Shown here piece by piece: positions 1 to 64,000 of a stretch of 64,000 nt of DNA. The notes beneath the pieces are model-generated. The model saw nothing but the letters and a program-made list of their open reading frames with translations. It ran no database searches and was not told the DNA's origin. This stretch comes from Pythium myriotylum. Lineage: Eukaryota > Oomycota > Peronosporomycetes > Pythiales > Pythiaceae. The translations under genes were made by a program, and so were the position numbers. The stretch covers positions 682,001 to 746,000 of the forward strand of contig JALJCQ010000013.1 of NCBI GenBank assembly GCA_023091665.1, read 5' to 3'. Position 1 is the stretch's first letter; each line of letters begins with the position of its first letter.

Positions 1-156
1 CGGCACCAGTCACTACGCAAACGACATCGACAACTGATATACACACACAATGGTCGAAGCAAACACTACCGTTGCTCCACTGCGTGAGAACACATCGCAG
101 CATCAGCCTCATGGAGACCCCAAAGAGACTCGGACCAGGTTGGTACTTGTTAGTAC

Positions 157-1227
157 CTAAGCCCTCAAGGCGCGGTAGGGCTTCGGGGCCGGAGCTGAGC
201 CAGGCGCTGGAGCTGGAGCTGGAGCTGGAGCTGGAGCAGGAGCTGGAGCTGGAGCTGGAGCTGGAGCTGGAGCTGGAGCTGGAGCTGGAGCTGGAGCTGG
301 AGCTGGAGCTGGAGCTGGAGCTGGAGCTGGAGCTGGAGCTGGAGCTGGAGCTGGAGCTGGAGCAGGGGCTGGCCCGCCCGGTGACGAGTTCGTGACGGTC
401 GTGGATCCCGGGTTCATTTGGTTGTACACGCTCACTGATGGTGGCGACACAGCGTTGTTTACATTCACGTTCGGCGGCGACACAGCGTTGTTGACATTCA
501 CGTTCGGCGGCGACATAGCGTTTTTGGCATTTACGTTCGGAGGCGACACAGTGTTTTTGACGTTCACATTCGGAGGCGACACAGAGTTCTTGACATTCAC
601 ATTCGGAGGTGACACGTTGTTGTTCACGTTCACGTTCGGAGGTGACACGTTGTTCTTGACATTCACATTTGGAGGTGACACGGCGTTGTTGACGTTCACA
701 TTTGGTGGTGACATGTTGTTGTTGACGTTGACGTTTGGTGTCGTCATGGCGTTGTTGACGTTGACGTTTGGTGTCGTCATGGCGTTGTTGACGTTGACGT
801 TTGGTGATGACATGGCGTTGTTGACGTTGACCGACGGAGAGTTGAGTGGGTTGTTGAAGTTGAACGACGGCGGCGACACAATGTTCCCGACATTGATGGA
901 TGTGGGCGACATGTTGTTGCCCACGTTGACCGAGGGCGGCGACACGTTGTTCCCGACGTTGATGGACGGTGGAGAGATGCTGTTGCCGACATTGATGTGT
1001 GGCACGTTCATGTTGGCCTGTGGCAGCCGCACGGCAGGGATCGGTGGGGCACCTCCGAAAAGGCTACTAAGCGGAGACGACCCTCCCTTGAACGGAGACG
1101 TCTTGCCTCCGCTGAACGGAGACGACCTGCCTCCGCCACCGCGATTACCCCAAGCCTCGGCCATTTGAGGCTGCGTCGAGAGGATAGCGATTGCTGCGAC
1201 CGCGAGGATGAGCGAGGGCTTGACCAT
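157..1227 (-). CDS. secreted 11-residue-repeat protein (gene X, copy 1)
   Basis: Predicted secreted protein of 356 residues with no known enzymatic domain. The start was placed at MVKPSL, which begins a signal peptide (basic N-terminus, hydrophobic core, cleavage near AEA) and lies 28 nt downstream of a good initiator; the open frame itself continues further upstream without support. After a Gly-rich stretch come about twenty 11-residue units of the type NNxVSPPNVNV, then a long (Pro-Ala)n tract, then the ending KPYRALRA. There are almost no cysteines. It is a paralogue of the genes at 11004-11912 and 24671-25611, sharing signal peptide, order of segments and 5' flank, but differs by the very long PA tract, which comes from a hexanucleotide repeat. 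Function unknown; a wall, matrix or surface protein is an inference from the architecture. Confidence 0.85.
   Translation of the reverse strand: MVKPSLILAVAAIAILSTQPQMAEAWGNRGGGGRSSPFSGGKTSPFKGGSSPLSSLFGGAPPIPAVRLPQANMNVPHINVGNSISPPSINVGNNVSPPSVNVGNNMSPTSINVGNIVSPPSFNFNNPLNSPSVNVNNAMSSPNVNVNNAMTTPNVNVNNAMTTPNVNVNNNMSPPNVNVNNAVSPPNVNVKNNVSPPNVNVNNNVSPPNVNVKNSVSPPNVNVKNTVSPPNVNAKNAMSPPNVNVNNAVSPPNVNVNNAVSPPSVSVYNQMNPGSTTVTNSSPGGPAPAPAPAPAPAPAPAPAPAPAPAPAPAPAPAPAPAPAPAPAPAPAPAPAPAPAPAPGSAPAPKPYRALRA
207..366 (+). repeat. (CTGGAG)n coding microsatellite
   Basis: About 26 copies of CTGGAG with one CAGGAG variant. Read on the minus strand it codes for (Pro-Ala)n in the C-terminal part of the gene at 157-1227. 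The paralogues at 11004-11912 and 24671-25611 have only a few PA units at this place, so the tract is an expansion specific to this copy. It keeps the frame because the unit is 6 nt. Confidence 0.95.
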
Positions 1228-1254
1228 TCTTGGTAGCGACTGGAGCTTGTGTGT

Positions 1255-1273
1255 GGAAATTTGGGAATGAGGC
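1255..1273 (-). promoter_or_regulatory. oomycete-type initiator for gene X copy 1
   Basis: On the minus strand the site reads GCCTCATTCCCAAATTTCC, close to the oomycete core promoter consensus (Inr TCAYTYY followed by CAWTTT). It ends 28 nt before the ATG at 1227. The same site is present at the same distance in the two paralogues. Confidence 0.7.
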
Positions 1274-1689
1274 AACGAAGTGAGGACGTCAAACGCAACA
1301 GCATGTATCTCCCCACTCGACGAGGTGTTTACTTTGCCTTCTTCCAAAGCGAGGAGCGAAATCGCTCAAATGCAGAGGCGAAAAACGTTGGTACAGGGGT
1401 ATGCCGTCATGTCTCGGCCCATGGCTTCCAACATGCTCCGAGAAGTTGTAGTTCAAGAGCACAAACCTCATTCGTGCCATCGTCTTCTACCGGAGAGGAC
1501 TGTGTTCGGCAACAGCAGAGATAGGAGAGATCACTTTCAACTCAGGCGACGAGGATATTCTGCTCGACTGTGCCAGACTAGAGAGAAATTTGTGGAGGTG
1601 CCGCTGCCTTCCCGCTTCCAAAACTGATATGACCTGTCGCTGTCTTAAATATCCATGTATCCTTGCACTATGGCAACAATTGGCATTGG

Positions 1690-2400
1690 AAATATTGATC
1701 ATGATTCTTGCACGGAGACGCAGCTTTACCACGCAAACTAGCCCCTGAATCGAGCACAATGCTACCATTCTGGATGATGCAGCCTGCCACAGGATCTTGG
1801 ATACCCTGGCAGTCAGGTTCAAGGACGCCCGATTCGCGCCGACCTACGCGACTCAACTCCTACACGAACTCCACTCCAAAAAGACCCTCCCTCTACCTCA
1901 ATCGGCAGCGGGCTCATTGGAGACTGCCCACCTGCTATTTTTCGATGGGGGTTCACGCGGGAGCCCGGGGCCAGGGGGCGCAGAAGCAGTTCTCATACAA
2001 GCAGAACAAGCCACAGGAGCAGCCACCATCCTCTGAAGCGCGGCCGTCAGTCTCGACTAACAAACAAGCAGAATATCACGGCCTCATAATCGGACTTACA
2101 GCTGCCACCCAACAAGGCCTGCGACATCTTGCCGTCGTTGGTGATAGCGCAATGATCAAACGTCAACTTCGTGACCACAGGCCGCCCAAGAACGCCATCC
2201 TGCGCACCCTCTACCACAAAGTGCGGCATCTAGCTGATGGACTCGGTGTCTCGTACTGCATCCACCACAGACGTGCCCACAACAAGATGGCAGATTCTCT
2301 CGCCAACCTTGCGATGAACATCACGGTTCTGCTACACAACGACATCGCTTCGTGGTTAAGCCTCAATGGCGCCACGGTTGAGCACTAGTATGTCCACAGT
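1690..2400 (+). pseudogene. LINE fragment, RNase H part of ORF2 (broken)
   Basis: Remnant of the RNase H domain of a LINE ORF2. One frame gives LLFFDGGSRGSPGPGG (first catalytic Asp, about 1917-1975), the next frame gives NKQAEYHGLI, VVGDSAMI and HNKMADSLANLAM, i.e. the remaining acidic residues up to about 2330. A frameshift near 2000-2040 separates the two parts. It matches the C-terminus of the intact ORF2 at 13819-19146. It interrupts the third copy of the duplicated unit: sequence resembling 26030-26060 lies before it (1625-1670) and sequence resembling 26110-26215 lies after it (2470-2580). Confidence 0.85.
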
Positions 2401-4371
2401 ACAACAGGAAAGCTATTGGGATTCACAAGAATCATCATCATCGACTGGTATTAATACAGTTAAAACTGGATCGGTCGGTACCGTCCATCCACAGATGGAT
2501 GCAGAGGATAGCACACAGAAAATACGCACTGCTGTTTGCAAACATGGGCAAGAAACAACCAGCTGCTGCTGCTCGACTTGTTCTGTTCTGGAAAGGATGG
2601 CTGGGCAGATCACGAATCAGCTCGTCTACGAGGGGGATAAAGATGCTCACACCTCTAAAGGAGTTCGGCAATGAATACTTCCAAACTCGCAGACTGAAAA
2701 GACGCTGAAAAAGCAGCACTATCCCAGGGTTATCGCTGTTGTTCGTATTGTAGGCTCTGCCCTCCTCTCCTATCCAAGGAAAGGTTTGATAAGAAGGTTT
2801 GATTTTTGCACGAGTTACGACAAAGGCGGCTAGCCAAGCGGTAATGTGTGCGGCTGGGCTTGTCTCTTCGAGGGTGTGGTCGATCGCGGGCAAATCACAC
2901 GAGTTCCTCTTGATGAGCCCCACTCACAATTGTTTTGAGAAACGCCTGAGACAGTAAGCTCCAGATTGAGTGCCTCCAACTTATTCGTCTACCTCAACGC
3001 GTCTTTCTTCCGCCTCTGCACACATAACTGCCATCAGCAAAACCCTGCAGCGGAGACCGCCGGGCATGCCACAAGCTGGTGGGTGATCCTCTTCAAGGCA
3101 GCAGGAACGACATCTCACGATACCAAATAGCCAATAAGAGAAAACCTTTCTGATTAGCGATACACTCCTGGCGAGCCACCGGAACCGTTTGTTTGCAACG
3201 GTCATTAACGGAAAGTCGCCCAAGCCGCACGAAGATCGCCGAACTCAGGTCCTGAGTCCACCTAATGAAAGACACGAAGCACCAGGATGCGGCGAAGGGA
3301 GTGGGTTCTGCGCCCAACGTCTCGAGCCTTAGTTAACGGAATGGCGCTTTGAAGCACCTGGAATACTGAGCAGTTGAACGCCGTGACCCGCGACGATCTT
3401 GTCGCGAATGAGAGCCGGAACGCGGACTGCGTGCGAAATGCCAATCAAGTCCCGGTGAGTGCAACAGTTGACAGACCTATAATCGAAGTCGCGATTGGGG
3501 AAAGAGTGCGCGGGGACCGAAGCGTCACGCAAATTACGTGGAGATGACCCTCCGGCTATAGGATTCCTTCCAACATACCTGAACTTGACACTCCGTGAGA
3601 GTTGGAAACACTAAGAAAATACCGCACAGGATGCAACTCAGTAAGCTCCATGTTCATTTCATGTCTCGTGATGCAACAAGAGTTCTCGCGAGTCGAACAC
3701 ACTCACTCAGAGTGGTTCGGGCTTCGAATCGCTCTGACATCCAATGGCCATGCGACCAAAAGACAAACAGGCAGAGCAGCACCAATGAGTCCAGAGGAAA
3801 CGAGTGTTCCCGATGCGATTGACGACATGGCAACGACAACACATCGAATGCACTATAGAGTGTAGAAACATTTGTTGCATCACTTCTCCATACATGGTAT
3901 GTTCTCAGCCCCTTTCACCGAGATGCGCATAACCGAGCCGCTCGTGTCACATACTCCGAGGATGTACCAAGGCGATCACACGAGGCGTCCTGGTGAGCAA
4001 CAATGGCGCAATGAGTTGGACGCGCGATATCGAAACGAATAAGCTTTCTCGGTTGGTAACGAGACTTCGACAAAGTTTGGTGAGGTCGCTTTTTTGGCAT
4101 GGCAGGCCTTTCCAATCCCTGCCCATTACATTAATCTGCCCTCTCATCAAAAAGCAAGTCGGTAGTAGGTTGTTGCTCTGGTCACGCACAGAATCCATTC
4201 GCAATTATCCTGCAGAATCTTGGCTGCGTCGGATCCACCAAGATTCTCCACAATGGGTTCATTACCCTGCACATCCTTCTTTTTCAGCAAAAAGTAGCCC
4301 TGATCTCTCGGGCTCATTAGAAAACATTCTGGCTTCGCAGCAAAGTCGACCACTCACATCCGTCACCAAGC
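2401..4371. other. no supported gene; remnant of duplicated unit at 2470-2580
   Basis: From 2470 to about 2580 the sequence is a diverged match to 26110-26215 (and, inverted, to the first arm), including a stretch reading GCAGAGGATA and TGCTGTTTGCAAAC. From about 2600 to 4371 only short open frames without recognisable motifs are seen. I see no tRNA, repeat array or conserved coding signal. Confidence 0.6.
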
Positions 4372-4773
4372 ATGGTCAGCATGGCAGTAATACTTGCCGC
4401 GGCGTCGCTAGCCATGAATTCTTATCAGATTGCTGCTCAATACTCATTCTTTGGATTCCCGTCATCGATGTTCAGCCAATCTCTCGTCGACGTCAACGTT
4501 GACAAAGCTGGCACCAACCCAGGCGGCTCCAAGGTCAACGTTCGAGCGCCGTTTGTAAATGTCGGTGTCCAATCGCAAGGATCAAACTCACGTCACGCGA
4601 CCAGGCAGTCGGGACCCAACAGCAACAAACCCTTCGACGTTGGTGTTCAAGCACCGTTCGCGAACGTCCGCGTTAACAAAGAAGGATCAAATCCAAGCCA
4701 AAATGCTATACCGGCGATGGGGAACACTTATGACCAAATGAACGCACCAGCGAGACGTGCATTCCGCGGGTAG
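4372..4773 (+). CDS. small secreted APFVNVGVQSQG-repeat protein
   Basis: Predicted secreted protein of 133 residues. The N-terminus is a signal peptide (MVSMAVILAAASLAMNS); a second ATG three codons on (4381) is an alternative start. The mature part carries three degenerate units of the type VNVRAPFVNVGVQSQGSN, in which valines alternate with polar residues. It ends ARRAFRG, a one-residue variant of the RxLR ending of its neighbours. No cysteine. The closest relative in the window is the gene at 6013-6870, which has the same unit and the same SQSLVDVNV / GQPLVNVNV entry into the repeats. Function unknown. Confidence 0.75.
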   Translation: MVSMAVILAAASLAMNSYQIAAQYSFFGFPSSMFSQSLVDVNVDKAGTNPGGSKVNVRAPFVNVGVQSQGSNSRHATRQSGPNSNKPFDVGVQAPFANVRVNKEGSNPSQNAIPAMGNTYDQMNAPARRAFRG

Positions 4774-5667
4774 TTTCAACATCCAGGAGAAGAGATTTCG
4801 AAGTTGGTCCTCGAGAGGCCCACCGCGCGGGAGGAGCAAGGTGCTGGTGTGCTAATCGCGTCCGTGTAAGGTGTTGGGTGCATCAAAGTCATCTATGTTG
4901 ACGTTTGTTAATCTTTTGTGCCTTGGATGCTCCGGGCGTGAGAGAGTGCTATCTTATACTGAACGCTACCCACTCCTTACACTGACCGCCGCTACGTATG
5001 TGCCCGAAATCCTATTGGTGCACTGCCAACACTGAATCTAAGTATCCGGCGATACTCACAATACAACCCCATCCGGAGCCCCCGATGCTGGGCACAGCAT
5101 GTAATTGTCTACAAAATGTCGAGTTGAGTACGACCACCGCATTGCAAAGCGCACAAAAACAAAAACAAAAAAAGCTAGTATTCACGGGCATAGGACTAGG
5201 AAACGATGATGATGCAAGTCAAGTCAACTAAGTTCAACCATGATAGTACTAGAAAATAGCTCATAGCATGACGTGGAGCCACCCAATGCACCTTTCGTAC
5301 ACACTGTCCCGAGTGGGAAGTATTTGCCTGCACCAACCTTTTTTTTTTTCGTTTCAGATTTGCACCCAGTGTTTGTCGCTTGGGCGGATGCTTCATGATG
5401 GTGTAGATCTTGCGAAAGGTAGAAGTGGCGGGAGGGTACACCGTTTCCCGGCCACTACTAGAATAGCCAACACACTTGTGTGATCGGAGCCACCTCCCGG
5501 ATCGAAATGATGCAGTCGTAGTTTATGATGAGGTGCTCGGCTGAGCAGCCTCATCTTCTACCAAGTTATGCACAAAAGAACCAACATGCTGTCATCGGTC
5601 GTCCCGCCTGACGCGATGCCGCCACATACGGGGATTTGAATTATGTCCATGTGTGATTTATTTCGAA
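4774..5667. other. intergenic, no gene seen
   Basis: Contains an A-rich tract (CAAAAACAAAAACAAAAAAAG, about 5155-5175) and a T11 run near 5340. No open frame here has recognisable motifs. Confidence 0.5.
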
Positions 5668-6072
5668 TCATGGACCATACATAAAGGCAACTCGATCGCA
5701 CGGAACTCTCGCTGAATCACTGCACAGAACAGTATCACTTGCTTGATTAGTCCGCAGATCCATTGAGAAGAAAAGAATTCCATCTGCGAGAGCGGCAATC
5801 ATGTTGCCGATCGACGCTTCTTCCGGTAGATATGACCAGATCAAAGGCTTCTTTATGGATCCCCTGTCATCCACTGGTAGGATCTTCACCCAGTCGCCAA
5901 CTTGTACTGCTTTTTCGTGCACCACGAAGTTCCGTTGGTCTCTATAATCCACTTCAGAATATTCTCGCCAGGTAGCTGAGTCCGACGTAAAACGAACAAG
6001 AGCACGACAACTATGGCCAAGATCGCGGTCGTTTGTGCATTCGCCATGCTCATTAGCCAGGTTACTGCCCAA
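5668..6072 (-). CDS. uncertain antisense open frame
   Basis: An open frame of 134 codons overlaps the 5' end of the secreted gene at 6013. Its second half (VGDWVKILP ... PLIWSYLPEE ... ALADGILFFSMDL) has an ordinary, globular-looking composition, unlike the low-complexity neighbours, so a decayed or partial gene is possible. I recognise no family. It has no clear start context and it covers the presumed promoter of the gene at 6013, so it may equally be spurious. Confidence 0.25.
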   Translation of the reverse strand: MGSNLANEHGECTNDRDLGHSCRALVRFTSDSATWREYSEVDYRDQRNFVVHEKAVQVGDWVKILPVDDRGSIKKPLIWSYLPEEASIGNMIAALADGILFFSMDLRTNQASDTVLCSDSARVPCDRVAFMYGP

Positions 6073-6870
6073 GACATCTTCACGGGACTTCTCTCAGGAT
6101 TATTTGGCCAACCTCTCGTGAACGTCAACGTTAAGGACAATACGGCTGGCAACAACCCGAGCGGTTCTGACGTCAACGTTCGAGCACCGTTTGTTAACGT
6201 CGGTGTGCAATCACAAGGCTCACACTCATCGGGATCCCATGGCAACAAAAATGTCAAAGTTGGTGTCCAAGCACCGTTTGTAAACGTTGACGTTCAATCA
6301 CAGGAAGCAAATCCGTCGGGGGCTGCTGCCAAGAACAATGACGTGAATGTTGGTGTCAAAGCGCCCTTTGTGGATGTCGGTGTTCAGTCGCAAGGGTCAA
6401 ACGAGCCAGGGTCCCGTGGGAACAGCAACGTCAACGTTGGCGTGAAAGCTCCATTCGTGGATGTCGGCGTCCAGTCGCAAGGATCTCACCCGAGCAACAA
6501 AAACCAACTGAGCGCGCCATCAGCCAACTTCCAGAACCAAAACGGTGCGCCGCCAGCGAATATGGACGGCAATGTCAGCCCTCCATTAGTCAATGTGAAT
6601 AACTACATTAGTTCTGATTCAGACAACATCGATAACACTGACCCACAGTCTGTCAGAAGCACCATCCACGTTGACTCAGGGATCAGCATGGACAGCTTAC
6701 CTGGCCCAGGAACCGTCAAGTCATTTCCGATTCAGGACACGAGCATCACCACGACGCCCACCTCGTCAGGTTCAAGTTCAACAAGTGGTGAACTTCTCCA
6801 TGAGATGACAGCGCCATTCCCGAGGACGTCGGTGCCTACGAAACGTACTCTCCGTGGACGATGGAATTGA
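6013..6870 (+). CDS. secreted hybrid-repeat protein
   Basis: Predicted secreted protein of 285 residues starting MAKIAVVCAFAMLISQVTAQ, a typical signal peptide. Residues about 35-160 hold five units of the type VNVGVKAPFVDVGVQSQGS. Around residues 185-200 it switches to NVSPPLVNVNN, one copy of the 11-residue unit of the large family in this window, followed by a Ser/Thr-rich stretch and the ending KRTLRGRWN. It therefore joins the two repeat classes in one protein. No cysteines, no known catalytic motif. It lies downstream of its shorter relative at 4372-4773 in the same orientation, consistent with a tandem duplication. Confidence 0.8.
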   Translation: MAKIAVVCAFAMLISQVTAQDIFTGLLSGLFGQPLVNVNVKDNTAGNNPSGSDVNVRAPFVNVGVQSQGSHSSGSHGNKNVKVGVQAPFVNVDVQSQEANPSGAAAKNNDVNVGVKAPFVDVGVQSQGSNEPGSRGNSNVNVGVKAPFVDVGVQSQGSHPSNKNQLSAPSANFQNQNGAPPANMDGNVSPPLVNVNNYISSDSDNIDNTDPQSVRSTIHVDSGISMDSLPGPGTVKSFPIQDTSITTTPTSSGSSSTSGELLHEMTAPFPRTSVPTKRTLRGRWN

Positions 6871-7262
6871 AGGGGATCGTGAACATTATGCAAATTCCTC
6901 AAGCTGGGGAGCTGTGCAGCTCCCGGCGTGTGCCGATGTCCTTTCGAGAAGATATCGTGTGTCACACGCGTTATGTCCTGTTTCGGTGGATGTTTGTTTT
7001 TGAATGGATTCATTGTGAGACACGATTCCCATGAGCGCCTTCAGTTTGGTGGCTGGACGTTGCAATCGGTTTGCGAGTCATAGGTAGCGCGATCAGCCAC
7101 CAAACGGAGAGAAGCCGTCAGGACTGGTTCATCTTGTCCAAACTCTCTTTCCGTACCGGATACCCCAAAGCATTTCTTTCTGACGAGAATAGGTGCCGGT
7201 GGCTCATGAGTCAGCGTTAGATCGGTGAAGGCTACGCCCGCAGTAAGCCCATTTAGCGTGGC
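6871..7262. other. intergenic, no gene seen
   Basis: Separates the hybrid-repeat gene from the fragment at 7263. No motif or repeat recognised. Confidence 0.5.
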
Positions 7263-7480
7263 ATGAACAACCTGCTCAGCCCCCCGTCGGCCAACGTCAA
7301 CGACACCATGCCGCCTCCAAATGTGAACGTCATCAACCAACTCAACATTTCATCAGTCGACATCAACAACGCCATGCCGCCTCCAAATCTGAACGTCAAT
7401 AACCAACTCGACCCTCCATCACCAACGTCAACAACGCCATGTCGCCTCCGAACGTGAACTTCAACAACATCGCCACGCCA
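7263..7480 (+). pseudogene. fragment of an 11-residue-repeat gene (probable gene Y remnant)
   Basis: Codes for diverged repeat units (LLSPPSANVND, PPPNVNVINQLN, NAMPPPNLNVNNQLDPPS), then after a frameshift near 7420 SPPNVNFNNIATPS. There is no signal peptide and no RxLR ending. The alternation of NNQL and NNAM units is that of gene Y (8815-9837, 26778-27734). It is cut off on the right by a LINE fragment that continues in frame from about 7484. Confidence 0.75.
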
Positions 7481-7483
7481 TCC

Positions 7484-8340
7484 CCAGCTCAAGTCGCTAT
7501 ACAGACGGGCACTGACGCGGCAGCTTTGCGTGACGAGATCGCCAGTATGGCACTCGATTCAATTTCTTGGAAACGGATTGCCAGATTGCCTCATACGACC
7601 AGCCAACAGCGCCTCCTCGCCATGCGGACCAAGGACCCACAGACGTTCCCGCTGGGACCGATCAACGGGTAGGTATGGATGCCCACACTATCCGACACTC
7701 GCGCGAGCAGGAGGGCAGACATCCCACAACTTCTGGGCCTGCCCGAACGCCCAGCACGTACGGGAGGCCCTACGCTCCAGATGGGCAGCGCTTGGCTCCT
7801 GGAGAAACCGAATGCAGCGCGAAGATTTGCGTGGACTCCACGGGGTTCGACCCCATGTTGGTCTGGAGCGCTGCCACGAGCCTTGACGCGGCTACCACCA
7901 CCAACAATATTGCTGAGTACCAAGGACTCTCTACAGGGCTTCAGGCAGCGGAGCGCCACCGGTGGGTTCCTCTCACCATCATCGGCGACAGCCAACTTAT
8001 TCTCCGTCAAGTCTCTCAATACCGGCCCCCCACCAAGGAGCACCTCCGAGTGCTCTACTCCTCTACCAGGCTCGCAGCTGATCGCCTCAACGTACGCGAG
8101 TGGCGTCACCACCTCCGCGTACACAACAAGATGGCCGACTTTGCAGCCAATGTCGCGATGGATTCCAAGAGAAACCTCCAGACATTTCATCCGTCCGACC
8201 GCCCCGAATGGCGAGGACTTCAACCCCTCCTCCGAGGCGACTATCTTCAATGGAAGGCCTCCATTGAAAGCATGCCCCCCCCCCCCCCTAGATATCAAAC
8301 CTATCGTTGTTCACGCTGATGTAATACAGTAGACTCCAAC
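7484..8340 (+). pseudogene. 5'-truncated LINE fragment (zinc-finger to RNase H of ORF2)
   Basis: Begins with sequence matching the region before the zf-RVT finger of the intact ORF2 (SISWKRIARLPHTTSQQRLL), then in shifted frames the finger itself (GCPHYPTL ... HNFWACPNAQ, about 7670-7750) and most of the RNase H domain (NNIAEYQGL, IIGDSQLILRQ, HNKMADFAANVAMD, about 7900-8165). The first part of RNase H with the DGG motif is deleted and at least two frameshifts are present. A run of 14 C follows at 8275-8288. It truncates the repeat-gene fragment at 7263. Confidence 0.85.
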
Positions 8341-8366
8341 TTTCATCATCGTCAACAACAACACAA

Positions 8367-8482
8367 GTTAATGAACCCTACAGCCAGGTGGTATCGCTGA
8401 TAGCTATTGAGTGCGTTTATCGAACCTCAATAGTCAATGAACTCCACGATGATCGATACCACCTGGCTATTGGTTTATTAAC
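8367..8482. repeat. inverted repeat of LINE 3'-UTR type at the edge of the large duplication
   Basis: 8367-8396 and 8454-8482 are about 29-nt inverted copies (GTTAATGAACCCTACAGCC against the reverse complement of the other side). Both resemble the 3' UTR of the LINE at 13742-23635. The outer edge of the first duplication arm (8400) falls inside this structure. Confidence 0.7.
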
Positions 8483-8525
8483 TTGCGATCCAAAAGACCT
8501 TACCTTCAACGTCGAAGTCCACGAT
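8456..8525 (+). repeat. LINE 3'-UTR remnant inside arm 1
   Basis: TACCACCTGGCTATTGG and TTGCGATCCAAAAGACC match the 3' UTR of the full-length LINE (TACCACCCGGCTATAGGG, TTGCGATCCAATAGACC), and the tail CAACGTCGAAGTCC resembles its CAAAGT repeats. The same remnant is present in arm 2 near 28025-28095. Confidence 0.7.
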
Positions 8526-8814
8526 GATCAAGCCCAGCGCAGAGAGTTTCGTCGAGGTCTTTTCCTTGCGTACATTGTGTCAGGGAGTGAGAAGGCAACA
8601 CTCTTTGCACGACATGGATAAAAAAAAAATTAACGTCGAGGGTAAGACAACATCGACCATCAGACGATGATCGAAATCAATTGATACACTCACACACGCA
8701 CATGCACACTGGACACTACGACAACTACACCAAAAGTACCACTACTGCCCACAGCCGTCCCGACAATAGTAGAAAACAAACTGCACGACATGTCTTGACG
8801 ACGTGCACACGCAT

Positions 8815-9837
8815 CTAGGCGCGAAGAGCGCGTCTCGCTGGGGCCGGCGTGCTCGGGCACGGGGTCGGCGCCGTCGGAGACCCACTGCTCGTCGATGTGC
8901 CTGGCGCCGGAGCAGCTGGAGTAGCCGGAGCAGGCCCATTGCTGGTCGTCGTCTCCGGAGTCGTGGACGTGGTAGTGGAGCTGGTGCCTGGCGTCGTGGA
9001 CGTCGTGGTCGAGCTCGTGCCGGGCGTCGTGGACGTCGTTGTGGAGCTGGTACCAGGGGTGGTGGATGTGGTGGTGGTGCTCGAGCCTGGCGTGACGGAG
9101 GTGACAGTGCCCGGACTAGGCGAGTCGCCGGTGTTGGTGACCGTGGTGGTGGATGGCGAGACCTTGTTGTCGACGTTGATGGAGGACGGCGACATGTTAT
9201 TGTTGACATTGACTGAGGGTGGTGATACGTTGTTGCTGACACTGACCGATGGCGGCGACATGTTGTTGTTGACGTTCACGTTCGGAGGCGAGACGTTGTT
9301 GCTCACACTGACCGACGGCGGCGACATGTTGTTGTTGACGTTCACGTTCGGAGGCGAGACGTTGTTGCTCACACTGACCGACGGCGGAGACACGTTGTTG
9401 TTGACGTTGACGTTTGGTGGTGACACGTTATTGTTCACGTTCACATTCGGAGGAGACATAGCGTTGTTGACGTTCACGTTCGGAGGCGACATGGCGTTGT
9501 TGACGTTGACCGATGGAGGGTTGAGTTGGTTGTTGACGTTCACGTTTGGAGGCGACATGGCGTTGTTGACGTTGACCGATGGAGGGTTGAGCTGGTTGTT
9601 CACACTCACGCCTGGCGGGCTCACGTTAGTGCCGACGTTGATCGATGGCGGCAAACCGTTCGTGTTGACGTTGGTCGGTGGCAAGTTAACGGGAGGGTTG
9701 GCACTCGGCTTGAGTCCTCCCAGCAGACCTCCCTTGGGCGACTTGCCACCACGAGGAGCCCAGGCCACCGCAGTATGTGGCTGTGTGGAGAAGACAGCGA
9801 TCGCTGCAAGGAGGACGACGAGCGAAGTCTTGACCAT
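8815..9837 (-). CDS. secreted 11-residue-repeat protein (gene Y, arm 1)
   Basis: Predicted secreted protein of 340 residues. The start MVKTSLVVLLAAIAVFSTQ begins a signal peptide ending near AVAW and lies about 50 nt downstream of an initiator; a longer open frame upstream of it is not supported. A short Gly/Lys/Pro segment (APRGGKSPKGGLLGGLKP) is followed by about fifteen 11-residue units (NNAMSPPNVNV, NNNVSPPSVSV, NNQLNPPSVNV), then a mucin-like Thr/Ser-rich block made of TTTSTTPGTSS units, an Ala/Pro-rich stretch and the ending ARRALRA. The Thr-rich block is a likely O-glycosylation region. Near-identical to 26778-27734 but longer by exactly 22 residues (two units). It is divergent from gene X at 11004. 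Confidence 0.88.
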   Translation of the reverse strand: MVKTSLVVLLAAIAVFSTQPHTAVAWAPRGGKSPKGGLLGGLKPSANPPVNLPPTNVNTNGLPPSINVGTNVSPPGVSVNNQLNPPSVNVNNAMSPPNVNVNNQLNPPSVNVNNAMSPPNVNVNNAMSPPNVNVNNNVSPPNVNVNNNVSPPSVSVSNNVSPPNVNVNNNMSPPSVSVSNNVSPPNVNVNNNMSPPSVSVSNNVSPPSVNVNNNMSPSSINVDNKVSPSTTTVTNTGDSPSPGTVTSVTPGSSTTTTSTTPGTSSTTTSTTPGTSSTTTSTTPGTSSTTTSTTPETTTSNGPAPATPAAPAPGTSTSSGSPTAPTPCPSTPAPARRALRA

Positions 9838-9888
9838 TGTTTTGTGGGCGTGGTCTTTGGACGCGTTTCTTGGAGGTGTGAGGAGGAA

Positions 9889-9907
9889 GACAAGTTTCGG
9901 AATGATG
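9889..9907 (-). promoter_or_regulatory. initiator for gene Y (arm 1)
   Basis: Minus strand CATCATTCCGAAACTTGTC, matching the TCATTYC plus A-rich flank of oomycete core promoters, about 50 nt before the ATG at 9837. Confidence 0.65.
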
Positions 9908-10946
9908 AAACGGAGCCAGGGCGCGCGTTTGCGATGGGATGTATCCCCTGGCAGGATGATGTTCGTCGATGTGTTTCGAAGCGTAGAGCCCATGCACAGC
10001 AAAACAACAAAAGCGAAACACAGCATCAAGTGGAGCTCGTGGAATCATGTGTCGCTGCCCGATTTACTACGTCTAGGTCAACTCGTGGATCGACAATAAG
10101 CTCTCGCATGGCCTTTTCGTCGAAAGGAGAGGAGTGACTTCAATGTGAACACCAATGATACTGATGACGATGCACATTGGCCGGAATACATCCCCAGTGG
10201 AACTTTGTGAGGCCTGTTGATCTCTCTCAACGCCCGTTTTTTTTTTAACAGCCGAAGTGTACTGGGCCGTCGTAACTATACAGCACTGATGGTCAAGATC
10301 GACACGAGCAGAATCGATCCTGTTCTATTTCTTACCGATGGGCGTCATCGCAGCCAACTTAGTTAAACGAGTCTATTTTTGTCAGAACAGAGCTAGTGGA
10401 AAAAGAGCAGCTGGTGTGTTTTTGCCCACGTTTGCAAACAGCAGTGTGTATTTTCTATGTGCAGTCGATCCATATCCTCTGCATCCATCCATACATAGAC
10501 GGTACCGACTGGTACAGTTGGGTGTGGCGACTCAGCACCGTCCACCACAAGGATACAAGGGTGTAGGACAACGACAGGTCATATCAGTTTTGGAAGAGGA
10601 AGGCAGCGGCACCTCCACAAATTTCTCGCCAGTCTGGCACAATCGCGCAGAATGTGCTTCTCACCCGAGCTGAACGTGATCTATCTATCTTTTCTCTGCT
10701 GTTGGCGAACGCAGCCATCTCCGGTAGAAGACAAGGTCGCGTACTCGCGTATGAGGTTGTGCTCTTGAACCACAAGTTCGGGGGGGCATGTTGGAAGCCG
10801 AGCGCCGACACATGACGACACGCGCACGTACCAGTGTTTTGCCTCTGCATTTGAGCGATTTCGCTCCTCGCTTTGGAAGAAGGCGAAGTAAATACCTCGT
10901 CGAGTGGGAAGATTCATGCTGTTGTGTTTGACATCCTCACTTGGTT

Positions 10947-10965
10947 GTCTCATTCCCAAACTTCC
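10947..10965 (+). promoter_or_regulatory. initiator for gene X (arm 1)
   Basis: GTCTCATTCCCAAACTTCC, matching the oomycete initiator pattern; it ends 38 nt before the ATG at 11004. Confidence 0.7.
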
Positions 10966-11003
10966 CCTCCTCCACGCACAAGCCCAAGTCCCAAGCAACA
11001 AGA

Positions 11004-11912
11004 ATGGTCAAGTCCTCGCTCATCCTCGCGGTCGCAGCAATCGCTGTCCTCTCGACGCAGCCTCAGATGGCCGAGGCTTGGGCTCCTCGCGGTGGCGGAG
11101 GCAAGTCGTCTCCGTTCAGTAGCCTGTTCGGAGGTGCCCCACCGAGCCCTGCGGTGAGGCTGCCACCGGCCAACTCGAACGTGCCGCCAATCAATGTCGG
11201 CAACAACATCTCGCCACCGTCCATCAACGTCGGCAACAACGTGTCGCCGCCCTCCGTCAACGTGGGGAACAACGTGTCGCCGCCCTCCGTCAACGTGGGG
11301 AACAACGTATCGCCGCCCTCGGTCAACGTGGGGAACAACGTGTCGCCGCCGTCGTTCAACTTTAACAGCAACTTGAGCCCGCCGTCCGTCAACGTGAACA
11401 ACGCGGTTTCGCCGCCAAACGTGAATGTCAACAACGCGGTTTCACCGCCGAATGTGAACGTCAACAACCAGATGAACCCTCCATCCGTGAACGTCAACAA
11501 CCAACTCAACCCTCCATCGGTCAACGTCAACAACGCCATGTCGCCTCCAAATGTGAACGTCAACAACAACATGTCACCGCCAAACGTGAACGTGAACAAC
11601 AACGTGTCACCACCAAACGTCAACGTAAACAACAACGTGTCTCCACCGTCAGTCAGTGTGAGCAACAACATCTCGCCTCCGAACGTGAACGTCAACAATG
11701 ATGTGTCGCCTCCAAATGTGAACGTCAACAACGCTGTGTCGCCTCCGAATGTGAATGTCAACAACGCTATGTCACCACCGTCAGTGAGCGTGAACAACCA
11801 AATGAACCCGGGGTCCACGACCGTCACGAACACGTCCCCGGGCGGTCCAGCTCCAGCTCCAGCACCTGGCTCAGCTCCGGCCCCGAAGCCCTACCGCGCC
11901 TTGAGGGCTTAG
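11004..11912 (+). CDS. secreted 11-residue-repeat protein (gene X, arm 1)
   Basis: Predicted secreted protein of 302 residues, the intact representative of X in the duplicated unit. The signal peptide MVKSSLILAVAAIAVLSTQ ends near AEA. The mature start AWAPRGGGG, a Ser/Phe/Gly linker (SSPFSSLFGGAPP) and a Pro/Asn stretch lead into units of two subtypes: first NVGNNVSPPSV (about six), then a PSFNFNSNLSPP variant, then NNAVSPPNVNV units. In variants the residues change (V to F or T) but the alternation of a nonpolar or beta-branched residue with a polar one is kept. It ends APAPKPYRALRA. Paralogue of 157-1227; broken copy at 24671-25611. Confidence 0.9.
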   Translation: MVKSSLILAVAAIAVLSTQPQMAEAWAPRGGGGKSSPFSSLFGGAPPSPAVRLPPANSNVPPINVGNNISPPSINVGNNVSPPSVNVGNNVSPPSVNVGNNVSPPSVNVGNNVSPPSFNFNSNLSPPSVNVNNAVSPPNVNVNNAVSPPNVNVNNQMNPPSVNVNNQLNPPSVNVNNAMSPPNVNVNNNMSPPNVNVNNNVSPPNVNVNNNVSPPSVSVSNNISPPNVNVNNDVSPPNVNVNNAVSPPNVNVNNAMSPPSVSVNNQMNPGSTTVTNTSPGGPAPAPAPGSAPAPKPYRALRA

Positions 11913-12300
11913 GTGCGAATAAGTACCAACCTGGTCTGAGTCTCTTCGGGGTCTGCATGAGGCTGATCTCGGATGTATTCGTCGTGATGTGGAGCGACGG
12001 TAGTGTTTGCGTCGTTGCGTCGTTCTATGTGTGTATATCAGTTGTCGATGTCGTTTGCGTAGTGACTGGTCTCGTGTGACTTGTTGATGAAGACAATAGA
12101 CTGGATCTTCATCACGATGAACCCTGAAGGGATTGGTCGGATGTGATAGTGCAATGGAGTCTTTCGAATTCAACCGTTCGTGAATCCTAGTAACTTAGGT
12201 GGATTGGATTCACTGACCTGCTAATTCTCAACGTGCTTGGCCCAAGTGGACTTCCACGGGCGCAGATCAGCGGCAATTAGTTCTCGTAGGGTGCATTGGC
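11913..12300. other. 3' flank of X (arm 1) and start of the spacer
   Basis: To 12137 the sequence belongs to the duplicated arm. From 12138 on it is unique spacer. A small inverted repeat GAATCC...GGATTC is at 12182-12210. No gene seen. Confidence 0.5.
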
Positions 12301-12506
12301 CTTCGAGAGACGTGGGGTGAGTGGCGTGCGTGCTGGTTCGCGTGGGTGACCAGAGCTATCGCCATCGAGTTGATGCGCACAATTGGTGGATCCAACTATG
12401 GATGCCGAGACTGTCGGCGAGAGTGCGCGCCTGGTCATATAGACGTCGCAGTGGAGAGTTACGCGGCGGGTGGCGTGTTCGCAGCTGACGGAGCAAGACA
12501 ATGCAA
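12300..12506 (-). pseudogene. old LINE fragment (copy C), RNase H part
   Basis: On the minus strand about 12476-12355 reads HPPRNSPLRRLYDQARTLAD, then LGIHSWIHQL, which aligns with YRPPRNTALRKLYAPARRLAD and the following residues of the intact ORF2. It is short, with no other domain. The 3' end of LINE copy B abuts it at about 12507, so B probably inserted into C. Confidence 0.7.
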
Positions 12507-12554
12507 TGAAGGTGAGGTCTATTGGATCGCACTATTCTGAATCCTATAGCCGGG
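12507..12554 (-). mobile_element. 3' end of LINE copy B, left of the hAT insertion
   Basis: AAGGTGAGGTCTATTGGATC and CCTATAGCCGGG are the 3' UTR of the LINE family in minus orientation (compare 13757-13801). The element is interrupted by the hAT insertion at 12555 and resumes at 13598. Its part upstream of the insertion of LINE A is at 23636-24170. Confidence 0.8.
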
Positions 12555-13606
12555 CAGGGGTGGGTGCAAAAAATATTGCTATTGTCAGATCCAAAATATT
12601 GTTGGGGACAATTATTGATTGTTGGCCGAACACAATAGTTGACTGTATATTGTCATATTGTGTCAATATATTCCTCTTCAATATATTGCTGTACAGCCTT
12701 GCCGCCACGACGGAAATGGTGCTGTCAATGCCTGTCGTCTTCTCTCTATGCAAGCTCTGCACGAGCGAATCACAGCCTCTACATCTAAAATCCGGTCAAT
12801 CAGCGATAAGTGCGCTTTGGCTCGTTCTGGGTTGGAGATGGGCTTGGGAGAATTTGCTTTGGACGATCTCGCTCATATTGCGAAGTCCGCACATCAACAA
12901 CAACAACCAGCACCACAGCCCACCAACCAGCCAATAAGCAAATTATAATGAAGAGCGCCCAGGTTGTCGAAGTGATGTTCAAGAACACGACACCTACCAG
13001 CCGCGACTGCGTTGTTTGCAACAAAACAGTCCTACAAGACAAGAAGGCGGGCTACCGTAACCTGATGTCGCACTTGGCTTTGAAACATGACGGATATTTA
13101 CAAGTCGCAGATCTCAGGCCGAAGTCGCTGCTGTACGTTCGATTTCGCCGAGGCAACCAAAATGTGTCGACTGCTTCAGCCTCACCCTCAGCCTCGCCAC
13201 CGTTGACCGGTCGCAAGGGTGCCACACAAGAAATTGAAGCCACGCAGCGCTATGAAGATGTGAGTTGGGTCCCTCCTACGTCGGTCGTAGTTGAGCGTTT
13301 CTTCTCGGGCGTCAAGTGATGATGGGGTATATGCGTAAGAGTATGGACACCACCACACTTGAGGTGATCATGTACTTGAAGTTGGATGGGGATCTCGTCA
13401 GCATGAGCAACGTGTCTCAAGCAATCAAACTATCAAGAGAGGCTGAAAAGGCCCGAAACCAAGCCGAAAAGAGCCCATAAGTGCTTCTCAAGTTCACACG
13501 AAACTTCACTCAACAATATATTGTATATTGTACAATAATTGATTGTCTACGGATTTTGGTCTACAATCAATATACAATGTTTATTGTCACAGCTCTGATA
13601 GCCGGG
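12546..13606. mobile_element. non-autonomous hAT element with target duplication
   Basis: Element 12555-13597 (1043 bp) flanked by ATAGCCGGG on both sides (12546-12554 and 13598-13606; an 8-bp hAT-type duplication plus one ambiguous base). Ends are imperfect inverted repeats: left CAGGGGTGGGTGC..., right, on the minus strand, CAGAGCTGTGACA..., followed on both sides by AT-rich ATATTG-type subterminal repeats. The target is the 3' UTR of a LINE whose sequence resumes directly at the right edge. Inside is a gene that keeps only the two ends of a hAT transposase. Confidence 0.85.
12948..13480 (+). pseudogene. internally deleted hAT transposase (BED finger + hATC)
   Basis: ATG at 12948 (MKSAQVVEVMF). 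Residues about 20-50 form a BED-type zinc finger: CVVC, then HLALKH (C-x2-C ... H-x4-H). After a Ser/Pro linker comes PPTSVVVERFFSG, the start of the C-terminal hAT dimerisation domain, and a stop at 13317-13319. The rest of hATC (YMRKSMDTTTLEVIMYLKLD) continues in another frame from 13319 to the stop at 13478-13480. The RNase-H-like catalytic core with its DDE residues is missing altogether. A transposase made from it could bind DNA but not cut; the frameshift suggests it is decaying. Confidence 0.85.
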
Positions 13607-13741
13607 CCCGACGACCCTGTTTCATATCGCTGAGAGTCGCGGAGTAGATATCTCGACTGCCATTCTTGGAAGTCGGTTGCGAGCAGCCGGCGCAGTTGCT
13701 CGTGATGAGGCCACCGGTGGGTGTAGAGCCCTTGAATGCTT
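13598..13741 (-). pseudogene. LINE copy B, C-terminus of ORF2, between the hAT element and LINE A
   Basis: Minus strand reads IQGLYTHRWPHHEQLRRLLA, then DFQEWQSRYLLRDSQR, aligned with the last residues of the intact ORF2 (SVQGPHTHPRSHHGRLEAFL...). The upstream part of the same copy, ending AMDLKRSIQGL, lies at 23636-24170, on the other side of LINE A. Confidence 0.85.
13724..13741 (+). repeat. target site duplication of LINE A, left
   Basis: TAGAGCCCTTGAATGCTT, identical over 18 bp to 23636-23653. These bases code for IQGL in the RNase H end of the host LINE. Confidence 0.9.
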
Positions 13742-13818
13742 TGACTTTGACTTTGAAGGTGAGGTCTATTGGATCGCAATTTAATGAACCCTATAGCCGG
13801 GTGGTACTACCCTGTTTT

Positions 13819-16800
13819 CTACCGCAGCTGTTGGCGGAGTATGTGGCGAGCTTGCCATTCGGTGAAGTCGGAGGCCAGGAACGCTTCGAGCCTGCCGTGG
13901 TGGCTTCTGGGGTGGGTGTGCGGGCCTTGCACACTGGTGTGGGAGTCCATAGCTGCGTTGGCTGCTGAGTCGGCCATTTTGTTGAATGCCCGCAGGTGAT
14001 GGTGCCACTCCGTTATCCGGAGAGCATCTGCTAGCCGACGTGCCGGGGCGTAAAGTTTGCGAAGAGCTGTGTTCCGTGGTGGGCGGTAACGTTGGAGTTG
14101 GCTAAGGATCAGTGCACTGTCCCCAACAACTTCCACTTGCCAGTGGTTGGCTGCTGCTGCTCGGAGACCCGCAAGTAGGCCGAGGTATTCTGCTTGATTG
14201 TTTGTCATGTCGGGGCGCGCGTAGGACATGCTTGCACTCCACACTATCTCCGCTGCCGTGGCATCTTCGTCAGCCGCGATGATAACGGCGCCGGACCCTC
14301 CTGGTCCCGGATTCCCTCGAGAACCACCATCGAAGAAGAGAACATGTCGTCGGCCGCCTACTGGGCTCAACGATGGACCCATTCCTTGTCTGCCAAGTGC
14401 CTGAATGAGATGGAACCTGGGGTCCCGAACACGCGGGACCTGTGGCAATCTGTCGCACAGGCCACGCAGGGAGGCGCGCAATACCGCTAGATGGTAGACT
14501 CCGGCTTGATCGGGGGACCATGCGATTTCTTCGTCCACAATGTTGTGTCGCCATCTCCAAATACACCCCAGAGTGGTGAGCACATGCTGCTGCCACGCCG
14601 CTGCTGCTGTATCGTGAACCAGCGTCATGGCGTCGACGTCATCCGGGGATATCTGGGACAAGGCTGCCCTGTACCAGAGCTGGGCTGGGAAATGGTGCAG
14701 CTGGAGGCCGAAGACGCACTGACGAAGGTCTCCTACTGCCTTGGTGGTCGTGCCGTCAAGATCCCATATCTTGAAGAGCTGGTTCCAAAGCACTTGTGCG
14801 TTCGGACATGCCCAGAATATGTGTGCAATTGTTCCGCCGGCTCCGCCTTCGCCACAGTGCGGGCATCCTCTGCGCTGATTCAATCTGTCCCACCCAGAGA
14901 TTCTACCCCCTTTTATCTTCCGCATGAGAAGACGCTGATGGGACGAGGCCCCTGGGATTCTGTCGAGTTCCCTCCATGATAACTTCTGCAGGGCTGCGTG
15001 AATGACCGGGTCTGTGCTTTGCGTGAGTGTCTCGCGTGCCTGAGCTTCTTGAGCTGCACGCGCTGTCGTCTGATTTTCCAGGAGTTTACGGGCCGCTCTT
15101 GGGCTGGTGGCAAGCGGTTTCCTCCAGACCATGCGCTCTATACCTATCCACGGGTGGCTTAACACCACCGCGCCAGGTGAGTCAATGGTTTTCCTGATGC
15201 GTGCGGCTGCATCCTTGGGGGAGGAGACCTCCCCGAGTGTGAACTGCGAGTTTGGTGAGGGTTCCCATAGCAGGTCAATGCGCCCGGCACGTCTTCGGAG
15301 GCGCCAAACGTCTGTTGTTGCCGGAACGACTCGGAGCATGTCGTCGTCATCATGCAGCCCGAGAACAGCCGGATAGTTGGCGACGATGACATCACATAGT
15401 AACCGGAACTGGTCAGATTCCACTCTGGAGAGCGGGAAATTGCACCTTTTACTGCCGAAAGAGATCGTGCCGTTCTTATCAGGCCTGATATTGAGTGCGT
15501 CCCCGATGGTGTCCCGTGTTCTCGCGACTGCCTTGAAGGTTATCGAGGTTGCGCAGCTTCCGTCCTGGAGCAAAAGGATTTCGTCATCAGCCACTCTCGC
15601 TGCAAGCAACGCGTGAATATCGAAGTGGCCGTGTGTGTCATCTTGGAGAGAGCGGAGCTGCCGAAGTTCGAGCAGATGCTCGGAGTAGTCACATACGTAC
15701 CAGTCATCCTCCCAACGCCGGACTTTACAGGCTGTGCTCCACAAGGCCGGGATTAATCTGGTCGTGGCGTCAGTTTCTTCCTCTGTGCGCGGTTGTGAGC
15801 CCAGGGCATCGATCTGCCGTAGGCCAGTCTTTGCCAGTGAGGATTCATGTCGCGGCTGGGGCTGTGGTGTCCGAGATGGCCTCGGAACCCATCTCCAATT
15901 GCTGTTCCCTTGAAGGAGAATCTGACCTATTTCTGTTCGAATGTCGCCCGTGCTCTGTCCCCACCTTTTCGACGTCGTGAAGCTGAGCTTCTTGAACTCC
16001 ACTGCGAGGTCGGGTACCGCCAGCCCTCCTCGTGCCATGGGTTGGGCTGCCGATGCGCGACTCATCCATGCCTTGCGTCCTGTCATGACTTCGACGAAGC
16101 TACCGTGCCAGACGTAGTGATGTACGAGTTTCTGGAGCTGGGCTATCCGGGACGCCGTCGGCCATTCATGCCTGCCAACGAAGAGGATCTTCGGGACGAT
16201 GATCGCTCGGGCAATCTGAACTCGCTGGAGCAGATCGGTGGTCTTGAGTTGGGCAAAGTGCAGCCTCGCTCTTAGTTGGAGCGCAATTTCCCACACCTTG
16301 GACGCTGCTGGATATATCATGAGCTGAGCTCCCAGCAACCTGGCTGTCTCTCCTTTCCTGATCCTTGGGAATCCGATGTCTGTCACGTCCGTCGGCCATC
16401 CCTCCGGCCCTAGCGGTGCTGCAATGCATTTGCTAACATTGATGTGGAGTCCGGAGACTGCCGCAAACCTATCGAGTGCCTCCTTGAGCGCCCGTGTGTG
16501 TTTGTGGTGACGAAGATACACCGTCGTATCGTCCGCGAAGCCTACTGCCGTGACGGTTTGCCCTGACGGCAGACGAATTCCTTGGATACTTTTTTCACGA
16601 GCGAGGAGATCGTAGAGCGTGTCGACTGCCAGAATAAAAAGAACAGGCGCGAGGGGACATCCTTGCCGGATCCCGTTGAGAATGTCATGGTCTTCCGAGG
16701 CACTGTCTTCGGCGAGATAGGTAGCTGTTGTTGCCATGTGGAGCTGGTCAACTGCCGTGATGACCTTCGTTGGAAACCCCAGTCGTCTGAGGGCGAGAAT

Positions 16801-19146
16801 GAGAAAGCGTCGATCAAGAGTATCGTAGGCTTTGGCGAAGTCTAGCAGCACCGCAAGCGCCGACGAGTCCACTTGGCCAACTCGAGCCAGTGAGCGCAAA
16901 GCCGTCCATACGTCTATCGCATCGTGGACCTGCCTTCCATCCACGAACCCAAATTGGGTGGGAGCAACCAGCTTGGGGACTTGGGTAGAAATTCTATTAA
17001 GCAGAAGCCGTGTAAAGATCTTGTAGTCCGTGTTTAACAGCGCGATAGGGCGGAAGTCCAGTCCCGTGCGTGGTGCGGTGTTCTTGGGTACACATACAAT
17101 CGACGCTTGCCGAAAGCTTGGCGGGAAGATCGCTTGGTCGAACCAGTTATTGAACATAAGGGTGAGAATCGGGACGATGTGGGTTGCGTTGTCTCGGTAC
17201 CAATCATTTGGGAGGCCATCTGGTCCTGCTGCTTTACCTCTGGGGCATGCCAGCAGGGCGGTCATCACCTCCTCCTCCGTGAAGGCCTCCGACCAATGAC
17301 TGTCATCTGCTGTTGCCCTTGGCGGCGACAAGTCCCCGAAGAAAAGGTCTTGAGCTTTCTCTGAGAGGGGTCCACGTTCGGTGATTGTCTTCCACGCGGC
17401 GGCTGCGACATCGGTCGCAGAGTCACGATTGTTGGATCGCGGCAATTCCTCTAGGGAGACGCAGGCGGGTTTTACCCTGACTCTCTTGAAGAAGTTGCGG
17501 ATTACGTCTGCCGAGGAGCCAATGTATTTCGCGAAGGTTCGCTGGACACGTCGTTGCGACCGTGACTGGGCATCACGAATGACTTCTGAGCGAAGGCGCC
17601 GCGCGCGTGCCAGGGGATCTATCGTGAGGCTTTCGAACGCTGTGGTGATGCCTTCGATGGTGGGCTCGATGGGCTGGGCGATATTAGCCGCGGTCTCTTG
17701 TGCTTGGCGTAGGGCGGCTCGGGTGCGCCTTACGCGGCGTTTGTATGCACGGCGGAGCTTTTTCCGATGGGCCGCTATGCCCTGCAAAATGCTCGTTTTG
17801 ATTCGCAGTTTTAGAGGGTCCCACAGTGCCGCTGTCGCCGCGGCCGCTGCGCCTTGCACTTGTGTGCTCAACTCACCCAAGGCATGGATAGTCACGTCCC
17901 TTGCGATACTCCCACAGCCTGATGGCAGTGGATACCGAACTCCCCGTGGTCTTTGTCTTCGTCCTCGTCTAGATGGTCGAGTTGGTGCGGACGAAGAAAG
18001 AAGAATCATTCTGACTTCGTCATGATCACTAGAGCAGGGTGGAGGACGAGTTTCGATGGACGCTACACGCCGGATAGCCGTGGTACTAATATAGATTCGG
18101 TCAAGACGACTTGACTCGAGGACTCCTGAGTGCGAGTATCGAAATGTATGATGCCGCGCCTGGAAGTCGTGTCGTCGATTGGGCGAGGTTGCTTCGAGTT
18201 GAGCTGATGTGAGCGTGTCTAACAGCTGCCACTCTGCTAATAGAGCCTGGAGTTCCACCGACCCATCAGATTCTCTGTTGAGCCGACTGCGATCCAGATC
18301 CGGGTCTAAAACACAGTTGAAGTCACCCCCGAGCACAATTAGACCCTGTGGACGTCCCGTCATGCGCAGCTTGTGGAAGAAACGTTCTCTTGTCGCCTTT
18401 TTCCTGGGTCCGTAAATGTTCACCATTGTGATCGGCGCGTTTGCAAATGTCCCTTCAACCGCGATCAGATCCCCGCTCCACTCTGGTTCCCATTGCGGAC
18501 GAGCTCCCTTAACCGCCGAGTCGGGAGGTATCAGGATGGCTACACCGCCAGCTTTATCACCCGACGTCTTCCAAAACATCTTTGCGGGGGCGTCTGGAAG
18601 ATCCCGAAACCCCCACCCTCGTTTGTAGTCTCCCGCTAGTTGCTCCGCCGATTGTTCACTTGTCCGGTGGTCTTGCCAAAAAACCACATCCGGGCATTTT
18701 CCGTCCTCTCTCGCTCTAGTGGCGTCCAGCCATTCCCTTGCTGCGGCCCCTGTTCCTAGTCCATTAACATTCTGGGTATGTAGTATCAGTCCGCCGATGT
18801 TCCGCAAGGGGGGACGTGGTTGTTTGGACGTTGATGTGTTGTGGTTGCGCTGCTGACTTTCCGATCTCGTGCCGACATCTTCGTACCCGAAGTCATCGTC
18901 ATCGAGCCAGGAATCCTCTGCGAGGGCCGCATAGTAGTTGCGCGACCTACATGCGGCCTTGGCCCGAACAGATGCAGTGAGTCCTGTCGGGCCTGGCACC
19001 CGGCGGATGCCCTTAGCTCCGATCTGGTGCACCGGCCTGGTCTCCCTGAGGAGGCTTGACCGCCGCACCGACAGGCTGCGTAGCAGCAGGGTCCTCATCC
19101 GCACCGTCGGAACCCAAAAGGAGAGCCTGCATGACTGCCCATTCAC
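13819..19146 (-). CDS. LINE ORF2: endonuclease / reverse transcriptase / RNase H
   Basis: 1775-residue polyprotein for target-primed reverse transcription. Residues about 120-385: EEP (APE-like) endonuclease with QNVNG, VVFWQDHR (where LQETH is usual), GGDFNCVLDPDLDRS, SSRLDRIYI and SSDHDEVRM. Residues about 635-900: reverse transcriptase with GKAAGPDGLP, FRPIALLNTDYKI, LDFAKAYDTLDR, GIRQGCPLAPVLF and the FADD active site (870-873). Then a zf-RVT finger (CPHCGEGG ... HIFWACPNAQ), and a C-terminal RNase H (about 1600-1735) with FFDGGSRGNPGPGG, NNQAEYLGL, VVGDSALI and NKMADSAANAAMD, so all four acidic residues are kept. No internal stop. The 5' end overlaps the preceding ORF by 134 nt in another frame; the true start may be further in, before the endonuclease. 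Confidence 0.95.
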   Translation of the reverse strand: MNGQSCRLSFWVPTVRMRTLLLRSLSVRRSSLLRETRPVHQIGAKGIRRVPGPTGLTASVRAKAACRSRNYYAALAEDSWLDDDDFGYEDVGTRSESQQRNHNTSTSKQPRPPLRNIGGLILHTQNVNGLGTGAAAREWLDATRAREDGKCPDVVFWQDHRTSEQSAEQLAGDYKRGWGFRDLPDAPAKMFWKTSGDKAGGVAILIPPDSAVKGARPQWEPEWSGDLIAVEGTFANAPITMVNIYGPRKKATRERFFHKLRMTGRPQGLIVLGGDFNCVLDPDLDRSRLNRESDGSVELQALLAEWQLLDTLTSAQLEATSPNRRHDFQARHHTFRYSHSGVLESSRLDRIYISTTAIRRVASIETRPPPCSSDHDEVRMILLSSSAPTRPSRRGRRQRPRGVRYPLPSGCGSIARDVTIHALGELSTQVQGAAAAATAALWDPLKLRIKTSILQGIAAHRKKLRRAYKRRVRRTRAALRQAQETAANIAQPIEPTIEGITTAFESLTIDPLARARRLRSEVIRDAQSRSQRRVQRTFAKYIGSSADVIRNFFKRVRVKPACVSLEELPRSNNRDSATDVAAAAWKTITERGPLSEKAQDLFFGDLSPPRATADDSHWSEAFTEEEVMTALLACPRGKAAGPDGLPNDWYRDNATHIVPILTLMFNNWFDQAIFPPSFRQASIVCVPKNTAPRTGLDFRPIALLNTDYKIFTRLLLNRISTQVPKLVAPTQFGFVDGRQVHDAIDVWTALRSLARVGQVDSSALAVLLDFAKAYDTLDRRFLILALRRLGFPTKVITAVDQLHMATTATYLAEDSASEDHDILNGIRQGCPLAPVLFILAVDTLYDLLAREKSIQGIRLPSGQTVTAVGFADDTTVYLRHHKHTRALKEALDRFAAVSGLHINVSKCIAAPLGPEGWPTDVTDIGFPRIRKGETARLLGAQLMIYPAASKVWEIALQLRARLHFAQLKTTDLLQRVQIARAIIVPKILFVGRHEWPTASRIAQLQKLVHHYVWHGSFVEVMTGRKAWMSRASAAQPMARGGLAVPDLAVEFKKLSFTTSKRWGQSTGDIRTEIGQILLQGNSNWRWVPRPSRTPQPQPRHESSLAKTGLRQIDALGSQPRTEEETDATTRLIPALWSTACKVRRWEDDWYVCDYSEHLLELRQLRSLQDDTHGHFDIHALLAARVADDEILLLQDGSCATSITFKAVARTRDTIGDALNIRPDKNGTISFGSKRCNFPLSRVESDQFRLLCDVIVANYPAVLGLHDDDDMLRVVPATTDVWRLRRRAGRIDLLWEPSPNSQFTLGEVSSPKDAAARIRKTIDSPGAVVLSHPWIGIERMVWRKPLATSPRAARKLLENQTTARAAQEAQARETLTQSTDPVIHAALQKLSWRELDRIPGASSHQRLLMRKIKGGRISGWDRLNQRRGCPHCGEGGAGGTIAHIFWACPNAQVLWNQLFKIWDLDGTTTKAVGDLRQCVFGLQLHHFPAQLWYRAALSQISPDDVDAMTLVHDTAAAAWQQHVLTTLGCIWRWRHNIVDEEIAWSPDQAGVYHLAVLRASLRGLCDRLPQVPRVRDPRFHLIQALGRQGMGPSLSPVGGRRHVLFFDGGSRGNPGPGGSGAVIIAADEDATAAEIVWSASMSYARPDMTNNQAEYLGLLAGLRAAAANHWQVEVVGDSALILSQLQRYRPPRNTALRKLYAPARRLADALRITEWHHHLRAFNKMADSAANAAMDSHTSVQGPHTHPRSHHGRLEAFLASDFTEWQARHILRQQLR

Positions 19147-20191
19147 GATGTCTCAGCATGGTCGCTGCTGCGGCCGTGTAGTCGAGACTTGCTTGGGTGA
19201 GCAGCCACATGCTCAGAGCATCACACAACACTGGAACTGACGCTGACCGGAACTGCTTGCCCAGGTGCTCCGGCAATAGTACAGCAAAGGCGAGGAGACG
19301 GTGCCAGTCATCGGCGGCTACGAACCGCCCCATGTAGGCCGGGTCAAGCGGTAGCCTCGGGCCGTTTCTTGGAAGAAGATGTTTCAGTCTTGCCCACCGA
19401 TCCTCCTGTTGAGCTAGCTTCGTAGCCTGTATCTCTGGCGCCGCGTCAATGGCTACCGCCCACTCTGTACAGAACACTGTGGCATCTGCTGAGAGCCGTG
19501 CGTCTGTCGCCAGGCGACTAAGCATTTGGACCATCCCGATTCGCGCGAAAGCCCTTCCCAATCGAATGACCTTCGTATCGGCTTGGATGGCTAGATATAC
19601 TTGGGGATATGGGAGAGCCCGAACCACCTGTGCGAGCCTCAACCCATCCGTCTTATAAACCCTTATCGCTTCATCTAGTGAGTCGAGGTCCTTGTACAGT
19701 TCGCGAGTCGGGCCTTGCTGACCGCGTTTCCAGTTGGCAAAGGCCAGGCGGTTGGCTGCATTAGCTTGCATAAGCAAACGCGAGATCTGTTCATCCGGCT
19801 CTACCGTTTCCGAAGTTTGGAGCCGTTCCATGAGCAGCCCGAGTTGGTCAGCATCAAGAGGAGTTGCTGACAAGCCAGTGCTGGGTGATGCATTCAACTG
19901 TGAGAGCGCCGAGTTGAACACTGTGGAGGGCAAAGTTTCTAACGCCAAGCTGACAGCCATTCCGACTGCCGGGGTTGGAGGTCCGAAGCCTGCTTCTTGT
20001 TTCTCTCCACCTTGGACTGTCGGTGCTCTTTCTTCGCTGCGGCTTTCCGGAGAGACCAGGTCAATGGTCCTGGGGCCGGCGGGAGCTTTCGAGTTGATCT
20101 TAGCCGGCTCCGTTGAAGGTGCTGCCGATAACGGGATGCTAGGTTCGAACTCAGAGCTCGTTTTCAGCTTGTCTGGGCAAGGCGATGGCAT
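19013..20191 (-). CDS. LINE A ORF1c, unknown protein
   Basis: 392 codons from MPSPCPDKLK. It lies in the same frame as the OTU ORF upstream and is separated from it by a single TGA (20228-20230) and 12 sense codons, so the two may be one protein broken by a nonsense mutation, or two products. A disordered Pro/Ser-rich first 90 residues is followed by a mainly helical-looking part (LDSLDEAIRVYKTDGLRLAQ, PEHLGKQFRSASVPVLCDAL). I recognise no domain. It overlaps the start of ORF2. Confidence 0.7.
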   Translation of the reverse strand: MPSPCPDKLKTSSEFEPSIPLSAAPSTEPAKINSKAPAGPRTIDLVSPESRSEERAPTVQGGEKQEAGFGPPTPAVGMAVSLALETLPSTVFNSALSQLNASPSTGLSATPLDADQLGLLMERLQTSETVEPDEQISRLLMQANAANRLAFANWKRGQQGPTRELYKDLDSLDEAIRVYKTDGLRLAQVVRALPYPQVYLAIQADTKVIRLGRAFARIGMVQMLSRLATDARLSADATVFCTEWAVAIDAAPEIQATKLAQQEDRWARLKHLLPRNGPRLPLDPAYMGRFVAADDWHRLLAFAVLLPEHLGKQFRSASVPVLCDALSMWLLTQASLDYTAAAATMLRHREWAVMQALLLGSDGADEDPAATQPVGAAVKPPQGDQAGAPDRS

Positions 20192-20227
20192 TAGCTGGTG
20201 TCCTGCTACCGGGTTCAGGGTCCCATC

Positions 20228-21640
20228 TCAGATTAGCCGCAGTGCCTCCTCGAGTCGTTTTGCCATGGCTTTAGATCTTTGCCTGGATCCAGACCAGTTC
20301 ATGTAGTGTTGTTCTGGAACTCGGAGTGTTTGAAAGTGTGAAGTATTAAGCCCCTCTTGATCACTGCGATGATGAAGCACCAGAATCAGAGGCAACACTT
20401 TCTTCGCCGCGTAGACATGCAATTGAGCAACCGTTTCGGCAATCGATAGTGTTTCAACGCAGACTGCTCCCGTGTCCTCGTTCAGGTAGTACCGCTGCAC
20501 AACTGCCTCCCACTCACGGTCTCTGGTCGCCGCTCCAAGCACACTAAACACATATACCGGCTCTTTGTCCCAATCCACGAATGCGACAATGTGATAGCTT
20601 GTTCCCCAATATTTCCTTCCTACCGGATGATCGCAAGAGATCGCGGCTTCCTCCTCGAAGTGGGCCAAAAGCAGTGGCATCGTGGTCTCGTCGGTCTCTG
20701 CCTTCCCCAGGAAGGTCATGCTCGCATCGCGGAGGTTGACAGATCCATTTTGAATCAAGCCCTCGAATCTGTTGCCGAGTCTGGCAGCTAGTTCTCGGCG
20801 CCACCACCGGATCTCCTTGACTACCGCCTTGGTCCTGATCAGCTCGTCGGGGCAGCTGGATGCTTTCGCTGCATGGATCGCTGAGTAAAGACAGTGACCA
20901 TCCGCTGGCGTGGTAATCTCCCGTAGACCGAGTCGCTGTTTGATGCCATCGAAGCTGAGAGTTCTCCACTCTTCCTCTGTGAGGTCTCGCTTCGTCGTTG
21001 CCAGGTTCTCCTCCGGATTTTCTTCGTCGTCTACCTCCATCCCTTCGTCTGCCGGCGCGCCTTGTGGTTGGAGGAACCGAGCGACTGAGAGTTGCCGCTG
21101 TCTGGTCTCCGCTCCCTTCTTTTGCTTCGCGGCTCGCTGTTTTGCTCGTTGCAGAGATACCGCTGTCGGCGCATGTACTGATGCCTGGGCCGTGTTGGCT
21201 CGAGCTTGCCGGGTCGGAGGTTTCTCGGTGAGTCGGATTGCAGACGGATCGTCAACTGTATCTACCCTTCCTCTCTTTTCTCCCACCGGGGTAGTATTAG
21301 GCTGATCAACTGTACTTGTCCCAAGTGGATGGGTTCGAACTTTGTCGACTTGGCAGTCGTCGTCAGCTGCGTCGGCCGCCTCGTCCGTGTCCATGATGAC
21401 GTCTAGGACTTGCGCCTCTCTTCCATTGTCTCTCTGCGCCTTTCCTTTCTTGATACCTGCGGTGAACTGCTTTGCCGCGACTCTCGCCATTGCCATAGTT
21501 TTCGCGGCCTTGATTCTCGCGCGGGTCGTATCTTTCTTCGCTTTGACTTTCGCAAGTCGTTTGGGGTGGCTCGGAGGGGTCGGATCAAATGGCGACCCAC
21601 TCGGACGATCGCCTGCGGCCTGTACATCACCTGCTGGCAA
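20228..21640 (-). CDS. LINE A ORF1b, OTU-type cysteine protease domain
   Basis: 470 codons. Residues 1-240 are basic and disordered (Lys/Ala/Arg-rich, then acidic MEVDDEENPEEN). From about residue 240 an OTU (ovarian-tumour) deubiquitinase-like domain: PADGHCLYSAIHA supplies the catalytic Asp247 and Cys250, and GTSYHIVAFVD around residue 350 the region of the catalytic His. OTU domains are known in some non-LTR elements. The reading frame probably joins that of the gag-like ORF upstream, which ends at 21403 in a different frame; the 238-nt overlap leaves room for a frameshift. Confidence 0.8.
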   Translation of the reverse strand: MPAGDVQAAGDRPSGSPFDPTPPSHPKRLAKVKAKKDTTRARIKAAKTMAMARVAAKQFTAGIKKGKAQRDNGREAQVLDVIMDTDEAADAADDDCQVDKVRTHPLGTSTVDQPNTTPVGEKRGRVDTVDDPSAIRLTEKPPTRQARANTAQASVHAPTAVSLQRAKQRAAKQKKGAETRQRQLSVARFLQPQGAPADEGMEVDDEENPEENLATTKRDLTEEEWRTLSFDGIKQRLGLREITTPADGHCLYSAIHAAKASSCPDELIRTKAVVKEIRWWRRELAARLGNRFEGLIQNGSVNLRDASMTFLGKAETDETTMPLLLAHFEEEAAISCDHPVGRKYWGTSYHIVAFVDWDKEPVYVFSVLGAATRDREWEAVVQRYYLNEDTGAVCVETLSIAETVAQLHVYAAKKVLPLILVLHHRSDQEGLNTSHFQTLRVPEQHYMNWSGSRQRSKAMAKRLEEALRLI

Positions 21641-23121
21641 GCCTGGTGCCTCTGCCCGGCCTTCCTTGACTGTCGGATTCGTTCGGTCGTGCTCCGCGCC
21701 TTCTGGTGGCTTATCGTTGCCCTCATTGACCTTCTTGTCCGTGTTTCTCGTCTGCTGCTTTGCTGGTGCCCTTCACTTGTCTCCACGGTTACATGCTTCT
21801 TGGTCGCCGCTTTTGCCGCTTCGCCGCCATGGGTAAGCTTAGCTACTGGTAGCGCCTTCGCTGCGATCGTCTTCGGAGTAGTTACCCTCTCTTCGGCCGA
21901 CTGCAATTTTGCTGTTGGACTGGCTTTGATCTTGGTCTTGGTCTTCGTTGCCTTCGCCTCCGGTGTCTTGATCTTGCTGAGCAGCTCCTCCTTATCTTTC
22001 TGGTCAGGTGTCTTCATCTCTGCCTTGGCGCTAACCGCTTGTTGGTTGGTTGGTGACGTCTTTCCGCTGCAATCTTGTGCTGCTACCTCTCGTGCTACAG
22101 CCGCCTCTCGCGCCTCCCGCTCTGTGGCTTCCAACTTCGCTTGTGCACGAGTGGCTTCCAGCGATGCTGCAGTGGCTTCTTCCGCGAGCTTGGCCACTGA
22201 TGCTTGTGCTCTCGCCGCTTCCGGTTCTAGGAGGATGTATTCTCGGTCCAGCTGCTCGGCGTATATCGCTGGTGTCGCTGGTTTTGGAGGCCGCGGGAAC
22301 TTAGTCGGCTCGGGGACCTCTATGAGCAGTCGACGCGGTGCTCGAAGTTGCTCTCGTCTGCTGGCTGCCTCTGGAGTGGCCTCCTTATGTGGGCATTTCT
22401 GCCTTGTATGCCAGTCGTGAAGACAAACTGGACACGGAGGAAATTTGGCCAGCCTTGGCTGGTGCACCCCAAACAGCAGATCACGATCTCCCAGTTTCAC
22501 AGCAAGTTCCCTCACATTGACTAGGCCCGGGGGTCCGTTCATCGTCGAAAGGGTGATGGTCCAGCAAGTTTCTTGCAAGACTGCTAACTCCGAGGATGTA
22601 GCGCAGCTGCCCACGTCTAGTTCCACGATTTCCATTCCCCCACAGATATGTTCACTGATCGCGAGGATGTCTTCTGGATCAAGTCGACTTCCCCCTATCA
22701 ATTTGATCTCGTAAAGCAAGTGCATGGCAACGTCGTCGAATCCGTGGTCTGGATCCTCTGTCGTGAAGGATTCGGTTGCGAGGAGGGTGACGGTTCCTCC
22801 CGGTAAACGAAGAGTCCTGCCCGCAAATTTCGCCGAGTCTTCTGGTCGAACAAACCAGAATTCGATCGAGGTGGGCGTGATGTGGATGCTGTTGACATGT
22901 GCCAACAATTCAAGCGCAACTGGATCGGTGACCTCTCCATTTTCATTCATTCCCAGCAAGGTGACATTGAGTTGGAATCTGGCACCATGTTGACGCAATT
23001 TGAAACCTGGCGGCGGAGGCAAGTACAATACGGAGTACGCACGGCTGCGCATGTGTGCTAAAGCCCTCACACGTTGTTTCAATGTCTTCGTTTGCTTGAA
23101 ATGCCCTGGGAGCGCATCCAA
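21403..23121 (-). CDS. LINE A ORF1a, gag-like protein with CCHC knuckle
   Basis: 572 codons in this frame. Residues 30-225 resemble the RNA-binding part of LINE ORF1/gag proteins; a zinc knuckle follows as C230-P-V-C233-LHDW-H238-TRQK-C243 (C-x2-C-x4-H-x4-C), then a long Ala/Lys/Glu-rich coiled-coil-like tail (EATAASLEATRAQAKLEATE). Upstream of the first Met the frame stays open (HDDFLWRTGAIHL) and probably continues the N-terminal part at 23079-23504 after a frameshift at about 23165-23200. Confidence 0.75.
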   Translation of the reverse strand: MDALPGHFKQTKTLKQRVRALAHMRSRAYSVLYLPPPPGFKLRQHGARFQLNVTLLGMNENGEVTDPVALELLAHVNSIHITPTSIEFWFVRPEDSAKFAGRTLRLPGGTVTLLATESFTTEDPDHGFDDVAMHLLYEIKLIGGSRLDPEDILAISEHICGGMEIVELDVGSCATSSELAVLQETCWTITLSTMNGPPGLVNVRELAVKLGDRDLLFGVHQPRLAKFPPCPVCLHDWHTRQKCPHKEATPEAASRREQLRAPRRLLIEVPEPTKFPRPPKPATPAIYAEQLDREYILLEPEAARAQASVAKLAEEATAASLEATRAQAKLEATEREAREAAVAREVAAQDCSGKTSPTNQQAVSAKAEMKTPDQKDKEELLSKIKTPEAKATKTKTKIKASPTAKLQSAEERVTTPKTIAAKALPVAKLTHGGEAAKAATKKHVTVETSEGHQQSSRRETRTRRSMRATISHQKARSTTERIRQSRKAGQRHQACQQVMYRPQAIVRVGRHLIRPLRATPNDLRKSKRRKIRPARESRPRKLWQWRESRQSSSPQVSRKERRRETMEERRKS

Positions 23122-23504
23122 GTGGATTGCTCCGGTTCTCCACAGGAAATCGTCATGAAATTCTTCTGCGGTTGGCGCACGCTGTCGTCCCGGGGGAAAA
23201 ACGTTATACTTCTTACGGCACCTCTCATAGGCTTCCGCATATCGACTTCGTCAGGATATACCGGTCGCATTGCTTTCACTTGTTCAGTCTTGGCGAAGAG
23301 TGCCCTCGATGCCTCCGCTCCTGTCCATGCCTTCCGAGTTGTGGGCACCGCAGAGCCCACGGGCGGGTTTGCCTGGGGTTGCTTCTTTGGCGCTCGCTTG
23401 CCGACGTCCGCTCTTTCTCCTCCTTCAGTCGGCCTCGCCTTTGGCGTGCGCATGCTGGGCGGCGGTCCGACGCCCTCGGGCGGCGGCTTCTTGCCGCTGC
23501 TCAT
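23079..23504 (-). CDS. LINE A ORF1, N-terminal part
   Basis: First ATG of the element at 23504 (MSSGKKPPPEGVG), 131 nt after the 5' end. A Pro/Lys/Arg-rich disordered segment of about 100 residues (KRAPKKQPQANPP) leads to SITFFPRDDSVRQPQ, beyond which the gag-like protein continues in the frame of 21403-23121. The stretch TTTTTCCCCC at about 23195 is a place where slippage, a real frameshift or a sequence error could occur. Confidence 0.65.
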   Translation of the reverse strand: MSSGKKPPPEGVGPPPSMRTPKARPTEGGERADVGKRAPKKQPQANPPVGSAVPTTRKAWTGAEASRALFAKTEQVKAMRPVYPDEVDMRKPMRGAVRSITFFPRDDSVRQPQKNFMTISCGEPEQSTWMRSQGISSKRRH

Positions 23505-23635
23505 ACAAACTCCAAGTTATCGTCTCCTTCCACGACCTTTCGAACACTTGATGCAGCTCGTTCCGTGAAGCTTGTGCTCGAGAACTTGGTCTTGAGCCGA
23601 AGGGTCGCTTGCGCTCTCCCCGGCAAATTCGGAAC

Positions 23636-24170
23636 TAGAGCCCTTGAATGCTTCTCTTCAGATCCATTGCCACGTTGCCATCTTGTTGAAGGCGCGAAGG
23701 TGGTGGTGCCACTCGCGGACCTTGAACTCGTCTCCGAGTCGGCGGGCCACTGTATAGAGGGGAGTAGCCAGGGATGCTTGGGCGGTCGATAAAGCCTGAG
23801 CTGCCGAAGGATGAGGGCACTGTCGCCCGCGACTCCGACCTTCCATGACGGAGGAAGACAGCGTTGGACCAATTGCACCGTCAACGTCGTTGAGGCGGAG
23901 GGAGAGGGCTACCTGTAGGCCCGCAAGGAGGCCATGGTAGGCCGCTTGATTTGATGTTGTTGAGGGGGAGTCTAGGCTGAGTGCTGCGCTCCAAAAAATC
24001 GAGGCTTCCCCAGTCATTAGCGTGGCCCTGACGATGACCTCTAATTTTTCGAACTTTGGGGGTCAACCCAGTATCGGGGCCGGAGACGACGAGCCCGGGC
24101 AGATCGGCGTGGCCGGGCTTGCTGGCCGACTGCGAGACTTGGGCGTTGACGCTGTCTTCCACCGCAATGA
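23636..24170 (-). pseudogene. LINE copy B, RNase H part, upstream of LINE A
   Basis: Minus strand, in shifting frames: SNQAAYHGLLAGL, GVAGDSALILRQLRLYRPPK, REWHHHLRAFNKM and AMDLKRSIQGL. The copy stops at the target duplication and resumes at 13741 with IQGLYTHRW, so 23636-24170 and 13598-13741 are one LINE copy split by LINE A. At least two frameshifts. Confidence 0.85.
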
Positions 24171-24445
24171 TAATTCACTAGAGGTGATCATGATGGTGAT
24201 GATGACGATAATGATGATGATAATCTAGACAAAGTCTACTGAATTCAACAGAGTGAATCCAACTAGGCAGTCTGCAAAGATGATGATGATGATGATGAAG
24301 GTGGAGTTTATTGAGGTTCGATTTTAAGCACTCTGATCACCTGTCTTCAAAGATGACAATCGCAGCTGGCAGTGGAGGGAGAGCTCGCCAACTGCACAGC
24401 CAGATTACTACATACCACGGACACGATGCACATAGACTACCTCCA
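24171..24445. repeat. GATGAT-type low-complexity and spacer end
   Basis: GATGATGAC/GATAATGATGATGAT runs at 24190-24223 and TGATGATGATGATGATGATG at 24280-24298. It lies between the 5' end of LINE copy B and arm 2. No gene. Confidence 0.7.
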
Positions 24446-24670
24446 ACCAATCCCTTCAGGGTTCATCGTGATGAAGATCCAGTCTATTGTCTTCATCAAC
24501 AAGTCACACGAGACCAGTCACTACGCAAACGACATCGACAACTGATATACACACATAGAACGACGCAACGACGCAAACACTACCGTCGCTCCACATCACG
24601 ACGAATACATCCGAGATCAGCCTCATGCAGACCCCGAAGAGACTCAGACCAGGTTGGTACTTATTCGCAC

Positions 24671-25611
24671 CTAAGCCCTCAAGGCGCGGTAGGGCTTCGG
24701 GGCCGGAGCTGAGCCAGGTGCTGGAGCTGGAGCTGGACCGCCCGGGGACGTGTTCGTGACGGTCGTGGACCCCGGGTTCATTTGGTTGTTCACGCTCACT
24801 GACGGTGGTGACATAGCGTTGTTGACATTCACATTCGGAGGCGACACAGCGTTGTTGACGTTCACGTTCGGAGGCGAGATGTTGTTGCTCACACTGACTG
24901 ACGGTGGAGACACGTTGTTGTTTACGTTGACGTTTGGTGGTGACACGTTGTTGTTCACGTTCACGTTTGGCGGTGACATGTTGTTGTTGACGTTCACATT
25001 TGGAGGCGACATGGCGTTGTTGACGTTGACCGATGGAGGGTTGAGTTGGTTGTTGACGTTCACGGATGGAGGGTTCATCTGGTTGTTGACGTTCACATTC
25101 GGCGGTGAAACCGCGTTGTTGACATTCACGTTTGGCGGCGAAACCGCGTTGTTCACGTTGACGGACGGCGGGCTCAAGTTGCTGTTAAAGTTGAACGACG
25201 GCGGCGACACGTTGTTCCCCACGTTGAACGACGGCGGCGACACGTTGTTCCCCACGTTGACCGAGGGCGGCGATACGTTGTTCCCACGTTGACCGAGGGC
25301 GGCGATACGTTGTTCCCCACGTTGACGGAGGGCGGCGACACGTTGTTCCCCACGTTGACGGAGGGCGGCGACACGTTGTTGCCGACGTTGATGGACGGTG
25401 GCGAGATGTTGTTGCCGACATTGATTGGCGGCACGTTCGAGTTGGCCGGTGGCAGCCTCACCGCAGGGCTCGGTGGGGCACCTCCGAACAGGCTACTGAA
25501 CGGAGACGACTTGCCTCCGCCACCGCGAGGAGCCCAAGCCTCGGCCATCTGAGGCTGCGTCGAGAGGACAGCGATTGCTGCGACCGCGAGGATGAGCGAG
25601 GACTTGACCAT
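24671..25611 (-). pseudogene. gene X, arm 2: broken by a one-base deletion
   Basis: Same gene as 11004-11912, with intact signal peptide (start 25611) and intact ending KPYRALRA in the downstream frame. At 25281-25290 the sequence TTCCCACGTT replaces the TTCCCCACGTT seen in the neighbouring units; the missing C shifts the frame in the NVGNN region, after which the first frame runs through TTYRRPRSTWG-like sequence to a stop at 25174. Length is 941 nt against 909 in arm 1, that is plus one 33-bp unit minus one base. The deletion lies in a short homopolymer, so a sequencing or assembly error must be considered. Confidence 0.85.
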
Positions 25612-26777
25612 TCTTGTTGCTTGGGACTTGGGCTTGTGCGTGGAGGAGGGGAAGTTTGGGAATGAGACAACCAAGTGAGGATGTCAAACACAACAGCATG
25701 AATCTTCCCACTCGACGAGGTATTTACTTCGCCTTCTTCCAAAGCGAGGAGCGAAATCGCTCAAATGCAGAGGCAAAACACTGGTACGTGCGCGTGTCGT
25801 CATGTGTCGGCGCTCGGCTTCCAACATGCCCCCCCGAACTTGTGGTTCAAGAGCACAACCTCATACGCGAGTACGCGACCTTGTCTTCTACCGGAGATGG
25901 CTGCGTTCGCCAACAGCAGAGAAAAGATAGATAGATCACGTTCAGCTCGGGTGAGAAGCACATTCTGCGCGATTGTGCCAGACTGGCGAGAAATTTGTGG
26001 AGGTGCCGCTGCCTTCCTCTTCCAAAACTGATATGACCTGTCGTTGTCCTACACCCTTGTATCCTTGTGGTGGACGGTGCTGAGTCGCCACACCCAACTG
26101 TACCAGTTGGTACCGTCTATGTATGGATGGATGCAGAGGATATGGATCGACTGCACATAGAAAATACACACTGCTGTTTGCAAACGTGGGCAAAAACACA
26201 CCAGCTGCTCTTTTTCCACTAGCTCTGTTCTGACAAAAATAGACTCGTTTAACTAAGTTGGCTGCGATGACGCCCATCGGTAAGAAATAGAACAGGATCG
26301 ATTCTGCTCGTGTCGATCTTGACCATCAGTGCTGTAGAGTTACGACGGCCCAGTACACTTCGGCTGTTAAAAAAAAAACGGGCGTTGAGAGAGATCAACA
26401 GGCCTCACAAAGTTCCACTGGGGATGTATTCCGGCCAATGTGGATCGTCATCAGTATCATTGGTGTTCAAATTGAAGTCACTCCTCTCCTTTCGACGAAA
26501 AGGCCATGCGAGAGCTTATTGTCGATCCACGAGTTGACCTAGACGTAGTAAATCGGGCAGCGACACATGATTCCACGAGCTCCACTTGATGCTGTGTTTC
26601 GCTTTTGTTGTTTTGCTGTGCATGGGCTCTACGCTTCGAAACACATCGACGAACATCATCCTGCCAGGGGATACATCCCATCGCAAACGCGCGCCCTGGC
26701 TCCGTTTCATCATTCCGAAACTTGTCTTCCTCCTCACACCTCCAAGAAACGCGTCCAAAGACCACGCCCACGAAACA
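25612..26777. promoter_or_regulatory. shared divergent intergenic region of X and Y (arm 2)
   Basis: Copy of 9838-11003. Initiators: 25650-25668 (minus strand, for X) and 26708-26726 (plus strand, CATCATTCCGAAACTTGTC, for Y). Both are identical to arm 1, so the broken X should still be transcribed. Confidence 0.65.
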
Positions 26778-27734
26778 ATGGTCAAGACTTCGCTCGTCGT
26801 CCTCCTTGCAGCGATCGCTGTCTTCTCCACACAGCCACATACTGCGGTGGCCTGGGCTCCTCGTGGTGGCAAGTCGCCCAAGGGAGGTCTGCTGGGAGGA
26901 CTCAAGCCGAGTGCCAACCCTCCCGTTAACTTGCCACCGACCAACGTCAACACGAACGGTTTGCCGCCATCGATCAACGTCGGCACTAACGTGAGCCCGC
27001 CAGGCGTGAGTGTGAACAACCAGCTCAACCCTCCATCGGTCAACGTCAACAACGCCATGTCGCCTCCAAACGTGAACGTCAACAACCAACTCAACCCTCC
27101 ATCGGTCAACGTCAACAACGCCATGTCGCCTCCGAACGTGAACGTCAACAACGCTATGTCTCCTCCGAATGTGAACGTGAACAATAACGTGTCACCACCA
27201 AACGTCAACGTCAACAACAACGTGTCTCCGCCGTCGGTCAGTGTGAGCAACAACGTCTCGCCTCCGAACGTGAACGTCAACAACAACATGTCGCCGCCAT
27301 CGGTCAGTGTCAGCAACAACGTATCACCACCCTCAGTCAATGTCAACAATAACATGTCGCCGTCCTCCATCAACGTCGACAACAAGGTCTCGCCATCCAC
27401 CACCACGGTCACCAACACCGGCGACTCGCCTAGTCCGGGCACTGTCACCTCCGTCACGCCAGGCTCGAGCACCACCACCACATCCACCACCCCTGGTACC
27501 AGCTCCACAACGACGTCCACGACGCCCGGCACGAGCTCGACCACGACATCCACGACGCCAGGCACCAGCTCCACTACCACGTCCACGACTCCGGAGACGA
27601 CGACCAGCAATGGGCCTGCTCCGGCTACTCCAGCTGCTCCGGCGCCAGGCACATCGACGAGCAGTGGGTCTCCGACGGCGCCGACCCCGTGCCCGAGCAC
27701 GCCGGCCCCAGCGAGACGCGCTCTTCGCGCCTAG
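26778..27734 (+). CDS. secreted 11-residue-repeat protein (gene Y, arm 2)
   Basis: 318 residues; identical in layout to 8815-9837: signal peptide MVKTSLVVLLAAIAVFSTQ, APRGGKSPKGG segment, 11-residue units, Thr/Ser-rich TTTSTTPGTSS block, Pro/Ala stretch, ending ARRALRA. It lacks two adjacent units (22 residues) of the NNNMSPPSVSVSNNVSPP type. The frame is intact, so arm 2 keeps Y but has lost X. Confidence 0.88.
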   Translation: MVKTSLVVLLAAIAVFSTQPHTAVAWAPRGGKSPKGGLLGGLKPSANPPVNLPPTNVNTNGLPPSINVGTNVSPPGVSVNNQLNPPSVNVNNAMSPPNVNVNNQLNPPSVNVNNAMSPPNVNVNNAMSPPNVNVNNNVSPPNVNVNNNVSPPSVSVSNNVSPPNVNVNNNMSPPSVSVSNNVSPPSVNVNNNMSPSSINVDNKVSPSTTTVTNTGDSPSPGTVTSVTPGSSTTTTSTTPGTSSTTTSTTPGTSSTTTSTTPGTSSTTTSTTPETTTSNGPAPATPAAPAPGTSTSSGSPTAPTPCPSTPAPARRALRA

Positions 27735-29448
27735 ATGCGTGTGCACGTCGTCAAGACATGTCGTGCAGTTTGTTTTCTACTATTGTCGGGACGGCTGTGG
27801 GCAGTAGTGGTACTTTTGGTGTAGTTGTCGTAGTGTCCAGTGTGCATGTGCGTGTGTGAGTGTATCAATTGATTTCGATCATCGTCTGATGGTCGATGTT
27901 GTCTTACCCTCGACGTTAATTTTTTTTTTATCCATGTCGTGCAAAGAGTGTTGCCTTCTCACTCCCTGACACAATGTACGCAAGGAAAAGACCTCGACGA
28001 AACTCTCTGCGCTGGGCTTGATCATCGTGGACTTCGACGTTGAAGGTAAGGTCTTTTGGATCGCAAGTTAATAAACCAATAGCCAGGTGGTATCGATCAT
28101 CGTGGAGTTCATTGACTATTGAGGTTCGATAAACGCACTCAATAGCTATTTGATCGCTGCTATAAATTCAAAATACACTAGCCGCAGCTGTCAGGGCAAT
28201 TTTTCTTCAAAACTACAGGGCTCCACCTTCGATGGTGAGCACACTCTTTTCTCGACATCGTCGAAGATGTTGTGACGGCTTTCTGTCAAACTGGTCAACT
28301 TGGTCCTTGCTGTTCAACCGACAGCCGTTTGTGGCTTGCTGCCGTCGCTGCGCCATAGCGACGACGACAAATCCTCGGACTCTCTAGACACTGTCGTCTG
28401 GCTTTTGATCGATAGAGCAGTCGATCACCAAACATTCTTCGCTCGGTCCTCTGTAGATCTACCATGTCAAGGTAGCCCACTTGCACACTCACCCTCTGTT
28501 CCACCGGAGCAACGGCTGCGTCGTCACCAAGCGCGTCTTCGACGCCTTCCCTTCCTTTGTGGGTCCTGCGCGAGCCACCACCGATGCTGCGGTGTCGTCG
28601 TTCTGCTTTGGCAAGTGGTTAGCGCACGTGCCTTTCGGCGTGAGCTGGTGACAGCTTTGTGCTATCTTCGCTCCAGGGCAGGGGCGTACGCTCAGCGCGC
28701 GCCTTTCGATACCCGAATAGGTCACTCACTCGCGCCTTTTTCTCCTTTTTCATTCACTCACTGTTGCGCCTTTTTCTCCCTTTTTCATTCTTTTCTCTGC
28801 GCGAGAGGCCACACAAGCGCGTCCGTCGCGATCTTCGCTGTCTTGAGTCGGTCCGTGAGCTCCAGCGCCCGCACCTGTGTGACCCAAGAACATCGCCCAC
28901 GTTCTCATTCGTGGCCCTTCAATGTACTGTCATACTGTTATTGTGAACGTCCGCCAAAAAAGCGCTTGATTGGAGTTTATCTCCGCTGTCATGTATTGAA
29001 ATAGAATATATCTGCTCGTGTACTTGCTTTGTGCTCCAGTTGAACGTCCGTCACCAAACTCGTGGCTTGGACTGTGTTTGCAAAGGCTTGAAAAGCACCG
29101 AATACTCCGCTCGTTTCGATAGTTTTTAGGTGTCATCTATCGTAGAGATGGGCATGAGCCAACTGCACATCTTGTTCATATGGCATTGTGTCCCCTCCAC
29201 ACAATTCGTGAGTCTGGACTGCATCTGGTCGACATCTGTGGTATCTCTTGGTTGGTGAACATAAAACCTCCGAGTGCAAGACGTGTCAACATGTCCGAGG
29301 AACCCAGTGTCCTATCCTCTACGTATCAAGCATCGCCAAGAGACAACCTACTCGCCGAAGGCTCCTACGCGCCGCGTAGAATGCTTGTTCAGGCTGTTCA
29401 TTTCGGAATCTTCCTTCGCCAACTCACGGCGAACTCCACTTCGCGAGC
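27735..29448. other. intergenic; end of arm 2, then no supported gene
   Basis: 27735-28149 belongs to arm 2. A direct repeat GCGCCTTTTTCTCC occurs at about 28732 and 28766. An open frame at 28300-29004 (plus) has no start context, no motif and a Cys/Arg/Ser-rich composition, and I do not call it. Remnants of a transposase cannot be excluded. Confidence 0.4.
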
Positions 29449-31230
29449 ATGGTCAAGATCGCCCACGTCGCCGCCATTGCAAGCGCCGCCGTTCTTCTAG
29501 GCGGGCCAACAGCCAGCGCCGAGCAAATGACGCTCAGCCACATCATGCCTCTGCTCCAGGGGCTCTCCGGGGGCTACGGTGGCAAGAGCTCGCCAATGTC
29601 GCTCGGCTTTCCTTCGATTTCGAGCCCGATCAGCCCTGGGAATGTCAGCCCGCCAACGACTGCGACAAACCAGGTCACGCCACCATCAGTCAATGTCAAC
29701 ACAGCCAACACCCCCCCGTCGGTTAACGTCAACACGGTGAACACACCGCCTTCGGTCAGTGTCAACAACGCGAATTCGCCACCGTCCGTCAGTGTCAACA
29801 ATGTTAACACGCCGCCGTCAGTGAGTGTGAACAACGCAGTTTCCCCGCCATCGGTTAACGTGAACAACGCCGCGTCTCCACCGTCTGTGAGCGTGAACAA
29901 CCAGGTCAATCCGCCATCGGTCAATGTGAACAACAAAGTCAGCCCTCCGTCAGTCAGTGTCAACAACAATGCCGGTCCTCCGTCCGTTAGCGTCAACAAC
30001 AACGTGTCGCCACCCTCCGTCAACGTGAATAACAACGTGTCGCCACCCTCCGTCAACGTGAATAACAACGTGTCGCCGCCTTCCGTCAACGTGAATAACA
30101 ACATGAGCCCGCCGTCGGTCAGTGTCAACAACAAGGTCGGCTCGCCGTCTGTCAGTGTCACGAACTCGGTTGGATCTCCATCCGTTAGCGTGACAAACAC
30201 TGCAAACCCGCCATCATTCACATTCAACAACATCGCGACCTCGCCCAGCGTGAATGTGGACAACAAGGTTTCTCCCCCGAGCACCACAGTGACCAACACG
30301 GTCGGTTCTCCTTCTGTGAGCGTCACAAATAACGTGCGTCCCCCTACTACGACCGTCACGAACACAGTATCCACTCCGTCTACGTCGGTGACCAACACGG
30401 TAGCGAATCCTCCAGAGCCCATCACACCGAAACCAGCAACCTCCTCCTCGTCGACGTCTACAACTACTGTGCCTGGGCCGGCGCCGGCGCCTGTAAACGA
30501 CTGTGGACCGGGTATGGTCTCTGGACGCTACCTTGTGGCCCAAGGGAAGCCAGGATGCGTGCCCGCGAGCGCCAGTTCCGGTGGAGCTTCCGGTGGTTCG
30601 TCAGGCGGTGCGTCTGGAGGCGCATCCGGTGGTGCATCAGGTGGTAGCTCCAGCGCTGTTCCTCCTCCGGCTCCTGCCCCAGCACCAGCGCCAGCCGCGA
30701 AATCCAAGACCGGAGGATCCAAGCCAGCGCCTGCTCCTGCAGAGGACCCTGCGCCGACCCCTGCAGAGGCCTCTGGTGGTGCATCCGGCGGTGCATCAGG
30801 TGGTAGCTCCAGCGCTGTTCCTCCTCCGGCTCCTGCCCCAGCACCAGCGCCAGCCGCGAAATCCAAGACCGGAGGATCCAAGCCAGCGCCTGCTCCTTCA
30901 GCTGATCCTGCAGAGGCCTCTCCTTCTCCGGACCCGGACTCAAAGTCTACGTCATCTTCTAATGTACCTGAACCGGTGCCTGCTCCAGAGCCCGCACCAG
31001 CTTCCAAGACCGGCAAGTCTGGAGCGTCCAAACCTGCGTTGGCAAAGGACCCAGCACCGGCGGACAAGCCAACGGAAGCTGTCTCCGCCCCCGAACCGGA
31101 CACCAAACCGGCATTGACGGTCTCTCCACCATCGTCGCCGTCGTCCGTGCCTGCGCCGGTTCCTGCCCCTGTCCCTGCGCCGGCTAGTGCCCCCAAGGGA
31201 GGGAAGAAGTCCCGCTCGCTTCGAGCGTAA
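29449..31230 (+). CDS. large secreted 11-residue-repeat protein with Cys pair and SGGA/PA domain
   Basis: 593 residues, the longest of the family. Signal peptide MVKIAHVAAIASAAVLLGG, mature start near AEQM, then GGYGGKSSPMSLGFP, a sequence block shared with the genes at 36247, 38934 and 40548. About twenty-four 11-residue units follow (residues about 60-320), the last ones of the variants PPSFTFNN, PSTTVTNT. Residues about 345-370 hold the only two cysteines (NDCGPGM ... GKPGCVPA). The C-terminal 220 residues are Gly/Ser/Ala/Pro-rich, including a nearly exact internal duplication of the block GGASGGSSSAVPPPAPAPAP ... SKTGGSKPAPAP. Ending GGKKSRSLRA. Function unknown. Confidence 0.88.
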   Translation: MVKIAHVAAIASAAVLLGGPTASAEQMTLSHIMPLLQGLSGGYGGKSSPMSLGFPSISSPISPGNVSPPTTATNQVTPPSVNVNTANTPPSVNVNTVNTPPSVSVNNANSPPSVSVNNVNTPPSVSVNNAVSPPSVNVNNAASPPSVSVNNQVNPPSVNVNNKVSPPSVSVNNNAGPPSVSVNNNVSPPSVNVNNNVSPPSVNVNNNVSPPSVNVNNNMSPPSVSVNNKVGSPSVSVTNSVGSPSVSVTNTANPPSFTFNNIATSPSVNVDNKVSPPSTTVTNTVGSPSVSVTNNVRPPTTTVTNTVSTPSTSVTNTVANPPEPITPKPATSSSSTSTTTVPGPAPAPVNDCGPGMVSGRYLVAQGKPGCVPASASSGGASGGSSGGASGGASGGASGGSSSAVPPPAPAPAPAPAAKSKTGGSKPAPAPAEDPAPTPAEASGGASGGASGGSSSAVPPPAPAPAPAPAAKSKTGGSKPAPAPSADPAEASPSPDPDSKSTSSSNVPEPVPAPEPAPASKTGKSGASKPALAKDPAPADKPTEAVSAPEPDTKPALTVSPPSSPSSVPAPVPAPVPAPASAPKGGKKSRSLRA

Positions 31231-31628
31231 AGGCTTCGCCAGTTTTGTGTTTGTGTACGTGGTGTAGAGATGTTAGAGTGCAAGTCTGAAGAAAGTTTTG
31301 TTTCTGTTCTAAAAACTCTTGTCAAAATCGACTCATGTCCTGCCGTTACAGAAATTCTACAGACCGAGATGCAGTCGTTTAGGACGAAGAAGGACCCACC
31401 TCATACGATTTCTTTCCCGATCTTCAACATTTCAGAGTTGAAGAGGAAGGGCGACTTCGATACCAAACGTCTGGCAACTACGGGCCATCAACGCCAAACG
31501 TCGGGTTTCACACATGCGTGATTATTACTCGAATCTTTTACCGATGTAGCTGGGAGCTCTTTCCGTCTTATTGCTTTCGTGGAAGTTTGCATCTCACAAG
31601 TGAAGGCGCCACGTCTGAACCAAGCGCA
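31231..31628. other. intergenic, no gene seen
   Basis: 3' flank of the preceding gene and 5' flank of the Gly-rich gene. No clear initiator could be placed for the latter. Confidence 0.5.
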
Positions 31629-32276
31629 ATGGTCAAGATCTCAGGTTCTTCTCTCAGCTTTGCAGCCATCGGAGTCCTTTTCGTCAACACGGTACAAGCC
31701 GAGACTATGGCGGGGTTTTCCGGCGGAGGAGGGGGGCTAGGTAGGATGGGAGGAGGAGGAATGGCCTCGTTGGGTGAGGGAGGCATGGGTGGTCTCGGTG
31801 GCCACGGTAACCATGTTGGTGGTGGGATGGGTGGACAACAGTCCGGAGGATTCCCAGGGTTGGGGAGTGGTGGAGGAATGCAGCGAATGGGAAGTGGAGG
31901 TGCCTCCGCACTTGGAGGAGGTGGAGGGGGAATTCCTGGAATGGGAGGCGTTGGCGGAGGCCTACCAGGCGTGGGAGGCGGATTTCCGTCCATGGGAGCA
32001 GGCGGAGGTGGTCTCTCTGGTTTGGGCGGTGGGATGAGTCGCTCTTCTCCCAGTGGAGGATTTGGTTTTCCTGCTTTAGGCGGTGGGGGAGCGAGCTCAC
32101 CCAGTCAGGTGGCGGGTGACAGCGACCCACTTGTCGGCAGTGTCTCGCCTAACTCCAACGCTGTCAGCAGCGGTGCCAAAGCACCGTTTCAAGGATCCAC
32201 GAAGTCGATCGGTTTTAAAGATGCGGATGCTTCCGGTGTTCAGCCTCAGCGTCAACTTCGTCGTGACTCGGAGTAG
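31629..32276 (+). CDS. secreted glycine-rich protein, RQLR ending
   Basis: 215 residues from MVKISGSSLSFAAIGVLFVN, a signal peptide ending near VQAE; an upstream in-frame ATG is not supported because all family members start MVK or MAK right at the signal peptide. The mature protein begins AETMAGF and is built of Gly/Met-rich GGxG and LGGGGGGIPGMGG units without cysteines. It ends QPQRQLRRDSE. It has no 11-residue units, but the AExM mature start and RxLR ending tie it to them. A structural wall or matrix role is inference. Confidence 0.8.
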   Translation: MVKISGSSLSFAAIGVLFVNTVQAETMAGFSGGGGGLGRMGGGGMASLGEGGMGGLGGHGNHVGGGMGGQQSGGFPGLGSGGGMQRMGSGGASALGGGGGGIPGMGGVGGGLPGVGGGFPSMGAGGGGLSGLGGGMSRSSPSGGFGFPALGGGGASSPSQVAGDSDPLVGSVSPNSNAVSSGAKAPFQGSTKSIGFKDADASGVQPQRQLRRDSE

Positions 32277-32676
32277 CAAGTCGGATTTTTTCTTCACTTA
32301 TACCAAGGCTTGTTCATCTCTGGCGTGAAGCCTCGGTTGTGCATATATCTGTGTAGAATATATGTGCTATGTCGCGTTGAAGACTAACCGTTCCGTAGTA
32401 GAGATCTTTTCTTCCACATTTTGGAATCAAAAGTCAAGTGGATTGATGGAAGAAATTGCCGTGGTCAACCTACAGGATAGAGTTGGACGTTTGATCTGCA
32501 TCAAGAAGAAGGTATTGCTACCCCTTTACAGATGTCGGGTCATGTATCCCCGACTGCAGATATGGACAACGCTCTTGTACGTCTGCAAGGCGGCCTGCCC
32601 ACCCAAACTTTCAGCTTGCTCGACATTTTGAAGCTTGCGTTGATCCACGCAAATCTCAAACGCCCTCGCAGCCTCG
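32277..32676. other. intergenic, no gene seen
   Basis: No recognisable motif; a weak initiator-like GCTCGACATTTTG lies near 32617. Confidence 0.4.
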
Positions 32677-33216
32677 ATGGTTCAGTCTTTCTCTCTTCGC
32701 TATTTCTTAATCGCTGTGCTTCAAGCACTCATGTCGGCCACAGCCGAACCAATGCTCGATTTCTCCAGTCTCATCGGGGCAGTTCCTTCCGCGGGTAGTA
32801 GTGAACTCGGCATTCCATCTCTCGGAGGAAGCAGCGGACTCACGCAACTTGGTGGTGGCGGTGGGATCCCGTCACTCAGTGGCACCGGAGCTCTTGGTGG
32901 ACTCACCAGTGGAGGTGGATTGAGCAACCTAGCAGGAGGTGGGGGGCTCGGCAAACTCTCTGGCGGGAGTGCACTCAGCGGACTCACCGGTAGCAGCGGG
33001 CTCAGCGGCTTGACTGGAGGAGGACTCGGTGGTCTCAATGGTCTCAGTGGCGGGGGAGGGCTGCGTGGCCTCACAGAAGGCGGTGCCACCGGCCAAGCCG
33101 CTAGTGAGAGGGATGCGTTCGCCAGAGACGCGTCATCAAAGGCGGACGGCGGCGCCGGCTCGCGACATGCAGCGCCGTCAACACGACGAACCAAACGCTG
33201 CCTGCGCTCCGAGTAA
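32677..33216 (+). CDS. secreted Gly/Leu/Ser-repeat protein, RCLR ending
   Basis: 179 residues. Signal peptide MVQSFSLRYFLIAVLQALMS, mature start TAEPMLDF. Residues about 45-135 are Gly-rich units with leucine every few residues (GLSGLTGGG, LGGLTSGGGL, LGKLSGG), a pattern different from the Met-rich 31629 protein. The C-terminal 40 residues are charged (SERDAFARDASSKADGGAGS) and end TRRTKRCLRSE, with a single cysteine inside the RxLR tetrapeptide. Function unknown. Confidence 0.8.
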   Translation: MVQSFSLRYFLIAVLQALMSATAEPMLDFSSLIGAVPSAGSSELGIPSLGGSSGLTQLGGGGGIPSLSGTGALGGLTSGGGLSNLAGGGGLGKLSGGSALSGLTGSSGLSGLTGGGLGGLNGLSGGGGLRGLTEGGATGQAASERDAFARDASSKADGGAGSRHAAPSTRRTKRCLRSE

Positions 33217-33694
33217 ACCGCCGAGAAAGGCCGTCGTGGTTTTTGGCAAGTGAGTGGTTTCTCGACAACTTCAACAGCGCATGATCGCATCAGCTTCGCC
33301 GATTCCATGAACCAATCGCAAGCAAGGATCGAGTGGCGTGGCCAATAAGCAGACCACGTGGACGAGAGCTGATGCAATCAAAACAGTAATTGATATGGGT
33401 TGACAATACAGTTTATGACGTTTATTACATGTCAGAGTATTTTCAAACCCGCGGACGCCAGGATAGGTAGCTCGGGTGAGTTTCTAGCATTAATTGATAC
33501 GGGTAAACGCTCGGCAGCCACGTCACGGCTCCTCTCCGTCATCGCTTCAATGGGATCCTTCCCGCGGTCTTTTTCTCGGGGCCTCTCGAGAAGATGCGAG
33601 ATCCGTCTGTTTGTCTCCTGCGTCTGGGAGACTCTTGCAGCTTCCTCCAGCTCACTTTGCAAACTCCTCTGCAGTCCACAAGCACTCGACCACC
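33217..33694. other. intergenic with promoter of the quinone reductase gene
   Basis: No gene. An initiator GCTCACTTTGCAAACTCC is at 33650-33667, 28 nt before the ATG at 33695. Confidence 0.6.
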
Positions 33695-34297
33695 ATGACC
33701 AAGATCGCCATCGTCTACTACTCCACCTACGGCCACATCGCCACGCTCGCCGAGGCTGTCAAGGAGGGCGTTGAGAAGGTCGAGGGCGCCAAGGCCACGA
33801 TCTACCAGATCCCGGAGACGCTCTCGGAGGAGGTGCTCGGCCTGCTCCACGCCGCGCCCAAGAAGGACCACCCGCTCATCACGCCGGAGATCCTCGCTGA
33901 GGCCGACGGAATCCTCTTCGGCTTCCCGACGCGCTTCGGTTCGTTCCCGGCTCAGGTCAAGGCGTTCTTCGACTCGACGGGCGGCCTCTGGGCCAAGGGC
34001 GGCCTCGTCGGTAAGCCGGCTGGTATCTTCTTCAGCACGGGCACCCTCGGCGGTGGCCAGGAGACCACGGCCTACACGGCGGTGACCTATTTGACCCACC
34101 AGGGCCTCACATTCGTGCCGCTCGGCTACCGCTCGCCGCTCATCTTCAACCTCGACGAGGTGCACGGCGGCTCGCCGTGGGGTGCGGGTACTCTGGCTGG
34201 TGCTGACGGCTCGCGCCAGCCGTCGAAGCTCGAGCTCGATGTCGCCAAGGTTCAGGGTGAGAGCTTCGCCGGTGTCGCCAAGAAGCTTGCGGCTTAG
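33695..34297 (+). CDS. NAD(P)H:quinone oxidoreductase, WrbA type (copy 1)
   Basis: 200-residue flavodoxin-fold enzyme of the WrbA / plant FQR1 / yeast Pst2 family, which reduces quinones to hydroquinones with two electrons from NAD(P)H using FMN and is cytosolic or membrane-associated. Visible: the N-terminal phosphate loop KIAIVYYSTYGHIATLAE, FGFPTRFGSFPAQVKAFFD, TGTLGGGQETT, and the family C-terminus DGSRQPSKLELDVAKVQGES. The start was chosen at MTKIAIVYY, which gives the normal family length and leaves 28 nt to a good initiator. It lies between secreted repeat genes; copies at 35276 and 41932. Confidence 0.93.
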   Translation: MTKIAIVYYSTYGHIATLAEAVKEGVEKVEGAKATIYQIPETLSEEVLGLLHAAPKKDHPLITPEILAEADGILFGFPTRFGSFPAQVKAFFDSTGGLWAKGGLVGKPAGIFFSTGTLGGGQETTAYTAVTYLTHQGLTFVPLGYRSPLIFNLDEVHGGSPWGAGTLAGADGSRQPSKLELDVAKVQGESFAGVAKKLAA

Positions 34298-35275
34298 ACA
34301 ATGTCACTCACTCCTCCTCTTCGTGTCAATCCCTCTCTCCAGCGAGGCTCGACCTGTCGATCCTTGCTGCGTACACTAGTCGATGAACGATGCCCCACAC
34401 ATAGCGAATAAACAAAAGAATGCAGCTCGTTCTACGTTTCACAAGTGATTTCGATCTTAGACGCATTGTTTTGGTCCCTCTTCCACAGAAAGCACTCACT
34501 TGACAGACGAAGAAGTGCACTTTGCTTTGAACTCAGGGTCGATTGTGATCGTGTGATCGCTCCACTGAGATGTGCACGATGAGGGATGGTCAGTTGACTT
34601 GAGCGACCGGCCTGCCTCAGACCGTGGATGATGTGAAACCTTGAGCAACAACTCTAGCCGACAGGCCTCGAACAAAGGACTCGACCAAAGCATCGCCCGT
34701 GAGCTGGAATGCCCTCGATTCCAGTAACAGATTGTCTGGAGCCTATGATCCCTCAGCCTGAGGGATCACAGACTCCTGAGGCTCAGGCACCGGACTGGCA
34801 TGAGCTGGGCGGTAGACAGTCCGACGGATTATGCAAAGTTCGAAGCCGGCTGCGTCTGTGGACCATTCGAGCGTAATCGCCTCGGCTTCTTCGATTTGGC
34901 GGAGAGCCGAAGAGTTGAGGTGATTCATTCGTCGGTCTTCGCTTGGTGTCCATCTGCTCGTTGCAAAGCACCAAAATCATATCTTTTGATATAATGATAT
35001 TATGCAATTAATGCATTGTAAAAGGTTTATTGAAGCGAAGTTATCCTGTCCGTCAATAGTGAAACAGAGTATCAGCAATCCGAGCCAAGTCGGACATCAA
35101 TTGTCACAGGCTTTAGACACAGAACCAGTCCAAGCAACAACCACCCCAGCTCCTGTCCAGCCTCGCCGTGCATACTCATCATTCTCGCCTCTCGACGCCA
35201 GCCAAGCCACTTCGTCCAAGTGCCAACGCAGCCATCCGAAAAGCTCACTTTGCAATTTGCCAACTTCTCGTCACC
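34298..35275. other. intergenic with palindromes and promoter of copy 2
   Basis: TGATCCCTCAG-C-CTGAGGGATCA (34746-34768, perfect, 11-bp arms) and CCTGAG-G-CTCAGG (34775-34787, perfect, 6-bp arms) lie side by side. An AT-rich stretch is at 34976-35030. Initiator GCTCACTTTGCAATTTGCC at 35243-35261. No gene seen. Confidence 0.6.
35243..35261 (+). promoter_or_regulatory. oomycete initiator of quinone reductase copy 2
   Basis: GCTCACTTTGCAATTTGCC differs by one base from the oomycete 16-nt core GCTCATTYYNCAWTTT. It ends 14 nt before the ATG, so the 5' UTR would be very short. It is the best match to the consensus in the window. Confidence 0.8.
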
Positions 35276-35884
35276 ATGGCCAAGATCGCGATCGTCTACT
35301 ACTCGACCTACAACCACGTCGCCACGCTCGCCGAGGCCATCAAGGCCGGTGCCGACAAGGTCGAGGGCGTCGAGGCCACGATCTACCAGGTCCCAGAGAC
35401 CCTTCCAGAGGACTTGCTCGCGTCCATCCACGCCGCGCCCAAGAAGAACTACCCTCTCATCACGCCCGAGATCCTCGCCGAGTCGGACGGCGTGCTCTTT
35501 GGCTTCCCGACGCGCTTCGGCTCGCTGCCCTCGCAAGTCAAGGCCTTCCTCGATTCGTGCGGCGGCCTTTGGGCCAAGGGCTCGCTCATCGGAAAGCCAG
35601 CGGGCTTCTTCTTTAGCACGGGTGCTCAGGCCGGTGGCCAGGAGACCACGGCGTACTCGTCGCTGCCGTTCATTGCTCACCACGGCATGGTCTATGTCTC
35701 GCTCGGCTACCGCTCGCAGCTGCTCTCCAACATGGAGGAGATCCACGGTGGCAGCGCTTGGGGTGCTGGTACCCTCGCTGGCGGCGATGGATCGCGCCAG
35801 CCATCCAAGCTCGAGCTCGAGGTCGCCAACGTCCAGGGCGAGAGCTTCGCCAAGATCGCCAAGAAGCTCACCCGCGAGGACTAG
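35276..35884 (+). CDS. NAD(P)H:quinone oxidoreductase, WrbA type (copy 2)
   Basis: 202 residues, same family as 33695-34297: KIAIVYYSTYNHVATLAEAI (the usual Gly-His after Tyr is Asn-His here), FGFPTRFGSLPSQVKAFLDS, TGAQAGGQETT, DGSRQPSKLELEVANVQGES. It is the most divergent of the three copies; the extra C-terminal residues are TRED. FMN-binding segments are all present, so it should be active. It is in tandem with copy 1, 979 nt apart. Confidence 0.92.
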   Translation: MAKIAIVYYSTYNHVATLAEAIKAGADKVEGVEATIYQVPETLPEDLLASIHAAPKKNYPLITPEILAESDGVLFGFPTRFGSLPSQVKAFLDSCGGLWAKGSLIGKPAGFFFSTGAQAGGQETTAYSSLPFIAHHGMVYVSLGYRSQLLSNMEEIHGGSAWGAGTLAGGDGSRQPSKLELEVANVQGESFAKIAKKLTRED

Positions 35885-36246
35885 AGTACAAGAAGTGATT
35901 TTGTAGCGTCTTACATGCCAATAGCACTGGAATTGATATCGTTAAATCTGTCCAGACCGTCTCAACTCTCATTCAATACCATGCAAGATATTGTACGGTC
36001 TACAAGAGCACACACAGTGTTCGAACGAGGAGCTAAATTCACCTTATCATGGCTTACCAACAGCGACGGTGCGGCATTTCCACAGAAGAGATGGCTCTAT
36101 ACTCAGGCGTGTGAGAGGTCAAGACACAAATCTATTGGATTACAAAAATCTTTACGCTGACCAGCAGCTTCGTTCGCTCCTGGCACTACAACTCACGACG
36201 GGCAACAGACAACGAAACAAACAGAGGACATACAACACATGAAGGC
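35885..36246. other. intergenic between convergent genes, no gene seen
   Basis: Lies between the 3' ends of the reductase gene (plus) and the repeat-protein gene (minus). No motif recognised. Confidence 0.5.
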
Positions 36247-37620
36247 CTAGGCGCGGAGTGCACGGTAGGGCTTTGGCGCCGGAGCCGGGCCAGGGGGCGG
36301 TGCAGGAGCTGGTGCTGGAGCAGGTTCCGGTGCGGGCGCCGGGGCTGGTTCAGGTGCAGGAGCTGGCGCGCTCGGGGTCGAGCTTGTCGTAGTGGAGGTT
36401 CCTGGCGTTGTGCTTGTTGTCGTCGTGGACGTGCCTGGCGTCTGGCTCGTGGTGGTAGTCGAGGTTCCGGGAGTATCACTTGTGGTCGTGGTTGTCGTGC
36501 TTGGCCCTGGCACAGTGTTCGTGATGGTTGTTGTTCCGGGCCCCGAGTTTGTGTTCGTTACACGGACCGTGCCCGGGCCAACATCGTTTGTGACTGTGGT
36601 CGAGCCTGGCGTGTTGAGGTTGTTGAAGGTAAACGACGGCGGGTTGTTCGTGTTGGTCACCGTTGTCGTGCCAGGGTTCACTGTGTTCGAGACAGTCGTC
36701 GAGCCAGGGTTCACTTGGTTGTTTACGTTCACAGATGGAGGCGACACGGCGTTGTTGACATTCACACTTGGAGGAGACACGGCATTGTTCACGTTGACCG
36801 ATGGAGGCGAAACAGCATTGTTGACGTTCACGGACGGAGGCGAAACCGCGTTGTTGACGTTTACACTAGGAGGTGAAACCGCGTTGTTCACGTTCACATT
36901 CGGGGGCGAGACTGCGTTGTTTACATTTACGTTGGGAGGTGAGACAGCGTTATTCACGTTTACATTGGGGGGCGAGACGGCGTTGTTCACGTTTACGTTC
37001 GGCGGGCTCACATTGTTGTTCACATTGGTTGAACCAGGGTTCATCTGGTTGTTGACGTTCACATTTGGAGGGCTGACGTTATTGTTCACGTTGGTCGACC
37101 CTGGGTTCATCTGGTTGTTGACGTTCACATTCGGAGGCGAGGCGGCGTTGTTGACGTTGACCGACGGCGGATTCAAGTTGCTGTTGAAATTGAACGACGG
37201 CGGCGACACACTGTTGCCCACGTTCACCGACGGAGGCGAAACACTGTTGCCTACGTTGACTGAAGGTGGTGACAGGTTGCTGTCGACGTTGACAGATGGT
37301 GGCGTCACGGCATTGTTGACATTAGTCGATGGCGGGTTGGCCTTGGACGCGGAGACGATGCCCTGGACGCCGGTCATGACAGTGCCGACAATGTCCGACG
37401 GATTGGCTCCGCCGCCCGGAGAGCCACCACCGAAGGATGGCATGCCGCCGCCGCCGAAAGAAGGCATACCACCACCGAAGGACGGCATGCCGCCCATGCC
37501 CTTCATCATGCCCATCATCGGCATCATACCGAAGGTCATGCGTTCACCATTGACAGTGAACGGCTGAGAAGAAAAGACAGCGACCGCCGCGATCGCGACG
37601 ACAAGAGAGGGCTTAGCCAT
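36247..37620 (-). CDS. secreted 11-residue-repeat protein with Met/Gly-rich head
   Basis: 457 residues. Signal peptide MAKPSLVVAIAAVAVFSSQ; the mature N-terminus GERMTFGMMPMMGMMKGMGG and GMPSFGGG units are shared in style with the genes at 38934 and 40548. About twenty-two 11-residue units follow (NNAVSPPNVNV, NVGNSVSPPSV, plus NNQMNPGSTNV variants), then Thr-rich units (STTTTSQTPGT), a Pro/Ala tail and KPYRALRA. Several neighbouring 33-bp units are nearly identical, suggesting recent array expansion. An initiator lies 26 nt upstream (37646-37664, minus strand GATCACTCGCCAACTTTCG). Divergent from the gene at 38934. Confidence 0.88.
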   Translation of the reverse strand: MAKPSLVVAIAAVAVFSSQPFTVNGERMTFGMMPMMGMMKGMGGMPSFGGGMPSFGGGGMPSFGGGSPGGGANPSDIVGTVMTGVQGIVSASKANPPSTNVNNAVTPPSVNVDSNLSPPSVNVGNSVSPPSVNVGNSVSPPSFNFNSNLNPPSVNVNNAASPPNVNVNNQMNPGSTNVNNNVSPPNVNVNNQMNPGSTNVNNNVSPPNVNVNNAVSPPNVNVNNAVSPPNVNVNNAVSPPNVNVNNAVSPPSVNVNNAVSPPSVNVNNAVSPPSVNVNNAVSPPSVNVNNAVSPPSVNVNNQVNPGSTTVSNTVNPGTTTVTNTNNPPSFTFNNLNTPGSTTVTNDVGPGTVRVTNTNSGPGTTTITNTVPGPSTTTTTTSDTPGTSTTTTSQTPGTSTTTTSTTPGTSTTTSSTPSAPAPAPEPAPAPAPEPAPAPAPAPPPGPAPAPKPYRALRA

Positions 37621-38933
37621 TGTGTGATGTGAGTGACCGGAGCTGCGAAAGTTGGCGAGTGATCTAGAAGCGAGGCGATGGCGTGCGCGTCGTGCCAGTC
37701 GTTGAATTCGTTTCGAGTTACTATTGCCGGTTCAACCTTGGTGATGTCCGGACCCCAGCATCTGGTAGTCGAAGTGTTCATGGCTTCTCGTGTCAACACG
37801 CGACTCGCCACCTGGACCAACTTCCTTGGCGACAATCGGACATGTCGCTTTCGGAGTTCTTTTTCCGGTGAGGTTGGAAGAGGAGCGGGCGTAACAACCG
37901 CATGACGTTGTCACCAAGATGGCTACATCGGCTGGGACTTCTTCTATGAAGTCCGGAAACCTTCAGTGTTGGTGGAGACGAGGTCGACGACGTCAAACCT
38001 ATGCGATCTATGAAGTGATTGCTCGCGTGAATGGTCTCTCCCGATAGGACTGCCCATCGGAAGCTTCGATCCTGCTAGTGGGTTCAAGTGTGTAGCCATG
38101 TCACTCAAGTGAGATATGGAGTTGTCGAAGCATCGGAAGACCCGGGGGTTCTCTCCATGGAGCCATGTCTGAAGCAAGGAGAAGTGCAATGCCGGCTCTC
38201 CCATCTTCCTCCTTCATCATGTCTTGGTTGGGATCGCGACCGTCATCTTTGTTGCTGTCTCGGGGGGACGGTGCGAGTTGATCTGATGTGCGTGCTTTCG
38301 TAGAGACGAGGCACCCACCAGCTGGACTAGTTGAGCTGAGATCGATCCAAAGGTATCAGCTGTCGTCTCACGTGGAGCAGACTCAAGATGGCTACAGATG
38401 AGGATGCGAGATTCTACCTGCAGATGTAGTGCGAGAGACCGTGGATTGGATCTCCTGCCCATCATCTAGTAAGGTTTCTCATCCACCAGTGACTCGGTGT
38501 CGCGCAAACATGTGTGGCTACTCAGCGATCAGTGGCCGTTTCCTTCTATGGATCCAAGCACTGTTTCGGTGCTTGTTTATGCTGACGGTGTCGAACACTC
38601 CTCTTCCTAACTTTGGTCGTGATCTTAGCTCCCCTGAAGGAGATGTGGGCCAACCGACTCACCGCTGAACCAACAGAACTTTATCTAGAAGCAGCTGAGA
38701 CGCCGCGACTTTGCGCATCATGTTTCATCGCCGTACACGGTGGAGCTGTACTCGACGACAGCAGTGGCAAGCCTTTGCGGGATGCGATGGCCACGACCCG
38801 CTCTCGTGACAGCCCGGCTCTTGTCGTCCACGACTCGGGCTCGCGCGTATTCTCCGGTCCCCAGCTTCTCTCACTCTTCAAATCTCCGTCTGCCAGCACC
38901 AGCAGCTCAACGCACTCCATCCTCCTCAAGACA
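37621..38933. other. 1.3-kb divergent intergenic region
   Basis: Initiators at both ends: 37646-37664 (minus) and 38869-38887 (plus, TCTCACTCTTCAAATCTCC, 46 nt before the ATG at 38934). Two places, about 37800-37930 and 38305-38400, look like faint copies of each other (CACCTGGACCAACTT / CACCAGCTGGACTAGTT, both followed by AAGATGGCTACA). No gene called. Confidence 0.5.
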
Positions 38934-39920
38934 ATGGTCAAGCTTGCCACAATCGTCGCCGTCACCTGTCTCCCCGCGCTTCTAAGCGATGTCCACGTCG
39001 CTACGGCCGAGCAGATGACCTTTGGTCTTCTCGGTATGGGCATGACGAAGGGAATTGGTGGTGGAGGTGGCTACGGCGGAGGAAGCTCGCCGCTGTCCAT
39101 GGGGTTCGGAGGAGGCTCGAGCCCGCTCTCGAGCATCATGGGCAGCGTGAGTGCGCCGTCCATCGGTGTCAACAACAACGTCGCATTGCCATCCATTGGC
39201 CTGAACAACAACCTCTCACCGTCCACCATCGGTGTGAACAACGCCCTCTCACCGCCGTCAGTGAACGTTAACAACCAAGCGACAGGACCGTCGGTCAACG
39301 TGAACAACCAGGCGACGGGGCCTTCGATTGGCGTGAACAACAACGTCGCGTCACCTTCCATCAATGTAAACAACAACGCTGCGTCTCCGTCGGTGAACGT
39401 CAACAACCAGCTCAACCCACCGTCGATCAACGTTAACAACAACGCTGGTTCACCGTCCGTGAACGTCAACAACAATGTGAGCCCGCCATCCGTGAACGTT
39501 AACAATAACGTGAGCCCCCCATCGGTCAACGTCAATAACCAAGTTGGTTCGCCGTCGGTCAACGTGAACAACCAACTCTCGCCGGGTTCCACTTCGGTCT
39601 CGAACAACGTAAGCCCACCGTCCTTTACTTTCTCCAACTCCGTTGGCTCTCCGTCCGTGGACGTGACAAACAACGTGAGCCCAGGAACGACCTCGGTTAC
39701 CAACACAAACGTGTCACCGGGCACCACGACGATCACCAACACTGTGCCGGGCTCCAGCACCACCACGACCAATACGACGCCAGGTACGTCGTCCACGTCG
39801 ACGACTACGAACGACCCACCAAGCGCCCCTGCCCCGGCGCCAGTGCCGGACCCAGTCCCAGCGCCTGCCCCGGCCTCGGCGCCGGCGGCGGGGAAGAGCT
39901 ACCGTGCGCTCCGAGGCTGA
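38934..39920 (+). CDS. secreted 11-residue-repeat protein
   Basis: 328 residues. The start MVKLATIVAVTCLPALLSDV was preferred over a long upstream extension because it begins the signal peptide and follows an initiator. Mature start AEQMTFGLLGMGMTKGIGG, then GGGSSPLSMGFGG twice. About eighteen units follow, with more varied sequence than in X and Y (NNQATGPSVNV, NNNAGSPSVNV, NNVSPGTTSVTNT), then SSTTTTNTTPGT and an Ala/Pro tail with the ending KSYRALRG. Confidence 0.87.
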   Translation: MVKLATIVAVTCLPALLSDVHVATAEQMTFGLLGMGMTKGIGGGGGYGGGSSPLSMGFGGGSSPLSSIMGSVSAPSIGVNNNVALPSIGLNNNLSPSTIGVNNALSPPSVNVNNQATGPSVNVNNQATGPSIGVNNNVASPSINVNNNAASPSVNVNNQLNPPSINVNNNAGSPSVNVNNNVSPPSVNVNNNVSPPSVNVNNQVGSPSVNVNNQLSPGSTSVSNNVSPPSFTFSNSVGSPSVDVTNNVSPGTTSVTNTNVSPGTTTITNTVPGSSTTTTNTTPGTSSTSTTTNDPPSAPAPAPVPDPVPAPAPASAPAAGKSYRALRG

Positions 39921-40547
39921 ACCCCAGTTTCCTTGGGACTTGTTCGCCATTGTCCCGTACCCCGTACCCTGTCCCTCGTCAAACCCTTTGGTGACGACCG
40001 TGTAAGTGTGATCGTGTAGTCAGTTGCGAGTGTAGAAGTTGAGTGCTTCCCTATGAACAGTAGTTGCTGCAATGTGTCAGTTTTGGTGGCTCCACATCTC
40101 ACATGTCGCAGAGTGTAGCCATTTGGAAATGGGGCTGGGCAGCGCAATGTCTTTTCCTTTGTCGTTGCCGGATGTCCTGTACGTGCGACGACTACTGGTC
40201 AACGAGAAGACATCCGAATGAGGATCGTAAAAGCAGACGTGCGCTTCATCCACAGGATATGACAGGTGCTGGACAGCTCCTTCGCACTCCTCCCACGGAC
40301 TCATAGTACTTAGAAGTCACCAGAAATCTCGGCGGAAGAACAAAAGAATGTCTCGAATGCGAAGTTGATGCTATCAGACCCACAAACGCAAACCTCATGG
40401 ACGAACTGGATCATTCATCTCCTGCAACCTACGACAATCAGTGAAAGAAATGTGTTCGATTTGGCTGTGGTAGCCCCTGCCAAGTTATCATCTCGTCCAA
40501 CACCTTGCTCATTCGCAAACTTGCCTTATTCGATCAACATCCCGACA
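39921..40547. other. intergenic with promoter of the gene at 40548
   Basis: Initiator GCTCATTCGCAAACTTGCC at 40507-40525, 22 nt before the ATG. Otherwise no motif seen. Confidence 0.6.
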
Positions 40548-41612
40548 ATGGTCAAGCTCCATCTCATTCTCGCTGTTGTCACGTTCGCCGTGCTGAGCAG
40601 TCATGCGAGCGCCAAAGAGCAGACGTTCGGCCACCTCGCCATGATGAAACCGATGATGGGCGGCTTCGGGGGCTCGCCCATGAGCATGGGCTTTCCTGGC
40701 GTCGTCTCGCCTCCGTCAATTGGTGTCAACAATATGATCTCGCCTCCCTCTGTGAACGTCGGTAACAGCATGACGCCTCCATCGCTCAACTTTAACAACG
40801 TTGTCCAGCCGCCGTCGGTCAACTTGAACAACCAGATGAACCCGCCGTCGGTAAACCTGAACAACCAACTCAACCCACCATCAGTCAACCTGAACAACCA
40901 ACTCAACCCGCCGAACGTGAACGTCAACAACCAGCTTAACCCTCCATCCGTGAACTTGAACAACCAGCTCAACCCACCAAATGTGAACGTCAACAACCAA
41001 CTCAACCCTCCTTCAGTCAACTTGAACAACCAACTCAACCCCCCGAATGTGAATGTCAACAACCAACTCAACCCCCCAAACGTGAACGTGAACAACCAGC
41101 TCAACCCTCCATCGGTGAACGTGAACAACCGCGTAACTTCTCCGAACGTGAACGTCAACAACCAGCTCAACCCGCCCTCGGTCAATGTCAACAACCAGAT
41201 GAACCCTCCGTCGGTCAATGTCAACAACCAGATGAACCCTCCGTCGGTGAATGTTAATAACAACATGAACCCTCCGTCCGTCAATGTCAACAACCAAATG
41301 AACCCACCGTCAGTCAACGTAGATAACCGCGTGACCTCGCCGTCGGTCAATGTGGACAACCAAGTGAACCCTCCGTCGCTCAATGTCAACAACAATGTGT
41401 CTCCTCCATCTGTGAACGTTGACAACCAAGTTAACCCGGGATCTACCACGGTCTCCAACACGATGAACCCTGGCTCCACCACAGTCACCAACAACAACGG
41501 CCCACCGAGCAGTGGTCCTGCTCCAGCCCCAGGTCCTGCTCCTGAGCCTGCTCCGGCACCACCTTCTGGTCCTGCACCCGCGCCAAAGCCGTACCGCTCA
41601 CTGCGTGGCTAA
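40548..41612 (+). CDS. secreted 11-residue-repeat protein, YRSLR ending
   Basis: 354 residues. Signal peptide MVKLHLILAVVTFAVLSSH, mature start AKEQTFGHLAMMKPMMGGFGG, SPMSMGFPG, then about twenty-five units dominated by the NNQLNPPSVNL / NNQMNPPSVNV subtype, with three NNRVTSPNVNV units. A short Pro/Ala tail ends KPYRSLRG; this YRSLR also fits the YxSL[RK] signature reported in secreted proteins of Pythium species, where however it sits near the N-terminus. Function unknown. Confidence 0.88.
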   Translation: MVKLHLILAVVTFAVLSSHASAKEQTFGHLAMMKPMMGGFGGSPMSMGFPGVVSPPSIGVNNMISPPSVNVGNSMTPPSLNFNNVVQPPSVNLNNQMNPPSVNLNNQLNPPSVNLNNQLNPPNVNVNNQLNPPSVNLNNQLNPPNVNVNNQLNPPSVNLNNQLNPPNVNVNNQLNPPNVNVNNQLNPPSVNVNNRVTSPNVNVNNQLNPPSVNVNNQMNPPSVNVNNQMNPPSVNVNNNMNPPSVNVNNQMNPPSVNVDNRVTSPSVNVDNQVNPPSLNVNNNVSPPSVNVDNQVNPGSTTVSNTMNPGSTTVTNNNGPPSSGPAPAPGPAPEPAPAPPSGPAPAPKPYRSLRG

Positions 41613-41931
41613 CTGGTCCTTCAACAGGACTATTGTCGTCTGTCGTGCTGTGAGTATACGTGTCCAGTGAGCGGGGTTATCCCTAGTGTCGTCGTGCTCC
41701 AATGCTTCGTTTTTCCGTGTTTGAAAAGAATAAAAATGTTTCCTGGTTGCAGCATGTCATCGCTTAAGATTTTTATTGATTGGAAAACAGTACTGTACGT
41801 TTGCAAGTCAAGCGGTCGGTAGTGAGAAGTCCTGGCGAGATCACTAGGACCCGTCAACTGGGCGGCCGCTCGCAAGAACACGATTCATGCCGGTCTGAAA
41901 ACATCGATGCGCGAATCAAAAACTAAGGTGC
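41613..41931. other. intergenic between convergent genes
   Basis: No gene. An A/T-rich stretch AAAAGAATAAAAATG near 41727 could hold a 3' processing signal of the preceding gene. Confidence 0.4.
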
Positions 41932-42534
41932 TTAAGCCGAAAGCTTCTTGGCAACACCGGCGAAGCTCTCGCCCTGGACCTCAGCGACATCGAGCTCGAG
42001 CTTCGACGGCTGGCGCGAACCATCGCCACCGGCGATGGTGCCCGTGCCCCACGGGGAGCCACCGTGGATCTCATCGAGGTTGAAGATGAGCGGCGAGCGG
42101 TAGCCGAGCGGCACGAAGGTCATACCCTGGTGGGTGAGGAACGTAAGCGTGGTGTAGGCCGTGGTCTCCTGGCCACCGCCGAGGGTGCCCGTGCTGAAGA
42201 AGATACCAGCAGGCTTGCCGACGAGGCCACCCTTCGCCCAGAGGCCACCGCACGAGTCGAAGAAAGCCTTGACCTGCGATGGGAACGAACCGAAGCGCGT
42301 CGGGAAGCCGAAGAGGATGCCGTCAGCCTCAGCGAGGATCTCCGGCGTGATGAGCGGGTGGTCCTTCTTCGGGGGCGCGTGGATCTGGGCCAGGAGCTCC
42401 TCCGAGAGCGTCTCCGGGATCTGGTAGATCGTGGCCTCGGCGCCCTCGACCTTCTCAACGCCCTTCTTGATGGACTCGGCGAGCGTGGCGACGTGGCCGT
42501 AGGTAGAGTAGTAGACGATGGCGATCTTGGTCAT
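41932..42534 (-). CDS. NAD(P)H:quinone oxidoreductase, WrbA type (copy 3)
   Basis: 200 residues, very close to copy 1 at 33695: KIAIVYYSTYGHVATLAESI, FGFPTRFGSFPSQVKAFFDS, TGTLGGGQETT, FVPLGYRSPLIFNLDEIHGG, DGSRQPSKLELDVAEVQGES. All FMN-binding segments are kept. An initiator is at 42554-42572 (minus strand, ACTCACTTCCCAATCTCC core), about 20 nt upstream of the ATG. Opposite strand to copies 1 and 2, and the last gene before the conserved region. Confidence 0.93.
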   Translation of the reverse strand: MTKIAIVYYSTYGHVATLAESIKKGVEKVEGAEATIYQIPETLSEELLAQIHAPPKKDHPLITPEILAEADGILFGFPTRFGSFPSQVKAFFDSCGGLWAKGGLVGKPAGIFFSTGTLGGGQETTAYTTLTFLTHQGMTFVPLGYRSPLIFNLDEIHGGSPWGTGTIAGGDGSRQPSKLELDVAEVQGESFAGVAKKLSA

Positions 42535-43400
42535 GGTGGTTGAGTGCTTCGAAGGAGATTGGGAAGTGAGTGTACTCGGAGTTTCGCTTGGCCCCGCTTC
42601 AACGGACGTGTGCCGCCGGTGGAGAGCGTCAAGGGGATATGTGACGTGGTGGGGAGCTCTTTCGAAGGGATCTTTCGAAAGAACCTCTAGGATTCGATGA
42701 AGGCTGTGTTGATAGGTAGATTTTGAACCCTCCTAGCTTTGAAATACCTTTTTAAAATATTCTTTTGTATATTTGCATCTATCGATTTATAAATCGTCCC
42801 TTGGCGGATTAGCACATCAGCCGAGCAAGAATTGCCACGTAGGTCGTTTCTCGCGATGTGATTGGCCAGCAATAAAACTCGGATCGCGTAGGCCGACCCG
42901 AACAGATGGCCACGCGTACATAGCCGAGCCACGGATCTCCCATCGAGATTACTACCCCCGGGGCATAAATGCATTGTTGATCCCGGTGACGTGGCCACCA
43001 GTGATGACGGCCAGACACAACTCTTTGTAACAAAGCAAAATGTCTGCCAGGGTCCTTCAGCGAAAAAAAACTTCAACGTCGTGGTTGATGTTCATGTTTT
43101 AATAATCACGCTGCGACCTTCCTGCAATGATGATGACAATGCAATTGGTGGGTCGACAGCACTGTTATTACTGTAATAATCTCGCTGTGGGGTTCTTGTT
43201 GACGAGTGTGGCTTGGCCTCGTTGTTGACGCGCTTGAGCTGGGACTGTGCTGGGTGTCGTCCTCATCGAGGTGGTCAGTCTCAGATATTACACGACAGTT
43301 TCATTCACCTACGTAGAGACAAGATACCGTACCGTACATACCAATCGGTGAAAGAGGCCGCTACGTTCAGTTAATTTCTATTGAGTTGCTTTCAGAATTT
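42535..43400. other. intergenic between the accessory and conserved regions
   Basis: Beyond the reductase promoter (42554-42572) there is no supported gene, repeat or transposon remnant. Confidence 0.5.
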
Positions 43401-45143
43401 CTAGTTGCTGAGGTGGCGGACACGCGCCAGCAGTGCGTGGGCTTCGTTCGATGAATATTGTCGGCAATCTAGAAGCGTCCATTTGTCGGGGGTCCCGTCG
43501 AGTCGCAGTTGCATGATGCCCTGCATGGTCATGAGCACGACTTGCATTTTGGCGGCGAGCTTGCGGCCGACGGGCGGGTTCGTTTGCATGGCCTGCAAAA
43601 ATTGGACACAGGGCACGCCCATGAGCGTCTCAACCAGCGCAGAGTCCACGTTCACATCTTTTGTCGCCGTGCCGTCTTCGACCAGAACGCGCAGTTTATA
43701 AACCCCCGTGTTGTACTGAAAGCCGCTGACGGACTTGACGAAACCGCGGATGGTCAATATCGATCCTATTCGCATTGTCGTAGCCGAGATGGAACTGGTC
43801 TTTGAGTTGAAATACACAAAAGGATCTTTGAGATTTACGGGAGGCGGTGGCGGTTGGAATGGTTCGGCCGGGAGAAGCGAGAATGCAGTCTCTGGATCCA
43901 CGTCTGTAGTGTTGATGGGTGGAGGACTCTCTGTCATGTCAACCACATCGGATGGATTAGCTGGTGGAGGAGTGTTAGGTCTCGATCGAGTTGAATCTGG
44001 ATGAGGTCGCTTCCGTGATGGACTACGCCGCGAACTTGCATCATGGCGTAGTCGGGGAGTCTTGGGCGAGTAAAACAAGTGTTCAACCATGGGATCGGTT
44101 ACATCGCTCGCCATATCCTCATCGTCTGAGGATACATCGACGAACACAGCCGGATTGACCACGTCTGGCTTCGGACGTGGAGGTGACGAGACTGTTTGAT
44201 GAGATCGAGCGGTTTCAGGGAACCGAGGCGTCGAGTTTGCATGAGCAGGTTGTGTACGAGATGGTGCAGAATTGATGCCGAGGAGATCCGCTGCTGTTCG
44301 GGGGAGATGCGATTGTGTTGGTGACCCTGGTGGTTTCGGTGCTGCTGTGGCTCTTGCGGCGGGGTGATTCTGCACTGGCAGTGATCGTTTGGATTGGATT
44401 TCGTTTTGATTTGATGTTTTGTGGGACGAAAGGTGGACGCCTCCTGTCATGAGTGCTGCCGAGTACGCGCCTGAAGGCTTCTCGGTTGTCGTAGCCGTTC
44501 CGCTGAGTTTGGTTGTGTCAAGGGCGTCGTTGCCAGAGACACCGAGAACCTGACAGCTCTCGGGCGTGAGCAGCAACATGCCGTGTCGAATAGCGACATT
44601 CTGGATAAGCACCTGCCACCACGATCCTCTCGGTCAATCTCAAGTGATCCCATGGTGAGACTTGTACCCATATGCACCGACCCACCTTCGTTCCTCTCGG
44701 GGTCTTGACACTCAACGCTGGCATCCACTTGTACTCAAATCCGAACACAGTCTGGTGGCCGTCTGTGAGGCACAGTTTCAGCGTGCGCGTCGGTCCCTTC
44801 GAATCCTCGGTGCGTTGCTCAAAGTTTGCGCCAATATTGACAATGTCGACGATCTAACCACCATTTCTCATGAGCCACCTCCTAGCTCCCAACTGCATGC
44901 AGCTCGCACCACGCAACGCACCTGCAGCAAACACACACCCTGCAGCATCTTGCCGTCCAGCTCCTGGACGTTGGGCGGCAGCATGGGCTTGCAGCTCACG
45001 TGGAGATCCTCGGCCAGCAGCCGTCCGAGCAGGAAGTCGGCCACGGACGTCGCCGCGCGGATCGCCGAGAACGCGCGCATCTCGCGCGCCTCCCACGCCG
45101 CGTCGACGCCTTCATAGACGAGACATCGCGACGATCGAGCCAT
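43401..45143 (-). CDS. RMI1: RecQ-mediated genome instability protein 1 (RMI1)
   Basis: OB-fold subunit of the BLM/Sgs1-TopoIII-RMI complex that dissolves double Holliday junctions. Three exons worked out by eye: 44922-45143, 44686-44853 and 43401-44612 (introns 44854-44921 and 44686 side 44613-44685, both GT-AG, phases fit), 533 residues. Exon 1 starts MARSSRCLVYEGVDAAW and contains the DUF1767-type segment LLAEDLHV ... LPPNVQELDGKMLQG; exon 2 has TLKLCLTDGHQ and PALSVKTPRGTK, which runs into VLIQNVAIRHGMLLLTPESC in exon 3 (OB1). Then a 190-residue disordered Pro/Ser-rich linker and a C-terminal OB domain (MRIGSILTIRGFVKSVSGFQ, LVEDGTATKDVNVD). The first exon is preceded by an (AG)n tract. 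Confidence 0.88.
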
Positions 45144-45168
45144 CGGAGTTAGCGCATCGAGAGGCCGC

Positions 45169-45170
<2 letters not shown>

Positions 45171-45206
<36 letters not shown>
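45171..45206 (+). repeat. (AG)18 microsatellite upstream of RMI1
   Basis: Uninterrupted AG dinucleotides, reading (CT)n on the RMI1 strand, ending about 28 nt before its start codon. Likely 5' UTR or core promoter. Confidence 0.95.
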
Positions 45207-45207
<1 letters not shown>

Positions 45208-45334
45208 AACGTCCGTCGCTTCAAAATGGAGGTTTCCCGCCAAAATCCATATTGGAGGAAGGAAGTATACAGTACTGGGGACTAGATGGTGTATACTATA
45301 CGAGTGTGTTGCTAACATGATAGGTTACCACACG

Positions 45335-46307
45335 TCACAGACTCACTTTCTCTGTGGAGAGCGAGGTGGTCGCGACGCGCAGCGGTGGCTCCTCCATGGC
45401 GGCGTACGTGGTCACGGGCCGAGCGAACGGGATGCTTTCGTTTGGAGGAATGAGCACGATCGCAAACTGGAGAGAAACGAGCGGTGAGAGAAGGAAGTCG
45501 GCAGGTTTGGAAAGGGTTGGTTGGAACGTACCTCGGGGTGGTCTCGAAGGAGAAGCACTTGTGGGAGCTCGATGTAGTGCATCTTGATGAAACGGAAGAT
45601 GACCATGCCGCTTCCGATCGATGCTAGATACATGATCCATAGCCAGATCGGATCATCGTCTCTTGTGCGCGTGAGCAGTCCGAGAGACGCGATGTATCCG
45701 ATCGTGAAGAGCAAGACCATTACCGTGCCTCGCTTGCGATAATGATCATGGATCTCCGAGGACGCCATAGTGGGAGGAAATCGCCCCGTGAACTTGGAGA
45801 TCTTGCGGTGGTAATAGCCCATGATCTTGAGCCTGTTACAGTCCTCTGACATTTCGATCTGTCCACATATGGACGTCAAACTGACCCAAACTTCAAATCA
45901 TTGTGATCAGTGAACCCACCTCGCGCCAATATGTCCATCTCATCTGGTGGCCTTCTGGCCAGAGCACGAAGTATCGGTACTAATCGCAGAACACCATAAG
46001 TACAGTCGGCAGTTCAGCTCAGTAGACCCCATTTCCTTGCGTCTCGTACCAACGCCATCACGAGCTCAAACAGGCTCACGACAGCGACCAGAATGAACAC
46101 TAGCGTCGTCAGGAACCACGTGTGCACGAGCGCAGTCACCAGCGACGGGATCACAAAGACCACGGCGACGCGCGCGACGCCGACGAGAAAGTAGACGCGC
46201 TCCTGCTTGGTCAGCGCGTCGTTCGAGAGATGCGGCGCAAAGTGGCGCACGATCTTGCGCTGGTGCGCGTGGAACTCGTTCAGGTCCGTGGACCACGACG
46301 AGTACAT
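45335..46307 (-). CDS. four-helix membrane protein, unknown family
   Basis: 258 residues from four exons: 46050-46307, 45920-45979, 45532-45858 and 45335-45466 (introns 45980-46049, 45859-45919, 45467-45531; GT-AG, all phase 0, 61-70 nt). The 20-codon second exon reads YRYFVLWPEGHQMRWTYWRE. Two hydrophobic helices lie in exon 1 (FLVGVARVAVVFVIPSLVTA and TWFLTTLVFILVAVVSLFEL) and two in exon 3 (GTVMVLLFTIGYIASLGLL and IWLWIMYLASIGSGMVIFRF), with a charged loop between. The tail is soluble. No family recognised; the start MYSSWSTDL is the first ATG in frame. Confidence 0.75.
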
Positions 46308-46603
46308 GGCTCTCCACGCTGGCGAGTGGACAACTGGTCACTCGGTCTCTTGCTCGCGGTGCCTCGTGCGGCTGGCGAGATCTGCGGCGCGTCCGTCTGT
46401 CGGGCTCGCTCGTGGAGCTGCTCACCGAGTGCTGCTTGTCTCTCTGGCCTCCGAGAAACCTTGAAGCTGCAACTTCAAGAGCCATCGTCCACCCTCAAAG
46501 AGCAACTTTTTGGAGTAGAAATGTAATTTGGGGGGTTATTTATATTGGTATAGAAAAGATTATCAAAAAAAATAGGTGTTTTGGCGTGAGACGATGGTGG
46601 ACC
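46308..46603. other. intergenic between two minus-strand genes
   Basis: 3' flank of the kinase gene and 5' flank of the membrane protein gene. No motif identified. Confidence 0.4.
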
Positions 46604-48070
46604 CTAATGCAACTCGACGGCGACGCTGTCGGCCGAGACGGTCTCGGTGGCCTTGGTCGGGGAAGCGGCCGGGTCGTCCGGGATCTCGGTCGACTGGACC
46701 TTGCTGAAGGTCTTGGAGAGAGCATTTGAGGCCTGCACCGTGCGAATGGCCGCCTTGAATTTTCGGCGAGCGTTGAAGCGACGCAGCTCTTCCAATGCAC
46801 TCGTGAGCTGCACGGTCGCGACCTCCTTGCCAGTGACCCACTTGTGCTCAAGCAGCTGAGCGGCCGTCCATCTATACCATCCACGAGCACGAATTAGTTG
46901 AGAGGCAGACAAATGCAAAGGTTTCGAAAGGCCTTACCGTTCAGTCGGGTTGACGACGAGCATTTTGTTGATGAGATCCTTCGCGTCATCGGAGACGTGG
47001 TCCCAGTATGGCGAGTCGTACGTGAACTTTCCGCGCTTGATCTTGCGGAAGAGCGCGTTGTGGTTGTCATCGTGGAATGGAGGGTAACCGCACAGCAGAA
47101 TAAAGGTGATGACACCGATACTCCAAATGTCCACGGCCTTGCCGTACGGGTGGCCTTCCAGGATTTCCGGAGCGACGTATCCTGGCGTACCACAAGCAGT
47201 CACGAGGCCCTCGCTGTCAAAGTCAATCTTCTTAGAGAAACCGAAGTCGGCCAGCTTGATTGAGGCGTCGTCGTCCTTGCTCGTGAGCAGCAGGTTCTCT
47301 GGCTTGAGATCACGGTGGACGACGTTGGCATCGTGGCAGTACTTAATGGACTCGAGCAGCAGCTTGACCAAGTCGCGCGCTTCCCGCTCACTGTAGTAGG
47401 ACTGAATGATAAAATACCTCGGGTGAGTTCCAGGTCTCCGACCAGCTATACAATTTACGGCAAACGCACCTTCTCGACAATACGATCAAATAATTCGCCA
47501 CCTTCCATGAATTCGGTGACGAGGTAGTAGAACTTCTCTTCCTGGAAGAAATCGTGGAGGATCATGATGTTCGGGTGGTTCATCTACATGCGCATGGCAC
47601 GCGGGCATAGTCGTTAGTCAAAAATCCAAACATCCCGGGCTCAGCCCTTATAGAAAAAAAAACCCGCGCTCACCTGCTTGAGAATCGCGACCTCGGTCGT
47701 GAGCGCTTCGATGTCTTCGGCCGTGAGACCTTCGCGCTTGATGCACTTGATCGCGTACTTCTGGCCCGTGGGTTTGTGGATCGACTCCTTCACGACCGAG
47801 AACGTGCCCGAGCCGATCATCTTGCCGAGCGAGTACTGCTCGTCAAAGCTGTACGGGTTCGGCGGGTTGTTGCCGGCGACCTCTTGGTGGGTCTTGTCGG
47901 CGGCAGGCGCTGGACGGCGCTCGACGCCGTTGGCCGCGACCTGGGTCTCCGCATTCACCACTTCCTCGGCCTGTCGTCGCGCCGCATCAGCCCGTGCCCC
48001 CCACGCCAACGTTGGCGCCGACGCCAATCCAAGCCAATTAGCTCACCTGCTTGGAACTCACGCAGCCCAT
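46604..48070 (-). CDS. CaMK-type Ser/Thr kinase with MGC N-terminus
   Basis: 388 residues from five exons: 48047-48070, 47674-47970, 47470-47583, 46938-47401 and 46604-46871 (four GT-AG introns of 66-90 nt). The first exon is only eight codons, MGCVSSKQ, a consensus for N-myristoylation with an adjacent cysteine for palmitoylation, predicting membrane attachment. The kinase domain follows from YSLGKMIGSGTFSVVK (Gly loop), AIKCIK (catalytic Lys), MNHPNIMILHDFF, HRDLKPENLLL, DFGFSKK, GTPGYVAPEI and DIWSIGVITF. Behind it, FNARRKFKAAIRTVQASNAL resembles the autoinhibitory/calmodulin-binding segment of CaMKI/II. No EF hands, so it is not a CDPK. Confidence 0.9.
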
Positions 48071-48379
48071 AGTCGCTCTCGATCGAAATCCGCTTGTGTG
48101 GGGTCGGCGGGTGGGGGGCAAGCGCGAGGTGGCGCGCGCGTAGCTACTGGGGAGACCGACCTCAATTCCTTACCGGTCTGGCGTTTTCTTTCTGGCCTGG
48201 GTAAGAAATCAAGCCACGCAGGGGAAAAATAAGACGAGCCGAAGAGGATACGACTCACATTCCGGCTATAAAAAGGGCGAGCTGAACTCAAACTATAGTG
48301 GCGTCAAGACTGCGCTTGTCGCACAGATCTTTCTTTTGAAAAGACGCGGTGGGCTGCGAATGGAAAGGAGCACCTGCAA
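48071..48379. other. intergenic between kinase and shugoshin genes
   Basis: Serves as promoter region of the kinase gene. A TATAAAAA-like string near 48267 is on the plus strand, where no gene starts. Confidence 0.5.
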
Positions 48380-49892
48380 TTAGGTCGTGAACGTGAAGCG
48401 ATCGCCCTGGGCGCGAAAGATCATCCAGCAGATCCGGAGTGAGAGCGTTTGCGAGGAAAAGAGGTGACGAGGCAGTTGTCACGCGTACCTGTCGAAGCTT
48501 TGTGTTTAGCTTGGGCAGTGCGTAGGAGACGGGTTTGAGTGGGCGAGTGGTTCTTCTGGTTATCGTATCGATCGGTGTCGGCGACGAGGCCTTCAGGTGT
48601 CGCAGCGCCTCAGCATGGTTCGATGATTGACGCCGCTTCTGACTTGGAAGAGGACGTGGGCTTATGATGCGTGGACGCTTGATCAAACCGTAATAGTCAC
48701 CCTGGCACACGTTGAAGTGATGATTCCAATTCCGAGAGCTCGTCTGTAGCAGACGTTATTACACATACCCGACGAATCTTCCTGTTGAGCGGGGGCTCAA
48801 CATAGCTGATTTCGTGGCTCCGCCGGCGAAGGCGTCGATGGATCTCGAACTGTTTGATTAAATTGTTAGCAGAGTTCCCAGTGTATCAGTGTACAAACCT
48901 CTGGAGCGAGGTTTCTTGCAACCGAGTCTTCTGCTTCCATTGCTTGGTCACTGTGAGCTTGGGCATTGTCGTTGCATTTGCCAGTCGGGGAAGGTGAACA
49001 CATGTACACATCGCCACTGTCATTGTCGTCTCTGTGGGTCGAGGGGATCTGGGTGTGGGAATACCAAAGTTGACTGAGACAAACGTCACTTCAAAGCAAT
49101 GGAGATGGCCAAAGCTTGCTTACTTGTCGCGAGCGCGTCACTCCGGGACCTCGGCTTGTCCCAACGACGATCAACTCTCGTCGCACAATCTTGATTGTAG
49201 GAGAAAGACTTCGACGGGAGTCATTAGGCTTCAGGAGAAGAAAAGTCAGCGCTCCCCAAGCGTTCTCCCGCACGCACGCAACGACTCACAGATGGAATAA
49301 AGTGGCGTGGTGGCGTATGGGCTCCGCCGCTACTATCCTGGCCGCTTGTTGAACTCTCCTCGGAAATATCGCATTGAACGCAGAAATCAGACGTCGCTGC
49401 AGATGATGCACATACGTGGCACCGCACTTCGTCAGCGTCCACGACTACCGCCCAAGCAACCAATACGAACCTGGCGCTGACCTTGCAATCTTTTTTGTCA
49501 AGATTTTGACTGTGGTCACGGTTAACACACATCTCTCCACAGCCTCACGTTCACATCTCCCCGAACCTTGATCCTTCAGAATGACCTGCATGTGCTTCCT
49601 CTCTAGACGAGCAGCGCATGTCAGTAACCACTCCATCCACCCGCATCTCGTCAATCGCCAGCGTACCCCGCGCCAGCTCCATTTTCGCCACGTTCTTCGC
49701 TCCGCGCCATCGCCGTTTCCGTCAGCCATAACTCCGCTCCCGCTGCGCGCCAGAAGCCCGCAGACGCACCAACTGCTTGGCCAGGTCGCGGTTCTTGTCC
49801 TTGAGCGCCGCGACGTCTTCGCGCAGCTGCTGCAGCTCCTCGTGGACGCCGTAGACGTAGCCGACGTTGCTCTTCCGCGTCCCCTTGACCAT
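48380..49892 (-). CDS. SGO: shugoshin-like centromere cohesin protector
   Basis: 324 residues from eight exons found by eye: 49733-49892, 49471-49602, 49290-49396, 49124-49228, 48899-49048, 48769-48849, 48489-48701, 48380-48406. Phases fit throughout, but the first donor (GTTATG) and the 49-nt intron 48850-48898 are unusual. Exon 1 is a predicted coiled coil (VHEELQQLREDVAALKDKNR), where family members bind PP2A. The middle is disordered and acidic. The C-terminus has two copies of the shugoshin motif: SYVEPPLNRKIRRGDYY and SYALPKLNTKLRQGDRFTFT, each split by an intron just before GD. In known shugoshins this basic motif binds phosphorylated H2A and recruits the protein to centromeres. The start at 49892 lies 76 nt from the stop of the ankyrin gene. 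Confidence 0.78.
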
Positions 49893-49967
49893 GTTGCCGA
49901 TTGCCGACTTTTTCCCCCCTTCAACCACCGAATCGATTTTGAGAGGGAGTTTTTCGCGACGGCAACT

Positions 49968-50646
49968 TCAACATTGGCTTGCTGAGGGCGCGCCAACTGT
50001 TGGTACGACGCCAACAACGCCGCGTAGAAATGCCGTGAGCTCCGTGTGCTTCCTCGTCGCGCACACGTCAATGGGGCGCTCGCCTCGCTTGGCGTTTCAC
50101 ACAGCCAGCCTGTCAGTATGTTGAATGACTCTCTTGACGACGCCGTTCTCGTTGTATACTCACCAAGTTAACTTTTGTTGGATCTGCACCGGCGCCAATT
50201 AATACTTTCGCGATCGTGAGATGGCCTCCCTGAGCTGCCTTGTGGAGCGGGGTGTTGCCGTCGGCGGCGGCGATGTCGACGCTCGCGCCGTGCTCCAGCA
50301 GCAACGCGGCGATGCGTTCGCGGCCCAGAAGCGCCGCGTGGTGGAGAGCCGTGTATCCATTCTATTACCGGCAGAATAATTCATGCTGTTGGCTGCCTCA
50401 TCCCAGCGTGGAGCAGAGAGAGAGAAGAGGAAGAGAGAAGAGTCAACGCACCACGTCTGGCGTCGAAACGAGGACGCGTCCCTTCGTGAGCTCGAGCTCG
50501 ACGCCACGAATGTCGCCGTTGAGCGTCGCGACGTGGAGTGGCGTGGTTGGCGCCAACGCCAACGGGTCTCGCTGCTGCCTGAAGAACGCGAGGAACGCGT
50601 CGCTCACGTCGAGAGTCGCCAGCGTCGTGAGTACGTTGCGCTCCAT
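49968..50646 (-). CDS. small ankyrin-repeat protein
   Basis: 170 residues, three exons: 50452-50646, 50164-50361, 49968-50087 (introns 50362-50451 and 50088-50163). Ankyrin repeats: TTPLHVATLNGDIRGVELEL, NGYTALHHAALLGRERIAAL, DGNTPLHKAAQGGHLTIAKV, then a last half repeat RGERPIDVCATRKHTELTAF. No other domain, so it is likely an adaptor. The acceptor of the last exon (CCAAG) was chosen because it alone keeps the ankyrin frame. Confidence 0.8.
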
Positions 50647-50835
50647 TTTGTCTGGCTTCTCGAAATCGTCCTCCCGAATTATAATTGGAGCGCAGTCATA
50701 TTAGGTTAGTCTAGTTTTCTCCTCCACAACCAACGTATCGTAACCTCGCTGGGTGTAACCTGCTGGCCCGTACCCCTTTGGGCCGGAGCACCACACCTTT
50801 TCCATTGCGGTGGTGAGGATCATCGTCGTCGGTCA

Positions 50836-53826
50836 ATGGCGTCTATCCAGCGTTGCGCGCCGCTGCTTGCGCGCGTGCCGCGGCTCCCACAGCGACATGC
50901 GCGGCTCGCGACCGCGACTGCCAGATGGCGCCGATCGCTCGCTCTCTATCCGTCCAACTCCGAGCGCGAGCTCGGCTCGGATGCCTGCGCGCGGCGTCGC
51001 GACGTGCGCTCGACGCCGGCGTCTATCCGCAGCTTCTCGGCCTCTCGCGGCGTGCCGGTCACCAAGGAGGCTGCCAAGAAGGCTCCTGTGCCTGCCGAGG
51101 ACTTTGCGACGCTCAAGCAGTTCCTCATGAAGCCCGCGACCGACGGCGAGGCCGCCGTGGCCGCGCGCGCCATCGTCACGCGCATGATGGACCAGCACGT
51201 CTACGCCGACATGTCGGGCCAGGAAGCCGCCGTGATGAGCATGGTCGCCGACGCGCTCGAGGACTACGCGTTCGTGGTGGACGTGTACAAGAGTCTGCGC
51301 CATGCGCGCGTGGCGCCGTCGCCCATGACGCTCGAGCTCACGGCAGACGCGTGCGCGCGCACGGGCGACTGGCAGACGGCCCACGACGTGATCGAGCGCA
51401 TGCACGAGGCTGTGGACATCATGCACCCGTCGATCGACGTCTACGAGAACGCCGTGCGCGCGTGCCACGCCGCCGGCAAGTGGATGCAGGGCAAGCAGCT
51501 GCTCGAGGCGATCAAGAACGAGCGGCTCGAGGCCTCGGCCGACGTCCACTTGCTCGTCATCGAGGCGTGTCTTGCTGCGCGTGAGCTCACGGCCACGACG
51601 CGGCTCGTGCAGGAGTTTTTCCGTGAGTTCCCGATGCTCGAGCTCGACGAAGTGCGCGACGTGCTGGAAGGACTGCTCGCCATGGCGCTCGAGAGAGAAG
51701 TGTTGGACCACGCGCTGTTCTTCCGCGACCAGCTCGCCCAACGGAACATCGAGATCCCGCGAGAGACGTACGAGCAGCTCATCGAGCTCAGCGCGCGCCA
51801 ACGTGATTGGCATCGCGCGCGTGTTTTGCTGGCGCAGCTCACCAAGGCACGCGCGCTGCCAGTCGCCGCGCCGTCTCACGCGTTCACCAAGGATACTGAC
51901 CAGTTGCTGAAGGATATGCACGCTCATGGGCTCGAGATCTCCATGGATGTGTACAACGCGGCTCTACGCGCCTACGGCGGCCAAACGACGCTTGCCAAGG
52001 CGGAGAAGCTGCTCGCGACCATGAAGCAGCGCGGCGTTGCACCTGACACTGTCTCGTACGCAGCCGTGATTTGCAGTTGCGGCTCGGATGTGGATGCCTC
52101 GCAGCGGTACTTCGACGAACTCAAGCAGAGTGGATTGCCGATGAGCATGGATGCATTCCACGTGTATCTGCTAGCCCCGAGTCGAGCCAAGCAGTGGGAA
52201 GTGGTCGTCGATCGGTATGAAGAGATCCAGGCGCTGGCCTCAGAGCAGGAGCGGAAGCAGATCACGCAGGACCGACGAATCATGTCGTGCCTCGCAACGG
52301 CCCACGGCCACCTAGAGAACGACGATGAGATGCTCCGCGTGTTCACGGGTATGAAGATCCACGGGCTTGTGCCGAACCTGTACGTGTACGCTGAGGCCAT
52401 GAAGGCGTACGTGCGCAAGGGTCAATGGCGCCACGCACTCATGCTATTTGACCACATGTGGACGGAGGACATCGACAAGGATAAGCTCGCGCAGTTTCCA
52501 CTGACTTGGGATGCTGCCGTGGACGCGGCGATCACGGGTGAGGACTCGGAGCGACTGGATACACTTTATCAACAAGTAATACGGCACCATGGGCGGGTGC
52601 GACCACATACGGCGGCTACGCTGATCGAGCACATGACCAACCTCCCGACTGACAAGATCTGGAACGACTTCCTGGCGATCAAGTACATCCACGACCGTCA
52701 TGGTGCCCGAGACGAGAGCCAACGCAGCTGGCAGGTCGTGAACGCAGTTCTCAAGCGAGCAGTGAGCGAGTGGGACGCGCAGCTCGCCGAGAAGATCGTG
52801 GCCGACGCGGAAACCAAGCTTGGCATGCGGCACTTTAACGCCATGACGTACTCTCTCATGCTCGAGCTCTACGCGCGCAAGAAAGACCACGCCAGGTTCT
52901 TGAGGTGGAGTGACAAGATGGCTACTGCTGACTCGAAGGTGACAGCGTATACGACTCGTGCGCTGTTAGGCCACTTGAAAACCCTCACCGAGTTCGAAGA
53001 TAGCACTGCAATCCGCGAGTTGGCCCTCGCGGCTGCGCGTCTGTTTTCAGTGGACCATGATCGGAGAGTAGACGTGAGCTTCGTCCCATACGCTGACAGT
53101 GCCGAGCTTGGCCGCAAGATCCTCGACATATGGGAGGTTCGTGGACACGCGATCCATCTCCCTACTTTGGAAGAATACATCGGTCTCTGTCGCTACTCAA
53201 CAGACCTGGAAGACGTTTTCCAGCGGATTGATCGAGAACCCGAACGTGACGAGCCGCTTGTGTATTCTCCTGAGTTCATTCACAGCTTGTTCCTCACAGT
53301 GACCGAGATTGCACCTGAACTGCAGCCTCGTCTCCATGATTTCCTCATCGACTGCCTCGAGACTCAGCCCAAAGAAAGCGCGACCGCAGCTCTCGGTGTG
53401 TTCTGCTCAATTGCCTCGCCAGAAGAGTCAATGGAGCTGTTCCAGTCGCTCGTGTCCGAGAGCGAGAATGCCCAGCTTGATGACGACGACCTCGTCATTT
53501 TTCTGGCAAGTTGTGCGTCCGATCCAGAGGATGGTGAGGAAGTGACCGTCGATGTCGCCCGGCTTCGCGAGATTTGTTTAGTGGTCGCAGAGAACGAGAT
53601 GGAGCTTGGAGGAGGATCCACGACATTCCTGCTGCGCACGTTGCTTACGCTTTCCCGTTCCAGCAACGACGAGTTCGTGAGTGAGACCGCAGAGCTTGTC
53701 AAAAGCTTGCTGGCAGCGACGCTGGATGGTTCGTCTCGAGAAGAATTGAAGGCGTTCATCACCCATCTCTCGCAAGATCCACGTGACGCTGCTATCATTG
53801 ATGAGCTCGTGGACTCCTTACTGTAA
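50836..53826 (+). CDS. mitochondrial pentatricopeptide-repeat (PPR) protein
   Basis: 996 residues, single exon. The N-terminus is rich in Arg/Ala/Ser without acidic residues (MASIQRCAPLLARVPRLPQR), a predicted mitochondrial presequence. Helical PPR-type repeats of about 35 residues are visible from residue 140 on: APSPMTLELTADACARTGDW, ISMDVYNAALRAYGGQTTLA, APDTVSYAAVICSCG, VPNLYVYAEAMKAYVRKGQW. PPR proteins bind organellar RNA for processing or translation. The target is unknown. The last 250 residues are acidic and lack clear repeats. Convergent with the gene at 53874; the 3' ends are 47 nt apart. Confidence 0.88.
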   Translation: MASIQRCAPLLARVPRLPQRHARLATATARWRRSLALYPSNSERELGSDACARRRDVRSTPASIRSFSASRGVPVTKEAAKKAPVPAEDFATLKQFLMKPATDGEAAVAARAIVTRMMDQHVYADMSGQEAAVMSMVADALEDYAFVVDVYKSLRHARVAPSPMTLELTADACARTGDWQTAHDVIERMHEAVDIMHPSIDVYENAVRACHAAGKWMQGKQLLEAIKNERLEASADVHLLVIEACLAARELTATTRLVQEFFREFPMLELDEVRDVLEGLLAMALEREVLDHALFFRDQLAQRNIEIPRETYEQLIELSARQRDWHRARVLLAQLTKARALPVAAPSHAFTKDTDQLLKDMHAHGLEISMDVYNAALRAYGGQTTLAKAEKLLATMKQRGVAPDTVSYAAVICSCGSDVDASQRYFDELKQSGLPMSMDAFHVYLLAPSRAKQWEVVVDRYEEIQALASEQERKQITQDRRIMSCLATAHGHLENDDEMLRVFTGMKIHGLVPNLYVYAEAMKAYVRKGQWRHALMLFDHMWTEDIDKDKLAQFPLTWDAAVDAAITGEDSERLDTLYQQVIRHHGRVRPHTAATLIEHMTNLPTDKIWNDFLAIKYIHDRHGARDESQRSWQVVNAVLKRAVSEWDAQLAEKIVADAETKLGMRHFNAMTYSLMLELYARKKDHARFLRWSDKMATADSKVTAYTTRALLGHLKTLTEFEDSTAIRELALAAARLFSVDHDRRVDVSFVPYADSAELGRKILDIWEVRGHAIHLPTLEEYIGLCRYSTDLEDVFQRIDREPERDEPLVYSPEFIHSLFLTVTEIAPELQPRLHDFLIDCLETQPKESATAALGVFCSIASPEESMELFQSLVSESENAQLDDDDLVIFLASCASDPEDGEEVTVDVARLREICLVVAENEMELGGGSTTFLLRTLLTLSRSSNDEFVSETAELVKSLLAATLDGSSREELKAFITHLSQDPRDAAIIDELVDSLL

Positions 53827-53873
53827 GCACTGTTCACAGGTAGAAACTCTATTGCTTGCAATGTTAGAAGACG

Positions 53874-56707
53874 CTATTTGGATTTAGCCGCGGCAGTCGG
53901 TGGCGACGTGGTCTCCTCTTTGGGTGTTATGGCGGGTAATGCAGCCCCTACAGATTTCGACGATGACGCAGCAGCCGCACTCTCCGGGTTCACGAAGATC
54001 TTAGCTTTGTCCAGTTCCTGCAGGAGCTTCGTGTGCAGCTCGTCAGCGTTGAACGCTAGTGCCTTTGCTGCTCGGCGCTTTCGGTACGAGATCCCAATCC
54101 TCAGCATGAACCCGTTTTCTTCGTCATACTCAAGCTTTCATGAAACGCGTCAGTTTTCCAGGTTCGCCAAGTGGATCAGTCGTCGTTGCAATTTGTACCT
54201 CGATGGTCGGGGCGCTTCCACCCCAGTCTTTCTTCTCCTTCTCGGTCCACACAACCTTTGCGACTTTGACGCCGCCTTCAAAATGATGCGTTTCGTCCTG
54301 CAAGTATCAAGAAGTCAGTCAGGCACTCGATCTCGAACTCAACAATGTTCTCTCGTTGATTCGTACGCTGATGAGCTTTGTTCTCAAGAACGCAGCGAGG
54401 TTTTTGAGTTGGATCGGCACTTTCTTCTCGATTTTGATGGTCACAACACCCTGTGCCTTGAAGCCGATGAACCAAAGCAGTGCAACGACCGCGACGGCTA
54501 CGATACCCCAGATGAGCATGCTGAAGAAGAACCACAAGCCCGGGTTGTTCATGATCATGACCTCTTTGAAGTTGGCCATCCAGTCGGTCTGCAGCACCGT
54601 CCAATCGCCCGTGACACGATCTAGTAGCTCGAATGCTAGCAACCCCGCAACCATCACCTGGATGAGCAACAGCGTCGACGCGGTCCGTTGATTGATCTCT
54701 TGCAGCTCGCACAGCGCGCGTGTCTGCATGCGGATAGCTTCGTTTTGCTGGAAGTCACGCTCATTCGATACGATCGTTGCCATCTCGTTGAGCACCGCGA
54801 GCTCGTGTCGCGCGCCAGCCATGTTCTTGTGGAGATCTTTAACGCGCCGCTTGAGCTGGTTGCTGAGCGTGCCGAGCTGGAGCCGTTCGTAGAGGGCACG
54901 CCCGGCCTGCTCTGGAGGCTCTGGCGGCACGATCGACTCGTCGAGTGACTCCTTGAGATATCCAAGCGTCTCCTCGAGCATAATGACCTGCTTGGAGAGC
55001 TCGGCGAGCCGGTCGCGGATCGCTCGCAGCCGGTTCGGGTCTTTGTGGGCATTTTCGATTAAGACTCGCACCTGAGCCATGTCGTCGACGATGATGAACA
55101 TGCGGGCGAAGAAGTTTTGCGTGAAGAGGTTCATGGATTCGTACTGCAAAAAGCTACAGAGCAGTGGCTCGTGGTGGCGGCTGTTCGGCCCTGCGATCAG
55201 CAGCCCGTACGCGCCAAAGATCAGCGTGTCGTGCTCCGAAATGTCGAAGGCTGCGCGCGTGTCACCAATGACCTGCTTCAGTTCGTTTTCGTACTCACCT
55301 TTGTCCATGTACTCCTCGGCTGTGAGGTGGGGCGTGATCTCGTTGGCGATGATGAGGTTGATTTTGTTGCGACTCGCAGCCTGCCCACAGAAGATGAGGT
55401 TGAGCAGCGCTCGCTGGTATGACGAGAGCACGCTGTCGACGATCTTGGACGAGTCCATGTGCACATCCACAAGCAGTCGTGACAAGTGATCGAGTGAGAT
55501 GTTGTCTTTGATGCGGTCCATGATAGCCTCAACCTGCATGCCGTAGAAGGACGAGCCAGCCGCCGTGAGCGAGCATCCGAAGGTCTCGACCTGAACGACG
55601 CCCGGTGCCTCAGGGAAGTGGATGTCGGCTTCGAAGTTAACGTGGTTGGTCATGGTGTAGTCGAGGATATTGATGGACGTGAGCCCAGGCTCGACCGAGA
55701 TCTGTGTGCCGGCCGCGTTGTCGTCGACGATGGCCGTGAAGAACCCTCCTTGGACGCGCTCGGTCGAGCCCAAGTTGCAGTTGAGCTGCACGACCTGGTT
55801 TGAACCAAAGGGGATATACTCAGCCACGATGAGTGAGACCGAGTTGAGTGTGATGATTTCGTCGAGCTGGTCGCGGATGGATGAGTCGCTGACGCCGCAC
55901 TCGTGCGCGCGGTGCGCGTTGCTGAGCGTCGGGCGCCCGCCGAAGCGAAGACACTGCGGAATATAAGCGCTTGAGACGTAAGAAACATCCTCGGTCTCGG
56001 TCACGGAGGAGAGTCGCCGGTATCCACTCTCGTCGTCCACGAGCCAGTACTCGTCGCCGTCCCACTCCACACGCAGTAAGTGGAGCGTGCCCGGCGCGAA
56101 CGCCATATCGTTGACCGCGAGCTTATCGGCTTTGCCGATCTTGGCTACGATCTCGAGCCCTTTTTCCGAGATCTGGAAGCATGTCACGGGCTGGTAGCTC
56201 TTGGACGAGAGCTTGAGTCCATTGACAAGGTCCTCTTCGCGCAAGAAGTCAATGTCCGACTTGCCTTCCTGTGAGATGTTAAAGTACTTGCGCCGGTTCT
56301 CGATCAGCTCCGACGCTGGCGCGTAGTCGTAGTCGAGCGCCTTGGACACGATGGCCTCGTATAGAAGCACGAGCAGCGCCGGCTTGCGGATCCACTCTTC
56401 TTTATCGGACGACCGAATCGCCGGCTTGGAGTAAAGCGAGATGAGGTACAGGAGCCGGTTCTGGTTCTCCGTGAGCCCTGTGTCTTCTTCAACGTCGTCG
56501 TCATCGTCGTCGTCGTCTTCATCGCCATCTCCGTCCTCAGCGTCATCTTCCTCCTCCTCCTCTTCGGCTGGCGGTTTGGCATCCGGCTTGGCCTTGGCAT
56601 CCTCGGTCTCCTTTGCGTTAGCAGCTGCTGGCTTCTACGGTTAAAACCACCGCTCAGATTGCACGCTGCGGATGAGAAAGCTCTCGCAAAGCGGCCACTA
56701 CCTTCAT
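53874..56707 (-). CDS. large coiled-coil membrane protein, unknown family
   Basis: 877 residues in four exons: 56702-56707, 54367-56634, 54199-54297, 53874-54134 (introns of 64-69 nt). The first exon is only ATGAAG, deduced because exon 2 is open back to an acceptor at 56635 without a good ATG and this is the nearest ATG with an in-phase GT. An Asp/Glu-rich segment follows, then a large globular region (residues about 100-560), a coiled coil (AELSKQVIMLEETLGYLKES), and two hydrophobic helices (TLLLIQVMVAGLLAFELL; WFFFSMLIWGIVAVAVVALL) before a soluble C-terminus. I know no function for it. Confidence 0.8.
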
Positions 56708-57022
56708 TCGCGTCGTTGGGGATTGGCAATGGCAATGTCCGTGTGATCCCAAAAGGTCACTTGAGACTCGATTAGAAGACGCTTCTTTAATCGCATGCAA
56801 GCCTGAAGTGGACCACATCTCCACTTCCCTCGCAACGTACACAAGACTCAAGCCCGGCCGTCTTCATTCCCAGTAGATGCAGCGTTCTGCTCGCTCATGT
56901 TGTCAAGGACCTCAAGTCGACAGCATGGGCCGAGGTATCATCTTCCCTCACAACGTATATCTCAGCACACTCTCATATTTTATGTAGCCATTCATCCTCA
57001 AGATCTTCTTCTCCGTCATGCT
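56708..57022. other. intergenic between two minus-strand genes
   Basis: No gene or repeat seen. Probably holds the promoter of the membrane-protein gene and the 3' end of WDR35. Confidence 0.5.
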
Positions 57023-60000
57023 TCAGCGGTTGTACGGCGAGTGGCAGAGTGGGCAGTGCTTGCTCTCGCGGATCTCGGTCTCGATGCTCACGTGGCGGCA
57101 CGTCTTGCACATGACTGTGCGGTGGTCCAGCACGCTTGCTCCGGTCATCATGCACGTCGGGAACTGACGGCTGCAGTTGGCGCAACGCGCGTCCCAATCC
57201 TTGACGTAGTTGCGGCACGACGGACACTCTTGCGGCCGCGTCGTCGGGTCCTGTGGCCGTGCATTCGTGAAGATCTTGAGCGCGAGCTCACCCATGGCCG
57301 TTGCGTCCTTCTCGTTGAGTCCCGGCAGCGTCTCGAGCTTAATGAACGCCTTGGAGCACTGCTCGTAGTGTTTCGTGTAGAACGCCGTGAGTGCGATCAG
57401 CGAGTAGATCTCGCGCTCCTCGAGGATATCCTCAAAGGCCGCAAGCTTGAGGCTCGTGCGCAGCGCGCGCTCCATGTTGCCCATGTACAGTTGCCGGTGG
57501 GCCAGCAAATAGAGATGGTAAGCCTCGGCTCCACGCCACGGGTTGTCCAGCGCACGGTTCTCACCCGTAGCTGCGTCGTGTTGCACAAGCGTCTCAAGTG
57601 TCTGCGCTGTGACTTGCGCTGCTGTCGAGGCCTTGGTGCTGTTCGACGTGAGGCTCGACACATCCAGCATCTTCTTCCGCATGCGTTCGACTTCGAGTGC
57701 CGCGAGCACCTGCAGTTTCTTGGCGCGCACGGGGTTGCGGCTCACGTCTTTGGCTAGCTTGGCCAGCAATTTGGCGGCGTCGGCGCTCTTGTTGGCGCGC
57801 CGGTAGAGCTCGATTGCCTGCATAGTCTTGCCGTTTACCATGAGGTGGCTCGCGTACTTGGTCAGCACGTTCTCGATCTGCGGGAAATTGTGCTGTTCGG
57901 CGAGCGTCACGGCGCGCTCCCACTCGTTCAGCAGCACGCATGCGTCGATCGCAGCCTTGACGTCGCCCATGCGCAGATAAGCCTCGACGGCCGAGCTGCA
58001 GAGCCCGGCGCGAGTAAATTTGAGCGCCATCTCCTTGAGCAGCGGCGAGTTCTCCGGGATCTCGCCCACGAGTGCCTCCAGTTGGTTGAAGTCGCCGACG
58101 ATGTAGTAGCAATGGGCGAGCGCCGTCGTGTTGCCGGCCTGTGCGTAGTACTTGATGGCCTTCTCCCACTTGTGGCGGTCCGCGTAGTATTCGCCGATCA
58201 TGTTCCATGCGTGGACCAGCAGCGTGTCGTTGCCGCCCCCCGACTGCACGAGCTGTACGACACGGAACCAGTCGCCGAGCCGCTGGCGCAGGTCGATCGC
58301 CAAGTCCTTCCGGTCAATGTTGCGGTAGAGCGACTCGGCCTCTTCAAACTCCTGAAAGTACGCCGCGACCTCGGCCTTCTGCTTGACCTTATCGTTGAGC
58401 ATCTGCAGTCGTTTGACGTACTGGATGCCTCCGTAGTCGCCGCACTTGACGAAGCCTCGCTCGGCCATGCCAAAGTCGAGTTGTTGCAGCGCCGCCTCCG
58501 CGAGCAGCGCCCAAAGCCGCGGGTGTGGATGGTCCTGGATGTACTCGCACGCCTCGGCGAGCCCGACGTTGTCCAGTAAGTCCTTGGCATCGCGTAGGGA
58601 CCGCGTCTGGAACTCGACGATCATGCCTTTCTCCGGCTGGTCCGGGTTCGCGAGGATCTCGTCCAGCAGCGCAGCCTTGACCTGGAGATCGCGGTAGTAG
58701 CAAAGGTACCCTGACGAAGACACGGGCTCCTCCGGCTCGAGTCCGCGGAAGACGTACATGCGGGCTTTCTCCATCATGACGAAGAGTTCCGGGTTGTCCT
58801 CGGCCCACATCATGTCCCATGCGTCCTTCTTCTCGAACGGCAACATCTTGGCCGGCGTGACGTTGAGACTCCCGGCGAGCCCGAGCTCGGCGATGGTCAT
58901 GACGCCGTTAATGTCGATCACGCTGAGCATCGTCGACGAGCAATTGAGCGCGAGCATTTGCGGGCGGCAGTTGACCAGCACTTTCATCTCGAGCGAGATG
59001 TGTGGCAGCGTGAAGCAATGGAGCAGCCCACTCGCGCGAGCAACGACGATCCAGCTGTCTGAGGCCGTGATCGCGCAGATCGGATCCTCGAGCTCGCGTG
59101 CCACGTACCGGAAGTGCTCGACGTCGCTACCCTGCGTCTCGTCCACGTAGAAGATCTTCTCGCGCCCGCCGCCACGGTTGAGCAGCTGCGAGATCGTGCT
59201 CACGTCGCTTCCTCCGCCGCCCGAAAGTCCCGTGAGTTTGGCGCTCGAGTTACGGTACTGCCACGTGTAAATGGCGTCGTGCGAGGCTGCGACGACGTGG
59301 CGTGGCGTCATGGCCACGAAGAGCGGCTCAAAGTCGATGATCTTGGTCTCGACGGGCGAGCCGATCGTATCGCAGAGGATGAGCGAGTACTGGATCTCTT
59401 TGAAGCCCTCGCCTCCGACCGAGGCCTCCCCGCCACCCGCCTCGGTCGGGCCAAGGTCTTCGTTGTAGATCTTGGTCACGAGCACGCAATTGTCGCCGGC
59501 AGCCTTGATGGCGAGTAGCCCTTTGATAAACTTGATGTACCGGTCGTCCGACTTGGTATCCCAGAAGACGACGCAGTTCTCCACGAGGTCGGCGCGGTTG
59601 TACGTGTACGCGATCGTGTTGGCGTAGAATCCCCACTTGTACGCCGGGCGGATGTTGGCAAAGTAAATGTGCGAGTCGACGGCGAGGCAGATACGCAGGC
59701 CCGAGCTCTCCCACGCGAGTGCTTCGATGCGTGTGCCGGGCACGCGCAGCGACCGCAGGTGGCGACCGAACGGATCGTAGAACTGCACGAGGTTGCCGTC
59801 CTTGCCGTCGCTCTGCGCACCCGCGAGAGCGAGCACCGAGCCGTCGTGGTTCCAACGCACCTGCGCGAGCTCCATGCCCGTGTCGATGAGCACGGGCGTC
59901 TCGTCGAAACGGCCACGTGTGACTTGGACGCGTCCGTCTCGGAAGGCGATCGCGAGCGTAGGCGCCTCCTGGCTCACGTGGCCTTCGGCGCCGTCGTACC

Positions 60001-60643
60001 AGTGGACGCCGACGATCTGGTAGTCCTTGTTGGCGCTCTCGACGGCGTAGAGCGGGAGCGTGCCGACTTTATTGCCGAGCGCATCGTGGACTGCGACGTC
60101 GCCGTCCTTGGTCACGAAGAGCAGCGACTTGGCGTCGGGTGCCCACTCGACAAAGCGCAGCTGGGTCTTCATCTCCTTGCCCCAGAGCCGGTTGCCATCC
60201 ACCGAGCCGACGATCACGGCGCCGTCCTCGTATGCGATGCAGATCTTGAGTCCGTCGGGCGTCCACTTCATGTCCTGCACGACGCTCTTGTTGCGGTTGT
60301 TGATCATCTCCTCGTACCACATGCCGCGGTGGAGCACCCAGACGATGATCAGGCCGTTCTCGTCGCTCGTCGTGAGCTTCTTGAAGGCGCCATTCCAGGT
60401 CGCGCAGACCACAGCGCCGTTGTGGCCTTCAAGTGACTGGTTCATCGTGAGGTTGGACGCCGCGGCGATGCCGCGAGGGCCTTTATCGGACGAGGAAGAA
60501 GACTCAAGCCGCAGCACTTTGAGCAAGCCATTCTGTCCACCGCACGCGATCCAGCCCTGCTCCGGGTTCCATGCTGCGCACCGAAGCTTGACGTTGTTTG
60601 GGATCGCGATCTTCTTGCTCAGGAAGATGAACATGGTCGTCAT
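57023..60643 (-). CDS. WDR35: WD repeat protein 35 / intraflagellar transport protein 121 (IFT-A)
   Basis: 1206 residues, single exon, the usual family length. Subunit of the IFT-A complex, which drives retrograde transport in cilia and flagella and import of membrane proteins. The N-terminus MTTMFIFLSKKIAIPNNVKL is typical. Residues 1-600 hold two WD40 propellers (CAAWNPEQGWIACGGQNGLL, GHNGAVVCATWNGAFKKLTT, VVQDMKWTPDGLKICIAYED), then a TPR-like helical region (YADRHKWEKAIKYYAQAGN, ALHCYYIVGDF-like). The C-terminus has zinc-binding pairs CPSC, CANC, CKTC, CPLC. Its presence implies a flagellated stage, as in oomycete zoospores. Confidence 0.95.
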   Translation of the reverse strand: MTTMFIFLSKKIAIPNNVKLRCAAWNPEQGWIACGGQNGLLKVLRLESSSSSDKGPRGIAAASNLTMNQSLEGHNGAVVCATWNGAFKKLTTSDENGLIIVWVLHRGMWYEEMINNRNKSVVQDMKWTPDGLKICIAYEDGAVIVGSVDGNRLWGKEMKTQLRFVEWAPDAKSLLFVTKDGDVAVHDALGNKVGTLPLYAVESANKDYQIVGVHWYDGAEGHVSQEAPTLAIAFRDGRVQVTRGRFDETPVLIDTGMELAQVRWNHDGSVLALAGAQSDGKDGNLVQFYDPFGRHLRSLRVPGTRIEALAWESSGLRICLAVDSHIYFANIRPAYKWGFYANTIAYTYNRADLVENCVVFWDTKSDDRYIKFIKGLLAIKAAGDNCVLVTKIYNEDLGPTEAGGGEASVGGEGFKEIQYSLILCDTIGSPVETKIIDFEPLFVAMTPRHVVAASHDAIYTWQYRNSSAKLTGLSGGGGSDVSTISQLLNRGGGREKIFYVDETQGSDVEHFRYVARELEDPICAITASDSWIVVARASGLLHCFTLPHISLEMKVLVNCRPQMLALNCSSTMLSVIDINGVMTIAELGLAGSLNVTPAKMLPFEKKDAWDMMWAEDNPELFVMMEKARMYVFRGLEPEEPVSSSGYLCYYRDLQVKAALLDEILANPDQPEKGMIVEFQTRSLRDAKDLLDNVGLAEACEYIQDHPHPRLWALLAEAALQQLDFGMAERGFVKCGDYGGIQYVKRLQMLNDKVKQKAEVAAYFQEFEEAESLYRNIDRKDLAIDLRQRLGDWFRVVQLVQSGGGNDTLLVHAWNMIGEYYADRHKWEKAIKYYAQAGNTTALAHCYYIVGDFNQLEALVGEIPENSPLLKEMALKFTRAGLCSSAVEAYLRMGDVKAAIDACVLLNEWERAVTLAEQHNFPQIENVLTKYASHLMVNGKTMQAIELYRRANKSADAAKLLAKLAKDVSRNPVRAKKLQVLAALEVERMRKKMLDVSSLTSNSTKASTAAQVTAQTLETLVQHDAATGENRALDNPWRGAEAYHLYLLAHRQLYMGNMERALRTSLKLAAFEDILEEREIYSLIALTAFYTKHYEQCSKAFIKLETLPGLNEKDATAMGELALKIFTNARPQDPTTRPQECPSCRNYVKDWDARCANCSRQFPTCMMTGASVLDHRTVMCKTCRHVSIETEIRESKHCPLCHSPYNR

Positions 60644-61017
60644 CTCGTGGCCGAGAGGCGATCAATCTCGGTCGAGGGGTTGAGCGTCGTGGTGGGGAAG
60701 AGGGAGATCGGAGATGGCCGGGAAGGGACGCACGAGGGAGGGAGCGGTGTCGTTTGGGGCGCGGCTGTTCGGTCTGAGAGGGCCGAGAACGGAGACCCCA
60801 ACACATTTGCTCTTCACATGAAGAAAGGAAACATGAGGTCGTCGACCACGAACTGCATGATTCGTGACTGCATCACTCTCAGTCGTCCCTTCCCACCACG
60901 TCAATCTTCTGTCCGACCACCGCGATGATGGCAAACTCGGTCAAAAACATGACGGTTGGAGTGTACTCCTGCGAAGTGGAGAGAGCAGAGAACAAAAGTG
61001 GGCGAGCGACAAGAACG
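60644..61017. other. divergent intergenic between WDR35 and the CRN pseudogene
   Basis: No gene and no clear initiator for either gene was found. Confidence 0.4.
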
Positions 61018-62742
61018 ATGGTGGAGCTCTTCTGCGCGATCGTGGGCGAGACGGGAAGTGCGTTCTCGGTGACATTCGATGAGAGCGAGACAGTCGACGA
61101 CCTGAAAAGAAGGCGATCAAGAAGGAGAGGGAGAACGGAATCAAGTGCGACGCGGACGAACTGTAGCTGTACCTGGCCAAGAAGCGCGGTGCATGGCTGG
61201 CCGAGAACGACGTCAAAGCTGTGACGAACACCAGGGGTCTGACGCATTTGGATGGCGCGCAAACAGATCTCCGATCCATCGGGTTGTCGGATCGTGGTGT
61301 GAAAGAGGACGAAGGCGAAGACCTGAAGGCGGAGGCGGCAGCCGGGAATGTTCCTGTGCATGTGCTCGTAGTGCTTCCGACCCTAGCGGCGCAGTTGCTG
61401 GCGGCGACCAAGAAGAGAAAACTCGCCGATGTGAAAGAATGGATTACACCGTCTTCGTTTGCGAAATCCAAGGGAAGTGGAAGTTGGGTGAAGCGGCTGA
61501 GAAAACTCGATGGCCAGAGTGAGTGCCATCGCCTCGACCGTACAGACGATTCCACGCCGATTCTGATTGTACTCTTGAACAAAACGTTTGCAAAGTTTGA
61601 CGAGAACTGCAAGAACATCGAGATCAGTAACCAAGACTGCGAGTTTGTGATGGAACTTTGTTCCCGCAAGTCAACTCCTTACGTGAACGAAGCGCAACTC
61701 GCCGGGGCGGCGCGGGACTTGCTCACAGATTATCTGCTTGCCGAGTATCCAGCCTCGTGCAGCGATAGTCGAGGGATCAGTGTTCGATGGTTCTTACCAT
61801 TTCGGAGACACGCTGCCATTCAACTAGGAATGCAAACTCCAGAAAGGAGACGGTGGTGGCGATCCGACAATGCAAAACGCCGCCTACTATATCAAGACCT
61901 TGTCGAACGTTGTTGACCGTCAATACCCGTGTTTCTTGGTGGATATTTGTGGGGCGCTCATGAGCGTGTTCGGAATCGTGAACACGAGTGACGAAGACGC
62001 GATCTGCGAGCCTCTTGCTTTGAGCTTTCCGCTTTTGTTCTTCGACAACGAGTGGCTGGTAGTCTCACTCGTTCGTGTATGCGCTGCTTTGAAGGCTGGC
62101 ATTCGAGAACTGACGGAACAGTGCCTGCAGCTTCATAAAAGCCGTCGAAAAGTGCCGAAGGCGGTTGCTTTGGCTCGGTTGAGATTCCCGTACCAAGACT
62201 CAGTCGATGTCAACGGCGTAACTATTTCCCTCAAGTGTGTCGAAGTGTTCCACCGGTTCGTGTTTGTGGCAAAACTTGGAGATGGAAGTGAACGCGAAGT
62301 GATCGTCAAGTTTGCCAAGCGATACGGCCACGCAGTCCATCAGCTTTGCTCGCACGCGGGCTTTGCTCCGGCGCTGCTCGGCTGTGAATCGTTGCCAAGT
62401 GGCTGGAGCTTTGTCGTCATGGAGAAGCTTCGGTTGGTGTCTCTTGTGCGCGCGGAAACCGACCGAACGATTGTACGCGATCAACTGCGTAAGATCGAGG
62501 GCACTTTTGCAGCTGCTGCTTTTGTCCACGGTGATCTTGGCGAGAGCAACGTGTTGTGGGATCCTGTGTAGAATCGCGTCGTGTTGATTGATTTCGACTG
62601 GGCCAGAAAAGACGGAGCAGTTTTCTACCCACCGTTTATGACCACGGAGGTCGTGTGGCCTGCAGGGCAAACCGCTTCGAACTGCCTACGACACGCACAG
62701 TACTGGCTTGATGTGATGAAACGCATGTTGAAAGTCGAGTGA
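61018..62742 (+). pseudogene. Crinkler (CRN) effector pseudogene with kinase-like C-terminus
   Basis: CRN proteins are oomycete effectors delivered into host cells, usually to the nucleus; their N-terminus carries an LFLAK-type header and the C-terminus varies. Here the header is MVELFCAIVGETGSAFSV (start 61018) and LYLAKKRGAW (about 61167-61196, LYLAK in place of LFLAK). The C-terminal part (62200-62740) resembles the D2-type protein-kinase-like domain: FVHGDLGESNVLWD and VLIDFDWARKDGA hold the catalytic-loop and metal-binding Asp. The reading frame is broken by a frameshift near 61105, a TAG at 61164-61166 just before LYLAK, a further frameshift at about 61870-61910, and a TAG at 62569-62571 between the two kinase motifs. 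No signal peptide is seen, as is common for CRNs. Confidence 0.88.
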
Positions 62743-64000
62743 CCTAGGTGCGTTTTGTCTCTTATGCTCGAAGTCCCCAAGTTTAAGAAACGTCTCGGGT
62801 TCTGAGATGCCACGAGAGAAACGATGGATCGACTGGCCAAGTGCGTCGGGCTTGAAGCTATTTTAATAGATAGTGTTCCGTTTGTCTCATGCTACGTAAG
62901 CCGAGTTGGTGAGTCTCAGGAAACTCGGAAGACGTGATCAAAGAATAAGTTGGCACCGTCACAGCAAACGTCCCAGGAACTCATTTTCGTTAATTAGGCT
63001 AGGCTAGCTTCTGACATGGGTACACCAGGGTTTACTCAGCGCGACGAATCTTTGGAGGCATCGCCAAAGGGGTAGGGGATGGTGACGTGGGGCGCAATGG
63101 ATGATTCTGGTCCTCGCGCATCATCCGCGAGAACCAGTTACTTCAACCAGTCGTTTTTTTTGTTGTTGTTCTCCTCTCGAAATTGGTTCTCCTCCTGAAA
63201 ATTGACTCACTCGGAGGAGAGCGTCCGCCAGTCGACGCCTTTGACCAATTTGCTTGTCGCACGGAAGCCCCCATGCGCGGCCACCAACACACCAAACGAG
63301 AGCGTCGCGCTGCGAAACCCAGAGTGTTCTAGTCGGTGGTTCTTCCGTGTCGCAGAACGTTCTTTGCTGGTCGAACGCAACGCCACCCTCTCGCATCTTT
63401 CCTTCCACGGGAACCATGGATTACTTCTTGGTGCGCCAAAGAACCAATAATGGTCTCCTCCCCATCCGGATCTTTTCGGTTGGGGGGAGGAGAACAGTTC
63501 GTAACCGTGAGGACAAACGGTGAGGAAGACCTCGGAAGGAGCTCTCTGGCTGTCCTCCACCAGAACCCGAGGACCAGTCGTCTGGAATGCTTGGTGGGTG
63601 GCGAGTAATTGTAGTAATGGTGGGTGGCGAGTAATTGTAGTAATATTCGTCCAGAACGGATCCGAGGAGAGGCGTCTGCGACGGAACTGATCCAGGGCCA
63701 GCCGCTCACGGTTCTTGCACTCGTTGAATTGGAACCATCCGTGTGGTCCGTCTCCACGAGGACCTACCTGTCAGATTCGATCTTTTATTAATTCCAGGTC
63801 CCACCATCTTTGAGGAAGCGGAGCAAGGTTGGCTCCATGAACCGGATATCTCCCACGGAACGTTTCGCAGCCAATCCCATCCAGAAGAAGAATACGGTAA
63901 ACTTCGACTGATAACTCGAAAGGAGGGCTAGGGGATCGAATTAGTATCCATGAGAAAGGGCAAGAGGGTACTGTACCCTCCGCCGGCCGCCGCCGCCGCC
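62743..64000. other. no supported gene; 26-bp direct repeat
   Basis: Two perfect tandem copies of a 26-bp unit (GGTGGGTGGCGAGTAATTGT...) lie at 63593-63618 and 63619-63644. Short (GCC)n at the right edge of the window (63987-64000). Open frames have no motifs. Confidence 0.5.

Follow-up and report, generated by a model that had tools for sequence, protein, structure and literature searches.

The locus on contig C13 of the oomycete Pythium myriotylum raises the question of why secreted proteins with seemingly different repeat bodies end in the same basic tetrapeptide. The window, i.e., the whole stretch of DNA analyzed here (64,000 nucleotides), contains 13 ORFs with RxLR (12) or RAFR (1) at most ten residues before the stop (Table 1), and every one of these tails, which the original prediction had listed as 12 exact RxLR and one RAFR, is present in the sequence at its respective gene. 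The array extends upstream of the window and comprises 21 ORFs over ~112 kb (C13:612000-723612), with the tail in 21/21. When compared over the nucleotides of the final eight codons plus the stop, these represent 12 distinct tails. The window holds ten of them, which rules out thirteen independent genes: the copies at 157, 11004, and 24671 are identical in this stretch, as are those at 8815 and 26778, and inverted duplications are seen among the copies.

Table 1. Tail-bearing genes and a repeat relic in the window (window coordinates unless marked).
Feature	Position	Strand	Details
Type-1 (11-residue NVNN repeat) secreted protein	157..1227	-	356 aa; end KPYRALRA
Type-2 (APFVNVGVQSQG) secreted protein	4372..4773	+	133 aa; end PARRAFRG
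Type-2 protein (g664)	6013..6870	+	285 aa; two type-1-like units (e.g., SPPLVNVNN); end KRTLRGRWN
Type-1 repeat relic	7257..7424 (contig 689257-689424)	+	open frame only 66 aa
Type-1 protein, MVK start	8815..9837	-	340 aa; end PARRALRA
Type-1 protein	11004..11912	+	302 aa; end KPYRALRA
3' part of type-1 copy	24671..25078	-	end KPYRALRA; signal-peptide part in other frame, 25174-25611
Type-1 protein, MVK start	26778..27734	+	318 aa; inverted duplicate of 8815-9837; end PARRALRA
Type-1 protein	29449..31230	+	593 aa; end KKSRSLRA
Type-3 Gly-rich secreted protein	31629..32276	+	215 aa; end QRQLRRDSE
Type-3 Gly-rich secreted protein	32677..33216	+	179 aa; end TKRCLRSE
Type-1 protein	36247..37620	-	457 aa; MPSFGGG Gly-rich stretch behind signal peptide; end KPYRALRA
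Type-1 protein, MVK start	38934..39920	+	328 aa; end KSYRALRG
Type-1 protein, MVK start	40548..41612	+	354 aa; end KPYRSLRG

The type-1 tails all take one form, R-[AS]-L-R-[AG]-stop. Across the array, a fixed Leu (replaced once by Phe) and an exact spacing of the two Arg residues are common to 12/12 distinct tails, and at least one residue follows the second Arg in every tail. The last twelve residues carry 3-5 K/R and 0-2 D/E in 21/21 ORFs and, as judged by eye, the hydrophobic C-terminal stretch of a GPI-type tail is not found in this segment of any of the 21. Shuffling of the mature proteins (20,000 draws for each of the 21 ORFs) gave p values of 0-0.0024 per ORF for R.[LF]R in ten residues, ruling out a chance origin of the tails. 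In the surrounding 264 kb, 70 ORFs of at least 80 aa are signal-peptide-like by a heuristic call (not SignalP); R.[LF]R lies in the last 14 residues of 20 of these, all 20 being family members. The tail occurs in 0/50 of the rest, among them one antisense frame and the N-terminal piece of a family copy. ORFs lacking a signal peptide in the same region show the motif in 6/488 cases, one of which is the family fragment at 24671.

The four letters are identical to those of the Phytophthora RXLR(-dEER) effectors, with which these proteins also share a signal peptide and a motif context that is seemingly disordered (here by eye). Nevertheless, a host-entry motif in an odd position is extremely unlikely. 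In the Phytophthora effectors the motif sits just behind the signal peptide, whereas here it is at the C-terminus: RxLR within ~40 residues past the signal peptide, as in RXLR effectors, is found in 0/21 ORFs, none has an N-terminal RxLR, and R.[LF]R is absent outside the last ten residues of all 21 mature proteins, whose bodies are repeats. The Pfam RXLR model (PF16810) has no match in the genome, but it has none in the control genomes either. In a study on P. infestans, the N-terminal RXLR of the effectors tested is cleaved prior to secretion, between the L and the second R, whereas two RXLR motifs in structured regions farther from the signal peptide remain uncut, with the authors linking cleavage to position (PMC11754927). 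If cleavage is position-dependent in this manner, then a C-terminal site may escape cutting.

Comparison with other secreted oomycete proteins reveals partial parallels. In Pythium ultimum, the YxSL[RK] candidate effectors are reported to have their motif at positions 61-80 and to share a conserved N-terminal region made up of four motifs (PMC2926784). Like them, the present proteins are secreted and bear RxLR-like letters, and the YRSLRG tail of 40548-41612 fits YxSL[RK]; however, this one fitting tail lies at the extreme C-terminus. Closer in position is SpHtp3 of Saprolegnia parasitica, described as a nuclease that is taken up into fish cells by way of its C-terminus, which carries a basic YKARK stretch (PMC6002402); it shares a short basic C-terminal motif on a secreted oomycete protein, but unlike that nuclease with its C-terminal uptake function, the proteins of this locus are repeat-bodied. 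Our literature search found no description of a conserved C-terminal RxLR tail of oomycete secreted proteins, nor did it find the PPSVNVN repeat unit. Mucin-like or repeat-rich surface proteins are a known oomycete class. The proteins of this locus resemble that class in having a signal peptide, repeats, and Thr/Ser-rich stretches; a difference is that none of the nine repeat or Gly-rich proteins scanned here has a Pfam match over a cut-off.

The original prediction had treated the three body types as unrelated, with the ending joining them. We found that g659 and g664 contain the 11-residue units together with APxVxV/VGV units, that a type-2 query matches g659/g661 at E 0.0014, and that the tail codons of the type-2 gene 4372..4773 resemble those of type-1 g659/g690. 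By the sequence evidence of shared repeat units and similar tail codons, types 1 and 2 belong to a single family. Type 3 may also be kin of type 1 through a weaker tie: [MFIL]P[SAG]x[GS] units, a motif picked post hoc, occur in type-1 gene 36247 and both Gly-rich genes. Against the N-terminal profile the two Gly-rich genes score 5.0 and 1.0 bits, values matched by 2/62 and 10/62 controls and reached by 13/249 and 34/238 of their own shuffles, respectively. Their sole genome match is their own locus (31629..32276 at E ≤ 0.001; 32677..33216 at E ≤ 0.1). Hence, the separateness of types 1 and 2 does not hold, given the co-occurrence of their units in g659 and g664, and the Gly-rich pair is only loosely connected to them; that the ending joins otherwise unrelated proteins is not supported. 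With types 1 and 2 forming one family, and type 3 perhaps belonging to it, one of the two outcomes that would refute the original prediction, namely that all the genes are one family with endings alike only by descent, is largely what we observe. Among the best 8000 candidates scored, the type-1 protein search gave no hit. For type 2, searched in part over the best 8000 candidates, the hits were limited to three psyllid proteins that have names and others that have none, in which similar units go with different endings.

This kinship lends itself to a reading wherein the endings are alike solely through gene copying, without function, as do the common duplications of family stretches (82-99.8% identity) and the dispersed RSLRG copies, whose 3' flanks are 94.9-100% identical over the 52-440 bp compared. 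We regard it as quite unlikely, because it is weakened by the codon test: codons and stop codons vary among the distinct tails while the R, L, and R residues stay constant. In ten distinct type-1 tails the codons for these three residues need at least 1+3+4 = eight substitutions, all of which are synonymous, with 0 amino-acid changes, the neutral synonymous share for a single change being ~0.25-0.5, depending on the codon. Moreover, the flanks of most gene pairs fail to align; blastn with the flanks of 13 distinct genes (1000 bp on the 5' side, 600 bp on the 3' side) gave a good alignment in only two pairs, along with two matches of 30-38 bp at E 0.037. Unlinked members also keep the tail, namely C12:3080 kb (VRALRG) and, with the ending PRSLRG, three further C12 copies (3110, 3130, and 4120 kb). 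The peptide of the tail is maintained across copies that diverge in codons, repeats, and flanking DNA; the tails are alike largely by descent, yet retained as peptide.

A further possibility is that many secreted proteins of this organism use the tail as a general sorting signal at the C-terminus. Genome-wide, R-[AS]-L-R-[AG] gave 70 matches with a TAA/TAG end versus 127 for the reversed pattern, and 86 with a TGA end versus 77, the controls differing in composition from the true pattern; family copies account for 27/70 and 1/86, respectively. The narrower YRxLR[AG] had 16 matches versus 15 for its control, 7/16 being family tails, and none of the nine non-family matches closes a secreted ORF, 3/9 ending in TGG with no stop. 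Of 18 distinct strict candidates six were read, and four are apparently non-coding or a retrotransposon piece. Thus, without an excess over controls beyond the family, a genome-wide class of tailed proteins is unsupported, and the prediction that the motif marks a class of secreted proteins, tested here in one genome, is leaning toward rejection.

The only recurrence that we found outside the family is in a cluster of AA17 lytic polysaccharide monooxygenase (LPMO) genes on contig C4. Elicitins and AA17 are oomycete markers, and the genome shows 135 elicitin matches and 111 AA17 matches, as well as a WDR35/IFT121 gene, all pointing to an oomycete. The product of the gene at C4:1937 kb matches 6z5y (annotated Lytic Polysaccharide Monooxygenase), which we take to be AA17, with E 1.4e-20 over residues 1-169 of 170, and its mature form begins with His; the other cluster genes match its domain. 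Two genes of the cluster end exactly in R[AS]LR[AG] (RALRG, RSLRA), and two neighbors have RSLR in the last eight residues (ends RSLRSAAN and RRSLRSTAN), which would favor a general signal. Presuming no intron near the stop, RxLR is in the last ten residues of 4/10 AA17 tails read (C4:1937, 1927, 1943, and 1945 kb), a count biased upward since two were found via the motif and two via homology to the tail stretch, and is missing from 6/10 (C4:1935, 1924, and 1946 kb, C13:420 kb, C15:566 kb, and C30:341 kb). Among the AA17 genes chosen regardless of tail (five of the 13 initially chosen), 0/5 have it, and the tail as a general AA17 trait is unsupported. AA17 LPMOs have been described with disordered C-terminal extensions, whose contribution to pathogenesis is reported as not established (PMC8615602). 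The present proteins resemble them in secretion, the low-complexity extension, and, in this one cluster, the RxLR tail, but AA17 LPMOs own a catalytic domain. Judging by titles and abstract openings, the matches listed for the AA17, RXLR, and C-terminal-motif literature do not describe the tail. Taken with the genome-wide counts, we consider a general signal improbable; the tail seems to characterize a single expanded family, plus one enzyme cluster, and not secreted proteins at large.

The C-terminal place of the tail, together with the codon evidence for its retention as peptide, makes a short C-terminal signal the best reading. Accordingly, the explanation that we favor, at roughly even confidence, is a single lineage-specific expanded secreted family with a processing or sorting tail. 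The genes would mostly or wholly belong to one such family of low-complexity repeat proteins, in which a signal peptide is followed by a repeat body, in many cases by a stalk rich in Thr/Ser or Pro/Ala, and by a basic tail R-x-[L/F]-R. The tail would act as a short linear motif, most likely a processing or sorting site, that is read at the wall or along the secretory pathway. Such a protein would probably end up in the wall or matrix and not enter a host. The cleavage of N-terminal RXLR in P. infestans (PMC11754927) and the recurrence of the tail in the AA17 cluster count in favor of this reading. Alternatively, the basic tail might act as an electrostatic foot, by which a near-uncharged stalk adheres to acidic polymers of the wall or surface with no specific recognition. 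The 3-5 K/R of the tails would suit this, as would most type-1 bodies being poorly charged (0-9 K/R and 0-9 D/E; 29449-31230, with 21 and 17, is the exception) and the basic YKARK-bearing C-terminus of SpHtp3 being reported to serve host-cell entry (PMC6002402). We nonetheless hold it to be unlikely, as charge alone needs neither the fixed Leu nor the exact Arg spacing; these, with the residue after the second Arg, suit a protease or sorting receptor better than mere charge. For the favored processing or sorting tail, a cut after RxL or RxLR would shed only 1-5 residues, which counts against processing. Of the original prediction, a C-terminal signal that is not one for host entry is supported; the sorting, processing, and anchoring roles that it had offered are indistinguishable by sequence.

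A speculative and rather improbable extension is that the C-terminal R-x-L-R is an ancestral oomycete secretory code of wall or matrix proteins and some AA17 LPMOs, whose type of protease or receptor was later exploited by the N-terminal RXLR effectors. If this were true, C-terminal R-x-L-R would occur in lineages without RXLR effectors. A selected C-terminal RxLR in apparently non-effector secreted proteins, recurring in LPMO extensions, offers a directly testable substrate set for how oomycetes recognize RXLR and for what that system did before effectors. If the tail is a trait of the family only, it would still provide a clear-cut example of a short motif at the C-terminus that outlasts a large turnover of the repeat body.

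All 13 endings listed by the original prediction, in which R-x-[L/F]-R lies within ten residues of the stop codon, were found in the sequence as described (see table); they are encoded by ten distinct tail DNAs, and the genes include inverted duplicates (window 8400-12144 versus 24439-28149, and others). The array of secreted repeat proteins extends past the window, with 21 family ORFs at C13:612000-723612 in a scan of 264 kb of the contig (C13:592001-856000, window included). The tail is present in all 21 (12 distinct tail DNAs), and R.[LF]R was absent from the rest of the mature part in each of them; its chance occurrence in random ten-residue draws from each mature protein has a p of 0 to 0.0024. 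Among the 70 signal-peptide-like ORFs of the 264 kb (at least 80 aa, called by our own heuristic), 20 carry R.[LF]R in their last 14 residues, every one a family member, and the remaining 50 lack it there. It recurs in 6 of the 488 ORFs that lack a signal peptide, and one of the 6 is the family fragment 24671. Since many ORFs in the scan do not represent genes, these counts give a rough background.

Tails of family genes and other features of the window
Feature	Window position	Strand	Remarks
KPYRALRA ending	157, 11004, 24671, 36247
PARRALRA ending	8815, 26778
KSYRALRG ending	38934
KPYRSLRG ending	40548
KKSRSLRA ending	29449
KRTLRGRWN ending	6013
QRQLRRDSE ending	31629
TKRCLRSE ending	32677
PARRAFRG ending	4372
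LINE-type retrotransposon	13819-19098 and ORFs 19013-23052	- (13819-19098)	First ORF: endonuclease, reverse transcriptase, RNase H domains
WrbA-like flavodoxin/FMN reductase genes	33695-34297, 35276-35884, 41932-42534		Three genes
WDR35/IFT121 gene	57023-60643	-

Family genes in an inverted duplication flank the retrotransposon, one arm on each side; two of the WrbA-like genes lie within the array and one just beyond its end. The WDR35/IFT121 gene is consistent with a flagellate stage. Beyond the window, a 4937-aa ORF (C13:753136-767994) overlaps long, near-identical tandem DNA repeats. Elicitin and aspartic protease matches on contigs C1, C15, and C29 often form opposite-strand pairs with equal scores, like the array, which suggests that palindromic duplication is frequent.

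The contention that the 11-residue (type 1), APxVxV/VGV (type 2), and Gly-rich (type 3) bodies share no sequence did not hold for the first two. The contig gene g659 combines 17 eleven-residue units with three APxVxV and ten VGV units; g664, like its copy g688 (window 6013), also has both kinds of unit. A type-2 query matches g659/g661 at E 0.0014, and the g659 tail codons (CCA GCG AGA CGC GCA CTC CGA GCG) are close to those of the type-2 PARRAFRG tail (CCA GCG AGA CGT GCA TTC CGC GGG); on these sequence grounds types 1 and 2 are taken as kin. Scores against the type-1 N-terminal profile, with the fractions reaching them among 62 control signal peptides (one an N-terminal fragment of a family copy) and among shuffles, are 10.0 bits for the type-2 6013 kind (2/62; 2/250), 2.8 bits for the 4372 kind (7/62; 26/249), 5.0 bits for the Gly-rich 31629 (2/62; 13/249 own shuffles), and 1.0 bit for the Gly-rich 32677 (10/62; 34/238 own shuffles). 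Units of the form [MFIL]P[SAG]x[GS], a motif chosen after looking, number five in 31629, two in 32677, and three in the type-1 36247, counts rare in shuffles (p <= 0.001); the Gly-rich genes are candidate kin of type 1. Type-2-like APFVxV repeats were also seen in psyllids (three named proteins) and in unnamed proteins, some of bacterial appearance, all without the RxLR tail, and this likeness is probably convergent.

Across the whole genome, 50 matches to a type-1 query were obtained at E <= 0.1, many within the array. The C12:3080 kb copy ends in VRALRG and those at C12:3110, 3130, and 4120 kb in PRSLRG, while no tail was seen in the C15:3080 kb stretch. Broken type-1 copies on C6, C28, C17, C27, and at C12:3122 kb have RSLRG after one common in-frame stop and may owe their dispersal to a mobile element; next to the C27:199 kb copy is a frame resembling a helicase, whose match to UvrD_C_2 is weak and does not reach the cut-off. 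Because the 3' flanks of the RSLRG copies are near-identical (94.9-100% over the 52-440 bp compared), these copies were counted as one lineage from recent duplication.

Ten distinct type-1 tails (eight from the array plus C12:3080 and 3130 kb) use CGC or CGT for the first Arg, CTC, CTT, CTG, or TTG for Leu, and CGA, CGC, CGT, or AGG for the second Arg. This requires at least 1, 3, and 4 substitutions, respectively, with no residue change, a count that is a guide rather than an exact test because it assumes a simple neutral share and was made without a tree; x is either Ala or Ser, and the last residue either Ala or Gly. Among 13 distinct genes, good flank alignments were limited to two pairs, one both upstream and downstream and one downstream only. 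The tail peptide is thus kept while its surroundings drift.

The C-terminal RxLR was not supported as a mark of secreted proteins in general; outside the family it recurs in one unrelated enzyme cluster. Genome-wide, R-[AS]-[LF]-R-[AG] before TAA/TAG gave 70 matches versus 127 for the reversed pattern, the pattern being loosely coded (some matches read Ser) and the control of different composition; before TGA there were 86 versus 77, and a single family tail was among the 86. Of the 70, 16 are array tails and 11 dispersed family copies (two unread); a hand count with repeats collapsed leaves 18 distinct strict non-family candidates. Six were read: four are apparently non-coding or retrotransposon pieces, and two (C4:1937288 and C4:1927649) end AA17 lytic polysaccharide monooxygenases (LPMOs) bearing a long Asn/Gly-rich extension. 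The C4:1937 kb domain starts with HGYI and has a match to 6z5y (E 1.4e-20); the C4:1927 kb gene matches this C4:1937 kb domain with 47% identity, and a signal peptide was seen for the C4:1937 kb gene alone. Two neighboring AA17 genes end RSLRSAAN and RRSLRSTAN and a third RALMTNGTDAE, whereas the tail was absent from all five AA17 genes chosen regardless of it; hence it is not general in these enzymes, and its recurrence could stem from descent inside the cluster in a single event. The AA17 family is large (111 matches genome-wide; cluster at C4:1924-1948 kb), with Asn/Gly-rich, Ser-rich, or Pro-containing extensions among the ends read.

By position, the family proteins are not RXLR effectors. 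One tail matches the letters of the YxSL[RK] family, but at the wrong, C-terminal end. The genome has 135 elicitin matches and none to the Pfam RXLR model PF16810, for which the control was uninformative; P. ultimum is reported to be without classical RXLR effectors (PMC2926784). In a P. infestans study, the effectors tested had their RXLR cleaved between L and R, two motifs in structured regions stayed uncut, and the authors linked cleavage to disordered regions <= 30-40 residues from the signal peptide (PMC11754927). The 46 aspartic protease matches (PF00026) in the genome do not by their presence identify the motif's reader. The family proteins combine a C-terminal position, a fixed R-x-[L/F]-R, a basic tail, and repeat bodies; in the main rival explanation the tail would serve as a basic foot that attaches to acidic polymers of the wall, and in the mechanism we propose it would instead be recognized by a protease or a sorting receptor.
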